This document shows positions 1-64,000 of a stretch of DNA of 64,000 bases, one piece after another (the stretch's first letter is position 1; each line of letters opens with the position of its first letter). Where the stretch lies: positions 3,348,001 to 3,412,000 of the forward strand of contig OZ020485.1 of assembly GCA_963971405.1 (NCBI GenBank), written 5' to 3'. Under the pieces are notes generated by a model, which was given only the letters and a program-made list of their open reading frames with translations, made no database searches and had not been told where the DNA came from. The DNA is from Psococerastis gibbosa (lineage: Eukaryota > Arthropoda > Insecta > Psocodea > Psocidae). Both the position numbers and the translations under genes were made by a program.

Positions 1-1599
1 CGGCAGGGTACTCGGCTTCCACTGGCAGGTGCAGGGCGCAGAGAGTGCATACTCCGCAGGGTGTAGTAGGCCCTAGGCAGGCCGTAGGTAGGTCGAAATT
101 TGCATGGCTCACTCCATCTCGCCTATCCGAAAACCAGGCGGCTACCGGAGCCTAGTTGGTCAGGCTCCGGGCTGTGGCTCCCCAGCGACCGGCTTTAGGC
201 CCAGACAAGTTTTCCTACCCCATCATGGTGGCTGTTTTCAAGTGCTATGGAGGAAACAATTAATGATTATTTAGTGGTAGCTTGTCTTCCTTTCTTCCCC
301 TGCATATGGCCGAGCAGCTCCAATCTGACCTTCCTGTGACCTTGACGGTCTTTCCGACATCCGACGTGAAGATTAAGTAGCAAATTTTATATTTATTTTT
401 ATTTTGTGTTTTCCTCGAGCCACACCGTAATTACCTTAAATTATCTTAAATTCCACTTCCTCCTGATCAGACGTGGTTTGAGCCGGCAAGCATGCGTCAT
501 CGCGCATGGACGCATTTATCTAGGCTCCTACTTGTTTCGTGTATAATATTTATGCTTATTTTTCTTTTTCAGGGGTTTCTACCGGTTCTACGGCGGTACG
601 TAATTTCATAAATTAATAAAAACGGGGCTTACCACAAAAAATCAACCTCGACGCAACTCATCACCAAGAAAGTCAGAGAATGAGCAAGTTTGAGACTTGC
701 CAGCTCACTTCGTCCTTATCCGGTCATATTAGCCACTTTTAGGCACCTTTTAACTCCCAAGTTGACTTCATGTGGTTACCCTCACCCCCCAAAAAACCCA
801 ATATATTATTTTGACTCGCCCCCAATTGTGTTTAATCGTGGTTAATGCTCGATTTATTCCCCTTTCGACTCATTTCCGTTTCGAGTTTCAAAGTATCCCC
901 GCCACTCACTCCGCGCTGTTTTTTAAATCATTACATGGTGCTTCACCTCTTGATTTGCGTTGAGAGTATACTAATGTTTTCTCTATATACATATCAGCAA
1001 TTGCCCCAAATAATTGGGCAACAAAATAAATTAACAATGGACTCACTACACTAGTCACTGTTGCCCGGGAGTAAGGTATCGAAAATCTGGTCTCACTAAT
1101 CATGCACCTCCTTAAATACACAATTAGAATTGCTAAAAACGGACTATGCTTTAATGTCCAAAAATGTACCCCGTGTGCTAACCCCAGGGACTCCATCCTT
1201 CCCGCATTTTCATTTCCAAAATATGGTAGCCTTAATTTAAATTTTTGTATATTTTTAACCACCATTTGCGGTCTGGGGTTCTCCTGAACTTCACATACAG
1301 GCTCAGAACATACAATCTTCAAAAAGGAGAATAACATTTACTGGAAGAAAACCTATAGATAACTCCATGCAATATGTATAAAACGTTGTAAAATCATATG
1401 TTCAACTACAATATAAGAGTTATCGAGATGAGATGTAAACTGATGTGAGCCCGAGGCAAATGGATATAGAAGCGGAGTTGTGCGCGCATCTCTAGTCAGA
1501 GTAACAACAAAAATGGCGAGTAAACAATAGTAGGCTATTAAACATATTAAGAACTGTGATTATTTTGTAAAAGACGAAGAATACGAGTAGCCTAGCTGT
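1..1599. other. No gene recognised; left edge of window
   Basis: I see no supportable gene here. The first 240 bases are GC-richer than what follows and could be the 3' part of an unrecognised repeat or transcript cut by the window edge. Short open frames between 770 and 1340 overlap each other on both strands and show no recognisable domain. From about 1340 the sequence leads into a LINE 3' fragment. Confidence 0.5.
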
Positions 1600-1800
1600 T
1601 GACGTTGAAGAAATGAAAACTAAAATACTGTGATGAGGAACGAAAAGTATCACCTTTTGCGTGTAATAATCCAAGAGAAGATAGAAAGACGTAGACGGCT
1701 CCCGGCAGAATAACACCTAAGACAGTGGTTTTGCAGGAGCGCGACTCTCCTTTTCATCAGCCTCCAAGGTCAAAATTGCCATGATGATCGCAAATCATCG
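1600..1800 (+). pseudogene. LINE reverse-transcriptase C-terminal tail, copy 1 (family L1)
   Basis: A broken reading frame on the + strand gives MRNEKYHLLRVIIQEKIERR from about 1632, then, after stops and shifts, LRQWFCRSA and SKVKIAMMIANHR. This is the recognisable C-terminus of a non-LTR retrotransposon ORF2 (the GHxxRNEKYxLL...QGKIEGRR type followed by a short tail). Copies at 5490-5765, 13560-13921 and 30380-30525 share the same tail ending. It is 5'-truncated and dead. The exact LINE clade cannot be fixed from so short a tail. Confidence 0.7.
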
Positions 1801-1829
1801 ATAGAAGACGCATCCAAAGAACAAGTCGT

Positions 1830-3110
1830 AAGTACTCGTGGTTTTCGTATAAAAATTTTCCAAAACCAACCAGGGCAGATTTGATCAATTTCACAAGTAG
1901 CAGTACAAAGGCAGTATTAGTTATACGATAAATATTTGTTGTGGAATAAGGTTGCGGAATTCCCCTGTGTGGCAGCCGAATATAAATCTGACAAAGGCGC
2001 CGCTCGCTTCGATTTATCCGCTCAACACAATGGCTTACTTCTCAGTTCTCACGGTAAACTACCCCTCCAACCCCCTCATCCGGCCGGGGGGGGGGAGGCT
2101 TTTCAAAACAAAATAAAAGGCTCCCCATTGTTAGGTCTATAACAAGATATGACCAGTACACTCGGGAACAGGTTCAGACGTAATTATAGTATCACGCAAG
2201 TTACTGCCTCAAAAGTGTCTAGTAGTAGGTAATACCTCAAAGCGCAGCTCCAAGTCCACTCTAATTCTTAATTTACAGTATACAAATGGACGTGGATGAG
2301 AATGGTGAGTTGGAATATATTCATAGAGGAAGCGCGTGGGTGGAAGCCTATCAGATGGTATCAACGAACGTTGTGTCTGGAAAGGGAGAATAAGTGTCGA
2401 GACGAGACCCTGGACACAGAAATGGTTCACTTTTTAAAAAGTCCAAAGAAACGGTGGATTGTGCGCGTGCTTCTGAGCTTCAAATTTTGTATATAGGACG
2501 CGTGAGGACGGGAAAAGAGGGGCAGAAGGCGGCAGGGCAGGCCATGAACTGATAAGAGACAAGGTGAAAATCTGTGAAAGATGTCAGTGCCGACTTGGAA
2601 GAGAAGACTCTTTGTCCAGTGAAATGTCCATATTTTTTATCTGTAGTCTATGGTCTGGAGAGAGATGGTGAGGGAAACCAAAGCTAAACCCCCCCCCCCT
2701 CTCCGAGCTGTAGCACTGCTGAAGAGGAAGAATTTGTATACTTTTTTTTTCTTCCCTTTTTTATCACGCGGACAGACAAACAGACTGATTCAGTGAATGG
2801 TTAATATCGTATATACAAAGAGAACTGCTCTGTTTATGTGATAGGTGATTGTTCTTTTTATGATTTTATGTCCGGATGAATGAACTAGAGGAGCATAAAG
2901 AAAGCGGATACAGTGTATATGAGGGGGGGGGGGGGGATGTATGAATGAGTGGTATATGGCCGGGTGTCACCCGTTGCTGTTGCTAATGGCAATTATGCGT
3001 ACACGCAACCCTCTCCTCATGTATTTTTTTTTCTTTTTTTTTTCCTTCGTGGGGCCTGCTCGTTTGAGTTCCTATAAGCGTCGACCTAGAAGGTCTTTTG
3101 CTTCCACGTT
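1830..3110. other. No gene recognised; homopolymer tracts
   Basis: No supportable gene. The stretch holds G or C runs near 2083-2094, 2690-2700 and 2923-2937, T-rich tracts near 2743 and 3027, and short overlapping open frames without recognisable domains. Confidence 0.5.
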
Positions 3111-3116
3111 TGCCGT

Positions 3117-3734
3117 CTACGCCCATCTTATAACACCAGTCTTTTTGATAAATTCTAGTGTTTTTGTGATGGGATTAGATCGGATGGTTTCCTCTTCAGA
3201 CCTAGGGTGGCCAAGAGTTTGGTATCGAGTTTGTCCCAGCGCTTCACATTCAAAGAGAATGTGTTCAGCTGTTTCTTCTTCAACTTCACACAGTCTGCAT
3301 CTACTGTCGTTTTTCACGCCAACCCTATGCATGTGTTTGTTGAAGTGGCCGTGGCCCGTAAGCGTGCCAACCACCCTTCTAGCTTGCTCTCTACTTAAAG
3401 AGAGAAGCTGATCGGTGAGCTTTTTACTAGGACCCGGAATAACCTTCTTAGCAAATCTGCTTTCCGGGACTTTCTTCCATTCCTCTGCAGTTTTTCTCTG
3501 CACCCATTTTTGTACAGAAGTACGGGCCTGGCAATAAGCCATCCCGTACTTAGGTTCTGCACCAATGAATGGCGTTTCTGCACCTTTTCGAGCCAGCTCG
3601 TCGGCTCTTTCATTCCCATCAAAGTTCGAGTGCGCCGGGACCCAAATCAGCGAGACTGAGTTTTCCCGACACACCTTTATTAGGAGGTTGATGCAGTGCC
3701 ACACCATTTTTGATGTGATCTTTATAGCCTCCAC
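3117..3734 (-). pseudogene. 5'-truncated LINE ORF2: RNase H domain and C-terminal zinc-knuckle-like region (R1/Jockey-like)
   Basis: An open frame of 205 codons on the minus strand begins inside an RNase H domain and runs to the end of the retrotransposon protein. Visible are SLIWVPAHSNFDGNERADEL near residues 28-47, where WVPxHSxxxGNExAD is the signature of the last RNase H acidic residue, and CRLCEVEEETAEHILFEC near residues 146-163, a CxxC...HxxxxC zinc-finger-like motif typical of R1, Jockey and related non-LTR elements. The reverse transcriptase, endonuclease and first part of RNase H are missing: going upstream, stops appear by about 3750. It is a 5'-truncated insertion, still open but not a host gene. 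Antisense open frames over the same bases are shadows. Confidence 0.85.
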
Positions 3735-4137
3735 AGCCTTAATCGCTCATGTTAATAATCCTCATGTTACCCATGCCTCAACACAGTAACTTATTCTTGT
3801 GTTGACCGAAACCACGGCGGAGTAAGACCCATAATTGAATAGAAATGAAAAGAAGATGGTTTCAAATTCAAAATGAAGCGCATGTCTTCTATATCCTATG
3901 GCTATTCATTGCTATAGTCTTTTTTTTGTGAGGGAATTAATTAAAACATACTTTTACAGAAGTGGCATCTTTCATTTGTCTTGAACCTAGTTTAGAGTAA
4001 TTATAGATTAATGCAAGTAATACTCGTATATAATCGGTATAATCAATATAACTAATCGTGTAACAAGACTGTTTGAGGGGGGGGGGGGGCGGTGGTAAAT
4101 AAATGGATCCAAACATTGACTAAAGAAACATATAAAA

Positions 4138-4378
4138 AAAGCCGGCCGCCTTACCAAGTTGAATCCAGCGGACTAGAGCAGGTTCAAAGATGCAGATAAC
4201 TTGGTAGTGTGCACAGTGCCGGTAGGGAAAGATGGTAGGACTTGTCCTGGTCACCTCCGAACTAATCGTGTGACTTGACTGTTTCCCAAGTGGTTCGGAA
4301 TCCACTATAATCAGGAGATCCACTGTCCTATGGGCCCACACCGTGGCTTGGGACTGTGTCCAACCATACTACTACTAC
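4138..4378 (+). repeat. Retroposon family D, copy 1
   Basis: About 240 bases beginning GCCGGCCGCCTTACCAAGTT and ending in a (CTA)n-like tail (CATACTACTACTAC). It is strongly similar, in opposite orientation, to 49438-49681, where a 13-base target duplication defines the unit ends. A more diverged relative lies at 57640-57945. No coding potential is evident. The strand is assigned by placing the (CTA)n tail at the 3' end. Confidence 0.75.
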
Positions 4379-4379
4379 A

Positions 4380-5240
4380 ACATAGCATAGGTCTGTGTAT
4401 AATTATAGGGGTTTTATTTCTATATGCTTACAAGCGCCATCTTCAAATATACATGTGTTTTTATTATTATTTATTTTAAATGTGCCTACAAGCTTGGGCT
4501 TGCGTATACGCCTACCAAGTTGTTTGTGATGTGTTGGAGCGAAATGGGCAATGTGGTTGCCCAGGGACCGTCTTAAGGTCCACCCCTGTTTCCCGGTGTT
4601 GGTTTCCTCACTCCTGTTGTTGATTCACCAAGCAACAGGACTGTATCCCCCCTTCTTCAGCGTTCGTCACAGTGACCCTTAGCCCCCCAGCTATTAGTCA
4701 ACTCAGTGCAGAGCTCAGCAATGCTGATTAATGATGGAATGGTGTCGACAGACTTTACAATCGATATTTTGCGGGGCTTAGATAAAGATGTCAGCGGCCC
4801 TTGATGGATGGCTCGTCGCCAGCTTACAAACTTGCTGCAACTCCGCGACACATCCTTGCTTTGTCGCATTTATATTTTTACTTAGGTTTCCTTTTGTTCC
4901 TCACACCTATTGTGTGAGTCTACAGCTTTATAAATTCCCCCTGCTCCTATTGTTGAATGTCAACATGCCTTTCAGCTTTTGGATGAATAGGGTATGCGGT
5001 TTCTGGTTTTGCAGGGAGCCTATATATTTCGTTTTACCCAATGACGTCATATTGTAGTTAAATCAGGTGATTTTATTTTGTAAATAGGAATTATTATAGT
5101 TCTAATTCTATTTCTTAAATTCATATATTACTGTTAAACATTATATCACATCTCACATCTGACGTCAGCTGTGTAAAATTGTTAAGAAGAGTATTTGCTT
5201 TTCATTGCATTTGTATTTTCCCTTTCGTTTTTTTTTTTTT
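4380..5240. other. No gene recognised
   Basis: No supportable gene. A minus-strand open frame at 4657-4869 is somewhat GC-richer than its surroundings and could be a retroelement or gene remnant, but I recognise no domain in it. Confidence 0.4.
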
Positions 5241-5410
5241 TCAAAGGTTAATCGCACACAAACTATTTAATGAAAATATCCGATTGACCTCTTCAGTCGC
5301 CTCTGTAGGTTAGTGCCCGGGTGGAGTTACGACACGTCTCCGATCGCATGGCGTGTAGACTCCCACAAGTGCAAGCACGTTGCCACCTGGCCATCGCAGT
5401 CGAGTAGAGG
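5241..5410 (-). repeat. SINE-like family B, copy 1
   Basis: Minus-strand copy of the B repeat. Its consensus reads CGATGGCCAGGTGGTA (resembling a pol III A box), then CTCTACACACC, GGAGACGTGTCGTAACTCGA, GTCAATCGGATACATTCATT and AAATTGTTTGTACGCGATTA, ending in an A- or T-rich tail. Other copies: 14912, 24073, 27196, 29214, 46086, 47207/47612, 52613 and 58330. Confidence 0.8.
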
Positions 5411-5489
5411 TGGGCGTCAATCGTTATCGAAATTCGTCAAGTTGCCAGTGAGTAAATCCTTCCTGAAGAGATCGTGTCCCTAATGCTGG

Positions 5490-5765
5490 GGTCCTGAGGC
5501 GAATGGCATGGAAAAGCCGAGTTGCTGCTGACGGTGAATAAACGGAAACATACTTCGACCATGTAATGAGGAACGAAAAGTAACGTCTTCTGCATTTGAT
5601 AATCCAAGGGAAGGTAGAAGAAGAAGCAGAAGAAAAAAATCCTATTAACCTCCTGAAAAACCAGATGCAGTCGCTTGGCTACAGCGCGACTTCCTTTTTC
5701 CGGGCGGCAGCCTCCTAGGTCCGAATTCCCATGTTGATTGCCAATCTTCGGTAGATGAGGCATTT
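5490..5765 (+). pseudogene. LINE reverse-transcriptase C-terminal tail, copy 2 (family L1)
   Basis: The + strand translation gives VLRRMAWKSRVAADGE, TETYFDHVMRNEK, LLHLIIQGKVEEEAEEK and VRIPMLIANLR, separated by stops and frame shifts. The order matches a non-LTR retrotransposon ORF2 C-terminus and the copies at 1600 and 13560. It is degenerate and 5'-truncated. The minus-strand open frames here are shadows. Confidence 0.75.
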
Positions 5766-5769
5766 AAAG

Positions 5770-7000
5770 AAAAAGAACCTTTTCTTCTATAGCGAGTACC
5801 AGCCAAGCCCAGTCTTTTAACCAATCCTAAACAAACTACGCTCCGCAGATTCCGGTTTAAGCTTAGTCCACTATAATAATGCAAATACCAATCTTACAAA
5901 TCATGCTGGCAAATTTTTAGAAAGTCTGTGGTACATTTCTGATTTTACTCGATGACATCATAAAATCGTTGTCGCACATCAACTCATTGAGAGCCTGAAA
6001 ACTGACATAATAGGGGATCCTCTCTTTTCACCACTGCGCCACTTGAGGTGTTGTGGTCAGCAACATGCCCGATACCAGGTAGACTGTTCTGCAACAAAAT
6101 CATGTTTATTCTGCATACTGATAACAACTCCTTTACATCTATACGCCTCAGAGTGTCAAAAAAGGTTTACCATAGAAACAATTTGTTGAAAACGTGTACA
6201 ATGAAAAGGTTGAAAAGATGGCCCCAAACAAGCTGCAGAAAATGCAAAAACGGGCGTCGCTGTTTTATTGAAATGGCGGAAGAAACAAATATTGAAGAGG
6301 TAATTGCCCCAGGGGGTAAAGGGGGTATTTCCCCCCACCTGTTGGACTACACAAGTCAGCAGGTAGCCGGGAGCAGTGAATAAATCAACCGCCCTTTTTA
6401 ATCTTTTGAAAAAAGTGGGATAGAGCTCAGTAAAATAAATAGATGTTTTATATGCTGTTGGAGGTTCGTTTATTTCCATGGATGCTTTCCTGCTGTAAAG
6501 CCTGTAGGTGTAGCCTACTTTAAGTAGACTTATTCAAAGACATATATATACCTATTTGTCCAAAAGTGCTACATATTTTTTTGTTTGTGTACTGATTATA
6601 TTTATTTATTTATTTATTAAATACAGTAAAAAATAACAAATAAACATAATACAGCGAAGTTTGGGGCATAAGGCTCTCTTTTACACTCAACTGCGATGAC
6701 AAGCGTACAGTATGCACGTGCCACGTACAAATGAATTCCGAACATAGACATAAAAAGTATGGCACAGGTCAGATCTGCATGTAGCCGTTGTGCTCTAGTA
6801 GACATTTTTTTAACTCGACCTGAAGGATGGAACAGCTCGAGATTCCCTGATCAGTCATTTACTAATATTACTTCCAGGAATTGAGCCGCCAGCAGCTAGA
6901 AAACTGTGTCTTCGTCTAAAGCACGAGACATTTTCTCGGAACTCTTTGACGTATACGTTCAAAATCGCATTAAAATGTCATTTTTTAAAATTCGGCAACC
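5770..7000. other. No gene recognised; possible decayed SINE tail near 6597-6700
   Basis: No supportable gene. A (TTTA)n run at about 6600 followed by AAGGCTCTCTTTTACACTCA resembles the 3' end of SINE family A on the minus strand, but the rest of the element is not recognisable. Confidence 0.35.
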
Positions 7001-7002
7001 CT

Positions 7003-7400
7003 CATTCTGGACAGGATTTTTGCAGGCAACCCTACATCATCGTATTCGCAAAAAAATCAGCTCTTATTTCTATATTTAATTTATCCATTAAACAAGTAGG
7101 TGAAGATACCTATATTTTTAGTACCTTTTTTAAACCCTGGCAACCCTATGTATGGCCATGAAAAATATAGGCAACCCTACGTTTTCATACTCTATGGGCT
7201 TAGTACCTACTAATGGCTAGTGTAAAATTTTTTCGTTAAACACATCGGTGCAAATTCAACAAAGAATTTTTTTTTGAATTTTGAATTAATGATAGCCTGG
7301 CCAGGATTTTTTCAGGCAACCCATTATTTTTATAATTCTTAGCTTACTAAATTCCTTATAAAACAATTTTCATCCATTAAACAGATCGGTGAAGGTCGAT
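7003..7400. repeat. Degenerate direct repeat with CAGGCAACCC motif
   Basis: The segment TGGACAGGATTTTTGCAGGC near 7008 recurs as TGGCCAGGATTTTTTCAGGC near 7300. Both are followed by AACCC and then, after an AT-rich stretch, by ATCCATTAAACA and GGTGAAG. Further CAACCC motifs lie at about 7140 and 7170. It looks like two diverged units about 290 bases apart. Confidence 0.5.
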
Positions 7401-9830
7401 CTTACTTCGGATCTTAGACCATAACTGAATCCTACTTCTTAACTTATTTTTAAATGTCGTTACGTCTACTAAATTACCCCTCTCAATATTGTTACTATAT
7501 ATATATTTTTTTCAGAAGCAATCAAAATCTGTTGCCCCTCTCTTCCAAACATTGGCATCACAAAAACCGTAGGTGACCTATGAGGCAGAGAGTTCTTTGA
7601 AAGAAAACACTACATCGTGTTCTCTTTGCGTGTTAAATGTCATCTAGTGAACGTGAGAACAGCTAATCAATTCGAAATGCTCCACCTCCTCCATTTGATC
7701 GTGGAACAGTAAAATCCTGGCTAATGTGCCATGGTCGATCGAAAAGTGAACTTACATCACAGCAACCTTAACTTGCTCTGAGCCTCTTAGAGACTCAATA
7801 GACGAAGAGTACTTAGTGCCACTGAAGATGGCGACCGCAGTTGAAGTTGCAGGCTACGCTACCCATTTTCAGGTATCCGTAACTTGCAAATATCCGTAGG
7901 AATCCTAGGCCCAGTAAAACACTATATAACACTAAAAGAGGGCAGACCGAAAAACCACAACTCACAATAATTAATAGTAAAATTATAGTAGCCTATAATA
8001 GGCTTAATAATAGTAGGGGAGCCCAAGTGGGGATTTGGGGATTTACTCGAGCGCGTCGGATTATGTTATGGTAAGTTAATTACATGCTAAAAAGTGTATA
8101 TTTCACTAATTTGACCATTTAAGAGTGACCTAAAGAAACGGGACGGCTACAAATTGTGCAACTGCGTGATGCCTATATACTGTATGTATTTCTCACTGCA
8201 TCTCCACTTTGATTTCTGTTGCTATGACGCCATGATATATATTTTTTACAGCGTATTTCCAATGTTCTGACTAATTTTGTTATTTATATTTAATATTTAA
8301 TATATTTTGAATAAAAGTTATGTGAATTAAAGCTTATAAATATTTACTATTTAATATTATATTATGTTTAATATTTCTTGACCTTTCAATTAATTAAGTT
8401 TAGTAGTTTTAAAAATAGAAACAAATATTTTTTCTTGTCGGAATGGGCAGATCCCTTCAGATAATTGTCAGATTATTAGACAGCACATCTAGGACATAAA
8501 GATGAACCATATCGGCCGATATCAGTATCTGACTCGCTCGAGTATGTCCTCGCAACAGTTTTTTTTTACATTTTTGAAAATCTATAGCCGCTTCCTCCAC
8601 CGATGAAGAGGAGGCATACATTACACAATTTTTTTTCGTTTTATCATCTAAGCTTTGCAACCCAAATAGGTCTTTATGACGCTCGAGTAAATCCCAATTT
8701 AGCATCCCCTATACTACTTTATAAACATAGAGTGTGCACTTACAGTATATGTTGTTATGTCAATAATCTTGTGAAATACCGAATTATTATTATTATTATT
8801 ATTATTATTACTGATAAATTGTTTACATGATGGCGATTAATTCTTTTTATTTATTTTTATTTTATTTTATTTACACTTGTAATAATGTAGTTCGTGCTCC
8901 CTATAATAACTGTTTGTAGTCTTTTGGCGAATCCTGCCACAAGCCTCCCTTATGGGGCTTGCATGCAGTATTCCGGTAAAAACGATTATTTTCTTTAATA
9001 TTGTATTGTATTCTTTCTATTAAATGCTCCCAGTGCTGGGGGTACCGGCTGGGAAAAAAGAAAAAGAAAAAAGAAAAAAAAAAAGAAAAAACTTATAAAC
9101 CAAAGAGTGGGAATCACGACTGTATGAAGTATGAACCTATTGGAGTCGAAATCGCAACAAAACTAAAGTGCGGGGTGCAAATATTAGGGGAGGTCCAGCT
9201 ATGTTTACCTTGTGTAATGCAGGACATTCACTGAAACACACGAGTCTCAAGCTGAGTTTTTTGCCTATTCAAATAGTCTACGTACGGCATCCAGCAGTTA
9301 AAATTTGTCGCATACAGAGAGATATAAAGTAATGCAGATGTGCTGGGGTGGAGAGACAAGTGTTGTTCACGAGACAGCCACAGGTAAAAATAACTCCCGC
9401 CAACGCCCCCCACCCCCTTGCATTGTTACCCTCTTATTCGTGCAGCCTTCTTACATCTCGCCCGAATTGCTTACAATTCGCAACAGAGACAGAGTTGAAA
9501 CAAAACACCTAAAGCATGGTCATAACTTCTCCTTACAACAATGAGGAATGTAAGGATGTAGTAGTGGTTTACATGGGTGTCACTGCATGAAATTGGGCAA
9601 GTTATGACCTTAATAATAGGTAGTTGGAGGAGAAAAACCTTGTTGGTGTACAAAATCAACATTCGAAGAAATTGTTTTGCAGCATTAACCTGCAGCAATC
9701 TTCTTTAAGTTAGCAGTCTCAAAGCTAATTTGAAATTTGGAGAGCTATATTTATGAAGGAAATGATACAATATGCGTATATGATTATATTGTTCTGCGTT
9801 AGCTTATACTGGCTAGCAATGAGCATACGT
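7401..9830. other. No gene recognised; simple repeats
   Basis: No supportable gene. Contains an (ATT)n microsatellite at about 8784-8810, T/A-rich (TTTTA)n sequence at 8840-8875 and an A/G-rich tract at 9053-9092. An 82-codon minus-strand frame at 8457-8705 has no recognisable domain. Confidence 0.5.
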
Positions 9831-9831
9831 A

Positions 9832-10355
9832 AAGCGTATTTCTTTTGCCTACGATTGTAAAATTTTTACTAGAAAATGCTACAATTGTCATTTCATTGGA
9901 CCAAAATGGGCGGAGCTTGTAAATTTTTTCCCCCGTTTTTCCCCTCTTTCGAGTTTACGATTGTAAAATATTTTATCAGCCTCGGGGAGGTTAGTAAAAA
10001 ATTTACTTTTGTAATATTTGTTTTTGTTGACCATTGAATTCAACAAGTTGAGGTTATGTTTTGCGATTTGTGGTGTGCACCGTGTGTAGATGTCGTATTT
10101 TTATTGTTGTTTTTACTGAGTTAATCTGATTTAATCAAATAAAAGAATGGAGGAAGAGAAAACTTAGAACTGAAAAAAAAATTTATAGCTTGGCGGTTGA
10201 ATATAAAACAAATAACAAAACCATATTGTCTTCTGCTTCAGATTTTACTTTACTCATTTCATTGCACAAAATGTGAGTAAATTGAAAATAACGAGCTCTG
10301 ATTGGTCACAAATATTTACTCACCTTTTACGATCGTAGGCAAAAGAAATACGCCT
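9832..10355. mobile_element. Non-autonomous DNA transposon (MITE) with about 25-base terminal inverted repeats
   Basis: The left end GCGTATTTCTTTTGCCTACG at 9834 is repeated inverted at the right end (ending AAAAGAAATACGCC at 10354), followed inward on both sides by ATYGTAAAA. The body is about 520 bases with no transposase. The flanks allow a TA target duplication, but the exact ends are ambiguous. Confidence 0.7.
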
Positions 10356-11282
10356 GTAGTCTTACAACACATTACATGTACTTTCGTAAAACATTAAGAG
10401 GATTTGCTACGTAGAAAATTGGCTCCACAAAATCCACTGTTTTTCTGGATTTCCTCTGCCCACCACCTTACTAGGCTACTATATAAATGATTAAATTATT
10501 TATTAGATGCATACAGGTATGGACAAAAGGTGGCTGGTTATGTACATATTTTGTACGATAGATCCAATCCCGTTGATTCGCACCCCCTCCCTCCTCTGCC
10601 TACGACCCTAAAATTATAAAATTCTGTATGAGATGCATAGGTATGGATGGACAACAGGTGGCTGGTTATGTAGCCTACATGTATGCAGTGTGTGAGGGCC
10701 ACTTGAATCACTTCATATCCACTTGACTTGATCTCGCCTATAATCCCCATGCCGTTTATTTTAAGTGAAATCTGAGAGCGCCACTTAGGAATATTATAGG
10801 AAATTATTCTAGCATTAAATTTCCCTTACTTTTGTCAGCCGGCCTAGCAAAGGGTCGCTTAACCAATTTTCAGCTTTGTTTTAGATTATTTTATATTGAC
10901 GTAGCCTAGTACCACACTTTGTAAACAAAGGCTAATTTCCGATTGTTTGTGCAAGTTAGAGCCAGTTATTGTGTATTTGAATTAACCGCGAAAATGGAAA
11001 TGTTGGCATCGTATACCCAAGGAGAGAAACAATATGGCGGAAAAAACAAAATATACGTCTTCTTCTACCTAGCATTTTTAAATGCAACATAACAGGAAAA
11101 AAACCTATTCTTTCTGTATCTGTTTTCACTAATTATCATAAGGAAATAAGAAAACATAAAAGCAGGGAAAAAGTATTTTTCTCTTATGTTTCAAAGTTTT
11201 TTTCTTTTTTCCCCTTTTTGGGGTTTTGAATTGTTTTTATGTTAAAATGGTTTTTTCCCCTCTTTTTATATAAAACTTTACA

Positions 11283-11495
11283 TAATTAAATTTAGGTTTG
11301 GAATAAAAAAACTTTCTTAAGTTTAAGTTAGGTTTGGAATAAAAAAACTTTCTTAAGTTTAAGTTAGGTTTGGAATAAAAAAACTTTCTTAAGTTTAAGT
11401 TAGGTTTGGAATAAAAAAACTTTCTTAAGTTTAAGTTAGGTTTGGAATTAAAAAACTTTCTTAAGTTTAAGTTAGGTTTGGAATTAAAAAACTTT
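11283..11495. repeat. 36-base tandem repeat, about 5.5 copies
   Basis: The unit TAGGTTTGGAATAAAAAAAC + TTTCTTAAGTTTAAGT repeats head to tail with very few differences; the last two units read GGAATTAAAAAAC. The near-identity of the units indicates recent expansion or homogenisation. Confidence 0.9.
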
Positions 11496-11499
11496 TTTA

Positions 11500-12484
11500 T
11501 TAATTGACTATTAGCCTACTTTATACTGCATATTCCCTTTAGCCCTGTCATATTGATTCCGTACAGTATGATTATTCTAAACCTAATATATAGGCTACTG
11601 AGGTTTTTTTAACTGGCTTTTTGTGACAACCAACAGTACCATCAGGGTTAATGTTGGACCAGCCAATCATTCATTCATCCATTCATTCATAGTTTCAGCC
11701 CTGTATCCTCTAGGAACCGACCTTGTATATCAGGTAGATCGGTCGCAATGAACATGTCAGCACTCGGAAACCTGCCCAAACCATTATTGGTGGAGACAAC
11801 CTCCCTCAGCAACTCAACATTTACTATATGTTCAATAATTAATTAAGCCAATTACACTTATTAAGCCTAAATGAACTGCAATTGTTACTTTAAACTTCTT
11901 CCATTAATAAATTATTGCAATTAGAAAATATATTTCGTTGAACATGACCTATCACGCCATAAATTATAAGAACAATCTTCTCGCAGAATTTTTATTATGG
12001 GGTAAGATTGAAAAATATCTATCTTGGGATTATTTAAAAATTAAGTTTGCAATTAATAATTTCTTCTGGAGAGATTAAATAAATCACCCCCCCCCCCCTC
12101 CCCCCCGCCTTCTCAGCACTTTTTATCATTAATTTTACAGCTACTAAGTCAATTCCTAATTTATTTTAGGCTAATATGGGTTATTAGCTTTCCATCGTTT
12201 CGACCAATTAGATTGCAGCCCTGCAAACGGGAAACATTGTTTATTATAGATTGTATACACCAGTAAGCATGTCTGAGCCTGTTCATTGTTGTATGTAGCT
12301 GATGAAGGTTGACATTAAAGACCTGCAAAACGACCAGCTTTCCATTCATTCACTGAGAAATACTAGTACCAACTGGACTAAACAATTCGCAGAGCGCATT
12401 GTTTGTTTTGTTTTTCGTTTTGAATGTTATAAATTAATTAAATCTGAATAATTAGCTAGGACGTGAGTAGGTTCACCGGATTCC
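11500..12484. other. No gene recognised
   Basis: AT-rich sequence with a short (ATTC)n run near 11668 and a C run near 12088. No supportable gene or repeat family. Confidence 0.5.
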
Positions 12485-12592
12485 TAAATAAATAAAAATT
12501 GACTTTTTGTTCAATTACTAAGCCAACCAAGCGGAGTTAAGGCTATAAAGCCCTCCCTTATACTCAACTAGGAAAGCCCGGGACCGCCTGCT
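12485..12592 (-). repeat. SINE family A, copy 1 (5'-truncated)
   Basis: Minus-strand 3' half of SINE A: a TAAATAAATAAA tail, then CTAAGCCAACCAAGCGGAGT, AAAGCCCTCCCTTATACTCA and GGGACCGCCTGC. The tRNA-like head is missing. Confidence 0.8.
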
Positions 12593-13096
12593 ATGTGTAG
12601 TTTGAAGCATGTAGGACCTTATAATCGGTACAAAGCCACTCAGCGGCCTATGCATTATGGGGGGGGGGGGGATAATGCCTGAAATTCTGGGGTCTGGCAC
12701 TGGGGAAGGTTTAATGGGACACTACAAGTATAGACTTACGCTGAAGAAAATACCTACTTGACTAACTTCCACTATAAATGAAAGGTAAAACCTTGTACCT
12801 AGCTAAGGGGTTTCTTCTCCCCCCCTGCTAAGAAGTGAAACAAAGTAGAGTGCACGAACAGGGTGTATGTTGACCTAGATCTTTGTGACAGTCCATCACT
12901 AACGCGAGACGATATTTCACACAATGCAATGAGCAGCCCACTTTTCATTCCATTTTTTTGAATTTTCCAAGCTGAGTTGTTGTATAGTTTACCTAGGATC
13001 ACGTTCCCACTTTATTATTTTGCTGACTTTATACCCCGGCCAAGGCTGCACGATATTTTACACTACAAATTATTGCTTTACGACTTCGGCTTAGGG

Positions 13097-13434
13097 CAGT
13101 GGCGTAAATAACTTTTGCAGCCCCCCCCCCCCCGAAAGACCTTTTGTGCGCCCTACCTTGTCTCATTCTTTCATCTTTTATATGAGTGAAAGTGTAATTG
13201 TAGTTAACATGGATAACAAATAACGGGCCTAGCTCACAGGGAAGTGACAAAAAACTGTAAAAATTGTATTTTTTGGAAATATATATTGATTGATTGATTG
13301 ATTGGCATTGAATATTTTCATTAATTACGTAGATTCCTAAATTATTTTATTATTTTTGGGAACCGAAGTGCGCCCCCCAGGAATGCTGCGCCCCCAGCAC
13401 CGCGGGGGCTGCGGCGGTGTTATTTACGCTACTG
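13097..13434. mobile_element. hAT-like MITE
   Basis: Terminal inverted repeats CAGTGGCGTAAATAAC and GTTATTTACGCTACTG bound 338 bases. The flanking octamers GCTTAGGG (13089-13096) and GCTTAGTC (13435-13442) agree at six of eight positions, as expected for an aged 8-base hAT target duplication. The subterminal regions are rich in G/C runs. There is no transposase. Confidence 0.75.
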
Positions 13435-13559
13435 GCTTAGTCCAGTTGGCAGAGAACTGGATTTTCGTATTATAAAAAGGACGGTCGGAGTAAGTTCGAG
13501 ACTTCGAGACTGAGCTTTAAAGAAAATATTTTCGACAGGGCGTGGACATTACATCATGA

Positions 13560-13921
13560 TCTCCTGTTTCTTTAAATACCTACCTCTACTATCGAAAATT
13601 TGGAATCATCATGGGAATTCGGACCTTGGGGACTGCTGCTCTGAAAGGGGAAGTTGTGCTAAACCACTGCCTCAGGTTTTTCAACTAGGATGGTCTTCTT
13701 CTGCTAGAAGCCCTCAGTCATATCTTCCCCTGGATTATTACATGCAGAAGGCGATACTTTTCTTTCCTAATCAAATGACCGAAGTATGTTAGTTTCTGTT
13801 TCTTAACTGATAATAGCGTGAGAGAGGATTTTAATTTGAGTATTACAAAGTTGGAAAATCTGATGATAGCTGCCAATCGTACATATATTGTAGTAACTAC
13901 CTTTAAAGTTGGCTTCACCAA
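13560..13921 (-). pseudogene. LINE reverse-transcriptase C-terminal tail, copy 3 (family L1)
   Basis: Minus strand. An open part (13718-13921) ends KKQKLTYFGHLIRKEKYRLL followed by HVIIQGKI, the standard non-LTR retrotransposon C-terminal motif. Further 3', after frame breaks, comes RAAVPKVRIPMMIPNFR, the same ending as copies 1 and 2. It is 5'-truncated and frameshifted. Confidence 0.8.
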
Positions 13922-13929
13922 AATTTGAT

Positions 13930-14660
13930 AAAATCTGCTAATTTATATACCATTTAAGGAAGATACAGCTCAAGTCAAATCAAGAATGTTCAGAGAAAAT
14001 ACACAAACTTAACTAAGACGTTTGTGCGGATTATACCGGAGCCTGAAAGTTTAGGTTCATAATTAGCACACAAAATTAAGGGTCTGAAATAGAGGTCTCA
14101 CTTGATGTCTGTTTACATTTGAAAATTCCGAGATACCATCTACATTATGCTCCTCCTAAATCCCCCTTCAAAAAAATTATAAATTAAGAAATTTTGACTT
14201 TTGACTTTGTAGGCTAATCAAATCTTTTACGCTTTGCTAAATTATTGTACTTATTTAATTATTGAATTACCGAGATAAATTGGGTGTCTGGGTCTGGACC
14301 TACAAAAAGAGTAACATTTCTTTTGGTATATTATGCCATTGATTACTCTACAATCAACATGTTCTTGTGATATTCGATTTCGTATACGAAGAACGTCGTC
14401 AACAATTAATTTTCGTTTAATTTTAAGCCAGATTTTGCTTTGCGTCTTTTAAGAGTTGAGCAGTAGAATCTAATTTTGCGTCCTTGGCATATAAGAAATT
14501 GCTTGTTTGGCGGTTTTCTGAAATTAATTGGTAAGAATTGATTAAGGAATGTGGGGCAATGGGAGAGGAAAATGTTAATGGTCCCCCCCCCCCCCCCGCC
14601 GCCGGTATAATTAACGCGGAGCTGCATTAACCATCCTCTCTAGCCATTTACTACGCTAAT
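13930..14660. other. No gene recognised
   Basis: AT-rich sequence with a long C run at about 14582-14597. No supportable gene. Confidence 0.5.
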
Positions 14661-14664
14661 GAAA

Positions 14665-15420
14665 CCTCCTTCACAACCAAATCTACACTGCAGACTATGT
14701 AAACGATCCCATGTAAGTGTAACTACGTAATTATTGTATGCTCAAGTACTTATATGGCAAAGCGAAAGTGTCAGACCTGTCAGAGTGGTTCAGACTGAAA
14801 TACACCTTGGAACATTATGAAACTTCGTGGATTGCTCACAACCAAATCTATGCTGCAGACTTTGTATAAACGATCTTGAACAGTTGAACGATTGTAGCTA
14901 TGTAAGTTTTTTAGTGACTTCGATGGCTAGGTGGTAGTGTGTTTGTGTTTGTACAAGACATCTCTACACACCTTGCAATCGGAGAGACGTGTCGTAACTC
15001 GAAACAAGTACCTATTAGGTTACTTGATGAGGCGATTGAAGAGGTCAATCGGATACAATCATTAAATTGTTTGTACGCGATTAACCTTTAAAAAATTATA
15101 TTATATTATGAGTTGATGCACTTATTCTTCAAAGCTATAAGGGATCAGAACTATGAGAGTGATTCAAGGTCAGACAGAAACACATCTTGAAACCAATGGA
15201 ACATCGTGGATCGCTCACATCTAAATCTACAGTGCAGACAGCAAAATAACATGCAAGCGTATCTATAGGCTACTTAAATTATTGCATGTGAAGTTCTTAC
15301 AAAACTACTATGTAAGGTACCAGAACAGTCTAAGTGGTTCAGACTGCAATACTTCTTGAAAGTAATGTATATGCTAACCAACCTCCTTCACAGCCAAGAC
15401 TTACAATACAGTAATAACGG
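14665..15420. repeat. Degenerate tandem repeat of about 165-200 bases, interrupted by a SINE
   Basis: Diverged units share CTCACAACCAAATCTAC...CTGCAGAC and GTGGTTCAGACTG...ACATCTTGAA. They begin near 14666, 14830, 15210 and 15385. The third interval is longer because SINE B copy 2 sits at 14912-15095. No coding potential is evident. Confidence 0.65.
14912..15095 (+). repeat. SINE-like family B, copy 2
   Basis: Full-length-looking + copy from ACTTCGATGGCTAGGTGGTA to GTACGCGATTAACC and an A-rich tail. It is inserted in the tandem array at 14665-15420, so it is younger than the array. Confidence 0.8.
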
Positions 15421-15504
15421 CAATTGTCCATAATTTCTTCAAAATTAATTTTTTAATTCGAAACCAAAACTATGCCCGGAAAAGCAACCGGCTCAGTTTT
15501 GTTA

Positions 15505-16619
15505 GGTGGGTATTCCACCGGCGATTTTACTTCATTTTTGCTTTCCAATTTATACGTAGTATAAGGAAAGCTTTGTGATGGTCGAAATTTTCGATTCCGA
15601 GATTTCAACGGATTTACACGTTTTAAGGTCCCAGGAACCCAACAAAGTGGTTTTTACAAAATGTCTGTCTGTCGGTCTGTCTGTCTGTTCGTCGATTTCC
15701 GGGCAAACTACTCAGTGGATTTGAGTGAAATTTGGCATGTAGGTTTACAAAAATCATACCTCGGGACCATTTTTTTTTTTTGGCTAACTCAATTTGGGGG
15801 GGTTTTATTTTCAAAAAACTCCAAAAAACGTCTAAAAAAATTATTTCTCAAAAACGGCTCCAACGATTTCTTTTAAATTCTCGTAGATTGTAGTCGTTAT
15901 TAATGTTGACAAAATGCGGGGGGTCGCTTGCCCCTTGATAGTTTGCTTCTGGGGGTAAAAAAATAAAAATAACTAAATTTTAATGAAAAAATGACTAAAA
16001 AATGCGAAACCTTTCTATCGATGATTTCTACCTTCAAGCATGTTTTAGGTGTTAAATTGAGTAACGAAACCGGATAGGTTGCTTTCCCAAAAAAATATTT
16101 GGATTTGCCCAAAAAATTATTTTTTGAAAAAAAATGATAGAAAATTCGCGCTCAAATGCATTGCATGCCCTGCCATTATTGCTGTGTGGTAATTAATGTG
16201 TTTGTTTGACCTATCGAGAATTTACCTCACTTCCAGTGACGTCAGGTGGACAACCGCCCCCCCCCCCCCCGAGATATCGGAAATTTAACCATAGGAAAAA
16301 TATTTGCCATAAAATTACTAATTTTCTCTATCTAATAATTTTGATAAATTGGAAAGCATGTTCGAGTGAACTCGGACCGGTTCTTTGATTTTGTCATTGA
16401 CGCTTGTTTTATTTTAAGGAGACTATTATGTAGATACTTAACTGATCGATTATAAATTAAGTTATAATATGGTAGATACTTAATAATGATGTCTGCTACC
16501 ATATTATAACTTAATTTATAATAGATATGTTAAGTGTCTATATAATAGTCTCCTTAAAACAAAACAAACGTCAATGACAAAATCAAAAATGAAGTAAAAT
16601 CGCCGGTGGAATACTCGCG
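15505..16619. mobile_element. PIF/Harbinger-like MITE, split by a Helentron-like insertion
   Basis: Long terminal inverted repeats meet in a near-palindromic centre around 16412-16560 (both arms carry AAGGAGACTATTA and TAAATTAAGTTATAATATGG). The ends GGTGGGTATTCCACCGGCGA and TCGCCGGTGGAATACTCGCG are flanked by TTA at 15502-15504 and 16620-16622, a 3-base TWA duplication typical of PIF/Harbinger. The left arm is interrupted at 15539-16385. A related intact copy lies at 55772-56058. Confidence 0.8.
15539..16385 (+). mobile_element. Helentron/DINE-1-like non-autonomous element, copy H1
   Basis: 847 bases from TGCTTTCCAATTTATACGTA to GGACCGGTTCTT. It carries a 14-base subterminal inverted repeat (GCTTTCCAATTTAT at the left, ATAAATTGGAAAGC near the right), a second left-end palindrome (GTATAAGGAAAGC), a GTCT microsatellite at about 15661-15690, a C run at 16257-16270, and a terminal hairpin (GTTCGAGTGAACTCGGAC) just before the 3' end. 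The other arm of the host MITE shows the uninterrupted site: insertion was between two Ts with no target duplication. These are the hallmarks described for Helentrons and their DINE-1-like derivatives. No Rep/helicase coding is present. Confidence 0.75.
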
Positions 16620-16750
16620 TTACTATATTTTTCACATCATAACATGTACCTATCTGATCATGGAGTCGTTGGCAAGAGAACCAGTTCAGGAGTCCATCAT
16701 ATATTGCACTTCAGTTTGTGGTTGTTAACTGCCACGAGTGATTGGGTATA

Positions 16751-18199
16751 ATGTTGAGATTTGGCTATGTTATAATACTTGTTTGTGGTGTTATGGGTGA
16801 AACAGTAGTATCCAGTGCATTATGTGGTACCACTACACAATGGAAAAGAGATCCACTGTCGTGCAAACGATATCGTGAATGCGTCAATGGGGTTTGGAGG
16901 ACAGTAGAATGTCCAATTAATTCAACTTTTGATGGTACAGTATGCAATTCAACTGCGTCTTGTGAAATTAACAGTGATCGTAAGGAAATTAAAAGCGATG
17001 TAAAAGACGATAAAACATGGAATTTTTATTCCTCAGAAAATAAAACACCTTACAACGACCAGTGCCGCGACTTATTGAAAGGTCCAGTTAGCCAGACCAA
17101 TAAATTATGTAGCAATGCTACAACTTGCGAAATTGCTGAAGCCAAAAAGTATGAGGAGGTTATTAACGGGAACATGACTTCTTCCCCCAAGAAGCCGATA
17201 TACAAATGGTTCAAGTCGGAAACTGTAATCAAACAGGGAAGAAATGCTACGACTCTCTGGTACTTCAACTTGAATGGTAGTATGAACTACACATTCTCCA
17301 TATATGGCGGCCTGCCCGTTTCAAGAGAAAACATGATTGACTGGCTTGAACGGAATAGTCACCATTATAAGCTTAAGCGAATAACACTTAATGGTGATGA
17401 GGAACGACAGACAGAACGGAATGTGTATATAACTGCTCCACCACGTCCAACTGCAAGACCCATTGCGGGTGGCAAGCAAGCTAAGATTGTTACAAACCCG
17501 TGGCAGGTGGCTTTGATTCGAACAGATTCGAAAGATTTGACTTGTGGTGGTAGTGTTATTACAAAATGGCACGTCCTTACTGCTGCACATTGCTTCCTTT
17601 ATGAAACTCTTGGAAAATCCATAAATGTGAGTAAGCACGCGCGTTTAGTGGCCGCTGGCAACTCGGATTTGACGCGGATGAAAGAATACCCAATATCAGA
17701 GTTGTATTTACATACAAGCTACAATGTTAGCACTAAAGAACATGATATAGCTCTTCTAGTTATTGAGGGTGAATTTGTGTTTGGCGTTAGAATTCAGCCT
17801 ATTTGTTTGCCCAACTATGACGCAATTTACCCAGGTATGATGTGTAAAGTAACAGGTTGGGGAAAAAAGGCGGACTATCTCAAGCATACTGAAACAATAC
17901 TAAGGGTGGCTGACGTGGCAATTAGAACACGGGAAGACTGCGAGAGATATAATAGTAGATATGGAGTTATTGGACGTGGTGTGGTTTGTGCTAATAAAGA
18001 AGGGGGCGCAGACACATGTAAGGGAGATTCTGGTGGCCCTTTGTTTTGTTATAACGATGGAAGGTATCGACTTTTTGGTGTGACTTCTTGGGGTGTCAGC
18101 TGTGGTGATTATGAGTATCCCGGAGTATACACCAATGTATTTGAACACATCTCATGGATTGAAAATACAATAGAAATTTCAATGCCTGAAAAAACGTAA
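16751..18199 (+). CDS. Secreted chitin-binding trypsin-like serine protease, paralogue 1
   Basis: Single-exon frame of 482 codons. I start at ATG 16751 because it aligns with the paralogue and begins a good signal peptide (hydrophobic residues 4-16); an upstream in-frame TTG is not used. Residues 25-71 form a peritrophin-A/CBM14 chitin-binding domain with six cysteines (C25, C38, C44, C54, C65, C71). A 165-residue linker with many N-linked glycosylation sequons and three cysteines follows. The S1 protease domain starts at I238 (IAGG), with catalytic H280 (TAAHC), D332 (HDIALL) and S427 (GDSGGP). D421 occupies the base of the S1 pocket, predicting cleavage after Arg or Lys. The residue before IAGG is Pro, not Arg/Lys, so activation is non-standard. 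The likely role is an extracellular digestive, cuticular or immune protease anchored to chitin (inference). The stop codon overlaps a donor-like GTAAGT at 18195, so a spliced longer C-terminus is possible. Confidence 0.93.
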   Translation: MLRFGYVIILVCGVMGETVVSSALCGTTTQWKRDPLSCKRYRECVNGVWRTVECPINSTFDGTVCNSTASCEINSDRKEIKSDVKDDKTWNFYSSENKTPYNDQCRDLLKGPVSQTNKLCSNATTCEIAEAKKYEEVINGNMTSSPKKPIYKWFKSETVIKQGRNATTLWYFNLNGSMNYTFSIYGGLPVSRENMIDWLERNSHHYKLKRITLNGDEERQTERNVYITAPPRPTARPIAGGKQAKIVTNPWQVALIRTDSKDLTCGGSVITKWHVLTAAHCFLYETLGKSINVSKHARLVAAGNSDLTRMKEYPISELYLHTSYNVSTKEHDIALLVIEGEFVFGVRIQPICLPNYDAIYPGMMCKVTGWGKKADYLKHTETILRVADVAIRTREDCERYNSRYGVIGRGVVCANKEGGADTCKGDSGGPLFCYNDGRYRLFGVTSWGVSCGDYEYPGVYTNVFEHISWIENTIEISMPEKT

Positions 18200-18515
18200 G
18201 TACATAAATTCTCGAGAAATTAATGGGACAATATTTATGCGTATACTGTTCGTTGCTCAAAAGAAGACAAGAAATGAAATTGCTTACATGTTCCGGGAAA
18301 CGTCAAAAGTTAAAACGCCTTGTTTGAAGCTTCAAATGCGGCAGATTCCTCCTTGTTATTGGGGTGTCCGATCCGAGGTGAAGACAATCGAATTGTTATA
18401 CTGTAACAAGCTCCACAGCTGCAAACATTGATCATCCATATTGGCACGACAGCGTCGGACGTCTGTTTGTAGACGGTTAAGACATTGCCGGACTGGTTAG
18501 TGCAATTTTTCCTGG
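18200..18515 (+). other. Duplicated 3' flank of protease paralogue 1
   Basis: Sequence after the stop is recognisably similar to that after paralogue 2 (TAAATTCTCG; CTTCAAATGCGGCAGATTC against CTTCAAATACAGCAGATTC; GGCACGACAGCG; GACATTGCC and CTGGTTAGTGC). The similarity fades at about 18515 and 32635, marking the 3' edge of the duplicated unit. It probably includes the 3' UTR. A 64-codon frame at 18237 is not conserved in the paralogue. Confidence 0.65.
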
Positions 18516-20045
18516 AAAGAAATATGAGTAGTCTAAAAAAAAAGATAAAGTAATTTTAAGATTGCAGTTTGGACATAGAATTCTTTGTTATTCACGATGA
18601 TGTATTTGTCACAATTTCTAATCTACTAGTAGAACCGTATATTTTTATGACTTCAATTGACTTTGTTCTATTTTTGCCATGCGGCCGTTATTAATTAACT
18701 TAGAAAATTGAACCCATACAATGTAGTAAATGAGGCCCTCAAAACTTCTTAGGTGAGAGTTTGAGTGCGTACACCAGATATAAGCACAATTTTCTGATTC
18801 TGACGTCACGGTTCTTGCATTTCACATCGTGGATGCTACATTATAACAAAAAAAAAATAGCTCTGCAATCTATTTCTGTGACATTTGATCTTGTTTGAAA
18901 ATTAAAAAATCCCATTCGGCTCTGGCCGATCAGGTGTAGGGAGATTCCATAAAAGCACCGAACCCGCTTCACCTCACTAAATCAGGATCGACAGAAGAAT
19001 TAATGTAGGCTAATTATGAACATCAAAGAATTGGGTTAGTTGCCATGACCTCTAATAAAGAAACGAAGCCCTTTTTAGGCATTATTCAGTATATGTAATG
19101 TATTTTGGAACTGTTATGTTAATACAGGGTAGTCTACCTAACATATTTGTATATACAAACATAAATATATATATACTGACATACTGCATGTATATATATA
19201 TATACTGTATATATAACATTTTGAACGGATGGTGGTTTTATAGGCTCAGGGGGTCGTGAAATGAATTGGTCGCCATCTCAATAGGTAGATGAATCTCCCT
19301 AAAAACCGATGACCGGTTGTGCCTTAGCCCCTATCGAAGTATATCTGGTATTACAGGTGCACTCCGTAAATAAAATAGTCTCAGTAGCTCGATTACACCT
19401 ATCAGTTTGAAGGCCAACCAGTATGATTTAGCTCTTAGACGCACCACATAAGCAATTGTTATGACCATTAGGTTCAGTACCACTTTGGCTAATAAATTGG
19501 CACAATTGTAGGTTTCTTGATACACGAAGTCAGACCATGATCCAGGTATACTAACGAGCGAGGCTTAATGATGCAGTTGCCTAATTCATGGACGGTGTCC
19601 CCCTGCGAACAGAACATCCGCGCATGGCTTGCAAGACAATTATTGTAAAGAGTGGTTGCTGTGTAGGCCTACCTTAAAACGTTGAGAAAAGTATTAGGCT
19701 ATAAAAATAAGTTTTCTGGAGTTTAATGATAATTTTACAATACTTTTAATTTTTTACAAAATGATATGACCTATCAAACATCATTAGAGCACGCCCATTT
19801 AGGCGTTATTTTGCTGCCTTGAATTTTTCCAGCGGCATTTTACTCATTTTCGAGCATTCAAAGAGGGTTCCGTGTGGGCCCCCTTACAAGTGACCGACTC
19901 CGGGCATGAATTTGACATTTGTATCTGTTATATTGTACTGTACATTTACCGTGCATTTGCAACTATTAAAATTACAAATTTATATTCTTAAAAAATCAAA
20001 ATACAATGGGATTAAGTAAAGACATGGAATATGCGATTCGCATGC
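18516..20045. other. No gene recognised
   Basis: AT-rich, with an (AT)n tract at about 19158-19215. No supportable gene. Confidence 0.5.
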
Positions 20046-20048
20046 TAA

Positions 20049-20461
20049 GGGTCCATCCATAAATTACGTAAGGCAAAAATTTGGGGATTTTAAACCCCTC
20101 CCTTCCCCCTTGTAACGGGACTGTAACGACAGTAGCCACCCCCCTAATAATTACGTAACGCTACCTCAACCCCCACCCCCCTTCATTCTCCTGCCAATTC
20201 TTTGCTCAGAGGGGCCATTCTCCCTTCTACGCGATTAAATGCACTCCTACCAGGGGCATTAATAGCTATAAATAAGGCATCCAAGTTTTGTTCTACGAAG
20301 TGATGAATATTGCAATATTTGTTCAGTTTTATGACGCGTACTTTGAAAAAATTATTTAATCTATTGTTAACTTTATAAATTTAAAATTGAATTTTTACGT
20401 TACGGAACGCCGGTCTATACCCCTCCCCCCCAGAAGCGTTACGTAATTTATGGATGCTCCC
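20049..20461. mobile_element. PIF/Harbinger-like MITE
   Basis: Imperfect terminal inverted repeats GGGTCCATCCATAAATTACG and CGTAATTTATGGATGCTCCC are flanked by TAA at 20046-20048 and 20462-20464. The ends of this element look like a widely distributed animal MITE type. The body is 413 bases without coding sequence. Confidence 0.75.
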
Positions 20462-20479
20462 TAATGGCGTTAAGATGTC

Positions 20480-20701
20480 AGGATATGTAGAGTAGTGGTA
20501 CGGACTCTGACTTTCACACGAAAGGTTGTTGGTTCGAGTCCTACACTTCCTACATTTTCAGGCCATGCTTAGGAAGGCATGTAAAGCAGGTGGTCCCAGG
20601 CCTTCCTACTTGCGTGTAAGAGAGGGCTTTATAGCCCTAACTCCGCTATGTTGGCTTAGTAATGGAACAAAAAGTCCTTATTTATTTATTTATTTATTTA
20701 A
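20480..20701 (+). repeat. SINE family A, copy 2 (full length)
   Basis: tRNA-derived head: TGTAGAGTAGTGGTACGGAC (A-box region) and GGTTGTTGGTTCGAGTCC (B box). A unique body follows (GCATGTAAAGCAGGTGGTCC; GAGAGGGCTTTATAGCC; CTCCGCTATGTTGGCTTAGT) and a (TTTA)n tail. Copies at 12485, 25652, 37561, 47263, 49326 and 56760. Confidence 0.88.
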
Positions 20702-20781
20702 GATGTTATGTCGAATGCTAGTCTTCGTCTTCCTTTTCGGTCGGACTTGAAATCTACTGTCTACACGTCTTATAAATTGTA

Positions 20782-21338
20782 TCCAACTCAAAACACTCCG
20801 TGTTAAAAATACCAAGTTCGTTTGGCCCATCAAAGTGATATCCAGATGTTGTGATATCCAGATGGGCCAAGTTCCTTTTTTCTGCTTATGTATGTTGTGA
20901 TATCAGGATGGGCCAAGTTCTTGTAATTTTTCTCTTTTGAATATTTTCTCTAAAAAATTAATTAAATTTTTTTTTTCTGAACTTGGTGCTTCTTCATGCT
21001 TATGTACCTAGACACTGACACTTGCTGTAATTGGCCAATGATGACGCATAGGATTTGGCTAAATGGCAAATTTGCAACTGAGGCCACAGTGTCGTTACGT
21101 AGGTATACCTCTAATAAACGATAGGAAACTACGAACAGTTTTGCAAGGGAAGCACCCAAGTTCTGAAAAAAAAAAAATGTTTAGAGAAAATATTCATAGA
21201 GAGATATTACGAGAACTTGGCCCATCGTGATATCACAACATACATAGGCAGAAAAAAGGAACTTGGCCTATCTGGATATCACAACTTTGATGGGCCAAAG
21301 GAACTCGGTATTTTTTACACGGAGTGTTTTGGGTTGGA
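20782..21338. mobile_element. Foldback MITE with roughly 200-base inverted arms (TA target)
   Basis: The left arm starts TCCAACTCAAAACACTCCGT and the right arm ends ACGGAGTGTTTTGGGTTGGA. Both arms carry repeated GATATCCAGATGGGCCAAGT-type motifs. TA flanks both ends (20780-20781, 21339-21340), consistent with a Tc1/mariner-type target. There is no transposase. Confidence 0.8.
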
Positions 21339-21391
21339 TATCATATCTTTTTGTACAAATAACAAATAACTTGACATGTATGCATGGAGTG

Positions 21392-21751
21392 TTAAAAAAA
21401 CTGAAAGACAGAGGAAGAATTAGTCATCTTTTCACCATGCAAGGCTGTACTATGTATAGTTAAAAATGCTTCCAGGGATCGCCTGCGAATATTCCTTCCT
21501 GTGCGGCAGCCCTGGTGCCCAGGAGGTGCCAGGTTACCACATGGCGGGTAGAAATAAACAGTTGCAAGCTGGTATTTGGAAAAGTTCCGGTATACTTCCT
21601 CTACCAGGGCCTTCCTGAGACAAAAATGTTTTTCTACATCACCTTCTACGTAGAATGCCAGTGCCCTAAACAGGCAGTTACCGTCCCCTTGTACTCCATG
21701 CTGGACCAGAAGGCACCTATCAGCAGCAATGAAACTGACCGGAGCCGCCAT
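21392..21751 (-). pseudogene. Partial OTU-type cysteine protease domain
   Basis: A minus-strand frame of 119 codons contains GVQGDGNCLFRALAFYVEGD near residues 19-38. DGNCLFRAL is the catalytic Asp/Cys motif of OTU deubiquitinases, followed by a plausible LRKALVEEVYRNFSKY helix. The domain breaks off at about residue 61 into sequence that does not look like OTU, and the catalytic His region is absent, so this is half a domain. It could be the first exon of a host gene on the minus strand, or a fragment of a transposon carrying an OTU domain; repeats surround it. No splice donor that clearly continues the domain was identified. Confidence 0.55.
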
Positions 21752-24072
21752 GATGGAAGATCGAGAATAAATTTGAAAATTGAAGATTCGAGAATTTTCG
21801 GGAAGAGTCTAGCTAGCACCAGAGTAACTAGAAGACTGACAAGTTATAGAAAGCCTATATGCAACAAAGAACAATATACAATATGCGAACCACTATATAG
21901 ATATACCTACCTACCTACGTAGGAATTAAGCACATCTAGAAGCTAGCTTTCGTTAAGTGACTACGTTAAGTTACGTAATCAATTTTCTGAATAAAGTGGA
22001 AAAAATGGGAAATTGCAAGAATGAACCCAATCCCAAATTTTCAGTTGTTCTGCACACGTGGATGGGATGAGCGTGCCATAGGTATGCTCGGCCGTAAGCT
22101 AAGTACGTAAAATTCATTACGTGATTGCTAAGTTATCATAAAACTTTTTAGGCTTTTTTGATTTATTCTGGAGGTTTGATGGTACGAAGAGACTAAATCC
22201 TGAGTTTCACATCCCCAGCACATCATATGGAAGTGGGCTATAATTTTTTTCAGTGAGTGAGTTAGTGAGTGAAGCCACACGAAAAGCGCGGTTTTGGATT
22301 TCAGCAACCAATCCAGCTAGAGTGCTGAATTTTTAAATTGGGTTTCTGTGCTGTATTTAATGCCTGAATGCAAAATTAGAGGTCAATCGGACAACTGGGT
22401 GATCTACAGTGATGGTTGGAAAGTGGCTAAAATGCCGTAAACTCGCCGTTGAGATATACTGGGCAGCTCATCGGGGGGTGTATTGTGTATATGGATTATG
22501 GAGCGTGGTCACGCGCTGCCGCGCGCCTTGATATATATATATATATATGTATATAAACCGTACCTATATAGGCCAACCTTATATTATTATATTATATTAT
22601 ATAAATTAGCCTATTTAGATACTCACACGTGAATAATATCAGGTTTTGATTCTGTTTTCATGAAATGAAATGAAAAAACGACTTTATTGCAAACAAAAGG
22701 CGAACAATAAGACTATAAAGTCTTGTTTTCATGCTAACCTTACAAACTAAAAAAAAAACATTGTAGGCTATTTATAGATTAATTAAAATTAAATGGAGAA
22801 GAAGAAAAGAGAGGAATAGTTAAAAAAAAAGAAGGATAAAAGGTATGCGGGGGGGGGGGAAGGAATCCATTGCCGTCACCATTACAGGACCGGAGAGTCT
22901 TAAGCGTTATCCAAGATGTACTGTTTAATTATTTTCTTAAAGCTACTGAGTGAACTAGCTGCCCTATAATGTTTTTAAAAAAAATAGTTTTTGAAGATGA
23001 CTTTAGTGGGACCCGAACACTACACGTATCCCAATATATGGATAGAACTTGCGGTAACCAAAACCTATTAGAACTATGTTTCACAATAATAAGATGAGCA
23101 GGTTCTACAGACTTCATTAGGGCGGCTCCCACTCATCTTATCATCCGTGTCTGGGTAAGGAATACTGTATAGCCCCGCAATGCATTTGTAGATGGTGCCG
23201 CCGCCCAGTATTCCAGTATAAAGGTTAGCTCGGGCTATAGAAAACTGAATCCCTTTAGTTGAAAAAGGCGCGCATAAGAAATTAGTGAATAGAAGCAATA
23301 CACAATATCATGTCGACATTAACCTGAAAATATCATAATAACGAACCATAGACAATGAAGCAACGAGAAACAAACAAACCAACAAAAGTATCTACTTAAT
23401 ACTTAGTTTTGCTTCGTTAGCGTTAAAGAGGTAAGCAAGCTTTGCAAGTCCAATATTTAATATTTAGAAGACAAGTTGAGAATGCTTTTATATTTTCATA
23501 AGCGCTTTCTGTCTAGTTTTATCACAATTGCAACACTTCTCCAATTAAAAACATCTTGCCATTTACTTAGAATTAACCTCTTTTATCCAGTCCTGTGAAA
23601 AGTGAAACCAATGGAAAACCGCCATGTTGTGTTTTATCAATGTTGAGAACAAGGCATTTAGACCAGCTCTGCGAAGCATCGCCTGGCTAGTTCAGTACTT
23701 CGCGCCTCGCTATATACACCAGCCAATGATGCTATAGCTTGTGCTTGTTGGAAATACTGCCTTGCAGTAACCTAAAGTCCGAGTAATTATAGAACGTTGT
23801 GCATGTATTAGTCCAATTTCGTTAGTGGACCTTTTCCGTTAGCACCCCATACGGCTGGACTGGTATTATAGAGGTAACCACAACCACTGCATGTTGGATC
23901 ATGCCTCAATACGTTGAATATTAGTCCGATTTACGTTTCTGTCTGTTACGTGTTAAACATGAATTTTCTAGAGGTGGCGGGTGCTAAAAATATATATGTA
24001 TGTAATATTATGTATATACATATACAATCACCTAGGCCTAATAGAATATGCAAAAATAATATTGATTCGATT
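21752..24072. other. No gene recognised; possible LINE 3' end at 22661-23300 (minus)
   Basis: No supportable host gene. An (AT)n tract lies at 22531-22550 and a G run at 22850. The stretch 22661-23300 on the minus strand ends in a CATTTCATTTCATG run, like a LINE tail, and carries two overlapping open frames (22929-23132, 23074-23298) without a confident domain. Confidence 0.35.
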
Positions 24073-24245
24073 CGACTTCGATGGCCAGGTGGTAACGTGC
24101 TTGCACTTGTGCGAGTCTTTGAACGCCATGCATTCGGAGACGTGTCGTACTCATCACGGGTAATAACCTACAGAGGCGACTGAAAAGGTCAATCGGATAC
24201 ATTCATTAAATTGTTTGTATGCGATTAATCTTTTATTTTTAAATT
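24073..24245 (+). repeat. SINE-like family B, copy 3
   Basis: GACTTCGATGGCCAGGTGGT through GAGACGTGTCGTACTCATCA, GGTCAATCGGATACATTCAT and TTGTATGCGATTAATC, with a T-rich end. Confidence 0.82.
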
Positions 24246-24630
24246 GCGTCATAGCCAAGCTTTAGGCTTCCGTCATCAGCTTTCTTGCAGCTCAATACAA
24301 CACATAATTTGTTGAGGTTCTGCTCGGTTTCTCGTTTGCCGACTCGACTCATGGTCTTGGGCTGCTGGCGAACGGGTAGATCGTTCAGTCACAGTAACTA
24401 TATGACATTTCTCTTCACACAATCTCTGCGTCCAGGGGGCACGGCAAGGACGCCATCTACCTACCTCACCCCCCCCCCACAATCAAATTTTGTGGATTTT
24501 GTAAAAAAAATAAAAAGTGGGATGATAACGGAAAAGGTCCCCGTTAGACTGTAAGATCGGGAAAATTATGTTAAAAGTCTTAGTTAAGATAAGTGTAGCC
24601 TCAAAAGATGCTATTGCGTACGGACCGAGT

Positions 24631-24745
24631 CATGGTTGGGCTTGTAGCGTAGTAGTAAAACGATGCCCCGAGAAGGCGTTGTTCATGGGTTCGAATCCCG
24701 CCAAGGACACAATTTTCTTCATTCTCTAGATCGTCGATTTTTTTT
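24631..24745 (+). repeat. tRNA-like SINE family C, copy 1
   Basis: tRNA-like head GGGCTTGTAGCGTAGTAGTA ... CATGGGTTCGAATCCCGCCA, then GACACAATTTTCTTC and ATCGTCGATTTTTTTT. The B box GGTTCGAATCC is intact, but the sequence does not fold into an obviously intact cloverleaf and the family is repeated at 54737, 59037 and 60960, so this is a SINE and not a tRNA gene. Confidence 0.65.
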
Positions 24746-25089
24746 CAAGGTGTTAAGGAACAAAGTAGTAGTAACACAACAACGACAACAAAAATCCCCA
24801 TGTAGGCTATGCCTACCGGTTATGTATATTACTTAAGGCTTATAGGAAAGCTATCCTTAAAGTAACTCATAGTAAAAATAAATACAATATTTCCATAAAT
24901 AAACCCTTTTTCACAGCCTATATGGGCAAAGTCTGTACCTGTAAGTTAGTACTCGCTCAAGTGTTTATATAGGCCCATTGTAGAATTTAATTTTTAGAAA
25001 TCACATTATAAGTATTTCAATAGGTATTGCCAAAGCGAGAGATTGGTATTGGCAAGTGTAATGTCAAGACTTTATATACAAAAAACTGT

Positions 25090-25351
25090 CGGGTGCCGGA
25101 TTAACCCATGGGCACTTGGGACACATGCCCACGCCCCCCCCCTAAAAGTGCCTAAAATTCTGGCCCCCTAAAACGAGATTAAAAAAAAAATAAAAGTCGA
25201 AAACTATTTCCAAACAAAGTTTTGAAATTGGCGGGAAATTAAACGTTTTTTTGCTGCAATCAGCAATGTTGGTAGTCAGAGTTCGCACCCACGGGCTACG
25301 GCCCCCACATATCTTGTGCCCACGGCCCCCAATGGGTTTAATCCGGCGCTG
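25090..25351. mobile_element. hAT-like MITE
   Basis: Imperfect terminal inverted repeats GTGCCGGATTAACCCATGGG and CCCAATGGGTTTAATCCGGC. The flanks AAAACTGT (left) and GAAACTGT (right, 25351-25358, depending on the exact end) agree at seven of eight bases. A C run sits just inside the left end. No transposase. Confidence 0.68.
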
Positions 25352-25651
25352 AAACTGTCAGCAGTTGAAAAAGCGCAAAAAATGAAGGAGTGCATGCATA
25401 ATGATTTACAGGAGGTAGTGCTGCCACCTGCAAGATAAATTTGTTGAGTGTTTTGTCTCATCATGCTTAAGTTTGGTAGTAGAATGGCGGAGGACGTTTG
25501 TAAAGGTGATGAGTTGGTGAGTTTTTAAATTAGATAATTTGAAGTCAGCTGGGAATTAAAGTAGGGAGGACAAAGTTTCTTCTATGTAGATTACCTATTA
25601 AGTTAAGTGAAAAATGGAGCCAGGACTTATACTTCAATAAATTTATAGTCA

Positions 25652-25850
25652 AGACATGTAGAGTAGTGGTACGGACTCTGACCTTCAACTGAAAGGTTGT
25701 CGGTTCGAGTCCCACACTTTGCTACATTTTCTGGGCCATGCTTCGGAGCTGGCACGTAAAGCAGATGGTCCCTACCTAGTTAAGCGTTAGAGAGGGCTAT
25801 TTGGCCCCAACTCCTCGGGTTGACTTAGTAATAGAACGAAATGCCAGTAT
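25652..25850 (+). repeat. SINE family A, copy 3
   Basis: ACATGTAGAGTAGTGGTACG head with GGTTGTCGGTTCGAGTCC B box, then GCACGTAAAGCAGATGGTCC, AGAGAGGGCTATTTGGCC and GACTTAGTAATAGAACG with an A/T-rich tail. Confidence 0.85.
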
Positions 25851-26164
25851 TTATTAATTTGTTTAATTTATATTATTAGGAATCAGCGAGTAAATTTAAG
25901 GCATTCATAAGGATGAAGTAGGCCTATTTTTGTAGGTAAATCATTGTCCTTCAATTTCTGGTCCATGTAACTGACAGTTTGCTTACACATAAATCGTTTT
26001 AATAAGAGAATTAAGAAAAATCTAGTGATTCTAACCCCCGATACACACCTTGCCGAAGCATCGTGTTACCGCTTAACTATTAGAGGGGGGAGGGGGAGGG
26101 GGGGCTAACCATAGCGTATATCTTCCATTAGAGCTCTATATATGAGGGAGATGGACTATTTTAT

Positions 26165-26360
26165 GAATTTCTACTGCCACCTCTGGTAATGAGCCATATA
26201 AATTATGGCATATTGGCCTGGGGAGGGATCTCCGCAGGGAAAATGGACGCTGTACTCAGGCTCCAAAAGAGGGGAGTCCGCTACATGCTGAAACTGGGAC
26301 CTCGTGACAGTTATTGTCGCATACTGTATAGGCCTAAGCATTTTACATACCTTAAAGCCT
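26165..26360 (+). pseudogene. Non-LTR retrotransposon fragment (CR1/Jockey-like RT C-terminal region)
   Basis: The + strand translation, with one frame choice, gives MSHINYGILAWGGISAGKMD near 26191, then AVLRLQKRGVRYMLKLGPRD and SYCRILYRPKHFTYLKA before a stop. NYGIxxWG...LQKRxxR is the conserved segment between the RT and the C-terminal tail in CR1- and Jockey-type ORF2s. The copy is truncated at both ends; a G run follows at 26364. Confidence 0.7.
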
Positions 26361-26874
26361 GAGGGGGGGGGGGGGGAAATTTATTTAAAGGAATGTCCTG
26401 ATTGGTCGCGGAAGTCGTGGCTACTTGGCATGGTCTTTTGCGTCCGTGGTGTATGTTTCTTCGTGCAGGCTCACCCATCAGCCTGATGGACGAGTGCAGC
26501 GATGACTTTTCATCAGCTACATATCGTCAGTGATTCCATAGTGAAGATAGGCCGGTGTTGGGGGTTGTATCCAGGAGACATGTATATGGGTTAACTGCTG
26601 GTGATTGCTAACAGTAAGCCGTGACTGGAATTAATGAGACCATGTAATGAATGTCCCGCGCCTATATGTACACCATTACGTTGGCCATTTTTAAAATAAA
26701 ATTTAAACGGGAAAATCAATTTTATTTTTGGTATAGCCTAGCATATTAGGCACAGAGAATCGCCTTAAGAATTTAGTTAAATTCAAATATTTACTCTAAT
26801 TAAAACAATGCCGTCATTATGGGTTTTCAGGTTCACCCTTTAAGAGACAATCGAATACCCCCACAGTAGTTTCC

Positions 26875-27305
26875 ATTTTTTAATCGCATACAAACAATTT
26901 AATGAATGGATCTGTAGGTTTGCTATCTGGCTTGTTAATGTAATTAAGAGAGTAAACAATTGAACTTTGGTAAAATTTATTTAATCTTCTATTCTTCCTC
27001 TCTAGATCTGAATCAAAAAGTAATGCATTAAAAAAAATTAAATTCGAATCTTGATCAACCAGTTTCGACCTAGGTAGACCTACGTTTCTCTCCTAACAAA
27101 TCTTGTCACCTAGGTAACCAGGTACCTACCTAACCTCGCAACAAAGTCTGTTGCTAGTTATTATAACTGGTTAACAAATAAGGATGTGGCCCCCATATAT
27201 CCAATTGACCTTTTCAGTCAACTCAATGAGTAAATTAATACATGTGCTGAGTTACGAACGCATGGCACATAGAGACTCGCACAAGTAAGTTCAGTATAGT
27301 TGTGG
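26875..27305 (-). repeat. SINE-like family B, copy 4 (two partial pieces)
   Basis: A 3'-end piece (26875-26915, TTAATCGCATACAAACAATT) and a body piece (27196-27305, CAATTGACCTTTTCAGTCAA to AGACTCGCACAAGTAAG), both in minus orientation. They may be one element split by about 280 bases of inserted sequence, or two independent fragments. Confidence 0.55.
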
Positions 27306-27629
27306 GCGATTGGAAAGCATAACGACAACAATTAAATGTACCTACACCATAAGAGAAGGGAGCATTTCTTCTTCTTTATGACATATTATTTATTAATGTA
27401 AGTATATCTCATGAGAAATATGAATTTACCTACGTTTACACCAGTAAGGTCCCCCCCCCCTAGTTTCTCAGTTTCCCTTGACGCCCGGGCTGATATTTCC
27501 AATAAAGTAAGGCATTACATTAGGAGTACCGTACCCGCCAATCTAATCACCAAATATAATAATTTATACACATCTTATCCCGTCCCGAGGAAGAAGTTAA
27601 AGAATTGTGACCAATTGGTGACAGTAAAC

Positions 27630-29010
27630 TAGTTAACAAATGGTTAGTTGGACTTACATTACCTGCTGTGTTAATAGTCCTTAGAGGCATGGTCAGCGGT
27701 GGAGCGTGGGGTGAATGCGAGTGTAATGCTTGAAGAACAATTTTATTATATACCAAGCAAGGACAGATACAGCGGAGGGGTAGGGTGGGGGGTAGCTGCC
27801 CCCCAAAATTTGGTAAATCTATTGTTAATTAATTTATTACGCTCTGATTTAATCGATCCTACATATGTTTTTCCTATTTTGACCCACAACTACCCCCCTC
27901 CAAAAAAAATGGGCTGGATCCGTACCTGATATCAAGTACAGTAGGTATTTTTTTACGGCATCGACGTTTCTCCTCATATGTACAAGCAGAGAAAGATTTC
28001 TGCTTTAATTCGTCAATCACACATTCACACATGGTCACTTGGAACCGTAAACAATTGCTCAATCACACGCAAAGAAAAACTAAAAACAAAACAATAATTA
28101 ATTAATAATAAGTAACACCGGCTGAAAACGCACTCGCGGTCAAAGAAGTATGTGAATTCCGGGGAAATGGGAATAAAGCAACCTTTAGAGTTTAGGGGAG
28201 GACAGTACAACGCTACCCTCGAAGCCTATTGAAATTCCCCGGAATTGGGAGAGTTTACCGGAAAATGGCAGCCCCGGTTTGATGTTTCCCACTATTTATG
28301 TCGTTGAAGTTAAAGAAGAAGGAAACATGCATCATTTTATATAGCATGTTCGATCTTCTAAAAACGTTAAAATTTGAAAACAAAAAAGAAAACATTTGAA
28401 TTACAACGTGGCGAGTTTCTTAATTTTTTTAGACTGCGTTGACAACATCATGCTCACACAATCTTATTTGAATGTGGCTTCCTATGGATTTCAACTAAAC
28501 TCCAAATACATTCTAAGGATTTGTTGCCACGTAACATTTTGAAAACTACAATCCGAGTTTTTAGCTAGTACTAAGCTTACCTATTTTTTTTCCTATGTTA
28601 AGGCCCGATATGGTTTATTAACACACAAATGCTAGTGCCTCACAGAAATGACTACGCCTGCCGGGTGGCCTTCTGCCTTCCCAGTTCTCTACTCTTATAT
28701 CGCTACATAACGTCAGGCTGATGAGTCATGTTCCAAACTTTTTGTGCATAATCGTATAGTTTTACTATTTTACTCAAAGACATTTTCCCTTCATCGATTT
28801 TTTTTTAGAGTAATGCGGCATTACCCACTTTACATGCACGCTCCGCCACTGGGCATGGTCCTCATAGTCATCGAACAATTAGGGCGGAACCCATTATCAG
28901 GGGAAGGGGAAAAATTACCCTAATTGTTCTATATGACTATTAGGTCCATGCCTCTATAATGACTATTATCACAGCGGGCAATGTAAATCCAACTAACCTT
29001 TCGTTAAATA
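27630..29010. repeat. Inverted repeat arms about 1.3 kb apart
   Basis: Sequence at 27631-27692 (GTTAACAAATGGTTAGTTGG ... AGGCATGG) recurs inverted and diverged at 28948-29010 (CCATGCCTCTATAATGACTA ... CCAACTAACC). A second inverted match pairs 27690-27710 with 28838-28862. The interval has no recognisable transposase. It is either a large non-autonomous TIR element or two facing copies of a smaller one. Confidence 0.45.
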
Positions 29011-29158
29011 ATATCCCCTTACCGTTACGAGAGGCAATTACGGTGTACCTAAATTTCCCGTTAGAAAAATTGTGACTACAGAAAACAATTACTTACATGA
29101 CTTCCGTATTTTTTGTATTATTTTAAATTCTTATCTAATTGTTCCCTTCCCACTGTCG

Positions 29159-29212
29159 TAAACGTCTTGCGTGGTTTATTTCATTTAGGTCCCGCAAGAC
29201 CACAGTCACCCA
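29159..29212 (+). pseudogene. Decayed partial copy of NaV2 exon 'S1' (A')
   Basis: AAACGTCTTGCGTGGTTTAT then AGGTCCCGCAAGACCACAGT aligns with the start of the real exon at 29476 (AGACGTTTTGCGTGGTTTCC, CGGTTCCGCAAGAACTACAT). The acceptor AG is lost (GTCGTAAACG) and the match stops where SINE B copy 5 begins at 29214. Not expected to be spliced. Confidence 0.7.
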
Positions 29213-29213
29213 T

Positions 29214-29390
29214 TACGACTTCGGTGGCAAAATGGTAGCGTGCATGTACTTGTACGAAGCTCTACATACCTTGCGGTCGGAGACGTGTCGTAACTCGACA
29301 CAAGTACCTAAGTATTAGGTGAATTAGTGAGGCGATTAAAGATGATAATCGAATACATTCATTAAATTGTTTGTACGCAAGTTAACCCAT
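29214..29390 (+). repeat. SINE-like family B, copy 5
   Basis: TACGACTTCGGTGGCAAAAT through GGTCGGAGACGTGTCGTAAC, CGAATACATTCATTAAATTG and an A-rich tail. It sits between the decayed exon copy A' and the real exon. Confidence 0.82.
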
Positions 29391-29475
29391 CTTGACAAAT
29401 AAAATAAAAAAATAATTACTTCTTCATATTTTTTACCATTCTCCTTGACTGACTGTTCTCTTCTTATCGTTGCAG

Positions 29476-29684
29476 ACGTTTTGCGTGGTTTCCAAGCGGT
29501 TCCGCAAGAACTACATCCACCGGTTCACCGCCACCCGTTCCTTTTTCATATTTTCACCATGGAACAAAATCCGGCAGACGTGCATCTTCCTGTGTACGAA
29601 CCAGTACTTCGACTACATCGTCATGGCTACCATTCTCCTCAACTGTGTCTTCCTGGCCATGACAGATCCCGTAGACGAAGCTGA
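29476..29684 (+). CDS. NaV2/DSC1-like voltage-gated cation channel, exon with domain I S1
   Basis: Internal exon of 209 bases after acceptor TTGCAG and before donor GTAAGT, phase 0 in and phase 2 out. It encodes the pre-S1 cytoplasmic segment (VVSKRFRKNYIHRFTATRSF) and transmembrane helix S1 (FDYIVMATILLNCVFLAMTD), ending DPVDEA plus GA of a Glu codon completed by the next exon. The SKRF...NxIHRF segment is diagnostic of sodium-channel-family domain I. The product would be a plasma-membrane channel of excitable cells. Invertebrate NaV2 (DSC1/BSC1) channels are reported as calcium-preferring, unlike para. The preceding N-terminal exons were not found and probably lie upstream, perhaps outside the window. 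A decayed copy of this exon lies 265 bases upstream. Confidence 0.93.
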
Positions 29685-29689
29685 GTAAG

Positions 29690-30370
29690 TCACATTTCAA
29701 CTATAATTGTAGTTTGAGTCTTCTTCCACGTTATCTAGCCATCGCCAGGTGGGCGGGTGTCTTCTTGTTATCAGCTTTTGAAACTGGTTATATAATATGC
29801 AAAGCACGACGACGACGACCCCCGCCCCATTTCTCTTATTATTTGAAAGACTTTCCATGAACCTACTCATCCTCGTAGCTTATGGTGACGCATTGAGCTT
29901 TGGCCAATGCCAACGACTCATGGATTTCCGACAATATTTTAATTGCTGCGATATGATTATATGAATAATTATTGTCCGATGGCAAACTTCCAAATTTAAA
30001 GGAGAACTAGCATTCGTCATAATTTCATTGAGAGTATCCATTGAAAAGGCTTTAATTAAGACGATTGGGTTGATTGTACCTTTACCTTTAGGCTTACAAA
30101 AATCATGCCAAATCAAAGGTTCAAAAAGAGCTTATATTGATGATTGATATTTGGATTGGGTGTGGCAACATGACACAGATTTGAATTTGAAAATCCCGAG
30201 GTACCACCTAAGCCCCTAAAAATACCTCGAAAAAAATTAATACGACCATAGGTACCTACAGTTTCTGGATGATGCACTTGTAGTACTGTGTAAACAATGC
30301 CGGTATCTCGGATGCATTGTAAACAGTGAGTGGGACGTAAGGCGGCAAATTCGTAACCGCATTGAACAAG
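29690..30370. other. Intronic sequence, no feature recognised
   Basis: Start of the 12.5 kb channel intron. No gene or repeat family recognised before the LINE fragment at about 30380. Confidence 0.5.
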
Positions 30371-30379
30371 TTCGAAATG

Positions 30380-30525
30380 TCTGCATCTTTGACTTTGATA
30401 CAAGCTATGGAGAACAGAATCAGTGCTTTTGAATTGTGGGCATACAGACGAAGGGCTCCACTCTCCAAGGTGAAAATTCCCGTGATGATCGTCAATCTTC
30501 GATAGAAGAGGCATATTAACATAAG
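30380..30525 (+). pseudogene. LINE reverse-transcriptase fragment, copy 4 (family L1)
   Basis: The + strand frame gives SLTLIQAMENRISAFELWAY then RR, matching the non-LTR retrotransposon motif WTLTKxLExRIxAFExWxYRR. After a deletion it continues RAPLSKVKIPVMIVNLR, the same ending as copies 1-3. Degenerate. Confidence 0.72.
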
Positions 30526-30807
30526 AAGAATAGCTAGTTTGGCGGAGGACTTTGTGTGCATTTTTTAACCCCTTTCAAAATTCCTCATAGCAACCTATAT
30601 GTATTGGGTAAGAACGGGTGGTGTAAATAACTCTGTATAATCAACTAACCATTTAGCCATAGCCTAATTGCCCCGTTTTTAGTTTGCACATCGTCGTGAA
30701 GCTGGTGGGAAAACCTGTCTCGAATCTACCAATCCACCTCAGTCCGTCATTAGCTATACCCAGTATACGTACCCAGTAGGCTATATCTACATACCACGGT
30801 ATTGGGA

Positions 30808-32310
30808 ATGATGTTGACATTTGTCTGTGTTTTAATTCTTGTCTGTGGTACTTTAACCATCGTATTCAGTGAATTCTGTGGCACTACTACTGGGCAACGG
30901 GAAAGAGATCCTGTGTCATGCAAGCGATACCGTGAGTGCGTCAATGGGGCTTGGAGGACTGTAGAATGTCCATTTAATTCAACTTTTGATGGTACAGTAT
31001 GCAATTCTACAGCTTCTTGTGAAATTAACAGCGATCGTAAAGAAATTAAAAGCGATGTAAAAGAAGACAAAAAATGGCAGTTGTATTCTTCAGAAAATTT
31101 AACGCCTTACAACAACCAGTGTCGCGACTTATTGAAAGTTCCAGTCAGCCAGACCAATAAATTATGCATCAACGCTAAAACTTGCAAAATTGTTGAAACC
31201 AAAATGTATGAGGAGGTTATTAATGGGAACATAACGTCTTCACCCCAGAAGCCGATATACAAATCATTCACGTCGGAAACTATAACCAAACAGGGAAGAA
31301 ATGTTACAACTCTCTGGTACTACAACTCGAATGGTACTATGAACTACACATTCTCCATATATGGCGGCCTGCCCGTTTCAAGAGAAAAAATGATTGGCTG
31401 GCTGGAACAGAATAGTCACCATTTCAAGGTAAAGCACATCTTGAAGCGTAATGCTGAGCCAGCTGAGGAAGAAGAGCCAATAAGCTATGTTGAGGAAGGG
31501 GATATATTTAATGGTGACGAATACGCAGAAGACTATGCAGAAGCATATCCAGATCCTGATCCTATTGCGGGTGGCAAGAAGGGTAAGATTATTACAAATC
31601 CGTGGCAGGTGGCTTTGATTCGAAAATATTCGCAAGCTTTGGCTTGTGGTGGCAGTGTTATTACAAAGTGGCACGTCCTTACTGCTGCACATTGCTTCCT
31701 TTATGAAACACTTGGAAAATCCATAAAAGTGAGTAAGCACGCGCGTTTAGTGGCCGCTGGTAACTCGGACTTGGCACTAATGCGTAAATACCTAATTTCA
31801 GAGCTGTATTTACATACAAGCTACAATACTAGCACTAAAAAACATGATATAGCTCTTTTAGTTATTGGGGATGAATTTGTGTTTAGCCTTAGAATTCAGC
31901 CTATTTGTTTGCCTAACTACGACGCAATTTATCCAGGTATGATGTGTACAATAACAGGTTGGGGAAAAAAGGCGGACTATCTCAAGCATACAGAGACAAT
32001 GTTGAGGGTGGCAGATGTGGAAATCAGGACACGGGCAGACTGTGAGAGCTATAATAGTAGATATGGAGTTATTGGACGTGGTATGGTTTGTGCTAATAAA
32101 GAAGGTGGCGCAGACACATGCAAGGGAGATTCTGGTGGCCCTTTGTTTTGTTATAACGAAGGAAGGTATCGACTTTTTGGTGTGACTTCTTGGGGCGTTG
32201 GCTGTGGTGATTATGACTATCCCGGAGTTTACACGAACGTATTTGAATACATATCGTGGATTGAAAATACTGTATTAGCTTCGATAGCTGATAGAAAGGT
32301 ACTTTCATAA
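30808..32310 (+). CDS. Secreted chitin-binding trypsin-like serine protease, paralogue 2 (nested in channel intron)
   Basis: Single-exon frame of 500 codons from ATG 30808 (or ATG 30811, which aligns with the paralogue's start; an upstream TTG is not needed). Signal peptide to about residue 22; CBM14 domain C24-C71 with all six cysteines; glycosylated linker. An acidic stretch follows (EEEEP and DEYAEDYAEAYPDPDP, about residues 210-252) that paralogue 1 lacks. The S1 protease starts at I253 (IAGG) with H295, D347, S442 and S1-pocket D436, so it should be catalytically competent with Arg/Lys specificity. The residue before IAGG is Pro, as in paralogue 1. The gene lies entirely in the channel intron between the S1 and S2-S4 exons on the same strand, so its transcript must escape the channel's splicing. 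At the aligned C-terminal end the sequence reads AAAGGTACTT, a possible donor; otherwise the stop at 32308 is used. Confidence 0.93.
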   Translation: MMLTFVCVLILVCGTLTIVFSEFCGTTTGQRERDPVSCKRYRECVNGAWRTVECPFNSTFDGTVCNSTASCEINSDRKEIKSDVKEDKKWQLYSSENLTPYNNQCRDLLKVPVSQTNKLCINAKTCKIVETKMYEEVINGNITSSPQKPIYKSFTSETITKQGRNVTTLWYYNSNGTMNYTFSIYGGLPVSREKMIGWLEQNSHHFKVKHILKRNAEPAEEEEPISYVEEGDIFNGDEYAEDYAEAYPDPDPIAGGKKGKIITNPWQVALIRKYSQALACGGSVITKWHVLTAAHCFLYETLGKSIKVSKHARLVAAGNSDLALMRKYLISELYLHTSYNTSTKKHDIALLVIGDEFVFSLRIQPICLPNYDAIYPGMMCTITGWGKKADYLKHTETMLRVADVEIRTRADCESYNSRYGVIGRGMVCANKEGGADTCKGDSGGPLFCYNEGRYRLFGVTSWGVGCGDYDYPGVYTNVFEYISWIENTVLASIADRKVLS

Positions 32311-32635
32311 ATTCTCGTGATTGACTGGGATATATACTGGGATGCATACTGTACGTTGTACAAAGGAAGACATGAGATGAAGTGATTGAAAGTGTACGGG
32401 AGTTACGCACCAAGCATCCGAAATTTACTAGGTCTTGTCTGACTCTTCAAATACAGCAGATTCTCGCCTTTCATCGGGGTACTCGATCCAAGTTCAGGAC
32501 AGGTGAATCGACTTGAGCTCCCCAGCAGCTGGAGGTCACTTCGATCATCGCCCAACTGACGGTTGGCACGACAGCGTGTGACTTTGTCTCGAAGACGCTT
32601 ACGACATTGCCAGTCTGGTTAGTGCTGAGCTCTAG
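32311..32635 (+). other. Duplicated 3' flank of protease paralogue 2
   Basis: Non-coding sequence similar to 18200-18515, including TAAATTCTCG, CTTCAAATACAGCAGATTCT and the GGCACGACAGCG ... CTGGTTAGTGCT segment. It probably contains the 3' UTR. Similarity is not seen beyond about 32635. Confidence 0.65.
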
Positions 32636-33490
32636 CGAAAGTCGGTTCCCCCTAAAATGATGTGTGAGAAGTCAGATGTAGTCATCATAGTTAAAAAACA
32701 AACAAAAAATGATTATTCTATTTTGGGCGGCACATCTTTTAACAGTCACAGTGATGATGGATGTTGTATTTGTCACGATTTTCGACAATTTCTAAATTAA
32801 AATCGTGAATTTCTATTATCTTCTGTTGGCTATGAATCTCCTAAATTTAGATGGAATATTTATTTACATTTTGATACATGATACGTGACCAACGCGACGG
32901 TTTAACACTAGTTAGCCACAGAAATTGAACTCTCCTTCTGAGACCTTCACCTTTTTTTAAACCATGTTAAATAATTTTTAGCCAATCGATGTTAGAAATG
33001 GACACATATCATTTTACAAAATGCTGTGGAGCATTTCTTCCATGGTACTTTTGGTCGATATTTCTTGTGATAGCCTACCTATACTATTTTCTATACCTGT
33101 AAGGGTTTCCCCCTCCAATTTAATTTTAATTTTTAATTGAGCATTACAACTGAGTGTTTTACTTTAATGTAGGCAAATAGAATATTTGAAAGGTGCGGTA
33201 TTTTTGGAAATTAGTTGAGAGACGTCATGAAAAGTGATTTGGCTAAATACCGAATGTCGACTATTCGCTCTCCCTGAAGCTGACTGAAAATCAGGACATT
33301 TATGTAGGCAGTAAGCTCTTTAACATGCTACCTCATGATTTGAAAAATGCTCCATGTTCCAGACTCTTTCGCAAAAATCTATAAATGCTCTTAAAGGAAA
33401 ACGCTTTTTATTCGGACAATGAATTTGTTAACTCTATGACACCGGCTTCATAGCCTACAATGCTACCTCATTATTTTGTATAGTGATTAT
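32636..33490. other. Intronic sequence, no feature recognised
   Basis: AT-rich, with no gene or repeat family recognised. Around 33265-33480 a few gene-like codon runs occur (for example a frame with LPHDLKNAPCSRLFRK) that may be a decayed LINE tail. Too weak to call. Confidence 0.35.
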
Positions 33491-34191
33491 TGCTTTCCAA
33501 TTTATACGTAGTATAAGGAAAGATTTGTGACGGTCAAAATTTTCGATTCCGAGATTTCAACGGATTTACACGTTTTGAGATCCCAGGAACCCAAAAAAGT
33601 GGTTTTTACGAAATGTCTGTCTGTCACTCTGTCTGTCTGTCTGTTCGTCGATTTCCGGGGAAACTACTCAGTCGATTTTGATGAAATTCTGCATGTAGGT
33701 TCACAAAAATGCGCGGGGTCACTTGCCCCTTGATAGTTTGCTTCTGGGGTAAAAATATAAAAATAACTAAATTTTAATGAAAAATGACTAAAAAATAATT
33801 TTTCTGTGAAACCTTTCCATCGATCATTTCTACCTTCAGGCATGTATTAGGTGTTAAATTGAGTAACGAAACCGGACAGGTTGCTTTCCCAGAAAAGTAT
33901 TTGGTTTTGTAGAAAAAATGTTTTTTTGAAAAAATGATAGAAAATTCACGTTGAAATGCATTGCGCGCCCTGCCAGTATTGTTGAGTGGTAATGTGTTGG
34001 TCTGACCCATCTAGAATTTACCTCACCTTTAGTGACATCAGGTGGACAACACCACACACCCCCCCCCCCCCCCCGAGATATCGAAAATTTAACCATAGGA
34101 AAATTATTTACTATGAAATTACTCATTTTCTCTATATCTAATAATTTTGATAAATTGGAAAGCATGTTCGAGTAAACTCGGACCGGTTCTT
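33491..34191 (+). mobile_element. Helentron/DINE-1-like element, copy H2
   Basis: Same ends as H1 (TGCTTTCCAATTTATACGTA ... GGACCGGTTCTT) with the GTCT microsatellite, C run (34059-34074) and 3' hairpin, but shorter (701 bases) through an internal deletion before GCGGGGTCACTTGCCCCTTG. Confidence 0.78.
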
Positions 34192-35682
34192 TTGTACTGT
34201 CATAGTCAAATATTATTTATGTATGTTTTTTTTTTTTTTTATATAAGTTGGGGTACAGGTGTTACCTGTGTGCACTTAAGCCTATTGGCCTATTGTGCCC
34301 CCTACAACAAAGTATCTACATCACTTCTACATCACTTTCTCGAGGCCTATCTCCCTCACGAGAGCCAGGATCTTGAGGGGATTCAGAAGTGGTAGGTCTT
34401 TTACATGTAACTGCAAGCTTTCCGAGCATGCTGCTCTTCTTCGTGCGATTGCATCGCATCGCATCGCAGGTCCTCCGCACCTTCATTGCAGAATCTGCAA
34501 GACTATAGTTGTCTCCCTAAGAGACTCCAGATATTTAACCCCAGGACCAAAGACGCCAAGGCCTGTTCTTGGTTTATGTATGTAACGAATTCTATGTTTT
34601 CTTCGAATACCTTGTGAAATAAATATTATCTTATCTTATATAAAAGAAATATTATCTCTCTGGAAAAACCCATGGGAAAAATAAGCCCAAAATTGGGTTT
34701 TGTCAAGTATAGACAACTACTAGTATATTTGAACCTGGTGGCAGATCTAAAACTGTACAGAAGAGCCAGTGTATGGTTTCCGAGAGATCAAAATTTAAAA
34801 TGGTATGAACGTGGAATATGAAAATAATAAAGTAATTAATAACGTTAATAAGAACTTAAGATATTATTTATTATAATTACTAGCAAATCATTAGGCTAAA
34901 AATGTTACAGGTTTTACACATTTTTACACTCCATGACTTATTGAAACGACTCCAAACCGGGAGACTCCAGGGGTTACCCCTGGCTCGGGGAAATTTTCAG
35001 AAAGATTTTTTTCGATATGATTTAAGTTTACATTAAATTAAAAAATAATGAAAATGCACAAAATAATTCTTGATTTTTTTTTTCTTCATTATTATTTGCG
35101 TATTCTGTATTCGGCCAAATAGTCAGCACTATTCGGTCAAATACCGGATATTAAAAAAGTGACCACAGTAGATAGCTCTAGAGATTAGCCAACTTGTTAA
35201 AAAATAGCAATTTTGTAAAACTGCAGCCTCAAGCAGAAAAATACGAGTGGCTAGTACGCAGTAGGCCTTGTTGGCGTTATCGCACCAATACCTCTCAGAC
35301 TATTTCAATTTTTTTGTTGCGGACTTATTTCACCCCCCAACGGTCACCACCGATAAAACGAATATCCATAAATAAAATGCGATGGTGCAATTATAATTGG
35401 CCAGCACGGTTCAGCAGGGTGCCGGTAAATCTTTTTTCAATATTCCCGCTCAGATATTGCATTCCCGATATTGAACTCACCCCCTCTCCCCATCCCCAAT
35501 ACATCTGCCCCTGATTTGGATTATAAGCTATTGCGAATAACTTATCCAGCGCAGTCCAGTCGGTTAAGAAATGTACTATGGAACTGTAAAGTCAAGTTTC
35601 GAGAAACAATGGAGCTGACATTTTTTTCTGCACTCCACCCTACCATTTCTTACCTATTTATACGTTATTGCTTTCCTATTTT
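34192..35682. other. Intronic sequence, no feature recognised
   Basis: No supportable gene. A short GCATC run is at 34447-34463. Several overlapping open frames on the + strand (34147-34585, 35194-35722) lack recognisable domains. Confidence 0.45.
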
Positions 35683-36527
35683 TGCTTTCCAATTTATGCG
35701 TAGTATAAGGAAAGCTTTGTGATGGTCGAAATTTTCGATTCCGAGATTTCAACGGATTTACACGTTTTGAGGTCCCAGGAACCAAAAAAAGTGGTTTTTA
35801 CGAAATGTCTGTCTGTCGCTCTGTCTGTATGTCTGTCTGTTCGTCGATTTCCGGGCAAACAACTCGGCCGATTTTGATGAAGTTTTGCGTATAGGTTCAA
35901 AAAATCATACCTCAAGACCATTTTTTTTTTGGGCTAACTTAATTTTTGGGGGTTTATTCTCAAAAAAAAAAAACTAAAAAAAATTATTTCTCAAAAACGG
36001 CTCCAACGATTTCTTTTAAATTCACATATATTGTAGTCGTTATTAATGTTAACAAAATGCGGGGGTCGCTTGCCCCTTGATAGTTTGCTTCTGGGGGTAA
36101 AAAAAATAAAAATAACTCAATTTTCATGAAAAATGACTAAAAAATAATTTTTCTGTGGCCCCTTTCTATCGATGATTTCTACCTTCAGGTATGTTGTTTT
36201 AGGTGTTGAATAGGGTAACAAAAACGGGCAGGTGGCATTCCCAAAAAAACGTCCACTTCCGTACAAAAAATTATTTTTTGAGAAATTATGGAAAATTCAC
36301 GCTCCAAATCATTACGTGCCATGTGTTACTACTGTTACAATGTATTGGTCTGTTCGTTCCAGAATATGCAATTAAGTTTTAAGGGGTTTTTAATTAATTG
36401 AGGTGGACCCCCCCCCCCCCTCCTCGAGGGATCTGAAATTTAACCATAGGGAAATTATTTCCTATGAAATTACATCTACTAATTTATAAATTTGAAAGTG
36501 TGTTCGAGTATACTCGGACCGCTTCTT
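35683..36527 (+). mobile_element. Helentron/DINE-1-like element, copy H3
   Basis: 845 bases from TGCTTTCCAATTTATGCGTA to GGACCGCTTCTT, with GTCT microsatellite, C run at about 36408 and a 3' hairpin (GTTCGAGTATACTCGGAC). Just upstream is a short ATTGCTTTCCTATTT that repeats the element's start. Confidence 0.78.
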
Positions 36528-36621
36528 ATTTTAGTCTGGATGGCCTTGTCGATGGCGTCTAAAAGATCCGTCAAAGCCTCCTCCCAGTCTCGGACAGACC
36601 AGAATGTGTAATAATTGATAA

Positions 36622-37005
36622 GGCGCGGTTTCCACCGACCGGCTAGGGCCAAATACAAATACGGTGACGTGGTAGCATACATTCAAGACTTAGGTGGGGT
36701 TTCCATCGACCTCGCATTGCAGAATGCAAATGACATTGACGGAAATTTTTGTTTTACTCCATGCCACAGTTAAAATTGATTAATGATCATACAGTAAAAT
36801 CACAAACAAACGAACTAAAATTAAAAAATGGCGTCATGGGATATGTTAAGTATAAACATTTTAATAGATTTCTATAAAAAGAAAAATTCTAATTTCCGTC
36901 AATGTCGTTTGCATTCTGCAATGGAAACCCCGTCTAAGTCTTGAATGTCTGGTAGCACGTCACCGTATTTGTATTTAGCCCTAGCCGGTCGGTGGAAACC
37001 GCGCC
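36622..37005. mobile_element. PIF/Harbinger-like MITE with long inverted arms
   Basis: Terminal inverted repeats of more than 100 bases, starting GGCGCGGTTTCCACCGACCG and ending CGGTCGGTGGAAACCGCGCC, flanked by TAA at 36619-36621 and 37006-37008. The centre (36780-36860, containing GGCGTCATGGGATATGTTAA) matches, inverted, the centre of the outer element at 48268-50504. It therefore preserves that element's state before the hAT insertion. Confidence 0.82.
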
Positions 37006-37560
37006 TAAGGAAAGCAGTTACGGTTTCACTCGTACTGGATCTTTTACCGTGCGTTGGGTGAAGTCCTAGTGTAGGCTATAGCCTATTGTAACCCATTATC
37101 CAGTTGCCCACTATTTGGCTGGTAGCTGGTATCCATTGGGGTTGGGTGTACCCAGGTCAGAAGGAAAAGGTTTCCTTTTATGTAGAACCTCGAACCCCAA
37201 CCTTCCGTTTGTTAGTCTAGTTCACTTACAACTGGACTATTCTTGGCAACTATGGTGTTCTGATGTAGTAATATTGTAGGTTATTTTGAACGTTGCATGT
37301 TCATCTGACCTCATGAACTTCAAAACGGACTCATTATTGCTTTGAATAATGTATCGAACCAAATACGCACGCTGGACTGTTTACAAAAAATTAAGTAATT
37401 ACATAGCTTAGTACAAATATTGCTCCGAATCTGATGTATGTTTACTCTGAAATATTAAAGACTTGTTCATAAACGACCAAAACGCGATAAGTTATTCTGT
37501 ATCCACTAAGCTTACTTACTATGGCAGTATTTAAATTGTCAATTAAATGCCACGCATATG

Positions 37561-37733
37561 AGGACATGTAGAGTATTGGTACAGACTCTGACTTTCACCC
37601 GAAAGGTTGTTGGTTCGAGTCCCATACTTGCTTCATTTTCTGTATGTGCATTGGAGGGCATCTAAAGCAGTTATAGCCTTAACTCCGCTAGGTTGGCTTA
37701 GTAATCGAACAAAAATCAATATTTATTTATTAT
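37561..37733 (+). repeat. SINE family A, copy 4 (internally deleted)
   Basis: Head AGGACATGTAGAGTATTGGT with B box TTGGTTCGAGTCC. The middle is shortened, going directly from CATCTAAAGCAG to TTATAGCCTTAACTCCGCTA, then GGTTGGCTTAGTAATCGAAC and an A/T-rich tail. Confidence 0.82.
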
Positions 37734-37739
37734 TGTTTA

Positions 37740-39300
37740 TACTGTAAAGTTTAGCGCAGTAACGTAGCCTAAAATCTGCATCCAACGTGAAAAACCCGGT
37801 AGGTATTCAAAGAGAGCCCTTAAATTCTCTCCTATTTATCACTTAGTATAGGCATTGCATAATAGTTACATGGTAAATAATTACAAATAATTAACTATCA
37901 AGGGAGATGTGAACAATTGGAGTTTGTTTATACATTAATATGTACTACAAATAACATAATCATGTGAATTTAAATGATACAGTCGTAGCCAATTTTGAGA
38001 ATTTTTTTTGTTTTCTGCTGGTTTTTGGCATAGGCTATAAACCCCCCCCCCCCTAAAATGAATTTATCTAAAAATGAAGAAGAACGCCACTGGATCACTT
38101 CTTTGGGGTCCTGGGGTCTCAAATCGTGTAAAATCCAGTGATATCAAAAGTTCTCGAAAGTTACCTACTAATGTATACAAACCCCACTACGTCTCTTCAC
38201 CCCCCCCCCTTGATAGTTTGGTTCAGGGCGTAGAAACATTAAAAAGTCAAAATAGGACTTGACAATTTTTTTTTAAATCCTATTTTAATGCATAACTTGA
38301 CATGTTTTATGCCCCTTGAAAATTTTTTTTTTCCAATAAAACGTTATCTATAGTGGGGGGGAAATAATTTTTTTTCTCATTAATTTAAGGTTGAGGGTTA
38401 AATAAGTGGTTTTACATGGCTGTAAAGTGCAACGTAATTTGTGATGCCGCGGAGTAGCTGCAAGTAGGAGGACGTTACTACTACTTATATTGATTGTTAT
38501 ATGCGGTGTTCTAACTAGAATGTGACGTCATTTTCGTCTCACCCACACCTGCTGTCGTTTTCGGTCTTGTAATTCATAATTGAAAACAGCAACATTTATT
38601 TTTTAATTTTTAATGTTTCCAATTTTTTTCATGCAAAAATCTTATTTTATTATTATTGTTAGCCTACTGTATTTAAGCTAATCTTATCATATCTAGCATA
38701 TTTTCTAGCATTAGCCCTTTGTGGACTATGACATTGTACATTGTGACCAGTGCTTTAGGATTGGGAAAATTTATGGGCACACTTCATATTTATCCATGGG
38801 ACACAATTATTTACCATTGAGCTGATACAGTACCAACCGATTGATAAATGAATAAAGGAAAACCTGTTTGGGTTCACTCGTTCTTGTATTAATGCCATTT
38901 TGGTTTATTAATAGCAAATGTATTTCTTTAGTATAATATTGTAGGCAATAGCCAGAGCTTTTTCAAATACTAGGTCTGTCTGCAGAATTAATAAATTCAA
39001 TACATAAAAGACCCAGCCACGCTCAGCAGTGAGCAATGTAATGTACGTACCATACACATCATGATTATGTTCAATGGAAGATGGGAAACGAAGATAGATA
39101 GGGGTTAATGGGGGGTCTGGGAGATTTAAAAAAGTTAAAGCAACGTTAATACCTGCAATATGAAGACAAATTATGGAAAAATGTAATACGGTACTAACCT
39201 TATCAACTTCTACATTAAGAGAAAACCGGAGTAAGCGTTAAAGTTTCACAGGTAATATCATATGATGAGCTCTACGCGATATATACGAACAACCTGTGAT
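37740..39300. other. Intronic sequence, no gene recognised
   Basis: AT-rich with C runs near 38041 and 38200 and a G run near 38354. No supportable gene or repeat family. The sequence at 38041-38260 vaguely resembles parts of the Helentron-like body (CCCCTTGATAGTTTGGTTCA) and may be a decayed relative. Confidence 0.4.
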
Positions 39301-39309
39301 AGTAGAGAG

Positions 39310-39520
39310 CCCGTATCAGGTGGGCTAGGGAACGTGGAAGGAATGCCGGGCAACAGAGCAACAACTAACAAGAGCCCTAAGGGAGAAGATGTATAGGACG
39401 ACCACGGATGCAATGGCTGGACGACGTCGAGGTGGATCTGGCGAGCCTTGGCGTCGAAGACTGGCGAAGGAGAGAGCAGGACCGCGCAGAGCAGGCTAAG
39501 GCCCTTCACTGGCCGTAGCG
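39310..39520 (+). pseudogene. LINE ORF2 C-terminal tail (family L2, GRPxxxWLDDV type)
   Basis: The + strand gives GNVEGMPGNRATTNKSPKG, then with one frame shift RRCIGRPRMQWLDDVEVDLA and SLGVEDWRRREQDRAEQAKA before LHWP and a stop. This matches the C-terminus of non-LTR elements (GHxxRMPxxR...GRRxxGRPRxRWLDDVxxDL...W...AxDRxxW...AxALHG). 5'-truncated. Confidence 0.78.
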
Positions 39521-39986
39521 CAAAGGAGTAAATTAAGAGAAAACCGGAGTAGTATAGTAGTAGAGCGCGTTTTTTGTTTCACAGGAAATAAATAGGGTAT
39601 CGAATGCTCAGAGCAGAGCAGTCAAAAATATTTAAGTAAAATTAGAAGAAACGTTCCTCTACATATTATCGATACATATCTGTATGGCATGTGTTCTTAA
39701 CTAACACCAATCGGCCACAGTTAATTCTTGAACTCCTAGGAACAAACACATCACCGTTTTTAGTAAAAGTCAAATTCAGTCATTATTGGGACCATTCTGT
39801 TCTAAAAAAGGCACACAATAAGTTAATAACGGCGTAGTCGGAACATCAATATACCCAGAAAACTGTTTTCTGTTAAATTCTGATATTTTTGACAGTTCTA
39901 TACGATTGATATTTCATGATACAGGTATTTAATTCTTTTACTTATACGGCTTTTCCCCTTCCGAATGTCTCTTGATATTCTGTATT

Positions 39987-40505
39987 GAATGAATGAATGA
40001 ATAATTATATTGAAACACACAGTACAATGCAGTACAATACAATTTTAACTAAACTAAAAACACTTAAAATCTAACATTTAACTTAATAACTAACAACAAT
40101 AAAATATAAAAATATAAAAATTAAAATTAGTCCATTGTAAGAAACAAATCGGCCAAAATTATTTACGCATTCCCCAGAAACTCATCAAGCGAATAGAACA
40201 CATCCTCCACCAGGTAAGTGTGTAAAATTCGCCTGAACGCCCTAGCCTCCGAACGCAGTCTCTTAATGTGGTCCGGTAACTGGTTGAACAGCAACCTTCC
40301 CTTTATTAGAATAAAGTTGTCGGTGCCATGTCTTCGGGTTCGGGGAAAATGGAAGTCGATATCGGCGCGCCGGGTTTCACGGCCCGATATTTCTCCCACT
40401 CTTGTAAAGTTGGCTTGTGCGAGGCAGTGCATTATGGCCGCTTCTATATACATGGAGGGAGCAGTAAGAATTTCGAGGCCTTTAAAGGCCTCATTACTGT
40501 CTCAG
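39987..40505 (-). pseudogene. CR1-like LINE 3' end with (ATTC)n tail
   Basis: A minus-strand frame open from about 40505 reads FKGLEILTAPSMYIEAAIMH, then DNFILIKGRLLFNQLPDHIK and AFRRILHTYLVEDVFYSLDE before FLGNA and the stop at 40163. The order (ILTxPSxYI; LYNxLPxxIK; F+xxLxxYLL...FYSxDEFL) is the C-terminus typical of CR1-like non-LTR ORF2s. A 3' untranslated part and an (ATTC)n run at 39987-40000 follow. 5'-truncated at a CAGTATTGAGTATT-rich tract. Confidence 0.8.
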
Positions 40506-40727
40506 TATTGAGTATTCAGTATTGTCAGTACTCAGTATTGTCATTCTCAGCCTATATAGCGGGCGACACCCCGGTCGTTAGAGGAAGACTGTCACACTAA
40601 TACTAAGCCACCCAGGACCCCACTAAAGCTCGTGTGAATCCATTCGAATAAAAATTCCTTGGGATGCATTAAAAAAAAAAAAAAACAATACTGGCTGAAA
40701 TACTTGGGAGGAGTCCAACACGTGCAG

Positions 40728-40900
40728 CAGCCTGATCGAGGCGATTATAACACCGGTATTTATTTAATTCCCTGGTATTAAAAATGTAAACAAGATAATT
40801 TTATAATGGAAAGTGCTATTCAAAATTTATTTGTTTGTTTAAAGTTATAATCCTAGGGTATTTATTTAACCCCGGTATTATAATCGCCTCGATCAGGCTG
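40728..40900. mobile_element. Short palindromic MITE
   Basis: Terminal inverted repeats CAGCCTGATCGAGGCGATTA and TAATCGCCTCGATCAGGCTG over 173 bases, with inner inverted GGTATTTATTTAA. An 89-base relative lies at 55066-55154. The 3-base flanks are ambiguous because the ends are embedded in GCAGCAG/GCTGCAG. Confidence 0.72.
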
Positions 40901-40904
40901 CAGG

Positions 40905-42019
40905 AAGTCGGAAAACATAAAAAGAAATGGAAGCTAGGAAAAAGGCGGGAAATGAAGACCACTCCGACAAAGCACTCGACCAACACACATTGGCCCAACA
41001 ACCAAAAGCGGGAAACCTCTTCAATGTACTATCAATCACGAGGTTGGTCGTATTGTTTTACCATAAAAAACACCAAGCTTTGCTAATGTTTGAAAACATC
41101 TCTAAAACTAATCCACGGCCAGTCTTTGAAATGGTGTAACCCTGAGGACTGGTAGAGAAACTGTTGAATTTTTGACATAATCTAAGTCTGTTTACATCTA
41201 GTACATTCTAGTCAACAAGAGAACATGACTATGAACAAAACCACTATTCGCACCTAGAAACCGGTGCCCAGACCATCTACGTATAATATTTCTTTTCACA
41301 TGAACCCTCACCGCGTTCATAAATTTTAGACGCCTCCACCACTTCTATAAATGTAAAACCACCTGCTGACCGTTATCTTGAAAAGTGCCTTCCTTTTGGT
41401 CGCTTTATAATGCCATAAAGAAGGGAATCTCTCTGATCCTCTTCCTTTTATCATACTGCGTAACCCTTTTATCATACTCAGCAACCATTATGTGCATATA
41501 CCTTACACGCAGCACCTCCTTCTTTAGCCCTACAATAATTTCAATTTTTGAATATTTTCCGTTTTATTACTGTAGCTATATGGTATCTGCTGTACATTAA
41601 ACCCATCGGAGATTCAGACCAGATGACTGCCAAAGGATGTTTTTTCTTGACTACTTTTCTATTTTTGGATGTTGCGGTCAGTAAAGCACCCGGCAGCCTC
41701 TTTTTTCTCTTACTGTCGAATGTAATGTATACCCAGGGTTGGGTGAACCTAGGCTATGCAGAAAATTGTTATTTTTAAATGTATATCGCGCCAGGAACTT
41801 TGACCTTCCAGTTTATAGCACACGTATCGGTGGAATTGTCATGGCATTTTCTGGATTTTATGTTAAAAATGCCGGAAATACTTTTATGTTTTTTGTGCTT
41901 CAAAGTAGCTGAGCTTCTGAGTAATGCCTTAGGGTCCCAGAAGCGAAGACGCGAAAATCCGTAATCTGCACCTCCTCGCGTTAAAGATAGAAGTGCATTT
42001 AGTGGCAACTAGCACATAG
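40905..42019. other. Intronic sequence, no gene recognised
   Basis: Overlapping open frames at 40835-41139, 41385-41778 and 41775-42008 lack recognisable domains. It leads directly into the decayed exon copy at 42020. Confidence 0.45.
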
Positions 42020-42115
42020 CAATTTACTCGGTGGAAATGCTGGTAAAGTCCATGGCCAGCGACTGAATAAATACTCGTAACTGAGGAACTGTGAAATTGG
42101 CCGTCCGACATCGTT
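42020..42115 (+). pseudogene. Decayed upstream copy of NaV2 exon 'S2-S4' (B')
   Basis: CAATTTACTCGGTGGAAATG and the following bases match the real exon's CAATTTACACGGTGGAAATG at 33 of the first 36 positions. They read AIYSVEMLVKSMASD before a TGA. The alignment continues more loosely (CTGAGGAACTGTGAAATTGG against CTGAGGAACCCGTGGAATTG). It covers about the first half of the exon. Confidence 0.85.
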
Positions 42116-42198
42116 TCTTAATACGGCCTTTAACATTCCTTCCCGTTTGCCCAGTGTAAAAATAATGTAATCTTACACTCTTCCCAATTCTATTCCAG

Positions 42199-42419
42199 GT
42201 TCGTATTCCTGGCAATTTACACGGTGGAAATGCTGGTCAAGTCCGTGGCGAAGGGCTTCATCCTGAACAAGTACACGTACCTGAGGAACCCGTGGAATTG
42301 GCTGGATTTCGTTGTCATCACATCGGGGTACGCCACCATGGGCATGGAGGTCGGCAACCTCGCCGGGCTCCGCACATTCCGGGTGCTCCGGGCTCTTAAG
42401 ACTGTATCCATCATGCCAG
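42199..42419 (+). CDS. NaV2/DSC1-like channel, exon with domain I S2-S4
   Basis: Internal exon of 221 bases, acceptor TATTCCAG, donor GTAAGC, completing a Glu codon at its start and ending in phase 1. It encodes helix S2 ([20 protein letters not shown]), S3 ([20 protein letters not shown]) and the S4 voltage sensor ([20 protein letters not shown]) with basic residues at every third position (R, R, R, K). The S4 end KTVSIMPG differs from para's and agrees with the NaV2 class as I know it. The open frame running on past 42419 is intron read-through. Decayed part-copies of this exon lie 84 bases upstream and about 40 bases downstream. Confidence 0.96.
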
Positions 42420-42456
42420 GTAAGCTAAAAATGCGGTCTCTGGGTAGTTTTTCACC

Positions 42457-42742
42457 TCTGCCACCCGGGGAATCCGTGGAATTGACTGGATTTCGTGGTC
42501 ATCACGTTGTGGTACGCCATCATCATAAGCATAGAGGTCGACAACATCGCTGGGCTGCCTAAATGCTATTCCGAGTTGTAATGAATTCGGACCGGCCGGG
42601 TCCAGAGTTTTGATTGAGTCGACCTGAGTACTGAAAGGAGTCGGACCGAACCAAACCGAAAAAATCAGGATCGGACCGTTCATCACTACTTCACGTGCTC
42701 TGAGCTCTTAAGACTATTCACCATTCCAGATTAGCTAATCAT
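42457..42742 (+). pseudogene. Decayed downstream copy of NaV2 exon 'S2-S4' (B''), interrupted
   Basis: In the exon's frame, 42470-42562 reads NPWN, stop, [24 protein letters not shown], against [22 protein letters not shown] in the real exon; the S3 Trp is a TGA. The S4 end resumes at 42692-42742 (GTGCTCTGAGCTCTTAAGAC, then ATTCCAGATTAGCTAATCATC, aligned with the exon end and donor). About 125 bases of unrelated sequence lie between (42565-42690), with GGACCGGCC / GGATCGGACCGTTCATCACT ends suggesting an inserted MITE. Covers the second half of the exon plus the intron start. Confidence 0.82.
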
Positions 42743-42789
42743 CATTTTTTTCTTTTTCAAAAAAATTCTAAAACTAACTGAGGGGGTGG

Positions 42790-43880
42790 GGGGCTATTTT
42801 AATAAATAAAAACGCAGCACACAAGAATCCATCCATTCATGCATATGAACTGGTTTAGTTTCTTGCTCTACCGCGTTATTTTTTATAATGGCAATTAAAG
42901 GTAGCAAGCTAGGCCTACCCTTTAATCTTGATAGATCTTCAGGGTTATTGACCAGTCCTCTACCAATCAGGACTACACCGACCGGTGCCAGCCTAAGCCT
43001 AACTATCTGGAGAATGTTTTCATAGGCTTTCATTCATTCTTATTGTATCTCGGCTGGGGGATTGCGCCTCCTCTTGTATTGACTCCCACCAGTCTTCACT
43101 GATTTATTTAAAAAAATTACTGGAACTGAAAAATACTTGCTGAAACAGAAAAAAAAAAACAGCCGTTTTTATTAAACGAACAAATACCCACCCGCCTTCA
43201 AACAGCCATTTCTTTTTAACAAGTAAAGAATGTCGCCCAATTTGTCAAGTGACAGCTGTCTATTGTACACTTCCTTCACGGTGAAATCGCAGATTCAGTG
43301 GGTTGGTTACAAACGGGAGGGGGTGATGCTACATGCCGCGTCAGCATTTTCATTACGACCGCGGAAAAACCCTCGGGGGGGGGGGGGGAGGGGGGCTGGG
43401 CCGGGGGTGGGTTCCCACACACCCTTATTAAGGGGAATCAAAGGCGACCTATTTCAGCGAACCTTGCTCACAAAACCGCATACCGTGAATCCCTCTTTCA
43501 CCCCTTCCCCTGCAGGCACTTTTTTCTTTTATTTACAATGATGGGAGCTGTTTTTTTTCTTTTTACTGATAAATTGGAAAGCGAAGAAAATTGCGAGTTA
43601 GTTTGCATGGTTGCTGAAACATTTTGCGGGGTATTAAAAGTCATTGTTGTGGCTTTTCCTGGAACGGGATCAGCTAATTTTTTCTCTTTGGAGGTGAATC
43701 ATTTTTTTATGGGGAACTTCTGAAGCCCTTAAAAAAGCTTCTAGGCTACTGTGCTAATTGTTAATTATACTGGCTGATAAGAGGGCGAACCTAGTGGGAC
43801 AAAATAATACGGTAAGTCTGCAGCTCAATTCGTGGAGAGGGGATGTGAACGAGACAGCTCAGGCTCATAACAAAGCGCGC
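42790..43880. other. Intronic sequence, no gene recognised
   Basis: No supportable gene. A long G-rich tract (43374-43410) lies inside the overlapping open frames at 43230-43723, which have no recognisable domain. Confidence 0.5.
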
Positions 43881-43881
43881 C

Positions 43882-44247
43882 TTATCCACTTTTCACCGAA
43901 ACTGAGTCATCTTCTTCTTCTTCTTGCTCTAAAGCCCTTGATGAGCTTTGGCCTGTTCTGTCGGTTTCTCGGTTTTGTACGACGCTCCACCATCTCGCCA
44001 ACCCGCGAAGTTCAGTTTCTAACTCATCCTTCCAGCTTTTTGGAGGACGTCCGGCCAGTCGTCTTCCTGCCATGCATGCTTTCCACACCTTGTTCGTCAT
44101 GTGGTCTTCTGACATAATTAAGAAGTGTCCCAGCCACCATAGGTGTTGCGCTTTTATAAACCGGACTGCCTTCTCCTTCTCCTGTTTCGTATAGCCTAGC
44201 CTAGCTAGCCTACTACATGGCATAGGATCAAACTGATACAACATCAA
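43882..44247 (-). pseudogene. LINE ORF2 C-terminal tail (family L3)
   Basis: A minus-strand frame contains AQHLWWLGHFLIMSEDHMTN, then KVWKACMAGRRLAGRPPKSW and KDELETELRGL. This is the WLGHxxRMxxxR...GxRxxGRPxxxWxDxxxxDL tail of non-LTR retrotransposons, here with a C-terminal extension VQNRETDRT and acidic residues. 5'-truncated and distinct from the tail at 39310. Confidence 0.75.
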
Positions 44248-44249
44248 TT

Positions 44250-44940
44250 CTTTTCTTCCCTTAACATCGTAATGATAATATTGTATCTGTGGGCCTATTT
44301 ATTGTTTACTGACATTACCGACATTACTGACATACAGGTGTATTGTACCTGTCTTGTGAAGGACGAGATCATTACCAAAGCCAAGTTAGGGCAAAGAAGG
44401 GCAGATAATCCGTTAGATTTGAGTTTGTGACTTGATCAGTGGTCAGAGGATTGCTTGGCGGTAAGCAGCGGCTCATCAGCTAATCCTGCAGTTAATCTGG
44501 GGCGCCGCGGGCTCTGTCTGCCCCCCCCCCCCCCCTGATATTGGATAATGCCCCCTGCTATGTGTTGTCCATCTACCTGCTGGTCAACTACAATTTAATT
44601 ATCTGTCTTGATTACGAATAAACAGACGGGACTAGTTATGATCTTAAGACAGCATATTAACTGGCCCGCACAATATTATGCATTTCGCACAATATCAAAT
44701 TTCACTGGAAATATTGACTGTATGGATATCATTGGCAACACGTGAGATAGAAGAAATCTTTCTACTTCTGTATACGTAAAATAAAGCGAAAATCACTAAA
44801 ATAGTGAAAATCGTAGCTCTTCTCGCTCCGTCTGGGAGCCCCATATTACCTAACTATAGTGAACCCGTGTGAATATTCGCAAATGTTCACAGTTCCTGTA
44901 TGCACGAAGAATAAGAGCAATTTAATTAAATCGGAAGCAT
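44250..44940. other. Intronic sequence, no feature recognised
   Basis: C run at 44521-44535. No gene or repeat family recognised. Confidence 0.5.
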
Positions 44941-45165
44941 TTAAATTACTATAGCTTAGTTGTTATGGAGAAACCTGCTGCACTTGATGCTGTCGTGTTG
45001 TGGGAATAGGCGAGTCGCAGTGTCATTGAAATTGATGTTGCAGTCAGCATTACTGCTGTAATGGCGGTCCTTACATACAGTATACTGGTACGTATATACA
45101 TTCGGGTAGAATAAGGCGGAACGAAAGTATTCAATATCACTGAGAACGAATAAGTAGTATTTTGT
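44941..45165 (+). repeat. Interspersed repeat family E, copy 1
   Basis: TGTTGTGGGAATAGGCG, AATGGCGGTCCTTACATACA and CAATATCACTGAGAACGAAT recur in the same order and spacing at 51526-51748. Function and class unknown; no clear TIR or tRNA-like head. Confidence 0.7.
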
Positions 45166-45251
45166 GGCTAAAGAAAAAAATATTGTAAAACTGTAAAATT
45201 GGGATAAATAATAATTATAGTATTATATATTATTATTATTATTATTATATT

Positions 45252-45644
45252 ATATCGCTCATGCACGAGAAAAGTAACACATTTCAAAAAATTGCAAAAT
45301 TGAGTTATTTACGTACACAAAAATGTCGCGGAAAATATAGCGAATTTTATGAATGTAGTGTCACATATCTAGTTTGATTTGTTTCCATAAGATTGCGTTT
45401 TGTCACTGATCCGTTGTCATGTTTGACTACTTCGGGTTAGGCAATACTGACATAATTCGGAATGTGCTCCAGGTGTTGACGTGGTAATTACACTTCTCTT
45501 TCAAGTAAACTGTCACATCTCAAAAGTATTAAGTGCCTCGATAGTACTACAAGTAAAAACTAAAAAATGGTCAGAACTAACATTTGAATTATCTCAAAAG
45601 TCAATATTTAGAAATGTGTCACTTTTCTCGTGCATGAGCGATAT
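45252..45644. mobile_element. MITE with about 34-base terminal inverted repeats
   Basis: ATATCGCTCATGCACGAGAA (left) and TTCTCGTGCATGAGCGATAT (right) bound 393 bases, with GTAACACATTTC / GAAATGTGTCAC continuing inward. No transposase. The left flank is a (TAT)n-like tract, so the target duplication cannot be read. Confidence 0.75.
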
Positions 45645-45699
45645 GTCTTCTTCTGGCTCTACAGCCCTTGATATTTTTTCTATATTATAGTTTTCCCCA

Positions 45700-46085
45700 A
45701 CTTGTTCGATAGCCTATATGTAATTGAATGGAGAACCTAATGTCTTGTTAATGCATTTAAGATAGAAATCTATTAGTAGTTATTATGGTTGTATAGTATA
45801 TGGGTATGGGGCGAGCCAGTAATGGTGCAGCAGGGGTTTTTTATTAATTAAGATCGATAAAGCTGACAATAGGATAAACCTGTAGCGGCAATTCACTTCA
45901 TTAATCCACCGTCCCACCTCCCCCCCCCCCCCCCCACCTCATTCGTCATGTACCCTGCGGTCGTCAATACAGTGCACCAACATACTCTAGTTGGTACAGA
46001 TCTGTAATATAAACCGGGGGTTCGAGACTTAATAAAAATTTGAACATTTTCTGCCAATCCTGGCTTTACATATTTTAATTTTTAA
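45700..46085. other. Intronic sequence, no gene recognised
   Basis: C run at 45919-45935. No gene or repeat family recognised. Confidence 0.5.
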
Positions 46086-46275
46086 AGGATTAATTTCGTA
46101 CAAAAAGTTCAATTAATGTATTCGATTAACCTCAATAAGTAACCTAATGGTTATTTGTGTCGAGTTACGACACGTCTCCGATCGCATGGCGTGTAGAGAC
46201 TCGTACAAGTACAAGGACGCTACCACCTTGCCACCGAAGTCGCTGCCACCGAAGTCGCTGCCACCGATGTCACTG
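46086..46275 (-). repeat. SINE-like family B, copy 6, with 15-base triplication at its head
   Basis: Minus-strand copy: CGATTAACCTCAATAAGTAA, GAGTTACGACACGTCTCCGA, ACTCGTACAAGTACAAGGAC. At the head the 15-base unit GCCACCGAAGTCGCT occurs about three times (46234-46275), a local expansion of the SINE's CGACTTCGGTGGC. Confidence 0.78.
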
Positions 46276-46698
46276 GGTGCATTGCCTTAATTGGTAGGGA
46301 AACACGGCTGACGGGCATGTTGTGCATGGTGAGGGATTGCACATTATGCGTTTAGCCCTATCCGCCACGGACCTAGTGGCATATTTGGAGGGGGGGGCAA
46401 GACCAAACCTCTCCCAGCTGTCAACTTCTTGCCGCGGCCGGAGACGACGTAGACGAGACCCCTGGGCACCCCATACTTTCGCCACTGAATTGACCTCTTT
46501 CGCATATGGGGACATGCTTGCGACCAGACAATCAGATCATCCTGCCGACCAATCTTAATATTGGGATTTGAGGTCATTTCTTTGGATTTCTATGCGAAAG
46601 AGATCCATTAAAAGTTCCGCAATCAACCCATCTCTGTAATGTTCCCATTCTTTTTGCTTGATGCTTTTTCAACAAAATGTTTTTCTTGTCTTCCACAG

Positions 46699-46957
46699 GT
46701 TTGAAGACCATCATCAACGCACTTCTCCACTCTTTTAAGCAACTGGCCGAGGTCATGACGTTGACCATTTTCTGTCTGATGGTGTTCGCGCTGTTTGCTC
46801 TTCAAGTGTACATGGGGGAGTTGAGGAACAAATGTGTGGTGCGGCTGGAGAGCAACCTGTCCGACTTCGAGTGGAACAGAACTGTCTGGAACAGCTCCTA
46901 TTGGCTCTACGACGAAGAGGATGAGCCTGTTATTTGTGGCAACGTCACCGGTTCCAG
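46699..46957 (+). CDS. NaV2/DSC1-like channel, exon with domain I S4-S5 linker, S5 and extracellular loop
   Basis: Internal exon of 259 bases, acceptor TTCCACAG, donor GTAAGA, phase 1 in and phase 2 out. It encodes the S4-S5 linker ([20 protein letters not shown]), S5 ([20 protein letters not shown]) and the S5-P extracellular loop (ELRNKCVV...), with sequons NRT, NSS and NVT and two loop cysteines. The linker and S5 fit NaV2 and clearly differ from para domain I. A minus-strand frame over these bases is a shadow. A decayed copy of the exon's 3' part, its donor and the first part of the intron follows within 100 bases. Confidence 0.95.
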
Positions 46958-47035
46958 GTAAGAACTGATGTTCCTTTAGTTTACCACTGTTGGGGACCAA
47001 AAGGGAAAAATGGGCTACCTGTTCCACCTGGCGGG

Positions 47036-47185
47036 GGACGGAACGGTCTTTAACAGCTCGTACTGGTTCTGCAATAAGGAAAAAGTGAGCCAGTTATTTG
47101 TGAAAACGTCCCCAGTTCAAGTGAAGAACTGAATGTATTGGTTCCTTTAGTTTACCACTGTCGGGGACTTTGGGAACAAAGAATT
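47036..47185 (+). pseudogene. Decayed downstream copy of NaV2 exon 'S5-loop' (C')
   Basis: GGTCTTTAACAGCTCGTACT, CAGTTATTTGTGAAAACGTC and CCAGTTCAAGTGAAGAACTG parallel GTCTGGAACAGCTCCTATTG, CTGTTATTTGTGGCAACGTC and CGGTTCCAGGTAAGAACTG in the real exon and donor. The duplicated unit continues into the intron (TTCCTTTAGTTTACCACTGT occurs at both 46972 and 47140). The donor GTAAGA is now GTGAAG. Shifted frames and stops make it non-coding. Confidence 0.88.
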
Positions 47186-47206
47186 TTAATATTATTTATA
47201 CGTTTT

Positions 47207-47725
47207 TTTTAAATAAAAGGTTAATAGCATACAAATAATTTAATGCATTACATAACACCGACTTTCACACGAAAGGTTGTTAGTTCCAGTCTCACACTTG
47301 CTATACATTTTCTACCCATGCTTCGCAGGGCATGTAAAGCAGGCGGTCCCGGGTCATCCTACTTGAGTGTAAGAGAGGGCTTTATAGCCGTAACTCCGCT
47401 AGGTTGGCTTAGTAATAGAACAAAAAAAAGTCCTTATTTATTTATTTATAACATACGATAGCTTTATTGTTTCCATCAAAAGTGTTTACAATTACAATTA
47501 TCACATGCTGCAGGGCCCAGCTCGTGTGCAGCTTACAATAATTGGATAAGAAAAAAAGGACTAACCTAACATTAAGTAAGAAATTCGAAAGTATATATAC
47601 AAGTATGTATTGAATTGTTCAGTCACCTCTGTATAGGTAGGTTAGTACCCGTGTTGAGTTTCGACCCGTCTCTCGACCGCATGGCGTGTAGAGACTTGCA
47701 CACCTACAAGAACGCTGCCACCTGC
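47207..47725 (-). repeat. SINE-like family B, copy 7, split by later insertions
   Basis: The 3' end (47207-47262, TTAATAGCATACAAATAATT) and the rest (47612-47725, TTCAGTCACCTCTGTATAGG to AGACTTGCACACC) are in the same orientation and order. They are separated by SINE A copy 5 and about 150 bases of other sequence. Confidence 0.72.
47263..47455 (+). repeat. SINE family A, copy 5 (5'-truncated)
   Basis: Begins inside the tRNA-like head (GACTTTCACACGAAAGGTTG), then GGCATGTAAAGCAGGCGGTC, GAGAGGGCTTTATAGCCGTA, GGTTGGCTTAGTAATAGAAC and a (TTTA)n tail. It lies within a SINE B, so it is younger than that copy. Confidence 0.82.
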
Positions 47726-49019
47726 AACAGCCTGCTTTTGGTTATTTTTTCCATGAAAGGAACTCAGATTTTGTACCATAATGAACCTATTTCAGTGCGG
47801 CCATTTCAAGCTGAACGACCAAATGAATACGTATCGTATTCGTGAATGAAACACAATAATACATTACAATATATGTCCATTCAATCGTTCATATATTTAA
47901 GAAAGAAAGAAAAAGAGAAAACGGTTTTACTTTCCATAACTTATGAGTGAATTTTGGGCCTTTTGGCCCACTCTTTCAATTAACCCATGTAAGGGTATAT
48001 AAGTTAAAAACAAGCATGCGTGACAACATTATTGACCCAATCATTTTTATTATAATACCGGTACCAATTTTGGTATTCCTAGGCTTTTCTATTCCCGCAT
48101 TACGGATGAGTTGTTTCAATTTCCTGAAACTCAGCACAAGACATATTGATCTTGAGTTTGAAAAGGAATTCAGTTTCCCATTTTTCTCGAGACACTTCCT
48201 AACTCAGTTTGCTAATCAATTTTACATTCTTACAATCTGCAGACAGCAGTCTCTTGGGATGTGCTAAGGCGCCCATTCCACATACGTACAACGTCAATGA
48301 AAATTATGAAATTGAAGGACATTTCAATTTCTCATTGATGGGGGCCATTCCATATGTTTTTTCAAAAATTGACAATTTTCAATTGAAGCGTATGCGCCAA
48401 ATTTTTTAAATTTGTTTGCATTTGTTTCTTGAAATTGCATTTGTTTTCTTCGTCGCCTTATTATTTAATCCTTATTATAATTTTTATAATTTTTATACAG
48501 AAATGCGTTCTTTTTAAAGACATCAATTAAAATAGTGGTACTTGTCATATCCCATGCAGTGGCGGCGCTAGAAATTTTAAGGCGGGGGGCCATGGGGGGG
48601 CATGACTTCTCCCTGGGGGGACCAATGAAAGAACAAAACATTTTTCGTAGGGAGTAGCATTGGCATAAAGTCCCAAAATTTCTGGGGGGGGGGCTGTAGA
48701 ACCCCAAGACTTAGATTCGTTACTCATTCACTTCTGAGCAGTCTGCCTAGCAAATTACCGTATCTTATGACTTTATTATTATTTAATTTTTTTTAATGTG
48801 TATGAATACATTATATAACTTACACTAAACTATTCAAGTTCAGTAAAAAAAAATTAAAAAGTAAACTATTTTTCGAAATTTTAAAAATTAAAAAAACTGG
48901 TTTTTAATCTCCTGAAATTTTTGACAAGTTCTAACACGCTCAGCGACCTAATCATCTCATTCTCTGCAATGGATGGCGGCCAAATTGCTGAATCTGTTCT
49001 GAATGGTGGTATCAGGCGC

Positions 49020-49325
49020 AGAGGAAGGTAAAAAATTATAAATGGGCCCAAATTAGTGAGAGTTTGCGCATGTTATATCCTACAGAGATTGGAGAAGGGG
49101 GGGCCCGGGGGTCTCCCCCGGAGGAAAAAAATTGATAAACAGACCCAAATTAGTAGGGTTTCACGCATTTTATAGGTACTCTGGAGAACGGGGGGCTCGG
49201 GGGTTTCCCCCGGAGAAAAAAAAACTGATAAATATGGGGCCAAATTAGTGAGGTTTTGCGCATATTATTCTCTGGGGAACGGGGGGCCGGAGAAAAAATT
49301 GAGAAAATAGCCTAAATTAGTGAGG
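49020..49325. repeat. G-rich tandem repeat inside the hAT element
   Basis: About 3.5 diverged units of 75-95 bases, each with CCAAATTAGTGAG followed by TTTGCGCAT and then GGAGAACGGGGGGC and CCCCCGGAGAAAAA. Further unit-like pieces follow the SINE at 49850-49900. Confidence 0.72.
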
Positions 49326-49787
49326 TTTTAAATAAATAAATATTGACCTTTTTGTTCTATTACTAGCGGAGTTAGGGCTTTAAAGCCCTCTCTTACACTC
49401 ATGCCTCAACTAGGAAGGCCCGGGGCCGCCTGCTTTAGTAGAAGTAGTAGAATGGTTGGAAACAGTCCCAGGCCACGGTGTGAGCCCATAGGACAGTGGA
49501 CCTCCTGATTATAGTGGATTCCGAACCACTGGGGAAACACAGTGAAGTCACACGATTAGTTCGGAGGTGACCAGGACAAGTCCTACCATGTTTCCCTACC
49601 GGCACTGTGCACGCGGCCAAGTTATCTGCATCTTTGAACCTGCTCTGGTCCACTGGATTCAACTTGGTATGGCGGCCGACTGCCGCCTGCTTTACATGCC
49701 CTCCGAATGAAGCAAGTGTGCGACTCGAACCAACAACCTATTGGGCGAAAGTTGGAGTCTGTACCACTACTCTACATGTCCTGACAA
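49326..49787 (-). repeat. SINE family A, copy 6, split by a family D insertion (third level)
   Basis: Minus-strand SINE A: tail and body at 49326-49437 (TAAATAAATAAATATTGACC, AAGCCCTCTCTTACACTCAT), head at 49682-49787 (CTACATGTCC at the end). The interruption is the family D element with an exact 13-base target duplication. Confidence 0.88.
49438..49681 (-). repeat. Retroposon family D, copy 2 (innermost level)
   Basis: 244 bases flanked by the exact 13-base direct repeat GCCGCCTGCTTTA (49425-49437 and 49682-49694), which is SINE sequence and so proves retroposition-style insertion. In the direction ending with the (CTA)n-like tail it reads GTCGGCCGCCATACCAAGTT ... CCAACCATTCTACTACTTCT. No coding sequence. 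Confidence 0.88.
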
Positions 49788-50509
49788 TACGGATTTTGCA
49801 AGCTGTACAGTTGAGATTTTACCGACGAATAAACGTGCCATTTAGGGGAGCCCGAAGGTCCCCCCCCCCCGGAGAAAAAGTTTGAAGAAATAGGTCTGAA
49901 GTATTGGGGTTTTGTGGTTTTAAGCATTTTGAGCAATTAATATTTGTGAAAGTAATTAGGCAATATATTGTTGTTTGTTTCATGATGACTTTCATGTGAA
50001 ATAAGCATACCAAGAATTAATTTCCCTTTCGTTATTGTGGATACTATGCCTTTGGCCTCCATAACGTCTTTGTCACCAGAAATCCTGGGGGTGCTACGGG
50101 TGACCCTGGGGGGGGGGGGCTTGGCCTTATTTACGCAAACGGGGAGTAGGCATACTGTAATGGAAGTAAGTAACTTGTTACGGACGTTTTTGAATCACAA
50201 TAATTTTTCAATTTAACAAAATGTCAAATATTTCAAAAGTGGGGGGCCCCGGGGGGCCGGAGAAACTGCTGGGGGGCCAGGCCCCCCCCCGGGCACCCCC
50301 GTAGCGCCGCCACTGATCCCATGACGCCATTTTTTAATTTTAGTTTGTTTGTTTGTGATTTTACCAAAGAACTTCTAATATTCTAATATTTTACTCTATG
50401 ATCAATTGATAATTGATCAATTTTAACAATGGCATAGAGTAAAATTGATATGTCCTTCAATTTCATAATTTTCATTGACGATGTACGTATGTGGAATGGG
50501 CGCCTTAGT

Positions 50510-51525
50510 AACAGCATGCATCACATTATATGGTTTTGCATTCAGAGTAGAATGTTTTCAAAGTCATTTTGTAAATGTGACGATAATATATTTTTTATTT
50601 AATTTAATGATGCTCAATCTTGTTCTTGTTTATTAAACTCTGTTAGAACAAAATGCTAAGAGTGCACGCCCCGTAGGAAATAGGTACCCTAAAATCCATT
50701 GTTTTTACCTAATTAACAAAGCAAAATTTTAAAGATTTGGCTCATCAAAGGTGTAGAATCATATAATCGGGTATTTTTAATTTTTGGTACCGTAGCTTTT
50801 TCATAAAAATGATTAAGGGGTAAAATTTCGAGTATAATAGATACCTATCATGAAAAAACTGCAGAACTAAAAAATAATAATACCCTATTATATGCGATGC
50901 ATATAAAAAGTAAAGTAGCCTTCTACAACCGAAATGAACAATATTTTAATAACTTGCTTAGTTATTTGAATAAAAAATAAGAAGTACTACATTTCGGGCT
51001 GCCAATTTTGTACGGGACGCACACTTTGAACGGCAAGCTACACTATAATCAATACAATAATAAGACAGACTGTTTTTGTCGCCTGTCACGTTTGATAATA
51101 CCCTCTTCCTAAGCATCTAAATTATTAGTCTTCTTTGTGGTGAAAATAAGAGGGCACTGACTGCCCATTGCTGATCATTTAAAACTTGAATGTATAGTAG
51201 AAGGTAATCTAATATTTTTTTAGGAAAATAAACACATTATAAGTTGAGTGTTGACCTCGCACTACTGCCACTACAAGTATACTACTGTAGAAGGGGCTTC
51301 CAGGCCCACGGTTTTTCTCTGCTTCTCTTAGAAGACAGGCGCATGGGGGACCTTTGCGGTCAGGGTGGATCTTCGTACAATATTTTATTAAGAGTGGGTA
51401 AAACACATAAGTGGTCAGGTTATATATTTTTTCAATATTTCATTAAGTATGAAGAAAATCGTATTGCCCTCAATTATTCATGAAGAATAGCTTGAAATGA
51501 CCGCAGTATGCGTAAATGGACTCTC
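50510..51525. other. Intronic sequence, no gene recognised
   Basis: AT-rich, no supportable gene or repeat family. Confidence 0.5.
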
Positions 51526-51748
51526 CTATAGCATAGTGGGGTTGGTAGTTTAGGTAACATATTATAGTGGTGGTAAACAACGACTGTTGTGGGAATAGGC
51601 GGGGTGCACTGCCCATGAAATTGATGTTTCACTACTACTGTAATGGCGGTCCTTACATACAATATACGTTAGAGTAGAATGAGGCCGAACGAAAGTATGC
51701 AATATCACTGAGAACGAATATGTAGTATTTTGTCTGTGGCAAAATGCA
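51526..51748 (+). repeat. Interspersed repeat family E, copy 2
   Basis: Shares TGTTGTGGGAATAGGCG, AATGGCGGTCCTTACATACA and CAATATCACTGAGAACGAAT with 44941-45165 in the same orientation. Confidence 0.7.
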
Positions 51749-52043
51749 GGGCCTAAAACATAAAATAACAATTAGATACTGTACCTTTACAAGTAAGCAG
51801 ACCCCCACACGATTTATGAGCATCGCATCGCATCACTCGTATACCAACTTTAACGTATTTTTCTGAACAAACAAAAATAAAATCTCAGTGTTTTAGCAAA
51901 ACTTTTTATAACTAGCCTACTATAACTAGAATTAGTAAAACCCAAATAATCGTTAAATAATTAACTTTGTCAAAGAAACCCACTGATGTTATTATAAAAC
52001 CCTGAGCGCTTTTGACAAGAACTGCCTTCTACAGAGGGAAACC

Positions 52044-52279
52044 CAGTGCCGGATTAACCACGAGGCCCAAGGGACCCAGGCCTCAGAAACATTATCAAAG
52101 GAAAGCTCAATGAATATAATACATATAATAATATAAAATAATATATAATATATAAAACTAACCAATACGGTTAGGCAGCCAACTGCAGTTTTCTCTCTTT
52201 TTTTTAATGAAAAATTGTAGGTAGGGGGCCCCTACATTGGGTGGGCCTCAGGGTCCCCACAAGGGTTAATCCGCCACTG
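52044..52279. mobile_element. hAT-like MITE
   Basis: Terminal inverted repeats CAGTGCCGGATTAACC and GGTTAATCCGCCACTG (one or two mismatches), resembling the element at 25090. Inverted GGCCCAAGGGACCCAGGCCT / GGTGGGCCTCAGGGTCC lies inside. The flanking octamers do not match, so the target duplication has decayed. Confidence 0.65.
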
Positions 52280-52612
52280 AATATATTTTTATTTCTGCTT
52301 TATGATACAGCTGACCGACTACTGACCATTCACATTCCCCCAGGGCCAGGGGCAATGCCCCTGGATTGCCCAAAATGATATTTTTTTATTTAAGTTAATA
52401 ATTATGTTATATAACGAATTGTCGATTCAATGGGCAGTTGACATACTATAGTACTGTGTGGAATGTTTTAGTTTTGGTGCAGGGGTTTTTCTGGGAAACT
52501 GACAGGGGACAAAAATTTACAGAAGTATCAATATTATGGGGGAAAAATGAACACCTTTTAATTTAAGTTAGTGTATGAATAAGTCCTTTACAGGTTGGCT
52601 TCATTGATGCTC

Positions 52613-52795
52613 GAACACCTTTCGGCCTGCGATGGCATCTTGGTAGCTTGTTCGTACTTGTACGAGTCTCTACACAACACACTCCATGCAATCGCGGTGA
52701 CTTGGCGTAACTCAACACAGGTATTACCTACAGAGGCGACTGAAGTTATTCAGATACATTCATTGAATTGTTTGTATGCAAATGATCCTTAAAAA
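52613..52795 (+). repeat. SINE-like family B, copy 8
   Basis: GGCCTGCGATGGCATCTTGG, GTACTTGTACGAGTCTCTAC, AGAGGCGACTGAAG and TTGTTTGTATGCAAATGATC with an A-rich tail. Confidence 0.78.
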
Positions 52796-53039
52796 AAAAA
52801 CTCAACTTCGTATTTAGTACATCCATTGTCCGAACGGCCTAGCCCCTCAGCTTACGTTTCATCCGGCGCCAAACATCCTGCTCCAAACGTTTAAAAAAAT
52901 TTCCAAAATTGGAACTTGCAATTTTTCATAGAATGTACGAACATTTGAAACCAACTTGCACCAATTTACTTTATTATCTTTAATAAATAAAAAAATATGA
53001 ACCAGCCTGTTTTAAAGGAGATCTAGGGGTCAATGGTAT

Positions 53040-53229
53040 ACTTCCTCTTAAATTTACACACACACAACCTTACAAATGTTTACCCTCTACCACCTGCCCC
53101 TTACCATTCGACAACCTTAACAAACTTTTGACCTCTATCACCTCCCTCCGCACTCTGTCCGCTGCCTATAACATTTCCCCACAATTTAATTCCTTCATGC
53201 TCACAAAATTTGATAACTTACAAGCTTAT
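53040..53229 (+). other. Unidentified coding-like fragment cut by Helentron-like copy H4
   Basis: The + strand frame from about 53095 reads PFDNLNKLLTSITSLRTLSA then AYNISPQFNSFMLTKFDNLQ up to the H4 boundary at 53230. The amino-acid composition and C-rich third positions look coding-like and unlike the AT-rich surroundings. No domain recognised. It may be the end of a retroelement or a gene fragment. Confidence 0.3.
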
Positions 53230-54032
53230 TGCTTTCCAATTTATACGTTGTATAAGGAAAGCTTTGTGATGGTCGAAATTTCCGATTCCGAGATTTCAAC
53301 GGAATTACACGTTTTGAGGTCCCAGGAACCAAAAAAAGTGGTTTTTACGAAATGTCTGTCTGTCTCTTCATCTATTTCCGGGCAAACTACTCGGCCGATT
53401 TTGATGATGAAATTTTGCATGTAGGTTCACAAAAATCATGCCTCGAGACCAAACTCCAAAAAACGTCTAAACAAATTATTTCTCAAAAACGGCTACAACG
53501 ATTTCTTTGACATTCACATATATTGTATTCGTTATTAATGTTAATAAAATATGCGGGGGGTCGCTTGCCCCTTAATATTTTGCTTCTGGGGGTAAGAAAA
53601 AAAAATAACTAAATTTTCATGAAAAATGACTAAAAAATAATTTTTCGGCGAAACCTTTGTATCGATGATTTCTACCTTCAGGCATGTTTTAGGTGTTAAA
53701 TTGAGTAACGAAACCGGACAGGTTGCTTTGCCAAAAAACTATTTGGTTTGTGCAAAAAAAAATGTTTTTGAAAATATGAAAATATGAAAAAAAATGAAAT
53801 GCATTGCGTGTGCTGTTGCTGTGTAGTAACGTAATGTAATGTCTGACCTATCTAGAATTTACTTCACCTCCAGTGACGCCAGGTGGACAAACCAACCCCC
53901 CCCCCTCCCCCCATCCCCGAGATGTCCGAAATTTAACTATAGGAAAATTATTTACCATGAAAGTACTCATTTGAGAAATCTACTAATTTGATAAATTGGA
54001 AAGCATGTTCGACTAAACTCTGACCAGTTCTT
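53230..54032 (+). mobile_element. Helentron/DINE-1-like element, copy H4
   Basis: 803 bases from TGCTTTCCAATTTATACGTT to TGACCAGTTCTT, with a shortened GTCT tract, GTCGCTTGCCCCTTAATATT block, C run at 53896-53910 and a diverged 3' hairpin. It ends about 20 bases before the decayed exon copy D'. Confidence 0.78.
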
Positions 54033-54049
54033 CTGCATGTCCATGGATG

Positions 54050-54166
54050 GATGTCAGTTGTAGTGTTGTAGGTACAGCGAAGAGGAGTTTGTCTGTCCGT
54101 GGTCCCAATCACGGATACTCCAAATTTGACAATTTCCTGTGGTCCATATACTCACAACATCCCAAG
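54050..54166 (+). pseudogene. Decayed upstream copy of NaV2 pore exon (D')
   Basis: GTTGTAGGTACAGCGAAGAG, CCAATCACGGATACTCCAAA, TTTGACAATTTCCTGTGGTC and CTCACAACATCCCAA align with the acceptor and body of the real exon at 54208 (CCAATCACGGGTACACCAAC, TTTGACAATTTCCTGTGGTC, CTCACAACATTCCAA). It encodes PNHGYSKFDNFLWSIYSQH. The CLRVGG region carries an indel, and the selectivity residue and everything after it (LDYWENVYN) are not recognisable. It cannot supply a pore loop. Confidence 0.87.
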
Positions 54167-54207
54167 GCATTAGTGTTTGTTTATCGGTTGTTTCTGTTAT
54201 GTTGTAG

Positions 54208-54349
54208 ACACTGCGATGAGGGGTATGTCTGTCTGCGGGTGGGGGGCAACCCCAATCACGGGTACACCAACTTTGACAATTTCCTGTGGTCCATGCTCAC
54301 AACATTCCAATTGATTACTCTCGACTACTGGGAAAATGTCTACAACATG
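54208..54349 (+). CDS. NaV2/DSC1-like channel, exon with domain I pore loop
   Basis: Internal exon of 142 bases, acceptor ATGTTGTAG, donor GTAAGT, completing an Arg codon and ending in phase 0. It encodes the late S5-P loop (RHCDEGYVCLRVGGNPNHGY) and pore helix/selectivity loop (FLWSMLTTFQLITLDYWENV, then YNM). The Asp of LITLDYW is the domain I selectivity residue; NaV2 channels are known for a DEEA ring rather than DEKA. The other three ring residues lie outside this window, so the ring cannot be confirmed here. The longer open frame at 54047-54433 joins the decayed copy, the intron and this exon and is not one exon. Confidence 0.96.
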
Positions 54350-54399
54350 GTAAGTTCCAATCTAAATAGACCAATTCACTATTATCTCAACTTCGATCA

Positions 54400-54736
54400 T
54401 CAGACCAAAGGGGCCTCTTGCTTACGGGCGTAAATCATGTGTCACGAAAATCCTGCAGATTCGCACCTGACTTTATTTAATAATTGAGTGATACCTGCTT
54501 ATTAATATTGCTAATTAAACTATATAAACAATTTGAAGCTATAGATTATCTACATTGTAGTATTATATGGTATGCATAACGCTATGAAATTAAATTAATT
54601 TTGGTTGAAGAGGTCCTGGTTAAAACCGAAATTATAGGATATGGAAAAAACTGGAATTGACTTGTTGTCCAGGACGGATACAGGAGAAGTGGCCGGGGGG
54701 TAGCTGCCCCCCCCCCCCCCAATGAGCTGGATCCGT
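54400..54736. other. Intronic sequence; possible MITE with poly-C centre at 54665-54745
   Basis: ACGGATACAGGAGAAGTGGC ... GCTGGATCCGTTCCTGTTAA shows short inverted ends around a C run (54707-54720). A related arrangement (GGACAGATACAGCGGAGGGG ... GCTGGATCCGTACCTG) occurs at 27760-27927. Too diverged for a firm call. Pieces of 54443-54660 also resemble 60849-60960. Confidence 0.4.
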
Positions 54737-54830
54737 TCCTGTTAAGACGACGCTCGCTAGATCGTGGGTTCGAATCACGACAAGTCCAGTTTTTTTCCAT
54801 ATCCTCCAATTTCGGCTATAGATTGTCCAT
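54737..54830 (+). repeat. tRNA-like SINE family C, copy 2 (partial)
   Basis: GTTAAGACGACGCTCGCTAG, ATCGTGGGTTCGAATCACGA (B box), CAAGTCCAGTTTTTTTCC and CCAATTTCGGC. The A-box side is truncated. Confidence 0.68.
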
Positions 54831-54839
54831 AAGATCCGG

Positions 54840-55060
54840 CATATTAGAGATATGAGGCGCATTCCCTCCCGCCAACAATAATTGTTGAATATCTGTACCA
54901 CCTGCCACGTCATCACCGACCAATCTGAGTCCGCCTTGTAAGCATACAAACAACATCAAATCCCGTGGCTGTAGCCTACGCCTAGCTGTGATTGGTCAAT
55001 GAAGACGCCACAATTGGCCGACGTTCTGACTGGTCGAATAAGACATAGCGTCGAGTTGGC
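54840..55060. other. Intronic sequence, no feature recognised
   Basis: Short tract between SINE C and a palindromic MITE; it contains inverted-looking ATTGGTCAATGAAGACGCCA and GACTGGTCGAATAAGAC motifs but no clear element. Confidence 0.35.
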
Positions 55061-55065
55061 ACCAG

Positions 55066-55154
55066 CAGCCTGATCATGGCTACTATAATAGCGGTATTTA
55101 TTTAATCCCCTGGTATTAAATAAATACCAGTATTATAATCACCATTATCAGGCT
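55066..55154. mobile_element. Short palindromic MITE (relative of 40728-40900)
   Basis: CAGCCTGATCATGGCTACTA ... ATCAGGCTG, with inner GGTATTTATTTAATCCCCTG / ATTAAATAAATACC. 89 bases, almost entirely self-complementary. Confidence 0.68.
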
Positions 55155-55771
55155 GCAGAAATGCATAAAATATTCCATCTGACCAACCATCTCTCTTATG
55201 TGTAGAACCCTCTAAGCTATACGCTATGGTCAGTCCCCCCCCCCCCCCCGTCTTAAACAAGTTATAGATGCGCTCTCAGATGACGATTTTTTTTCAGGTA
55301 CCTAGATAGACTAATTACTGGTTTAAGCGCAGGTTGTATGAGAACGAGTACGCTCTAGTTTTAAAAATAACATATGTACCTACTTTTTCCGTCATTTATA
55401 GTACAGCACTGTGTAAAAGTTGGGGACATGAGGCACTGAAACTAAAAATGCATTTAAAATAAAGTGCTCGTGCAATTAATTTGGTGTGCATGCAGCTGGC
55501 ACTATACCCTATGAATAATAAAACACTTATTAAAGTTGCATCGGCTGCAGGCTAACTATTCGAATGAATGGACAAGCTTGGAATAACATGGAGTATAAAG
55601 TTTACCGTTATGCGGAATTCCAGTGTAACTTTCAAAAACTTACGTCAAGTATTCCGCGCGCTTTAACAAGCTGCTGCCACGGTTCTGTGAATACCATTGC
55701 TGGAAATTCAACCTGGTAATTTACCGGATGTAATGACATTGTATACATCTAATTTTTTCAATGTTAGTTAA

Positions 55772-56058
55772 GGCGGCTATTCCACCGGCGAATTTGCTTC
55801 ACTAAAATTCACTTGTGTTCTGAGATTTTTTGTTTATTTTATTTTAAGGAGACTATTACGTAGATACTTAACTTATCTATTATGCGTTAAATTACAATAT
55901 GGTAGCAGACATCATTTATAATATTATAACTTAATTTATAATAGATAAATAATAGTCTATAATATAATAGATAATAGTCTCCTTAAAATAAAACAAATAA
56001 AAAATCTCAAAACAAATGTGAATTTTAGTTCAACAAATTTGCCGGTGGAATAGCCGCC
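55772..56058. mobile_element. PIF/Harbinger-like MITE, intact relative of 15505-16619
   Basis: Ends GGCGGCTATTCCACCGGCGA and TTTGCCGGTGGAATAGCCGCC (last 20 bases shown as CCGGTGGAATAGCCGCC), flanked by TAA at 55769-55771 and 56059-56061. Long inverted arms with AAGGAGACTATTA and a TAATTTATAATAGATAA centre. 287 bases, no coding sequence. Confidence 0.8.
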
Positions 56059-56069
56059 TAAGTGAGTGT

Positions 56070-56755
56070 TTATTATAGAAATTCAATAATTCATTATATT
56101 CCCTCACCAGAAATATTTCTTTAATTTTGATGCCTCCTGCTCAATGATACCTAATAAAATAGAGTGGATAGATGGCGCCTGACTATAAGTTATGTATTGC
56201 CGATAGCGGGCAAATGTAATGGGAAATGTTAAAAGGAATAGCATAAGAAACGTTAACAGGTTCTAGGGTTTCAAATAGAAAAAAAATGAACAATCCAATA
56301 GGCAGAGCTGACAACAGAATACAGGGTCTTTGGCCGTCTAAATGTGATTAAATTAAGAAAAAAAAAACATTTCGTCTGTAATGGGCTTATGGCGAGAACC
56401 ACTAGCTTAGACTAGGCTTTATTGCATGTGCTGCGGATGGTCAACCAGCTCGTCTGCATTTGCCACGATTCCATTGGTGCGTCAATAGTTAAAAAAGACA
56501 TCTCTTATTTCATACGATATAAGTACTATATACTGTATCTAGAACTTTCAGAAACTCAATTTATCACAGGAAGTCAGGAAGTATTGATTATCCCCCGGAT
56601 CCCAAAGTCGTATTTTTGCTTCACTAGCCCAGGTATGCCCTACCATGGCAAAGCCGTTCAACTACCGTTTTAAAAAATCGCCAAATCCTGTCAGACCAGA
56701 TAGTGTTACCTTTCTAACAGGTTGAGGCATTCATTCATTCATTCTCTGGCATTTG
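56070..56755. other. Intronic sequence, no gene recognised
   Basis: No supportable gene. An 83-codon + strand frame at 56422-56673 has no recognisable domain. Confidence 0.5.
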
Positions 56756-56759
56756 CACA

Positions 56760-56945
56760 AGGCATGTAGAGTAGTGGTAAAGACTCCGACTTTCACCCGA
56801 AAGGTTGCTGGTTCGAGTCCCACACTTGCTACATTTTCTGGCCATGCATAGCAGGCAGTCCCGGGTTTTCCTAGTTGAGTGTAAGAGAGGGCTTGGCTTT
56901 GTAGCCCTAACTCTTCTAGGTTGGCTAAGTAATAAAAAAAAATTC
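56760..56945 (+). repeat. SINE family A, copy 7
   Basis: GGCATGTAGAGTAGTGGTAA head, TTGCTGGTTCGAGTCCCACA B box, GCAGGCAGTCCCGGGTTTTC, GTGTAAGAGAGGGCTTGGCT and GGTTGGCTAAGTAATAAAA tail. Confidence 0.85.
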
Positions 56946-57133
56946 AATATTTAATACATGATCATTGAGACCATTATATGGTAGGTTTAGACACATCACC
57001 AGAGTAGGGTACTCAGAGTTCAAACACCCCAGACAACAGGTTGCTGGAATTCATTATTTCCAATGAGATGATTGTGTTTGACAAGCTACATTTTGTGGCT
57101 ACTTTGATACAATAGTTGCTCTGTTTGTTTCAG

Positions 57134-57268
57134 GTGCTGGCGTCGTGTGGCCCCATCAGCGTTGTTTTTTTTACTGTGGTCGTATTTTTCGGGTCATTTT
57201 ATTTAATAAATCTAATGTTGGCTGTGGTAGCTCTAAGTTATGAAGAGGAGGCCGAAATAACGCAGGAG
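57134..57268 (+). CDS. NaV2/DSC1-like channel, exon with domain I S6
   Basis: Internal exon of 135 bases, acceptor TGTTTCAG, donor GTAAGT, phase 0 at both ends. It encodes [20 protein letters not shown] and [20 protein letters not shown] then EITQE, the S6 helix and its cytoplasmic end. The [16 protein letters not shown] ending is of the NaV2/DSC1 class; para domain I S6 has a quite different sequence. Unlike the four preceding exons, I find no decayed copy within about 300 bases on either side. The next exon (start of the I-II linker) is not seen before 64000, so the following intron is longer than 6.7 kb. Confidence 0.95.
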
Positions 57269-57639
57269 GTAAGTTGCCATTACATCATTATTATAATATT
57301 CACATTTTAATCGTCAGGAATTGTCGAGTTGGTAGAGAACTAGAAATTAGAATTAGATGCAGGCTACAAGCTCAACCTGAGAAGAACAAGATCTGGATCC
57401 ACCCAACCTTATGTTTTTCCTTATAAAGTCATCGGTACAGAAAAACACTGCTGGCCCCAGGCCATGGCCCAAGAAGGGCTGCCTTACAACGGCATTTCAT
57501 TGTTAATAGAGGGATTCACTCTGTCATTCAGTAAGCTAAATGTTTACAATTTTAAAGTTTAAAATGTGAAATTTTTGTTTGTTTGTTGTTTGTTTTCCAA
57601 CGCCTGCTTTCAGCATTTCTGCTTTAAGCAACCCTGTCA

Positions 57640-57945
57640 GCCTGCCGGGGGAGTGGGTCTGTTTATTAACTTGAGGCACCCTATGGGCAGACTCCTTCAC
57701 CTCGGAGGGAAGGGCAGTAGACTGACCGGGTGGACCTCCTGATTATAGTGGATTCCGAACCACGTGTGGAACTTAGTAAGCCACACGATTAATTCGGATT
57801 TCGGAGGTGACCAGGACTTAACACACACTCAGACTGACTGGTATAGTCTCAGCACATTATCATGTCCCACCATGTTCCCCTGCCAACGCTTTGCACACTA
57901 CCAAGTTTGCCGCAGTTTGGAACAGGCTCTGTAAAAATGAAAATT
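57640..57945 (-). repeat. Retroposon family D, diverged copy 3
   Basis: GTGGACCTCCTGATTATAGT, GGATTCCGAACCAC, CACACGATTAATTCGGA and GGAGGTGACCAGGACTTA match copies at 4138 and 49438. It is more diverged, with an extra insertion (AACACACACTCAGACTGACT) and a different end. Confidence 0.7.
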
Positions 57946-57949
57946 GTGG

Positions 57950-58325
57950 AAAATAGTACCTTTATAGACAGTTATGCAAACATTTAAATCTTACAAATTT
58001 AATTAATATTTCTCATAAAATATAAATAAATAATGTAAATAAATAAACAATATAAAAATAATAATAAATTTACCACTCACCCTGTAATATCCACTGATAA
58101 CCAAATAAAAAATATAGAAGAAAATAAAAATTGCCGCGGCCGCCATGCTATTAATGCAATGTCCGTTTTCTCGATATTTATGATATGGGATTCAGGATTT
58201 AACATCTTTAACATGGTTTAGCATGCTAAATACCTGATAGTGAATCTCCCTATTGTTCATTTTAATTGGGATCGATTCCCCGTCGACAAATCTTTTCGCT
58301 CGTTAAATCGTGTGACACCGAGCTT
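57950..58325. other. Intronic sequence, no feature recognised
   Basis: Very AT-rich (58000-58110). No gene or repeat family recognised. Confidence 0.5.
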
Positions 58326-58329
58326 TCAA

Positions 58330-58560
58330 CAAGGTGGGAGCTTGCTAGAACTTATGCGAGTCTCTACACACCATCAGGCCCGTAACCAGGAGTTTCGGGG
58401 GGGGGGGGGGGGTATATTATAATAACATATTATGTTCTGAATATGTCGCATCTTGAGACTTCAATTCTATATAGTATAATCTCGGTAACGGTTACGGGTC
58501 TGAGAGGTCAGTCAGATGCATTCATTAAATTATTTGTATGCGATTAACCTCTTTTAAAAT
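58330..58560 (+). repeat. SINE-like family B, copy 9, interrupted
   Basis: The head part (AAGGTGGGAGCTTGCTAGAA, GCGAGTCTCTACACACCAT) and the tail part (GAGAGGTCAGTCAGATGCAT, TTGTATGCGATTAACCTC) are separated by 128 bases (58375-58502). The middle of the SINE is missing. Confidence 0.65.
58375..58502. mobile_element. Short TIR element with G run, inside SINE B copy 9
   Basis: Inverted ends CAGGCCCGTAACC and GGTTACGGGTCTG, with a G run of about 16 immediately inside the left end (58396-58412). Resembles hAT MITE ends, but no 8-base duplication is visible because the flanking SINE is deleted. Confidence 0.55.
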
Positions 58561-58564
58561 ACCC

Positions 58565-59036
58565 AAAATACGAGAAAAAAAATGACTGCGTGTAAGTTTT
58601 GTGATATAACAGGCATGACATATTCACTCCATCTATATTCTATAGCCTTGAAGGCTTTTGGGCTAATGTCCAAACACAGATACTGTACATATTATCGTAT
58701 AGCCTGGTATAGTATCCGCATAATACCCTTTTGCATGAGTTATGAAAAACATCACGTAACAGATAGGATCGCATTATATGAAAGGAATAAGGGTGAAAGG
58801 AAAATATGTTTTGTGGGGGGTGAGTTGATGGCCGGCCAAATCCGGAGAAAAATCTCGACACGGCATTTGCATCCTCTCTCAGCGCAACGGGGCTTTTCCG
58901 AAACACCCTCTAATAGTGTCATGGTAGCTCACAGCTGAAAGGTTGTTGCTAGGCTATTTCTTTAGTCATGCATCATATACTCCAATTAGGTTAAATACAT
59001 ATGTAAACCATATCATATCATACAAATTTCACTGGA
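58565..59036. other. Intronic sequence, no gene recognised
   Basis: A 118-codon + frame (58582-58938) and an antisense frame overlap here; neither has a recognisable domain. Confidence 0.45.
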
Positions 59037-59150
59037 AGGCTTGTAGTCCAGCGGTTAACAAGACGCCCCGGACATGGTGAAGATCGTGGGTCAGTCCAGT
59101 CCGCCAAGTCCAGTTTTTTTTTCTAAATCGTCTAATTTCGGTCACTGCAA
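59037..59150 (+). repeat. tRNA-like SINE family C, copy 3
   Basis: GGCTTGTAGTCCAGCGGTTA, AAGACGCCCCGGACATGGTG, AAGATCGTGGGTCAGTCCAG, CCAAGTCCAGTTTTTTTTTC and CTAATTTCGGTCACTG. Confidence 0.68.
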
Positions 59151-59154
59151 GTTT

Positions 59155-59655
59155 TCACTACAATTTAGAGTACATGCTCAATGACTTGTAGTAGGTGATG
59201 GTGGTCATTACAATGCCCACAGTGTTGGAACTCCTTTCATTGCTCTGGTCACACTAATTAACCTTTTTTTTCTCGAACCTTGTTGGTGACGGCCACACAC
59301 TATTTCATATCAAAACGCAGAGGACATTTGTTCTAGTTGTTGGGACGTAATTGCGTAATTTCATTTCCTGCGAAATTACATTTTAAATTTTGGACACAAG
59401 GCTTGTCCTCCGGTCTCTTAATTAGAGATACACTTTATAGGCTAGTTTTCACGAAACTCCACTTGGATGAACTCAACTATGTTTAAACTATTGATTGGTG
59501 TTGCCACTGCTCAGCTTATGAATGATATGTCGCACTCAAAATGTCAAGCAAAAAGGTCGAATCACCTTTTTAATCCAATTTCGGTGTCCCACCTATTCTG
59601 TAACCTCTGACGCCTATTATCTGCATCATCGCATTTCGGTAAAGTCACAATGCTT
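59155..59655. other. Intronic sequence, no feature recognised
   Basis: No gene or repeat family recognised. Confidence 0.5.
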
Positions 59656-59659
59656 TTAT

Positions 59660-59975
59660 TGCTTTCCAATTTATACGTAGTATAAGGAAAGCTTTGTGAT
59701 GGTCTAAATTTTCGGTTCCGAGATTTCAACGGAATTACACGTTTTAAAATTTGAGGTCCCAGGAACACTTAAAAGTGGTTTGTACGAAATGTCTGTCTGT
59801 CGCTCTGTCTGTCGCTCTGTCTGTCTGTCTGTCTGTCTGTTCATTGATTTCCGGGCAAACTGCTCGGTCGATTTAGATGAAATTTGGCATGTAGGTCCAA
59901 AAAAGTTCATACATCGGGAGCAATTTTTTTATTTTGGGCTAAATCAATTTGGGGGTTTATTCACAAAAAATTTAT
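59660..59975 (+). mobile_element. Helentron/DINE-1-like element, copy H5 (3'-truncated)
   Basis: Starts TGCTTTCCAATTTATACGTA and holds the longest GTCT microsatellite of the family (about 59790-59840). It ends near TTATTCACAAAAAATTTA without the 3' half or terminal hairpin. Confidence 0.75.
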
Positions 59976-59979
59976 TTTC

Positions 59980-60955
59980 TATTAAATATTTATGTGCAAA
60001 ATAATGGGATTTTACGCATTTTGACAGCAAACAAAAAGAGAACTTGGGTATCATTCAACTGCGAATAGTGGACGTCTCTATTCCGATCATATATGAGTGT
60101 CATGGAGTTTGGCGCCCTTACATCAAATTCTAAATGCATCCTTCATTTATAGTGCGTTCTGTCAAACTCATTCTATGTAGTGTTTGCGCCCCCGCTCCCC
60201 CCCCCCCTCCCTCTCTAAATCCGCCAATGCTGCACAAGTTCCAATGTAGCTTATAGCATATAAATGTCATTGCGGTTTGGTGAAATCAGAAGGGCTTGGA
60301 ACTTTTCCACAGCCCCTCGTGAATGGACAAAAGGTCCATTCCCAGGGCACTTCCTTTTGTGACTTGCCTTTTTACTTGATTTATCAGGCACCTTACATGT
60401 ATTGACTCACTATATAATACCAACACACCTATACCCTTCTTTTGTCTTTTTTGCCAGCCCTTTCGTTACATCTGTGTTTCATTTGCATACGCAATTTATG
60501 CTCATTTACAAAAACTATACTACTGTGCCCACACTTTTTTCATTGCCCAATACCCAATCATACACTTAAGTACCGTACCTAGGCCTCTGCAACCATGCAT
60601 TTCTGCCACTTCCACTACCGGGTTTTTCTTAGCTTTGGTTATTATATTGTTATGGACTTAAGTTCTTGAGGCATTCACTGACTTAATAAGTTTACCTCTT
60701 CCTCAGCCTTCTCAAACCGGATGGATTTTTTTTTGTGCCTTTTCAAGCACTTTAGTTCTGTTCATTCCCTCCCTCGATCTGCCTGCTTACGTGTCGTTAA
60801 TAACGTGTCTAATACAATAGTTTGCCACTCACACAGTAGGCTATTAAGGGTCTGCAGGATTTTCTTTATATGGCAGTATTACATGGTATATATTGTATAA
60901 CGCTGACATTAAAATAACCTTGGCTTAAGAGGTAACTTCCTCGTTATATTTTATA
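59980..60955. other. Intronic sequence, no gene recognised
   Basis: C run at 60199-60208. The part from about 60849 (CTGCAGGATTTTC) shares motifs with 54443-54660. No supportable gene. Confidence 0.45.
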
Positions 60956-60959
60956 ACCA

Positions 60960-61075
60960 AAATTAGAGGAAAAAGAAAAACTGGACTTGGCAGGATTCGA
61001 ACCCTCGATCTACGCCTAACCAGGGCGTTGTCTTAACCACTGGACCACAAGCACCCACCTATAATTTCGGTTCTG
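60960..61075 (-). repeat. tRNA-like SINE family C, copy 4
   Basis: On the minus strand: GGGTGCTTGTGGTCCAGTGG (A-box side), TTAAGACAACGCCCTGGTTA, CGAGGGTTCGAATCCTGCCA (B box), AGTCCAGTTTTTCTTTTTCC. The best-preserved tRNA-like head of the family; its spacing resembles a long-variable-arm tRNA. I regard it as a SINE head because the family is repeated and lacks a mature CCA-proximal end. Confidence 0.68.
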
Positions 61076-61164
61076 CAGGATTTTCGTCATTAAAAACAAA
61101 TTAAAATCCCTATGCCCATTTGTTCACCACTATCCATCTCCTTGAACATGTTCTTGTTCTTGTC

Positions 61165-61262
61165 GTTGTAATTGTTCTTCTTCTTCTTCTTCATTTTCTT
61201 CTCCTTCTTCTTCATTTTCTTCTCCTTCTTCTTCATTTTCTTCTCCTTCTTCTTCACACCGC
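61165..61262 (+). repeat. Pyrimidine-rich 21-base tandem repeat
   Basis: TTTTCTTCTCCTTCTTCTTCA repeats about 3.5 times within a (CTT)n tract. The two long open frames here (61120-61513) are artefacts of low complexity. Confidence 0.85.
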
Positions 61263-61519
61263 CTCCCTCCGTTTCTCTAGGTATACCTGCCTTGGCCTTC
61301 TTCTGTCATGTCGCCAAGGGCACATTATCCATGTCACATTATATCGCGTATCTCCACCAGTTCCGTGCATCGCCTTGCCGCATTAAATCTCCAATTCTCG
61401 CTCTATCTGTATACGGAGATTACAAGCCCAATCCACCGAATTCTCTGGGTATTTGCGACTCGAACGATGTCCTAATTCAACAGGATCTCCTCCATTATCA
61501 GCAGGTTTCATAAAACTCA

Positions 61520-62185
61520 TAGCCTATAGTACTGCAATGACAACTGCAAAAACGTAATATAAAAACCTTTACCATAAAGAAGCGAAAACAAAATTATTCG
61601 TCTTTTTTGGAATATCAAAATTTTTTTTATGTATTTTTAATTTCCAAAGAAACTTGGAGGGAAAGTTTTTTTTGAGTTGTGGAGAGGGACTGGCGAGCGT
61701 TTTCCATTACCGCGCTCCCCCTTGCCCCCTTTCATCTTTAGAGCTCATCTCGCCCTGTTTGTCAACCCTGCAGTAAATCAGTCTGGCCAACATTGCAACA
61801 CCACCTCGTCCCCGAGGATATTTCCCCATTAACTTACCCCCTGGCGTGGCGCCTTTCGCCGGAATCTCGTCAACAGAGCTGTGTACATAACACTTGTGGA
61901 CTAAAATAATATGAAAGGGTAATTTTCCCGGCTGTTTAGCTTAGGTTCGCGCTTTAGGTTGTATGCTTAGACCCTTTTTAATGGGGTTTTTCACGTTTAC
62001 TATATTATATTTTTATTGTAGACAGGCATATTATATACGTCTACGTACTCTAGTCTGGGCTCTGGCTTTGTCCATTTGTTACACAACTGGACTATTATTA
62101 GGTGTCGTTTACAAGGCTGCTGGTTCCTACAATTGACTATTAAATGTACACACTAAGCCCCAATAGAGCGCTGTTGGTAAAATTA
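61520..62185. other. Intronic sequence, no feature recognised
   Basis: No gene or repeat family recognised. Confidence 0.5.
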
Positions 62186-62189
62186 CCCG

Positions 62190-62352
62190 AGTGCAGTGAG
62201 AACTGGACTTAAGTTCTATATAGGAGAGATCGGACGTTCACTTCCCACGTATCCTAGGAAAATTTGAAAAATTGTAGCTGGCCCCAGGATTCAAAACCTA
62301 TTTTTTCGAGCTCGAATGTCCAATCTCTCCTATATCGAACTCTAAATTGCAC
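62190..62352. repeat. Inverted repeat, possible MITE
   Basis: AGTTCTATATAGGAGAGATC GGACGTTC (62215 region) is repeated inverted as GAATGTCCAATCTCTCCTAT ATCGAACTC near 62315-62345, about 60 bases apart. No target duplication could be read. Confidence 0.5.
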
Positions 62353-63690
62353 TATGATTTACGAACTGGAGGATGCTGCTAGTTGGAGACTCAATATAAC
62401 ATGAGAACGGCAGTGGAGTCAGGCCACCATCCCTTGCGGAGGTTGGGGAGCTTTGCGGGGTCATTGGATCGTCATATTGGTTAATTGTAAGAGTGGGTCA
62501 AAAGGCTCAAGAATCGCCTGTATGGAAAATAAAGACAATTTTCTTTCTTTTTTTCTTACATACTTCGGCGTTTTTTTGTAAAGTATAGTCTATGCTGACA
62601 TTACAACTTGCCATATCATTAAGTCGTACATGGCATGAGAGCCAGCAAGAGGCAAAGTAGCCGTCAGTCAGTCAGGATGTGTAGCGCGGCCCAAGATTAT
62701 ATGAAAAGAGTACTCTCATCCAGTTCTCAGGTCTAATCTCTCATTAGGTCATTGGGTTGCCGTGCTATGGCATTTTTTCTGAAGCAATAAAAGAATATAT
62801 TTAAAATCCTTAGCTAAAACTAAGAAAAAATAAAGAAGTACTGGACGCCCCTGGAATGTAGTGAAACACCAGTTCTCAGGCTAAGTCGGAGTACCCCTAC
62901 CCCCCCCCCCCCCCTGTACTGCCTCACCAATCGTTTTTGTTGAAATCTCAATAATTCATTAATAGTGCCCAATCTCTACGGGTATCTCTATACAGGTACA
63001 TACGTAAATACAACATGTAAAAGGTTCGTATGTATACCAGTATGTACTAGTATAACAATCACAATGGGAGTGGCGTGGTCCCCCCCCCCCCAAATTGGAA
63101 AATGTAGGACATTAACTAAAAACAGTAAGTTGTTCTCATGCATAATTTTCACGCTCTAATAGATGTCCAGGTCAACAGTGGTAAGAGGTTTGGTTGGTAT
63201 AATTCAATGACGTAAGAAGTTAATAAGTTGAAAGGATCTGGCCATCACCCCCGCCCCCCCCCCCCCCGAAAATATTTTATGTATGCGCGACTGGGCGGGA
63301 AAGTACAATAGTTTTAAATAAGATTCTCCTGCCTAAGCCTCAGTTGAGTAGCCGACTTGCCATGGAATTTGTTTTTATAATACAAAGAATGAAGTGTAAA
63401 ACCCGTGGTTGAAGTGAGAGCTGAGGGGAAAAGAAGCCCCCAATTAGGGAGTGCGAGACGCCCCTGGAATATAATGATAATAAATTTAATATTGTAATTA
63501 CAAAGTACAAGGGGGGCGTAATGAGTTGTGCAAGTTTTTAGCCAAGTTTTTATGGCAGCAGCCTAACAATGCCGTTAATTGCAATCGTTAGTGTAATTAG
63601 CTATACTACACTGCCATCTACCTTGCAATTTTCATAGTTTTTCTCTATCGTATATTCAATCAGCTTAGCTAAGAGTATGTATTAAGATTT
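62353..63690. other. Intronic sequence, no gene recognised; several C runs
   Basis: Long C runs at about 62898-62914, 63080-63090 and 63256-63268. The phrase GACGCCCCTGGAATRTAGTG / GACGCCCCTGGAATATAATG occurs twice (62848 and 63450) with CAGTTCTCAGG nearby, hinting at a repeat I cannot delimit. No supportable gene. Confidence 0.45.
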
Positions 63691-63694
63691 GTTT

Positions 63695-64000
63695 TTCTTT
63701 CCTATTAATTATCCGTTAGCATAAGGAAAGCTTTGTGATTCTCTTGAGATTTCAACGGTTAAAAACGTTTTGAGGGCCCAGCAACAAAAAAGTGGTTTTT
63801 ACGAAATGTCTGTCAGTCGTTCTGTCTGGATTTTGATTAAATTTGGCATGTACAATAGGTTCACAGAAATATCATGTCTCGACAGTTTTTTTTTACTATC
63901 TCAATTTTGTGGAGTTTTACCCTCCAAAAACTAAAAAAAAAACTTTTTCACAAAAACGGCTCTATTGATTTCTTAAATTCACAAACAATAATGTAGTAGT
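63695..64000 (+). mobile_element. Helentron/DINE-1-like element, copy H6 (cut by window edge)
   Basis: Diverged left end (TTTCTTTCCTATTAATTATC, GTATAAGG-like hairpin arm), then TTGAGATTTCAACGG, AGTGGTTTTTACGAAATGTC and AAAAACGGCTC as in H1. The 3' part lies beyond the window. Confidence 0.68.

Follow-up and report, generated by a model that had tools for sequence, protein, structure and literature searches.

Decayed partial copies lie beside four of five consecutive exons of an insect NaV2-type channel gene in Psococerastis gibbosa

Introduction

How does a single gene come to carry, beside several of its consecutive exons, damaged pieces of those same exons? The question is raised by a 64,000-nucleotide stretch of the genome of Psococerastis gibbosa (contig OZ020485.1, positions 3,348,001 to 3,412,000; hereafter the window, in whose own numbering all coordinates are given). 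A preliminary description of this DNA had reported degenerate part-copies next to the S1, S2-S4, S5-loop and pore exons of a NaV2-like gene and none next to its S6 exon, and had offered among their possible origins repeated local duplication by slippage or template switching and survival from an ancient group of mutually exclusive exons (MXEs).

Results

The exons in question belong to one gene and span 29476-57268 on the + strand:

29476-29684, + strand: NaV2 exon, N-terminal part to S1 (template); splice sites ttgcag/ACG and GCTGA/gtaagt, 81-83% matches to 60E proteins
42199-42419, + strand: NaV2 exon, S2-S4 (template); splice sites and matching phase
46699-46957, + strand: NaV2 exon, S5 and extracellular loop (template); splice sites and matching phase
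54208-54349, + strand: NaV2 exon, pore (template); splice sites and matching phase
57134-57268, + strand: NaV2 exon, S6; splice sites and matching phase, local copy not found

Joined in phase, with splice sites and phase in agreement, the set from S1 to S6 encodes 322 residues that are recognised as Ion_trans by Pfam and align with sodium channel domain I of solved structures. In a protein collection search the best long matches were insect 60E (DSC1) proteins with 78-85% identity (Heliothis 79%, Timema 78%, Bemisia 85%, one bee 84%), non-insect identities being lower (Daphnia 67%, spiders about 61%). In a tree of 27 hand-selected NaV2, para and human SCN3A rows, the NaV2 rows split from para and human SCN3A (100/100) and the P. 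gibbosa sequence joined 16 insect-type NaV2 rows (89/85, not starred). The NaV2-like label is supported by protein matches and tree placement, and as judged from its sequence the gene is an insect NaV2 (DSC1/BSC1/60E type) rather than para/NaV1. Of the selectivity filter the window covers the domain I part, the D of LDYWE; the NaV2 filter motif is given as DEEA in extracts of PMC3591268.

Self-comparison of 28001-60000 yielded the pairs 42019/42212, 42279/42463, 42383/42695, 46852/47014 and 54064/54200. Together with the S1 copy and a repeat next to it, the copies read as follows:

29082-29210, + strand: S1 copy, the weakest; end of the intron with the ~46 bases that open the S1 exon, AG of the acceptor changed to AA
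29216-29406, + strand: dispersed repeat between S1 copy and S1 template; matches 46071-46242 (-), 52627-52781 (+) and 47645-47720 (-)
42019-42115, + strand: S2-S4 upstream copy of 42212-42313, an interior piece; stops at Y97 and W102
42463-42556, + strand: S2-S4 downstream copy, piece 1, of 42279-42369; stop at W104
42695-42738, + strand: S2-S4 downstream copy, piece 2, of 42383-42428, spanning the donor site; GT lost
47014-47168, + strand: S5-loop copy of 46852-46997; 106 bases from the exon's 3' end and 40 of intron
54059-54165, + strand: pore copy of 54195-54310; 13 bases of intron followed by the opening 103 of the exon, AG of the acceptor intact, 3' end absent

Each exon was compared with the 600 bp on one side of it, the best local score being set against 500 dinucleotide shuffles and 96 distant 600-bp chunks. 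The copies upstream and downstream of S2-S4 scored 83 (top shuffle 26) and 100 (top shuffle 30), the copy downstream of S5 scored 66 (top shuffle 30) and that upstream of the pore exon 92 (top shuffle 33); in each of these four cases neither any of the 500 shuffles nor any of the 96 chunks did as well, so that alignment to shuffled intron does not account for them. The opposite sides, again 600 bp each, were unremarkable (shuffles as good in 392/500 for S1 downstream, 152/500 for S5 upstream and 497/500 for pore downstream). The absence of a copy at S6 was upheld in the 600 bp on either side, where 52/500 and 189/500 shuffles were as good (the exon being taken as 57134-57275, 7 intron bases over).

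The S1 exon alone gave a marginal score of 27, equalled in 3/500 shuffles and 2/96 chunks. It was retested together with the 69 preceding intron bases against 28807-29215, using 2000 shuffles, 149 distant chunks and three scoring schemes. The scores of 70 under 2/-2/5/1 and 27 under 1/-1/3/1 were each reached by 0/2000 shuffles and 0/149 chunks, and the score of 33 under the strictest scheme, 2/-3/5/2, by 2/2000 and 0/149; the intron part by itself was weak (134, 1 and 62 of 2000 shuffles as good under the three schemes). The S1 copy is probably real, though the weakest of the set and convincing only with the flanking intron counted, and it starts near 29082 and not, as first described, at 29159. 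The order at S1 is copy, dispersed repeat, then intron end and true exon. Judged by its A-rich tail, the repeat at 29216-29406 is SINE-like. A dispersed repeat family is found in NaV2 introns at 33486-34194, 35676-36527, 53226-54035 and 59653-59970, the third of these ending 23 bp upstream of the pore copy. With the repeat in the S1 gap, this made transposon ends shared with the copies a reading to consider.

Part-copies beside four of the five exons are thus borne out. Every copy shares the orientation of its exon, at a gap of 16 to about 198 bp, and S2-S4 has two, one per side, the downstream one in two pieces ~138 bp apart. The exon bases covered are ~46/209 (S1), 102/221 (S2-S4 upstream), 133/221 (S2-S4 downstream), 106/259 (S5) and 103/142 (pore), or about 22-73% of the template, and all the copies but the S2-S4 upstream one take in some flanking intron. 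These differing extents, with the included intron, uphold the earlier view of separate local duplications instead of one segmental event. The included intron also means that the copies are not processed. That they are fragments of a single channel gene, processed or paralogous, that was inserted at this locus is exceedingly improbable: their intron flanks match the local introns, the copies sit next to their own exons at four sites spread over 25 kb, and we found nothing in favour of such an insertion; a single whole-gene or processed copy is ruled out by the intron flanks and the interleaving.

The residues of the copies were compared with 25 selected 60E-type rows (21 from named insects and 4 metagenome proteins). 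Residues peculiar to the exons of this lineage reappear in the copies (V79, L82, V83, T205, Y211 and S229); among the rows that cover the position, 22/22 have I at V83, 18/20 have W at T205 and 19/20 have A at S229. Because such exon-specific residues are common to copy and exon, the copies postdate the split from the compared insects, and on this comparison they derive from these exons and are specific to the lineage. Ancient shared alternative exons are ruled out by the same residues, and the proposal of ancient MXE remnants is not supported, given V83 and the finding of no whole exon and no pair of splice sites among the copies. At site 117 the copy has I like other insects and the exon has M, which is ambiguous, since one change from ATG could produce I.

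The copies also break residues kept by the rows that cover them, such as W104 (now a stop), S112, G113, H231 and C232, and hold four in-frame stops in a codon-level comparison. Their exonic parts carry 84 substitutions at 461 sites and 15 indel events. The substitutions comprise 28 silent, 52 replacing and 4 stop changes, the silent share of 33% comparing with a random expectation of 25% (p=0.078), and fall on codon positions 1, 2 and 3 at 25/155, 20/153 and 39/153 (16%, 13% and 25%). The third-position excess (p=0.007) is expected if the exon branch also gathers silent changes. Positions 1 and 2 together are changed at 45/308, a K of about 0.16 that is uncalibrated in absolute time. In the S5 copy 26/105 bases are changed in the exon part against 4/40 in the intron part (p=0.066). 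The pattern of changes shows no purifying selection on the copies, which drift free of constraint. The five do not differ significantly in divergence (0.09 to 0.21 changed, p=0.19), so that their ages are indistinguishable.

An assembly artefact, in the form of misjoined haplotypes or unpolished long reads, is highly improbable as the source of the copies: substitutions far outnumber indel events, and exon-lineage residues, random codon positions and ~15% change fit long decay and not read error or alleles. The window contains no N. It is also unlikely that the copies were once complete, lineage-specific alternative exons that were later shortened and decayed. In favour of such a past are the richness of sodium and calcium channel genes in tandem duplicated exons (extracts of PMC9741552), the GT that the S5 copy still has one base off the old donor and the AG kept by the pore copy; yet each of the five copies is missing at least one exon end, none has both splice sites together, and positions 1 and 2 have changed nearly at the level of no selection, which leaves scant room for a functional phase.

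The window was scanned at gentle settings (2465/2537 segments), with a threshold score of >=25 that was set after the data were seen. Of 24 clusters 12 scored >=25, and five of these 12 were exon-linked, touching about 1 kb of exon; two of the seven non-exon ones were low-complexity. The chance of 5/12 is 1.6e-5 if the visible exon target is 3%, 0.0043 at 10% and 0.073 at 20%. A uniform rate would give 6.5-15.9 intron-intron pairs scoring >=25 at distances of up to 600 bp from the five exons; none was found. When each branch was given 15% change in simulation, 59% (41 bits) or 24% (60 bits) of intron pairs were detected, against 99.7% or 98% of exon pairs; at 20% change the detected share of intron pairs dropped to 18% and 2%, respectively. 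Easier detection beside conserved exons is thus part of the answer, insufficient at 10-15% change per branch and less clearly so at 20%. A crowding at exons beyond detection bias is suggestive in this model, not proven, and young unrecognised transposons or repeats in the introns could weaken the excess.

The crowding and the missing intron pairs would both follow from a process that favours duplication of exon-boundary pieces, for instance through nucleosome- or splicing-linked breaks. We nevertheless hold such a process to be improbable for these copies: the evidence comes from one gene and a post hoc threshold, intron pairs are poorly detected at 20% change and much of the intron may postdate the duplications, and the gentle scan found no such local copies in two intronless trypsin genes (~3 kb coding). 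The copy-free trypsin genes also mean that the crowding is not simply due to coding sequence. Quite unlikely, too, is a reading in which small local duplications have hot spots at the exon boundaries of this gene or of this genome; the unit offsets, about 136-193 bp with the S1-gap repeat set aside, are near nucleosome size.

The two intronless trypsin-domain genes (16742-18199 and 30754-32310) share 86% identity over 1722 aligned bases and have only 27-39% identity among the 120 matches listed; the second lies inside the NaV2 gene, in the intron that separates S1 from S2-S4. A tandem array of a 36-bp unit (6.3 copies) lies at 11272-11499, and an inverted pair, 20780-20992 / 21149-21340 (83% identity), lies near an open frame at 21392-21808 (-), which by eye we take to be OTU-like.

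Among other insects, a Timema bartmani protein (row P0002) reads VLKTIIVNTPFES ahead of the true S5 start; this segment may be a comparable S5 exon copy that has decayed but was annotated as coding, and two further Timema rows (P0131 and P0137) are without it. Internal repeats in 239 channel proteins were mostly identical or near-identical and are possibly annotation or assembly duplicates.

Discussion

The copies look like accidental small local duplications, not working spare exons. Repeated small local duplication, by break repair or template switching, explains them best, with a probability of about 0.72. At least five separate duplications, of about 100-155 bp each, direct and at most ~200 bp from their template, would have placed exon and intron pieces in the adjoining introns after the lineage split from the compared insects, through error-prone repair of breaks or through template switching onto a nearby template. 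No complete exon would ever have been copied, so each copy would have drifted neutrally since its birth, while the template exons, frozen by purifying selection, would have left each pair still recognisable. Small local pairs are also present away from exons (10485/10611, 14732/15104, 7007/7297 and 49090/49182), so that a general duplication process acts in the window. Both the molecular mechanism and the independence of the events in time are our inference, and the similar ages (p=0.19) would allow a single episode too. Also speaking against this account is the density of copies at exons, greater in the detection model than a uniform process would produce.

Of the mechanisms first suggested, separate local events stand and template switching is among the best fits; the head-to-tail unit expected of simple tandem duplication was not found. 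The spacers of 16-34 bases at the S5, S2-S4 downstream and pore copies do not resemble the tandem position (P 0.66, 0.50 and 0.43), nor does similarity continue in the S2-S4 upstream tail (P 0.34). A simple head-to-tail unit is thus not shown, although later decay or insertion could hide one.

Dead, shortened copies beside four of five consecutive exons represent the failed side of channel-exon duplication and suggest that the supply of exon duplicates may far exceed the survivors. If exon boundaries did attract duplications, a mutational bias of a new sort would have come to light, and such hot spots would be a continuing raw supply from which working alternative exons of voltage-gated channels could now and then arise. 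In practice, gene prediction, MXE finders and the design of primers can all be misled by copies of this sort.

Several known systems offer comparison. According to extracts of PMC9741552, genes for voltage-gated sodium and calcium channels show an enrichment of functional tandem exon duplications, and the MXEs of para, cacophony and the SCN genes resemble the present case in superfamily and in local direct duplication; those MXEs are complete, have their splice sites and stand under selection, whereas the P. gibbosa copies are fragments with stops and no constraint, none of the five being a complete exon with both splice sites and frame. MXEs are thought to originate from tandem duplications that possibly include flanking introns (PMC6071210, in part). 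Pseudo-exons are mentioned in parts of PMC3228551 and PMC2204066; those that appear in the former as false positives of MXE prediction are likewise frame-shifted, stop-bearing and without splice sites, but the passages concerned treat them as exons being lost and describe no serial case. No paper on serial pseudo-exons in a NaV2 gene was found by title in a literature search that had most subscription journals outside its scope. An established type of mutation, the small tandem duplication at DNA breaks (extracts of PMC8355091), is similarly short, local and direct, but mostly <100 bp and adjacent, whereas the copies here measure 97-155 bp with gaps of 16 to about 198 bp. Similar in kind are the intronic events of Exonize, whose partial, inter-boundary and intronic duplication classes are reported, in the portion of that work available, for significantly more genes than full-exon events, and which include degenerate exon copies in introns of the same gene, as found here. 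Unlike those cases, five copies here serve four of five consecutive exons, each with 22-73% of its exon. Partial exon duplication into introns is thus a known kind of event, and its serial arrangement in one gene is what is notable at this locus.
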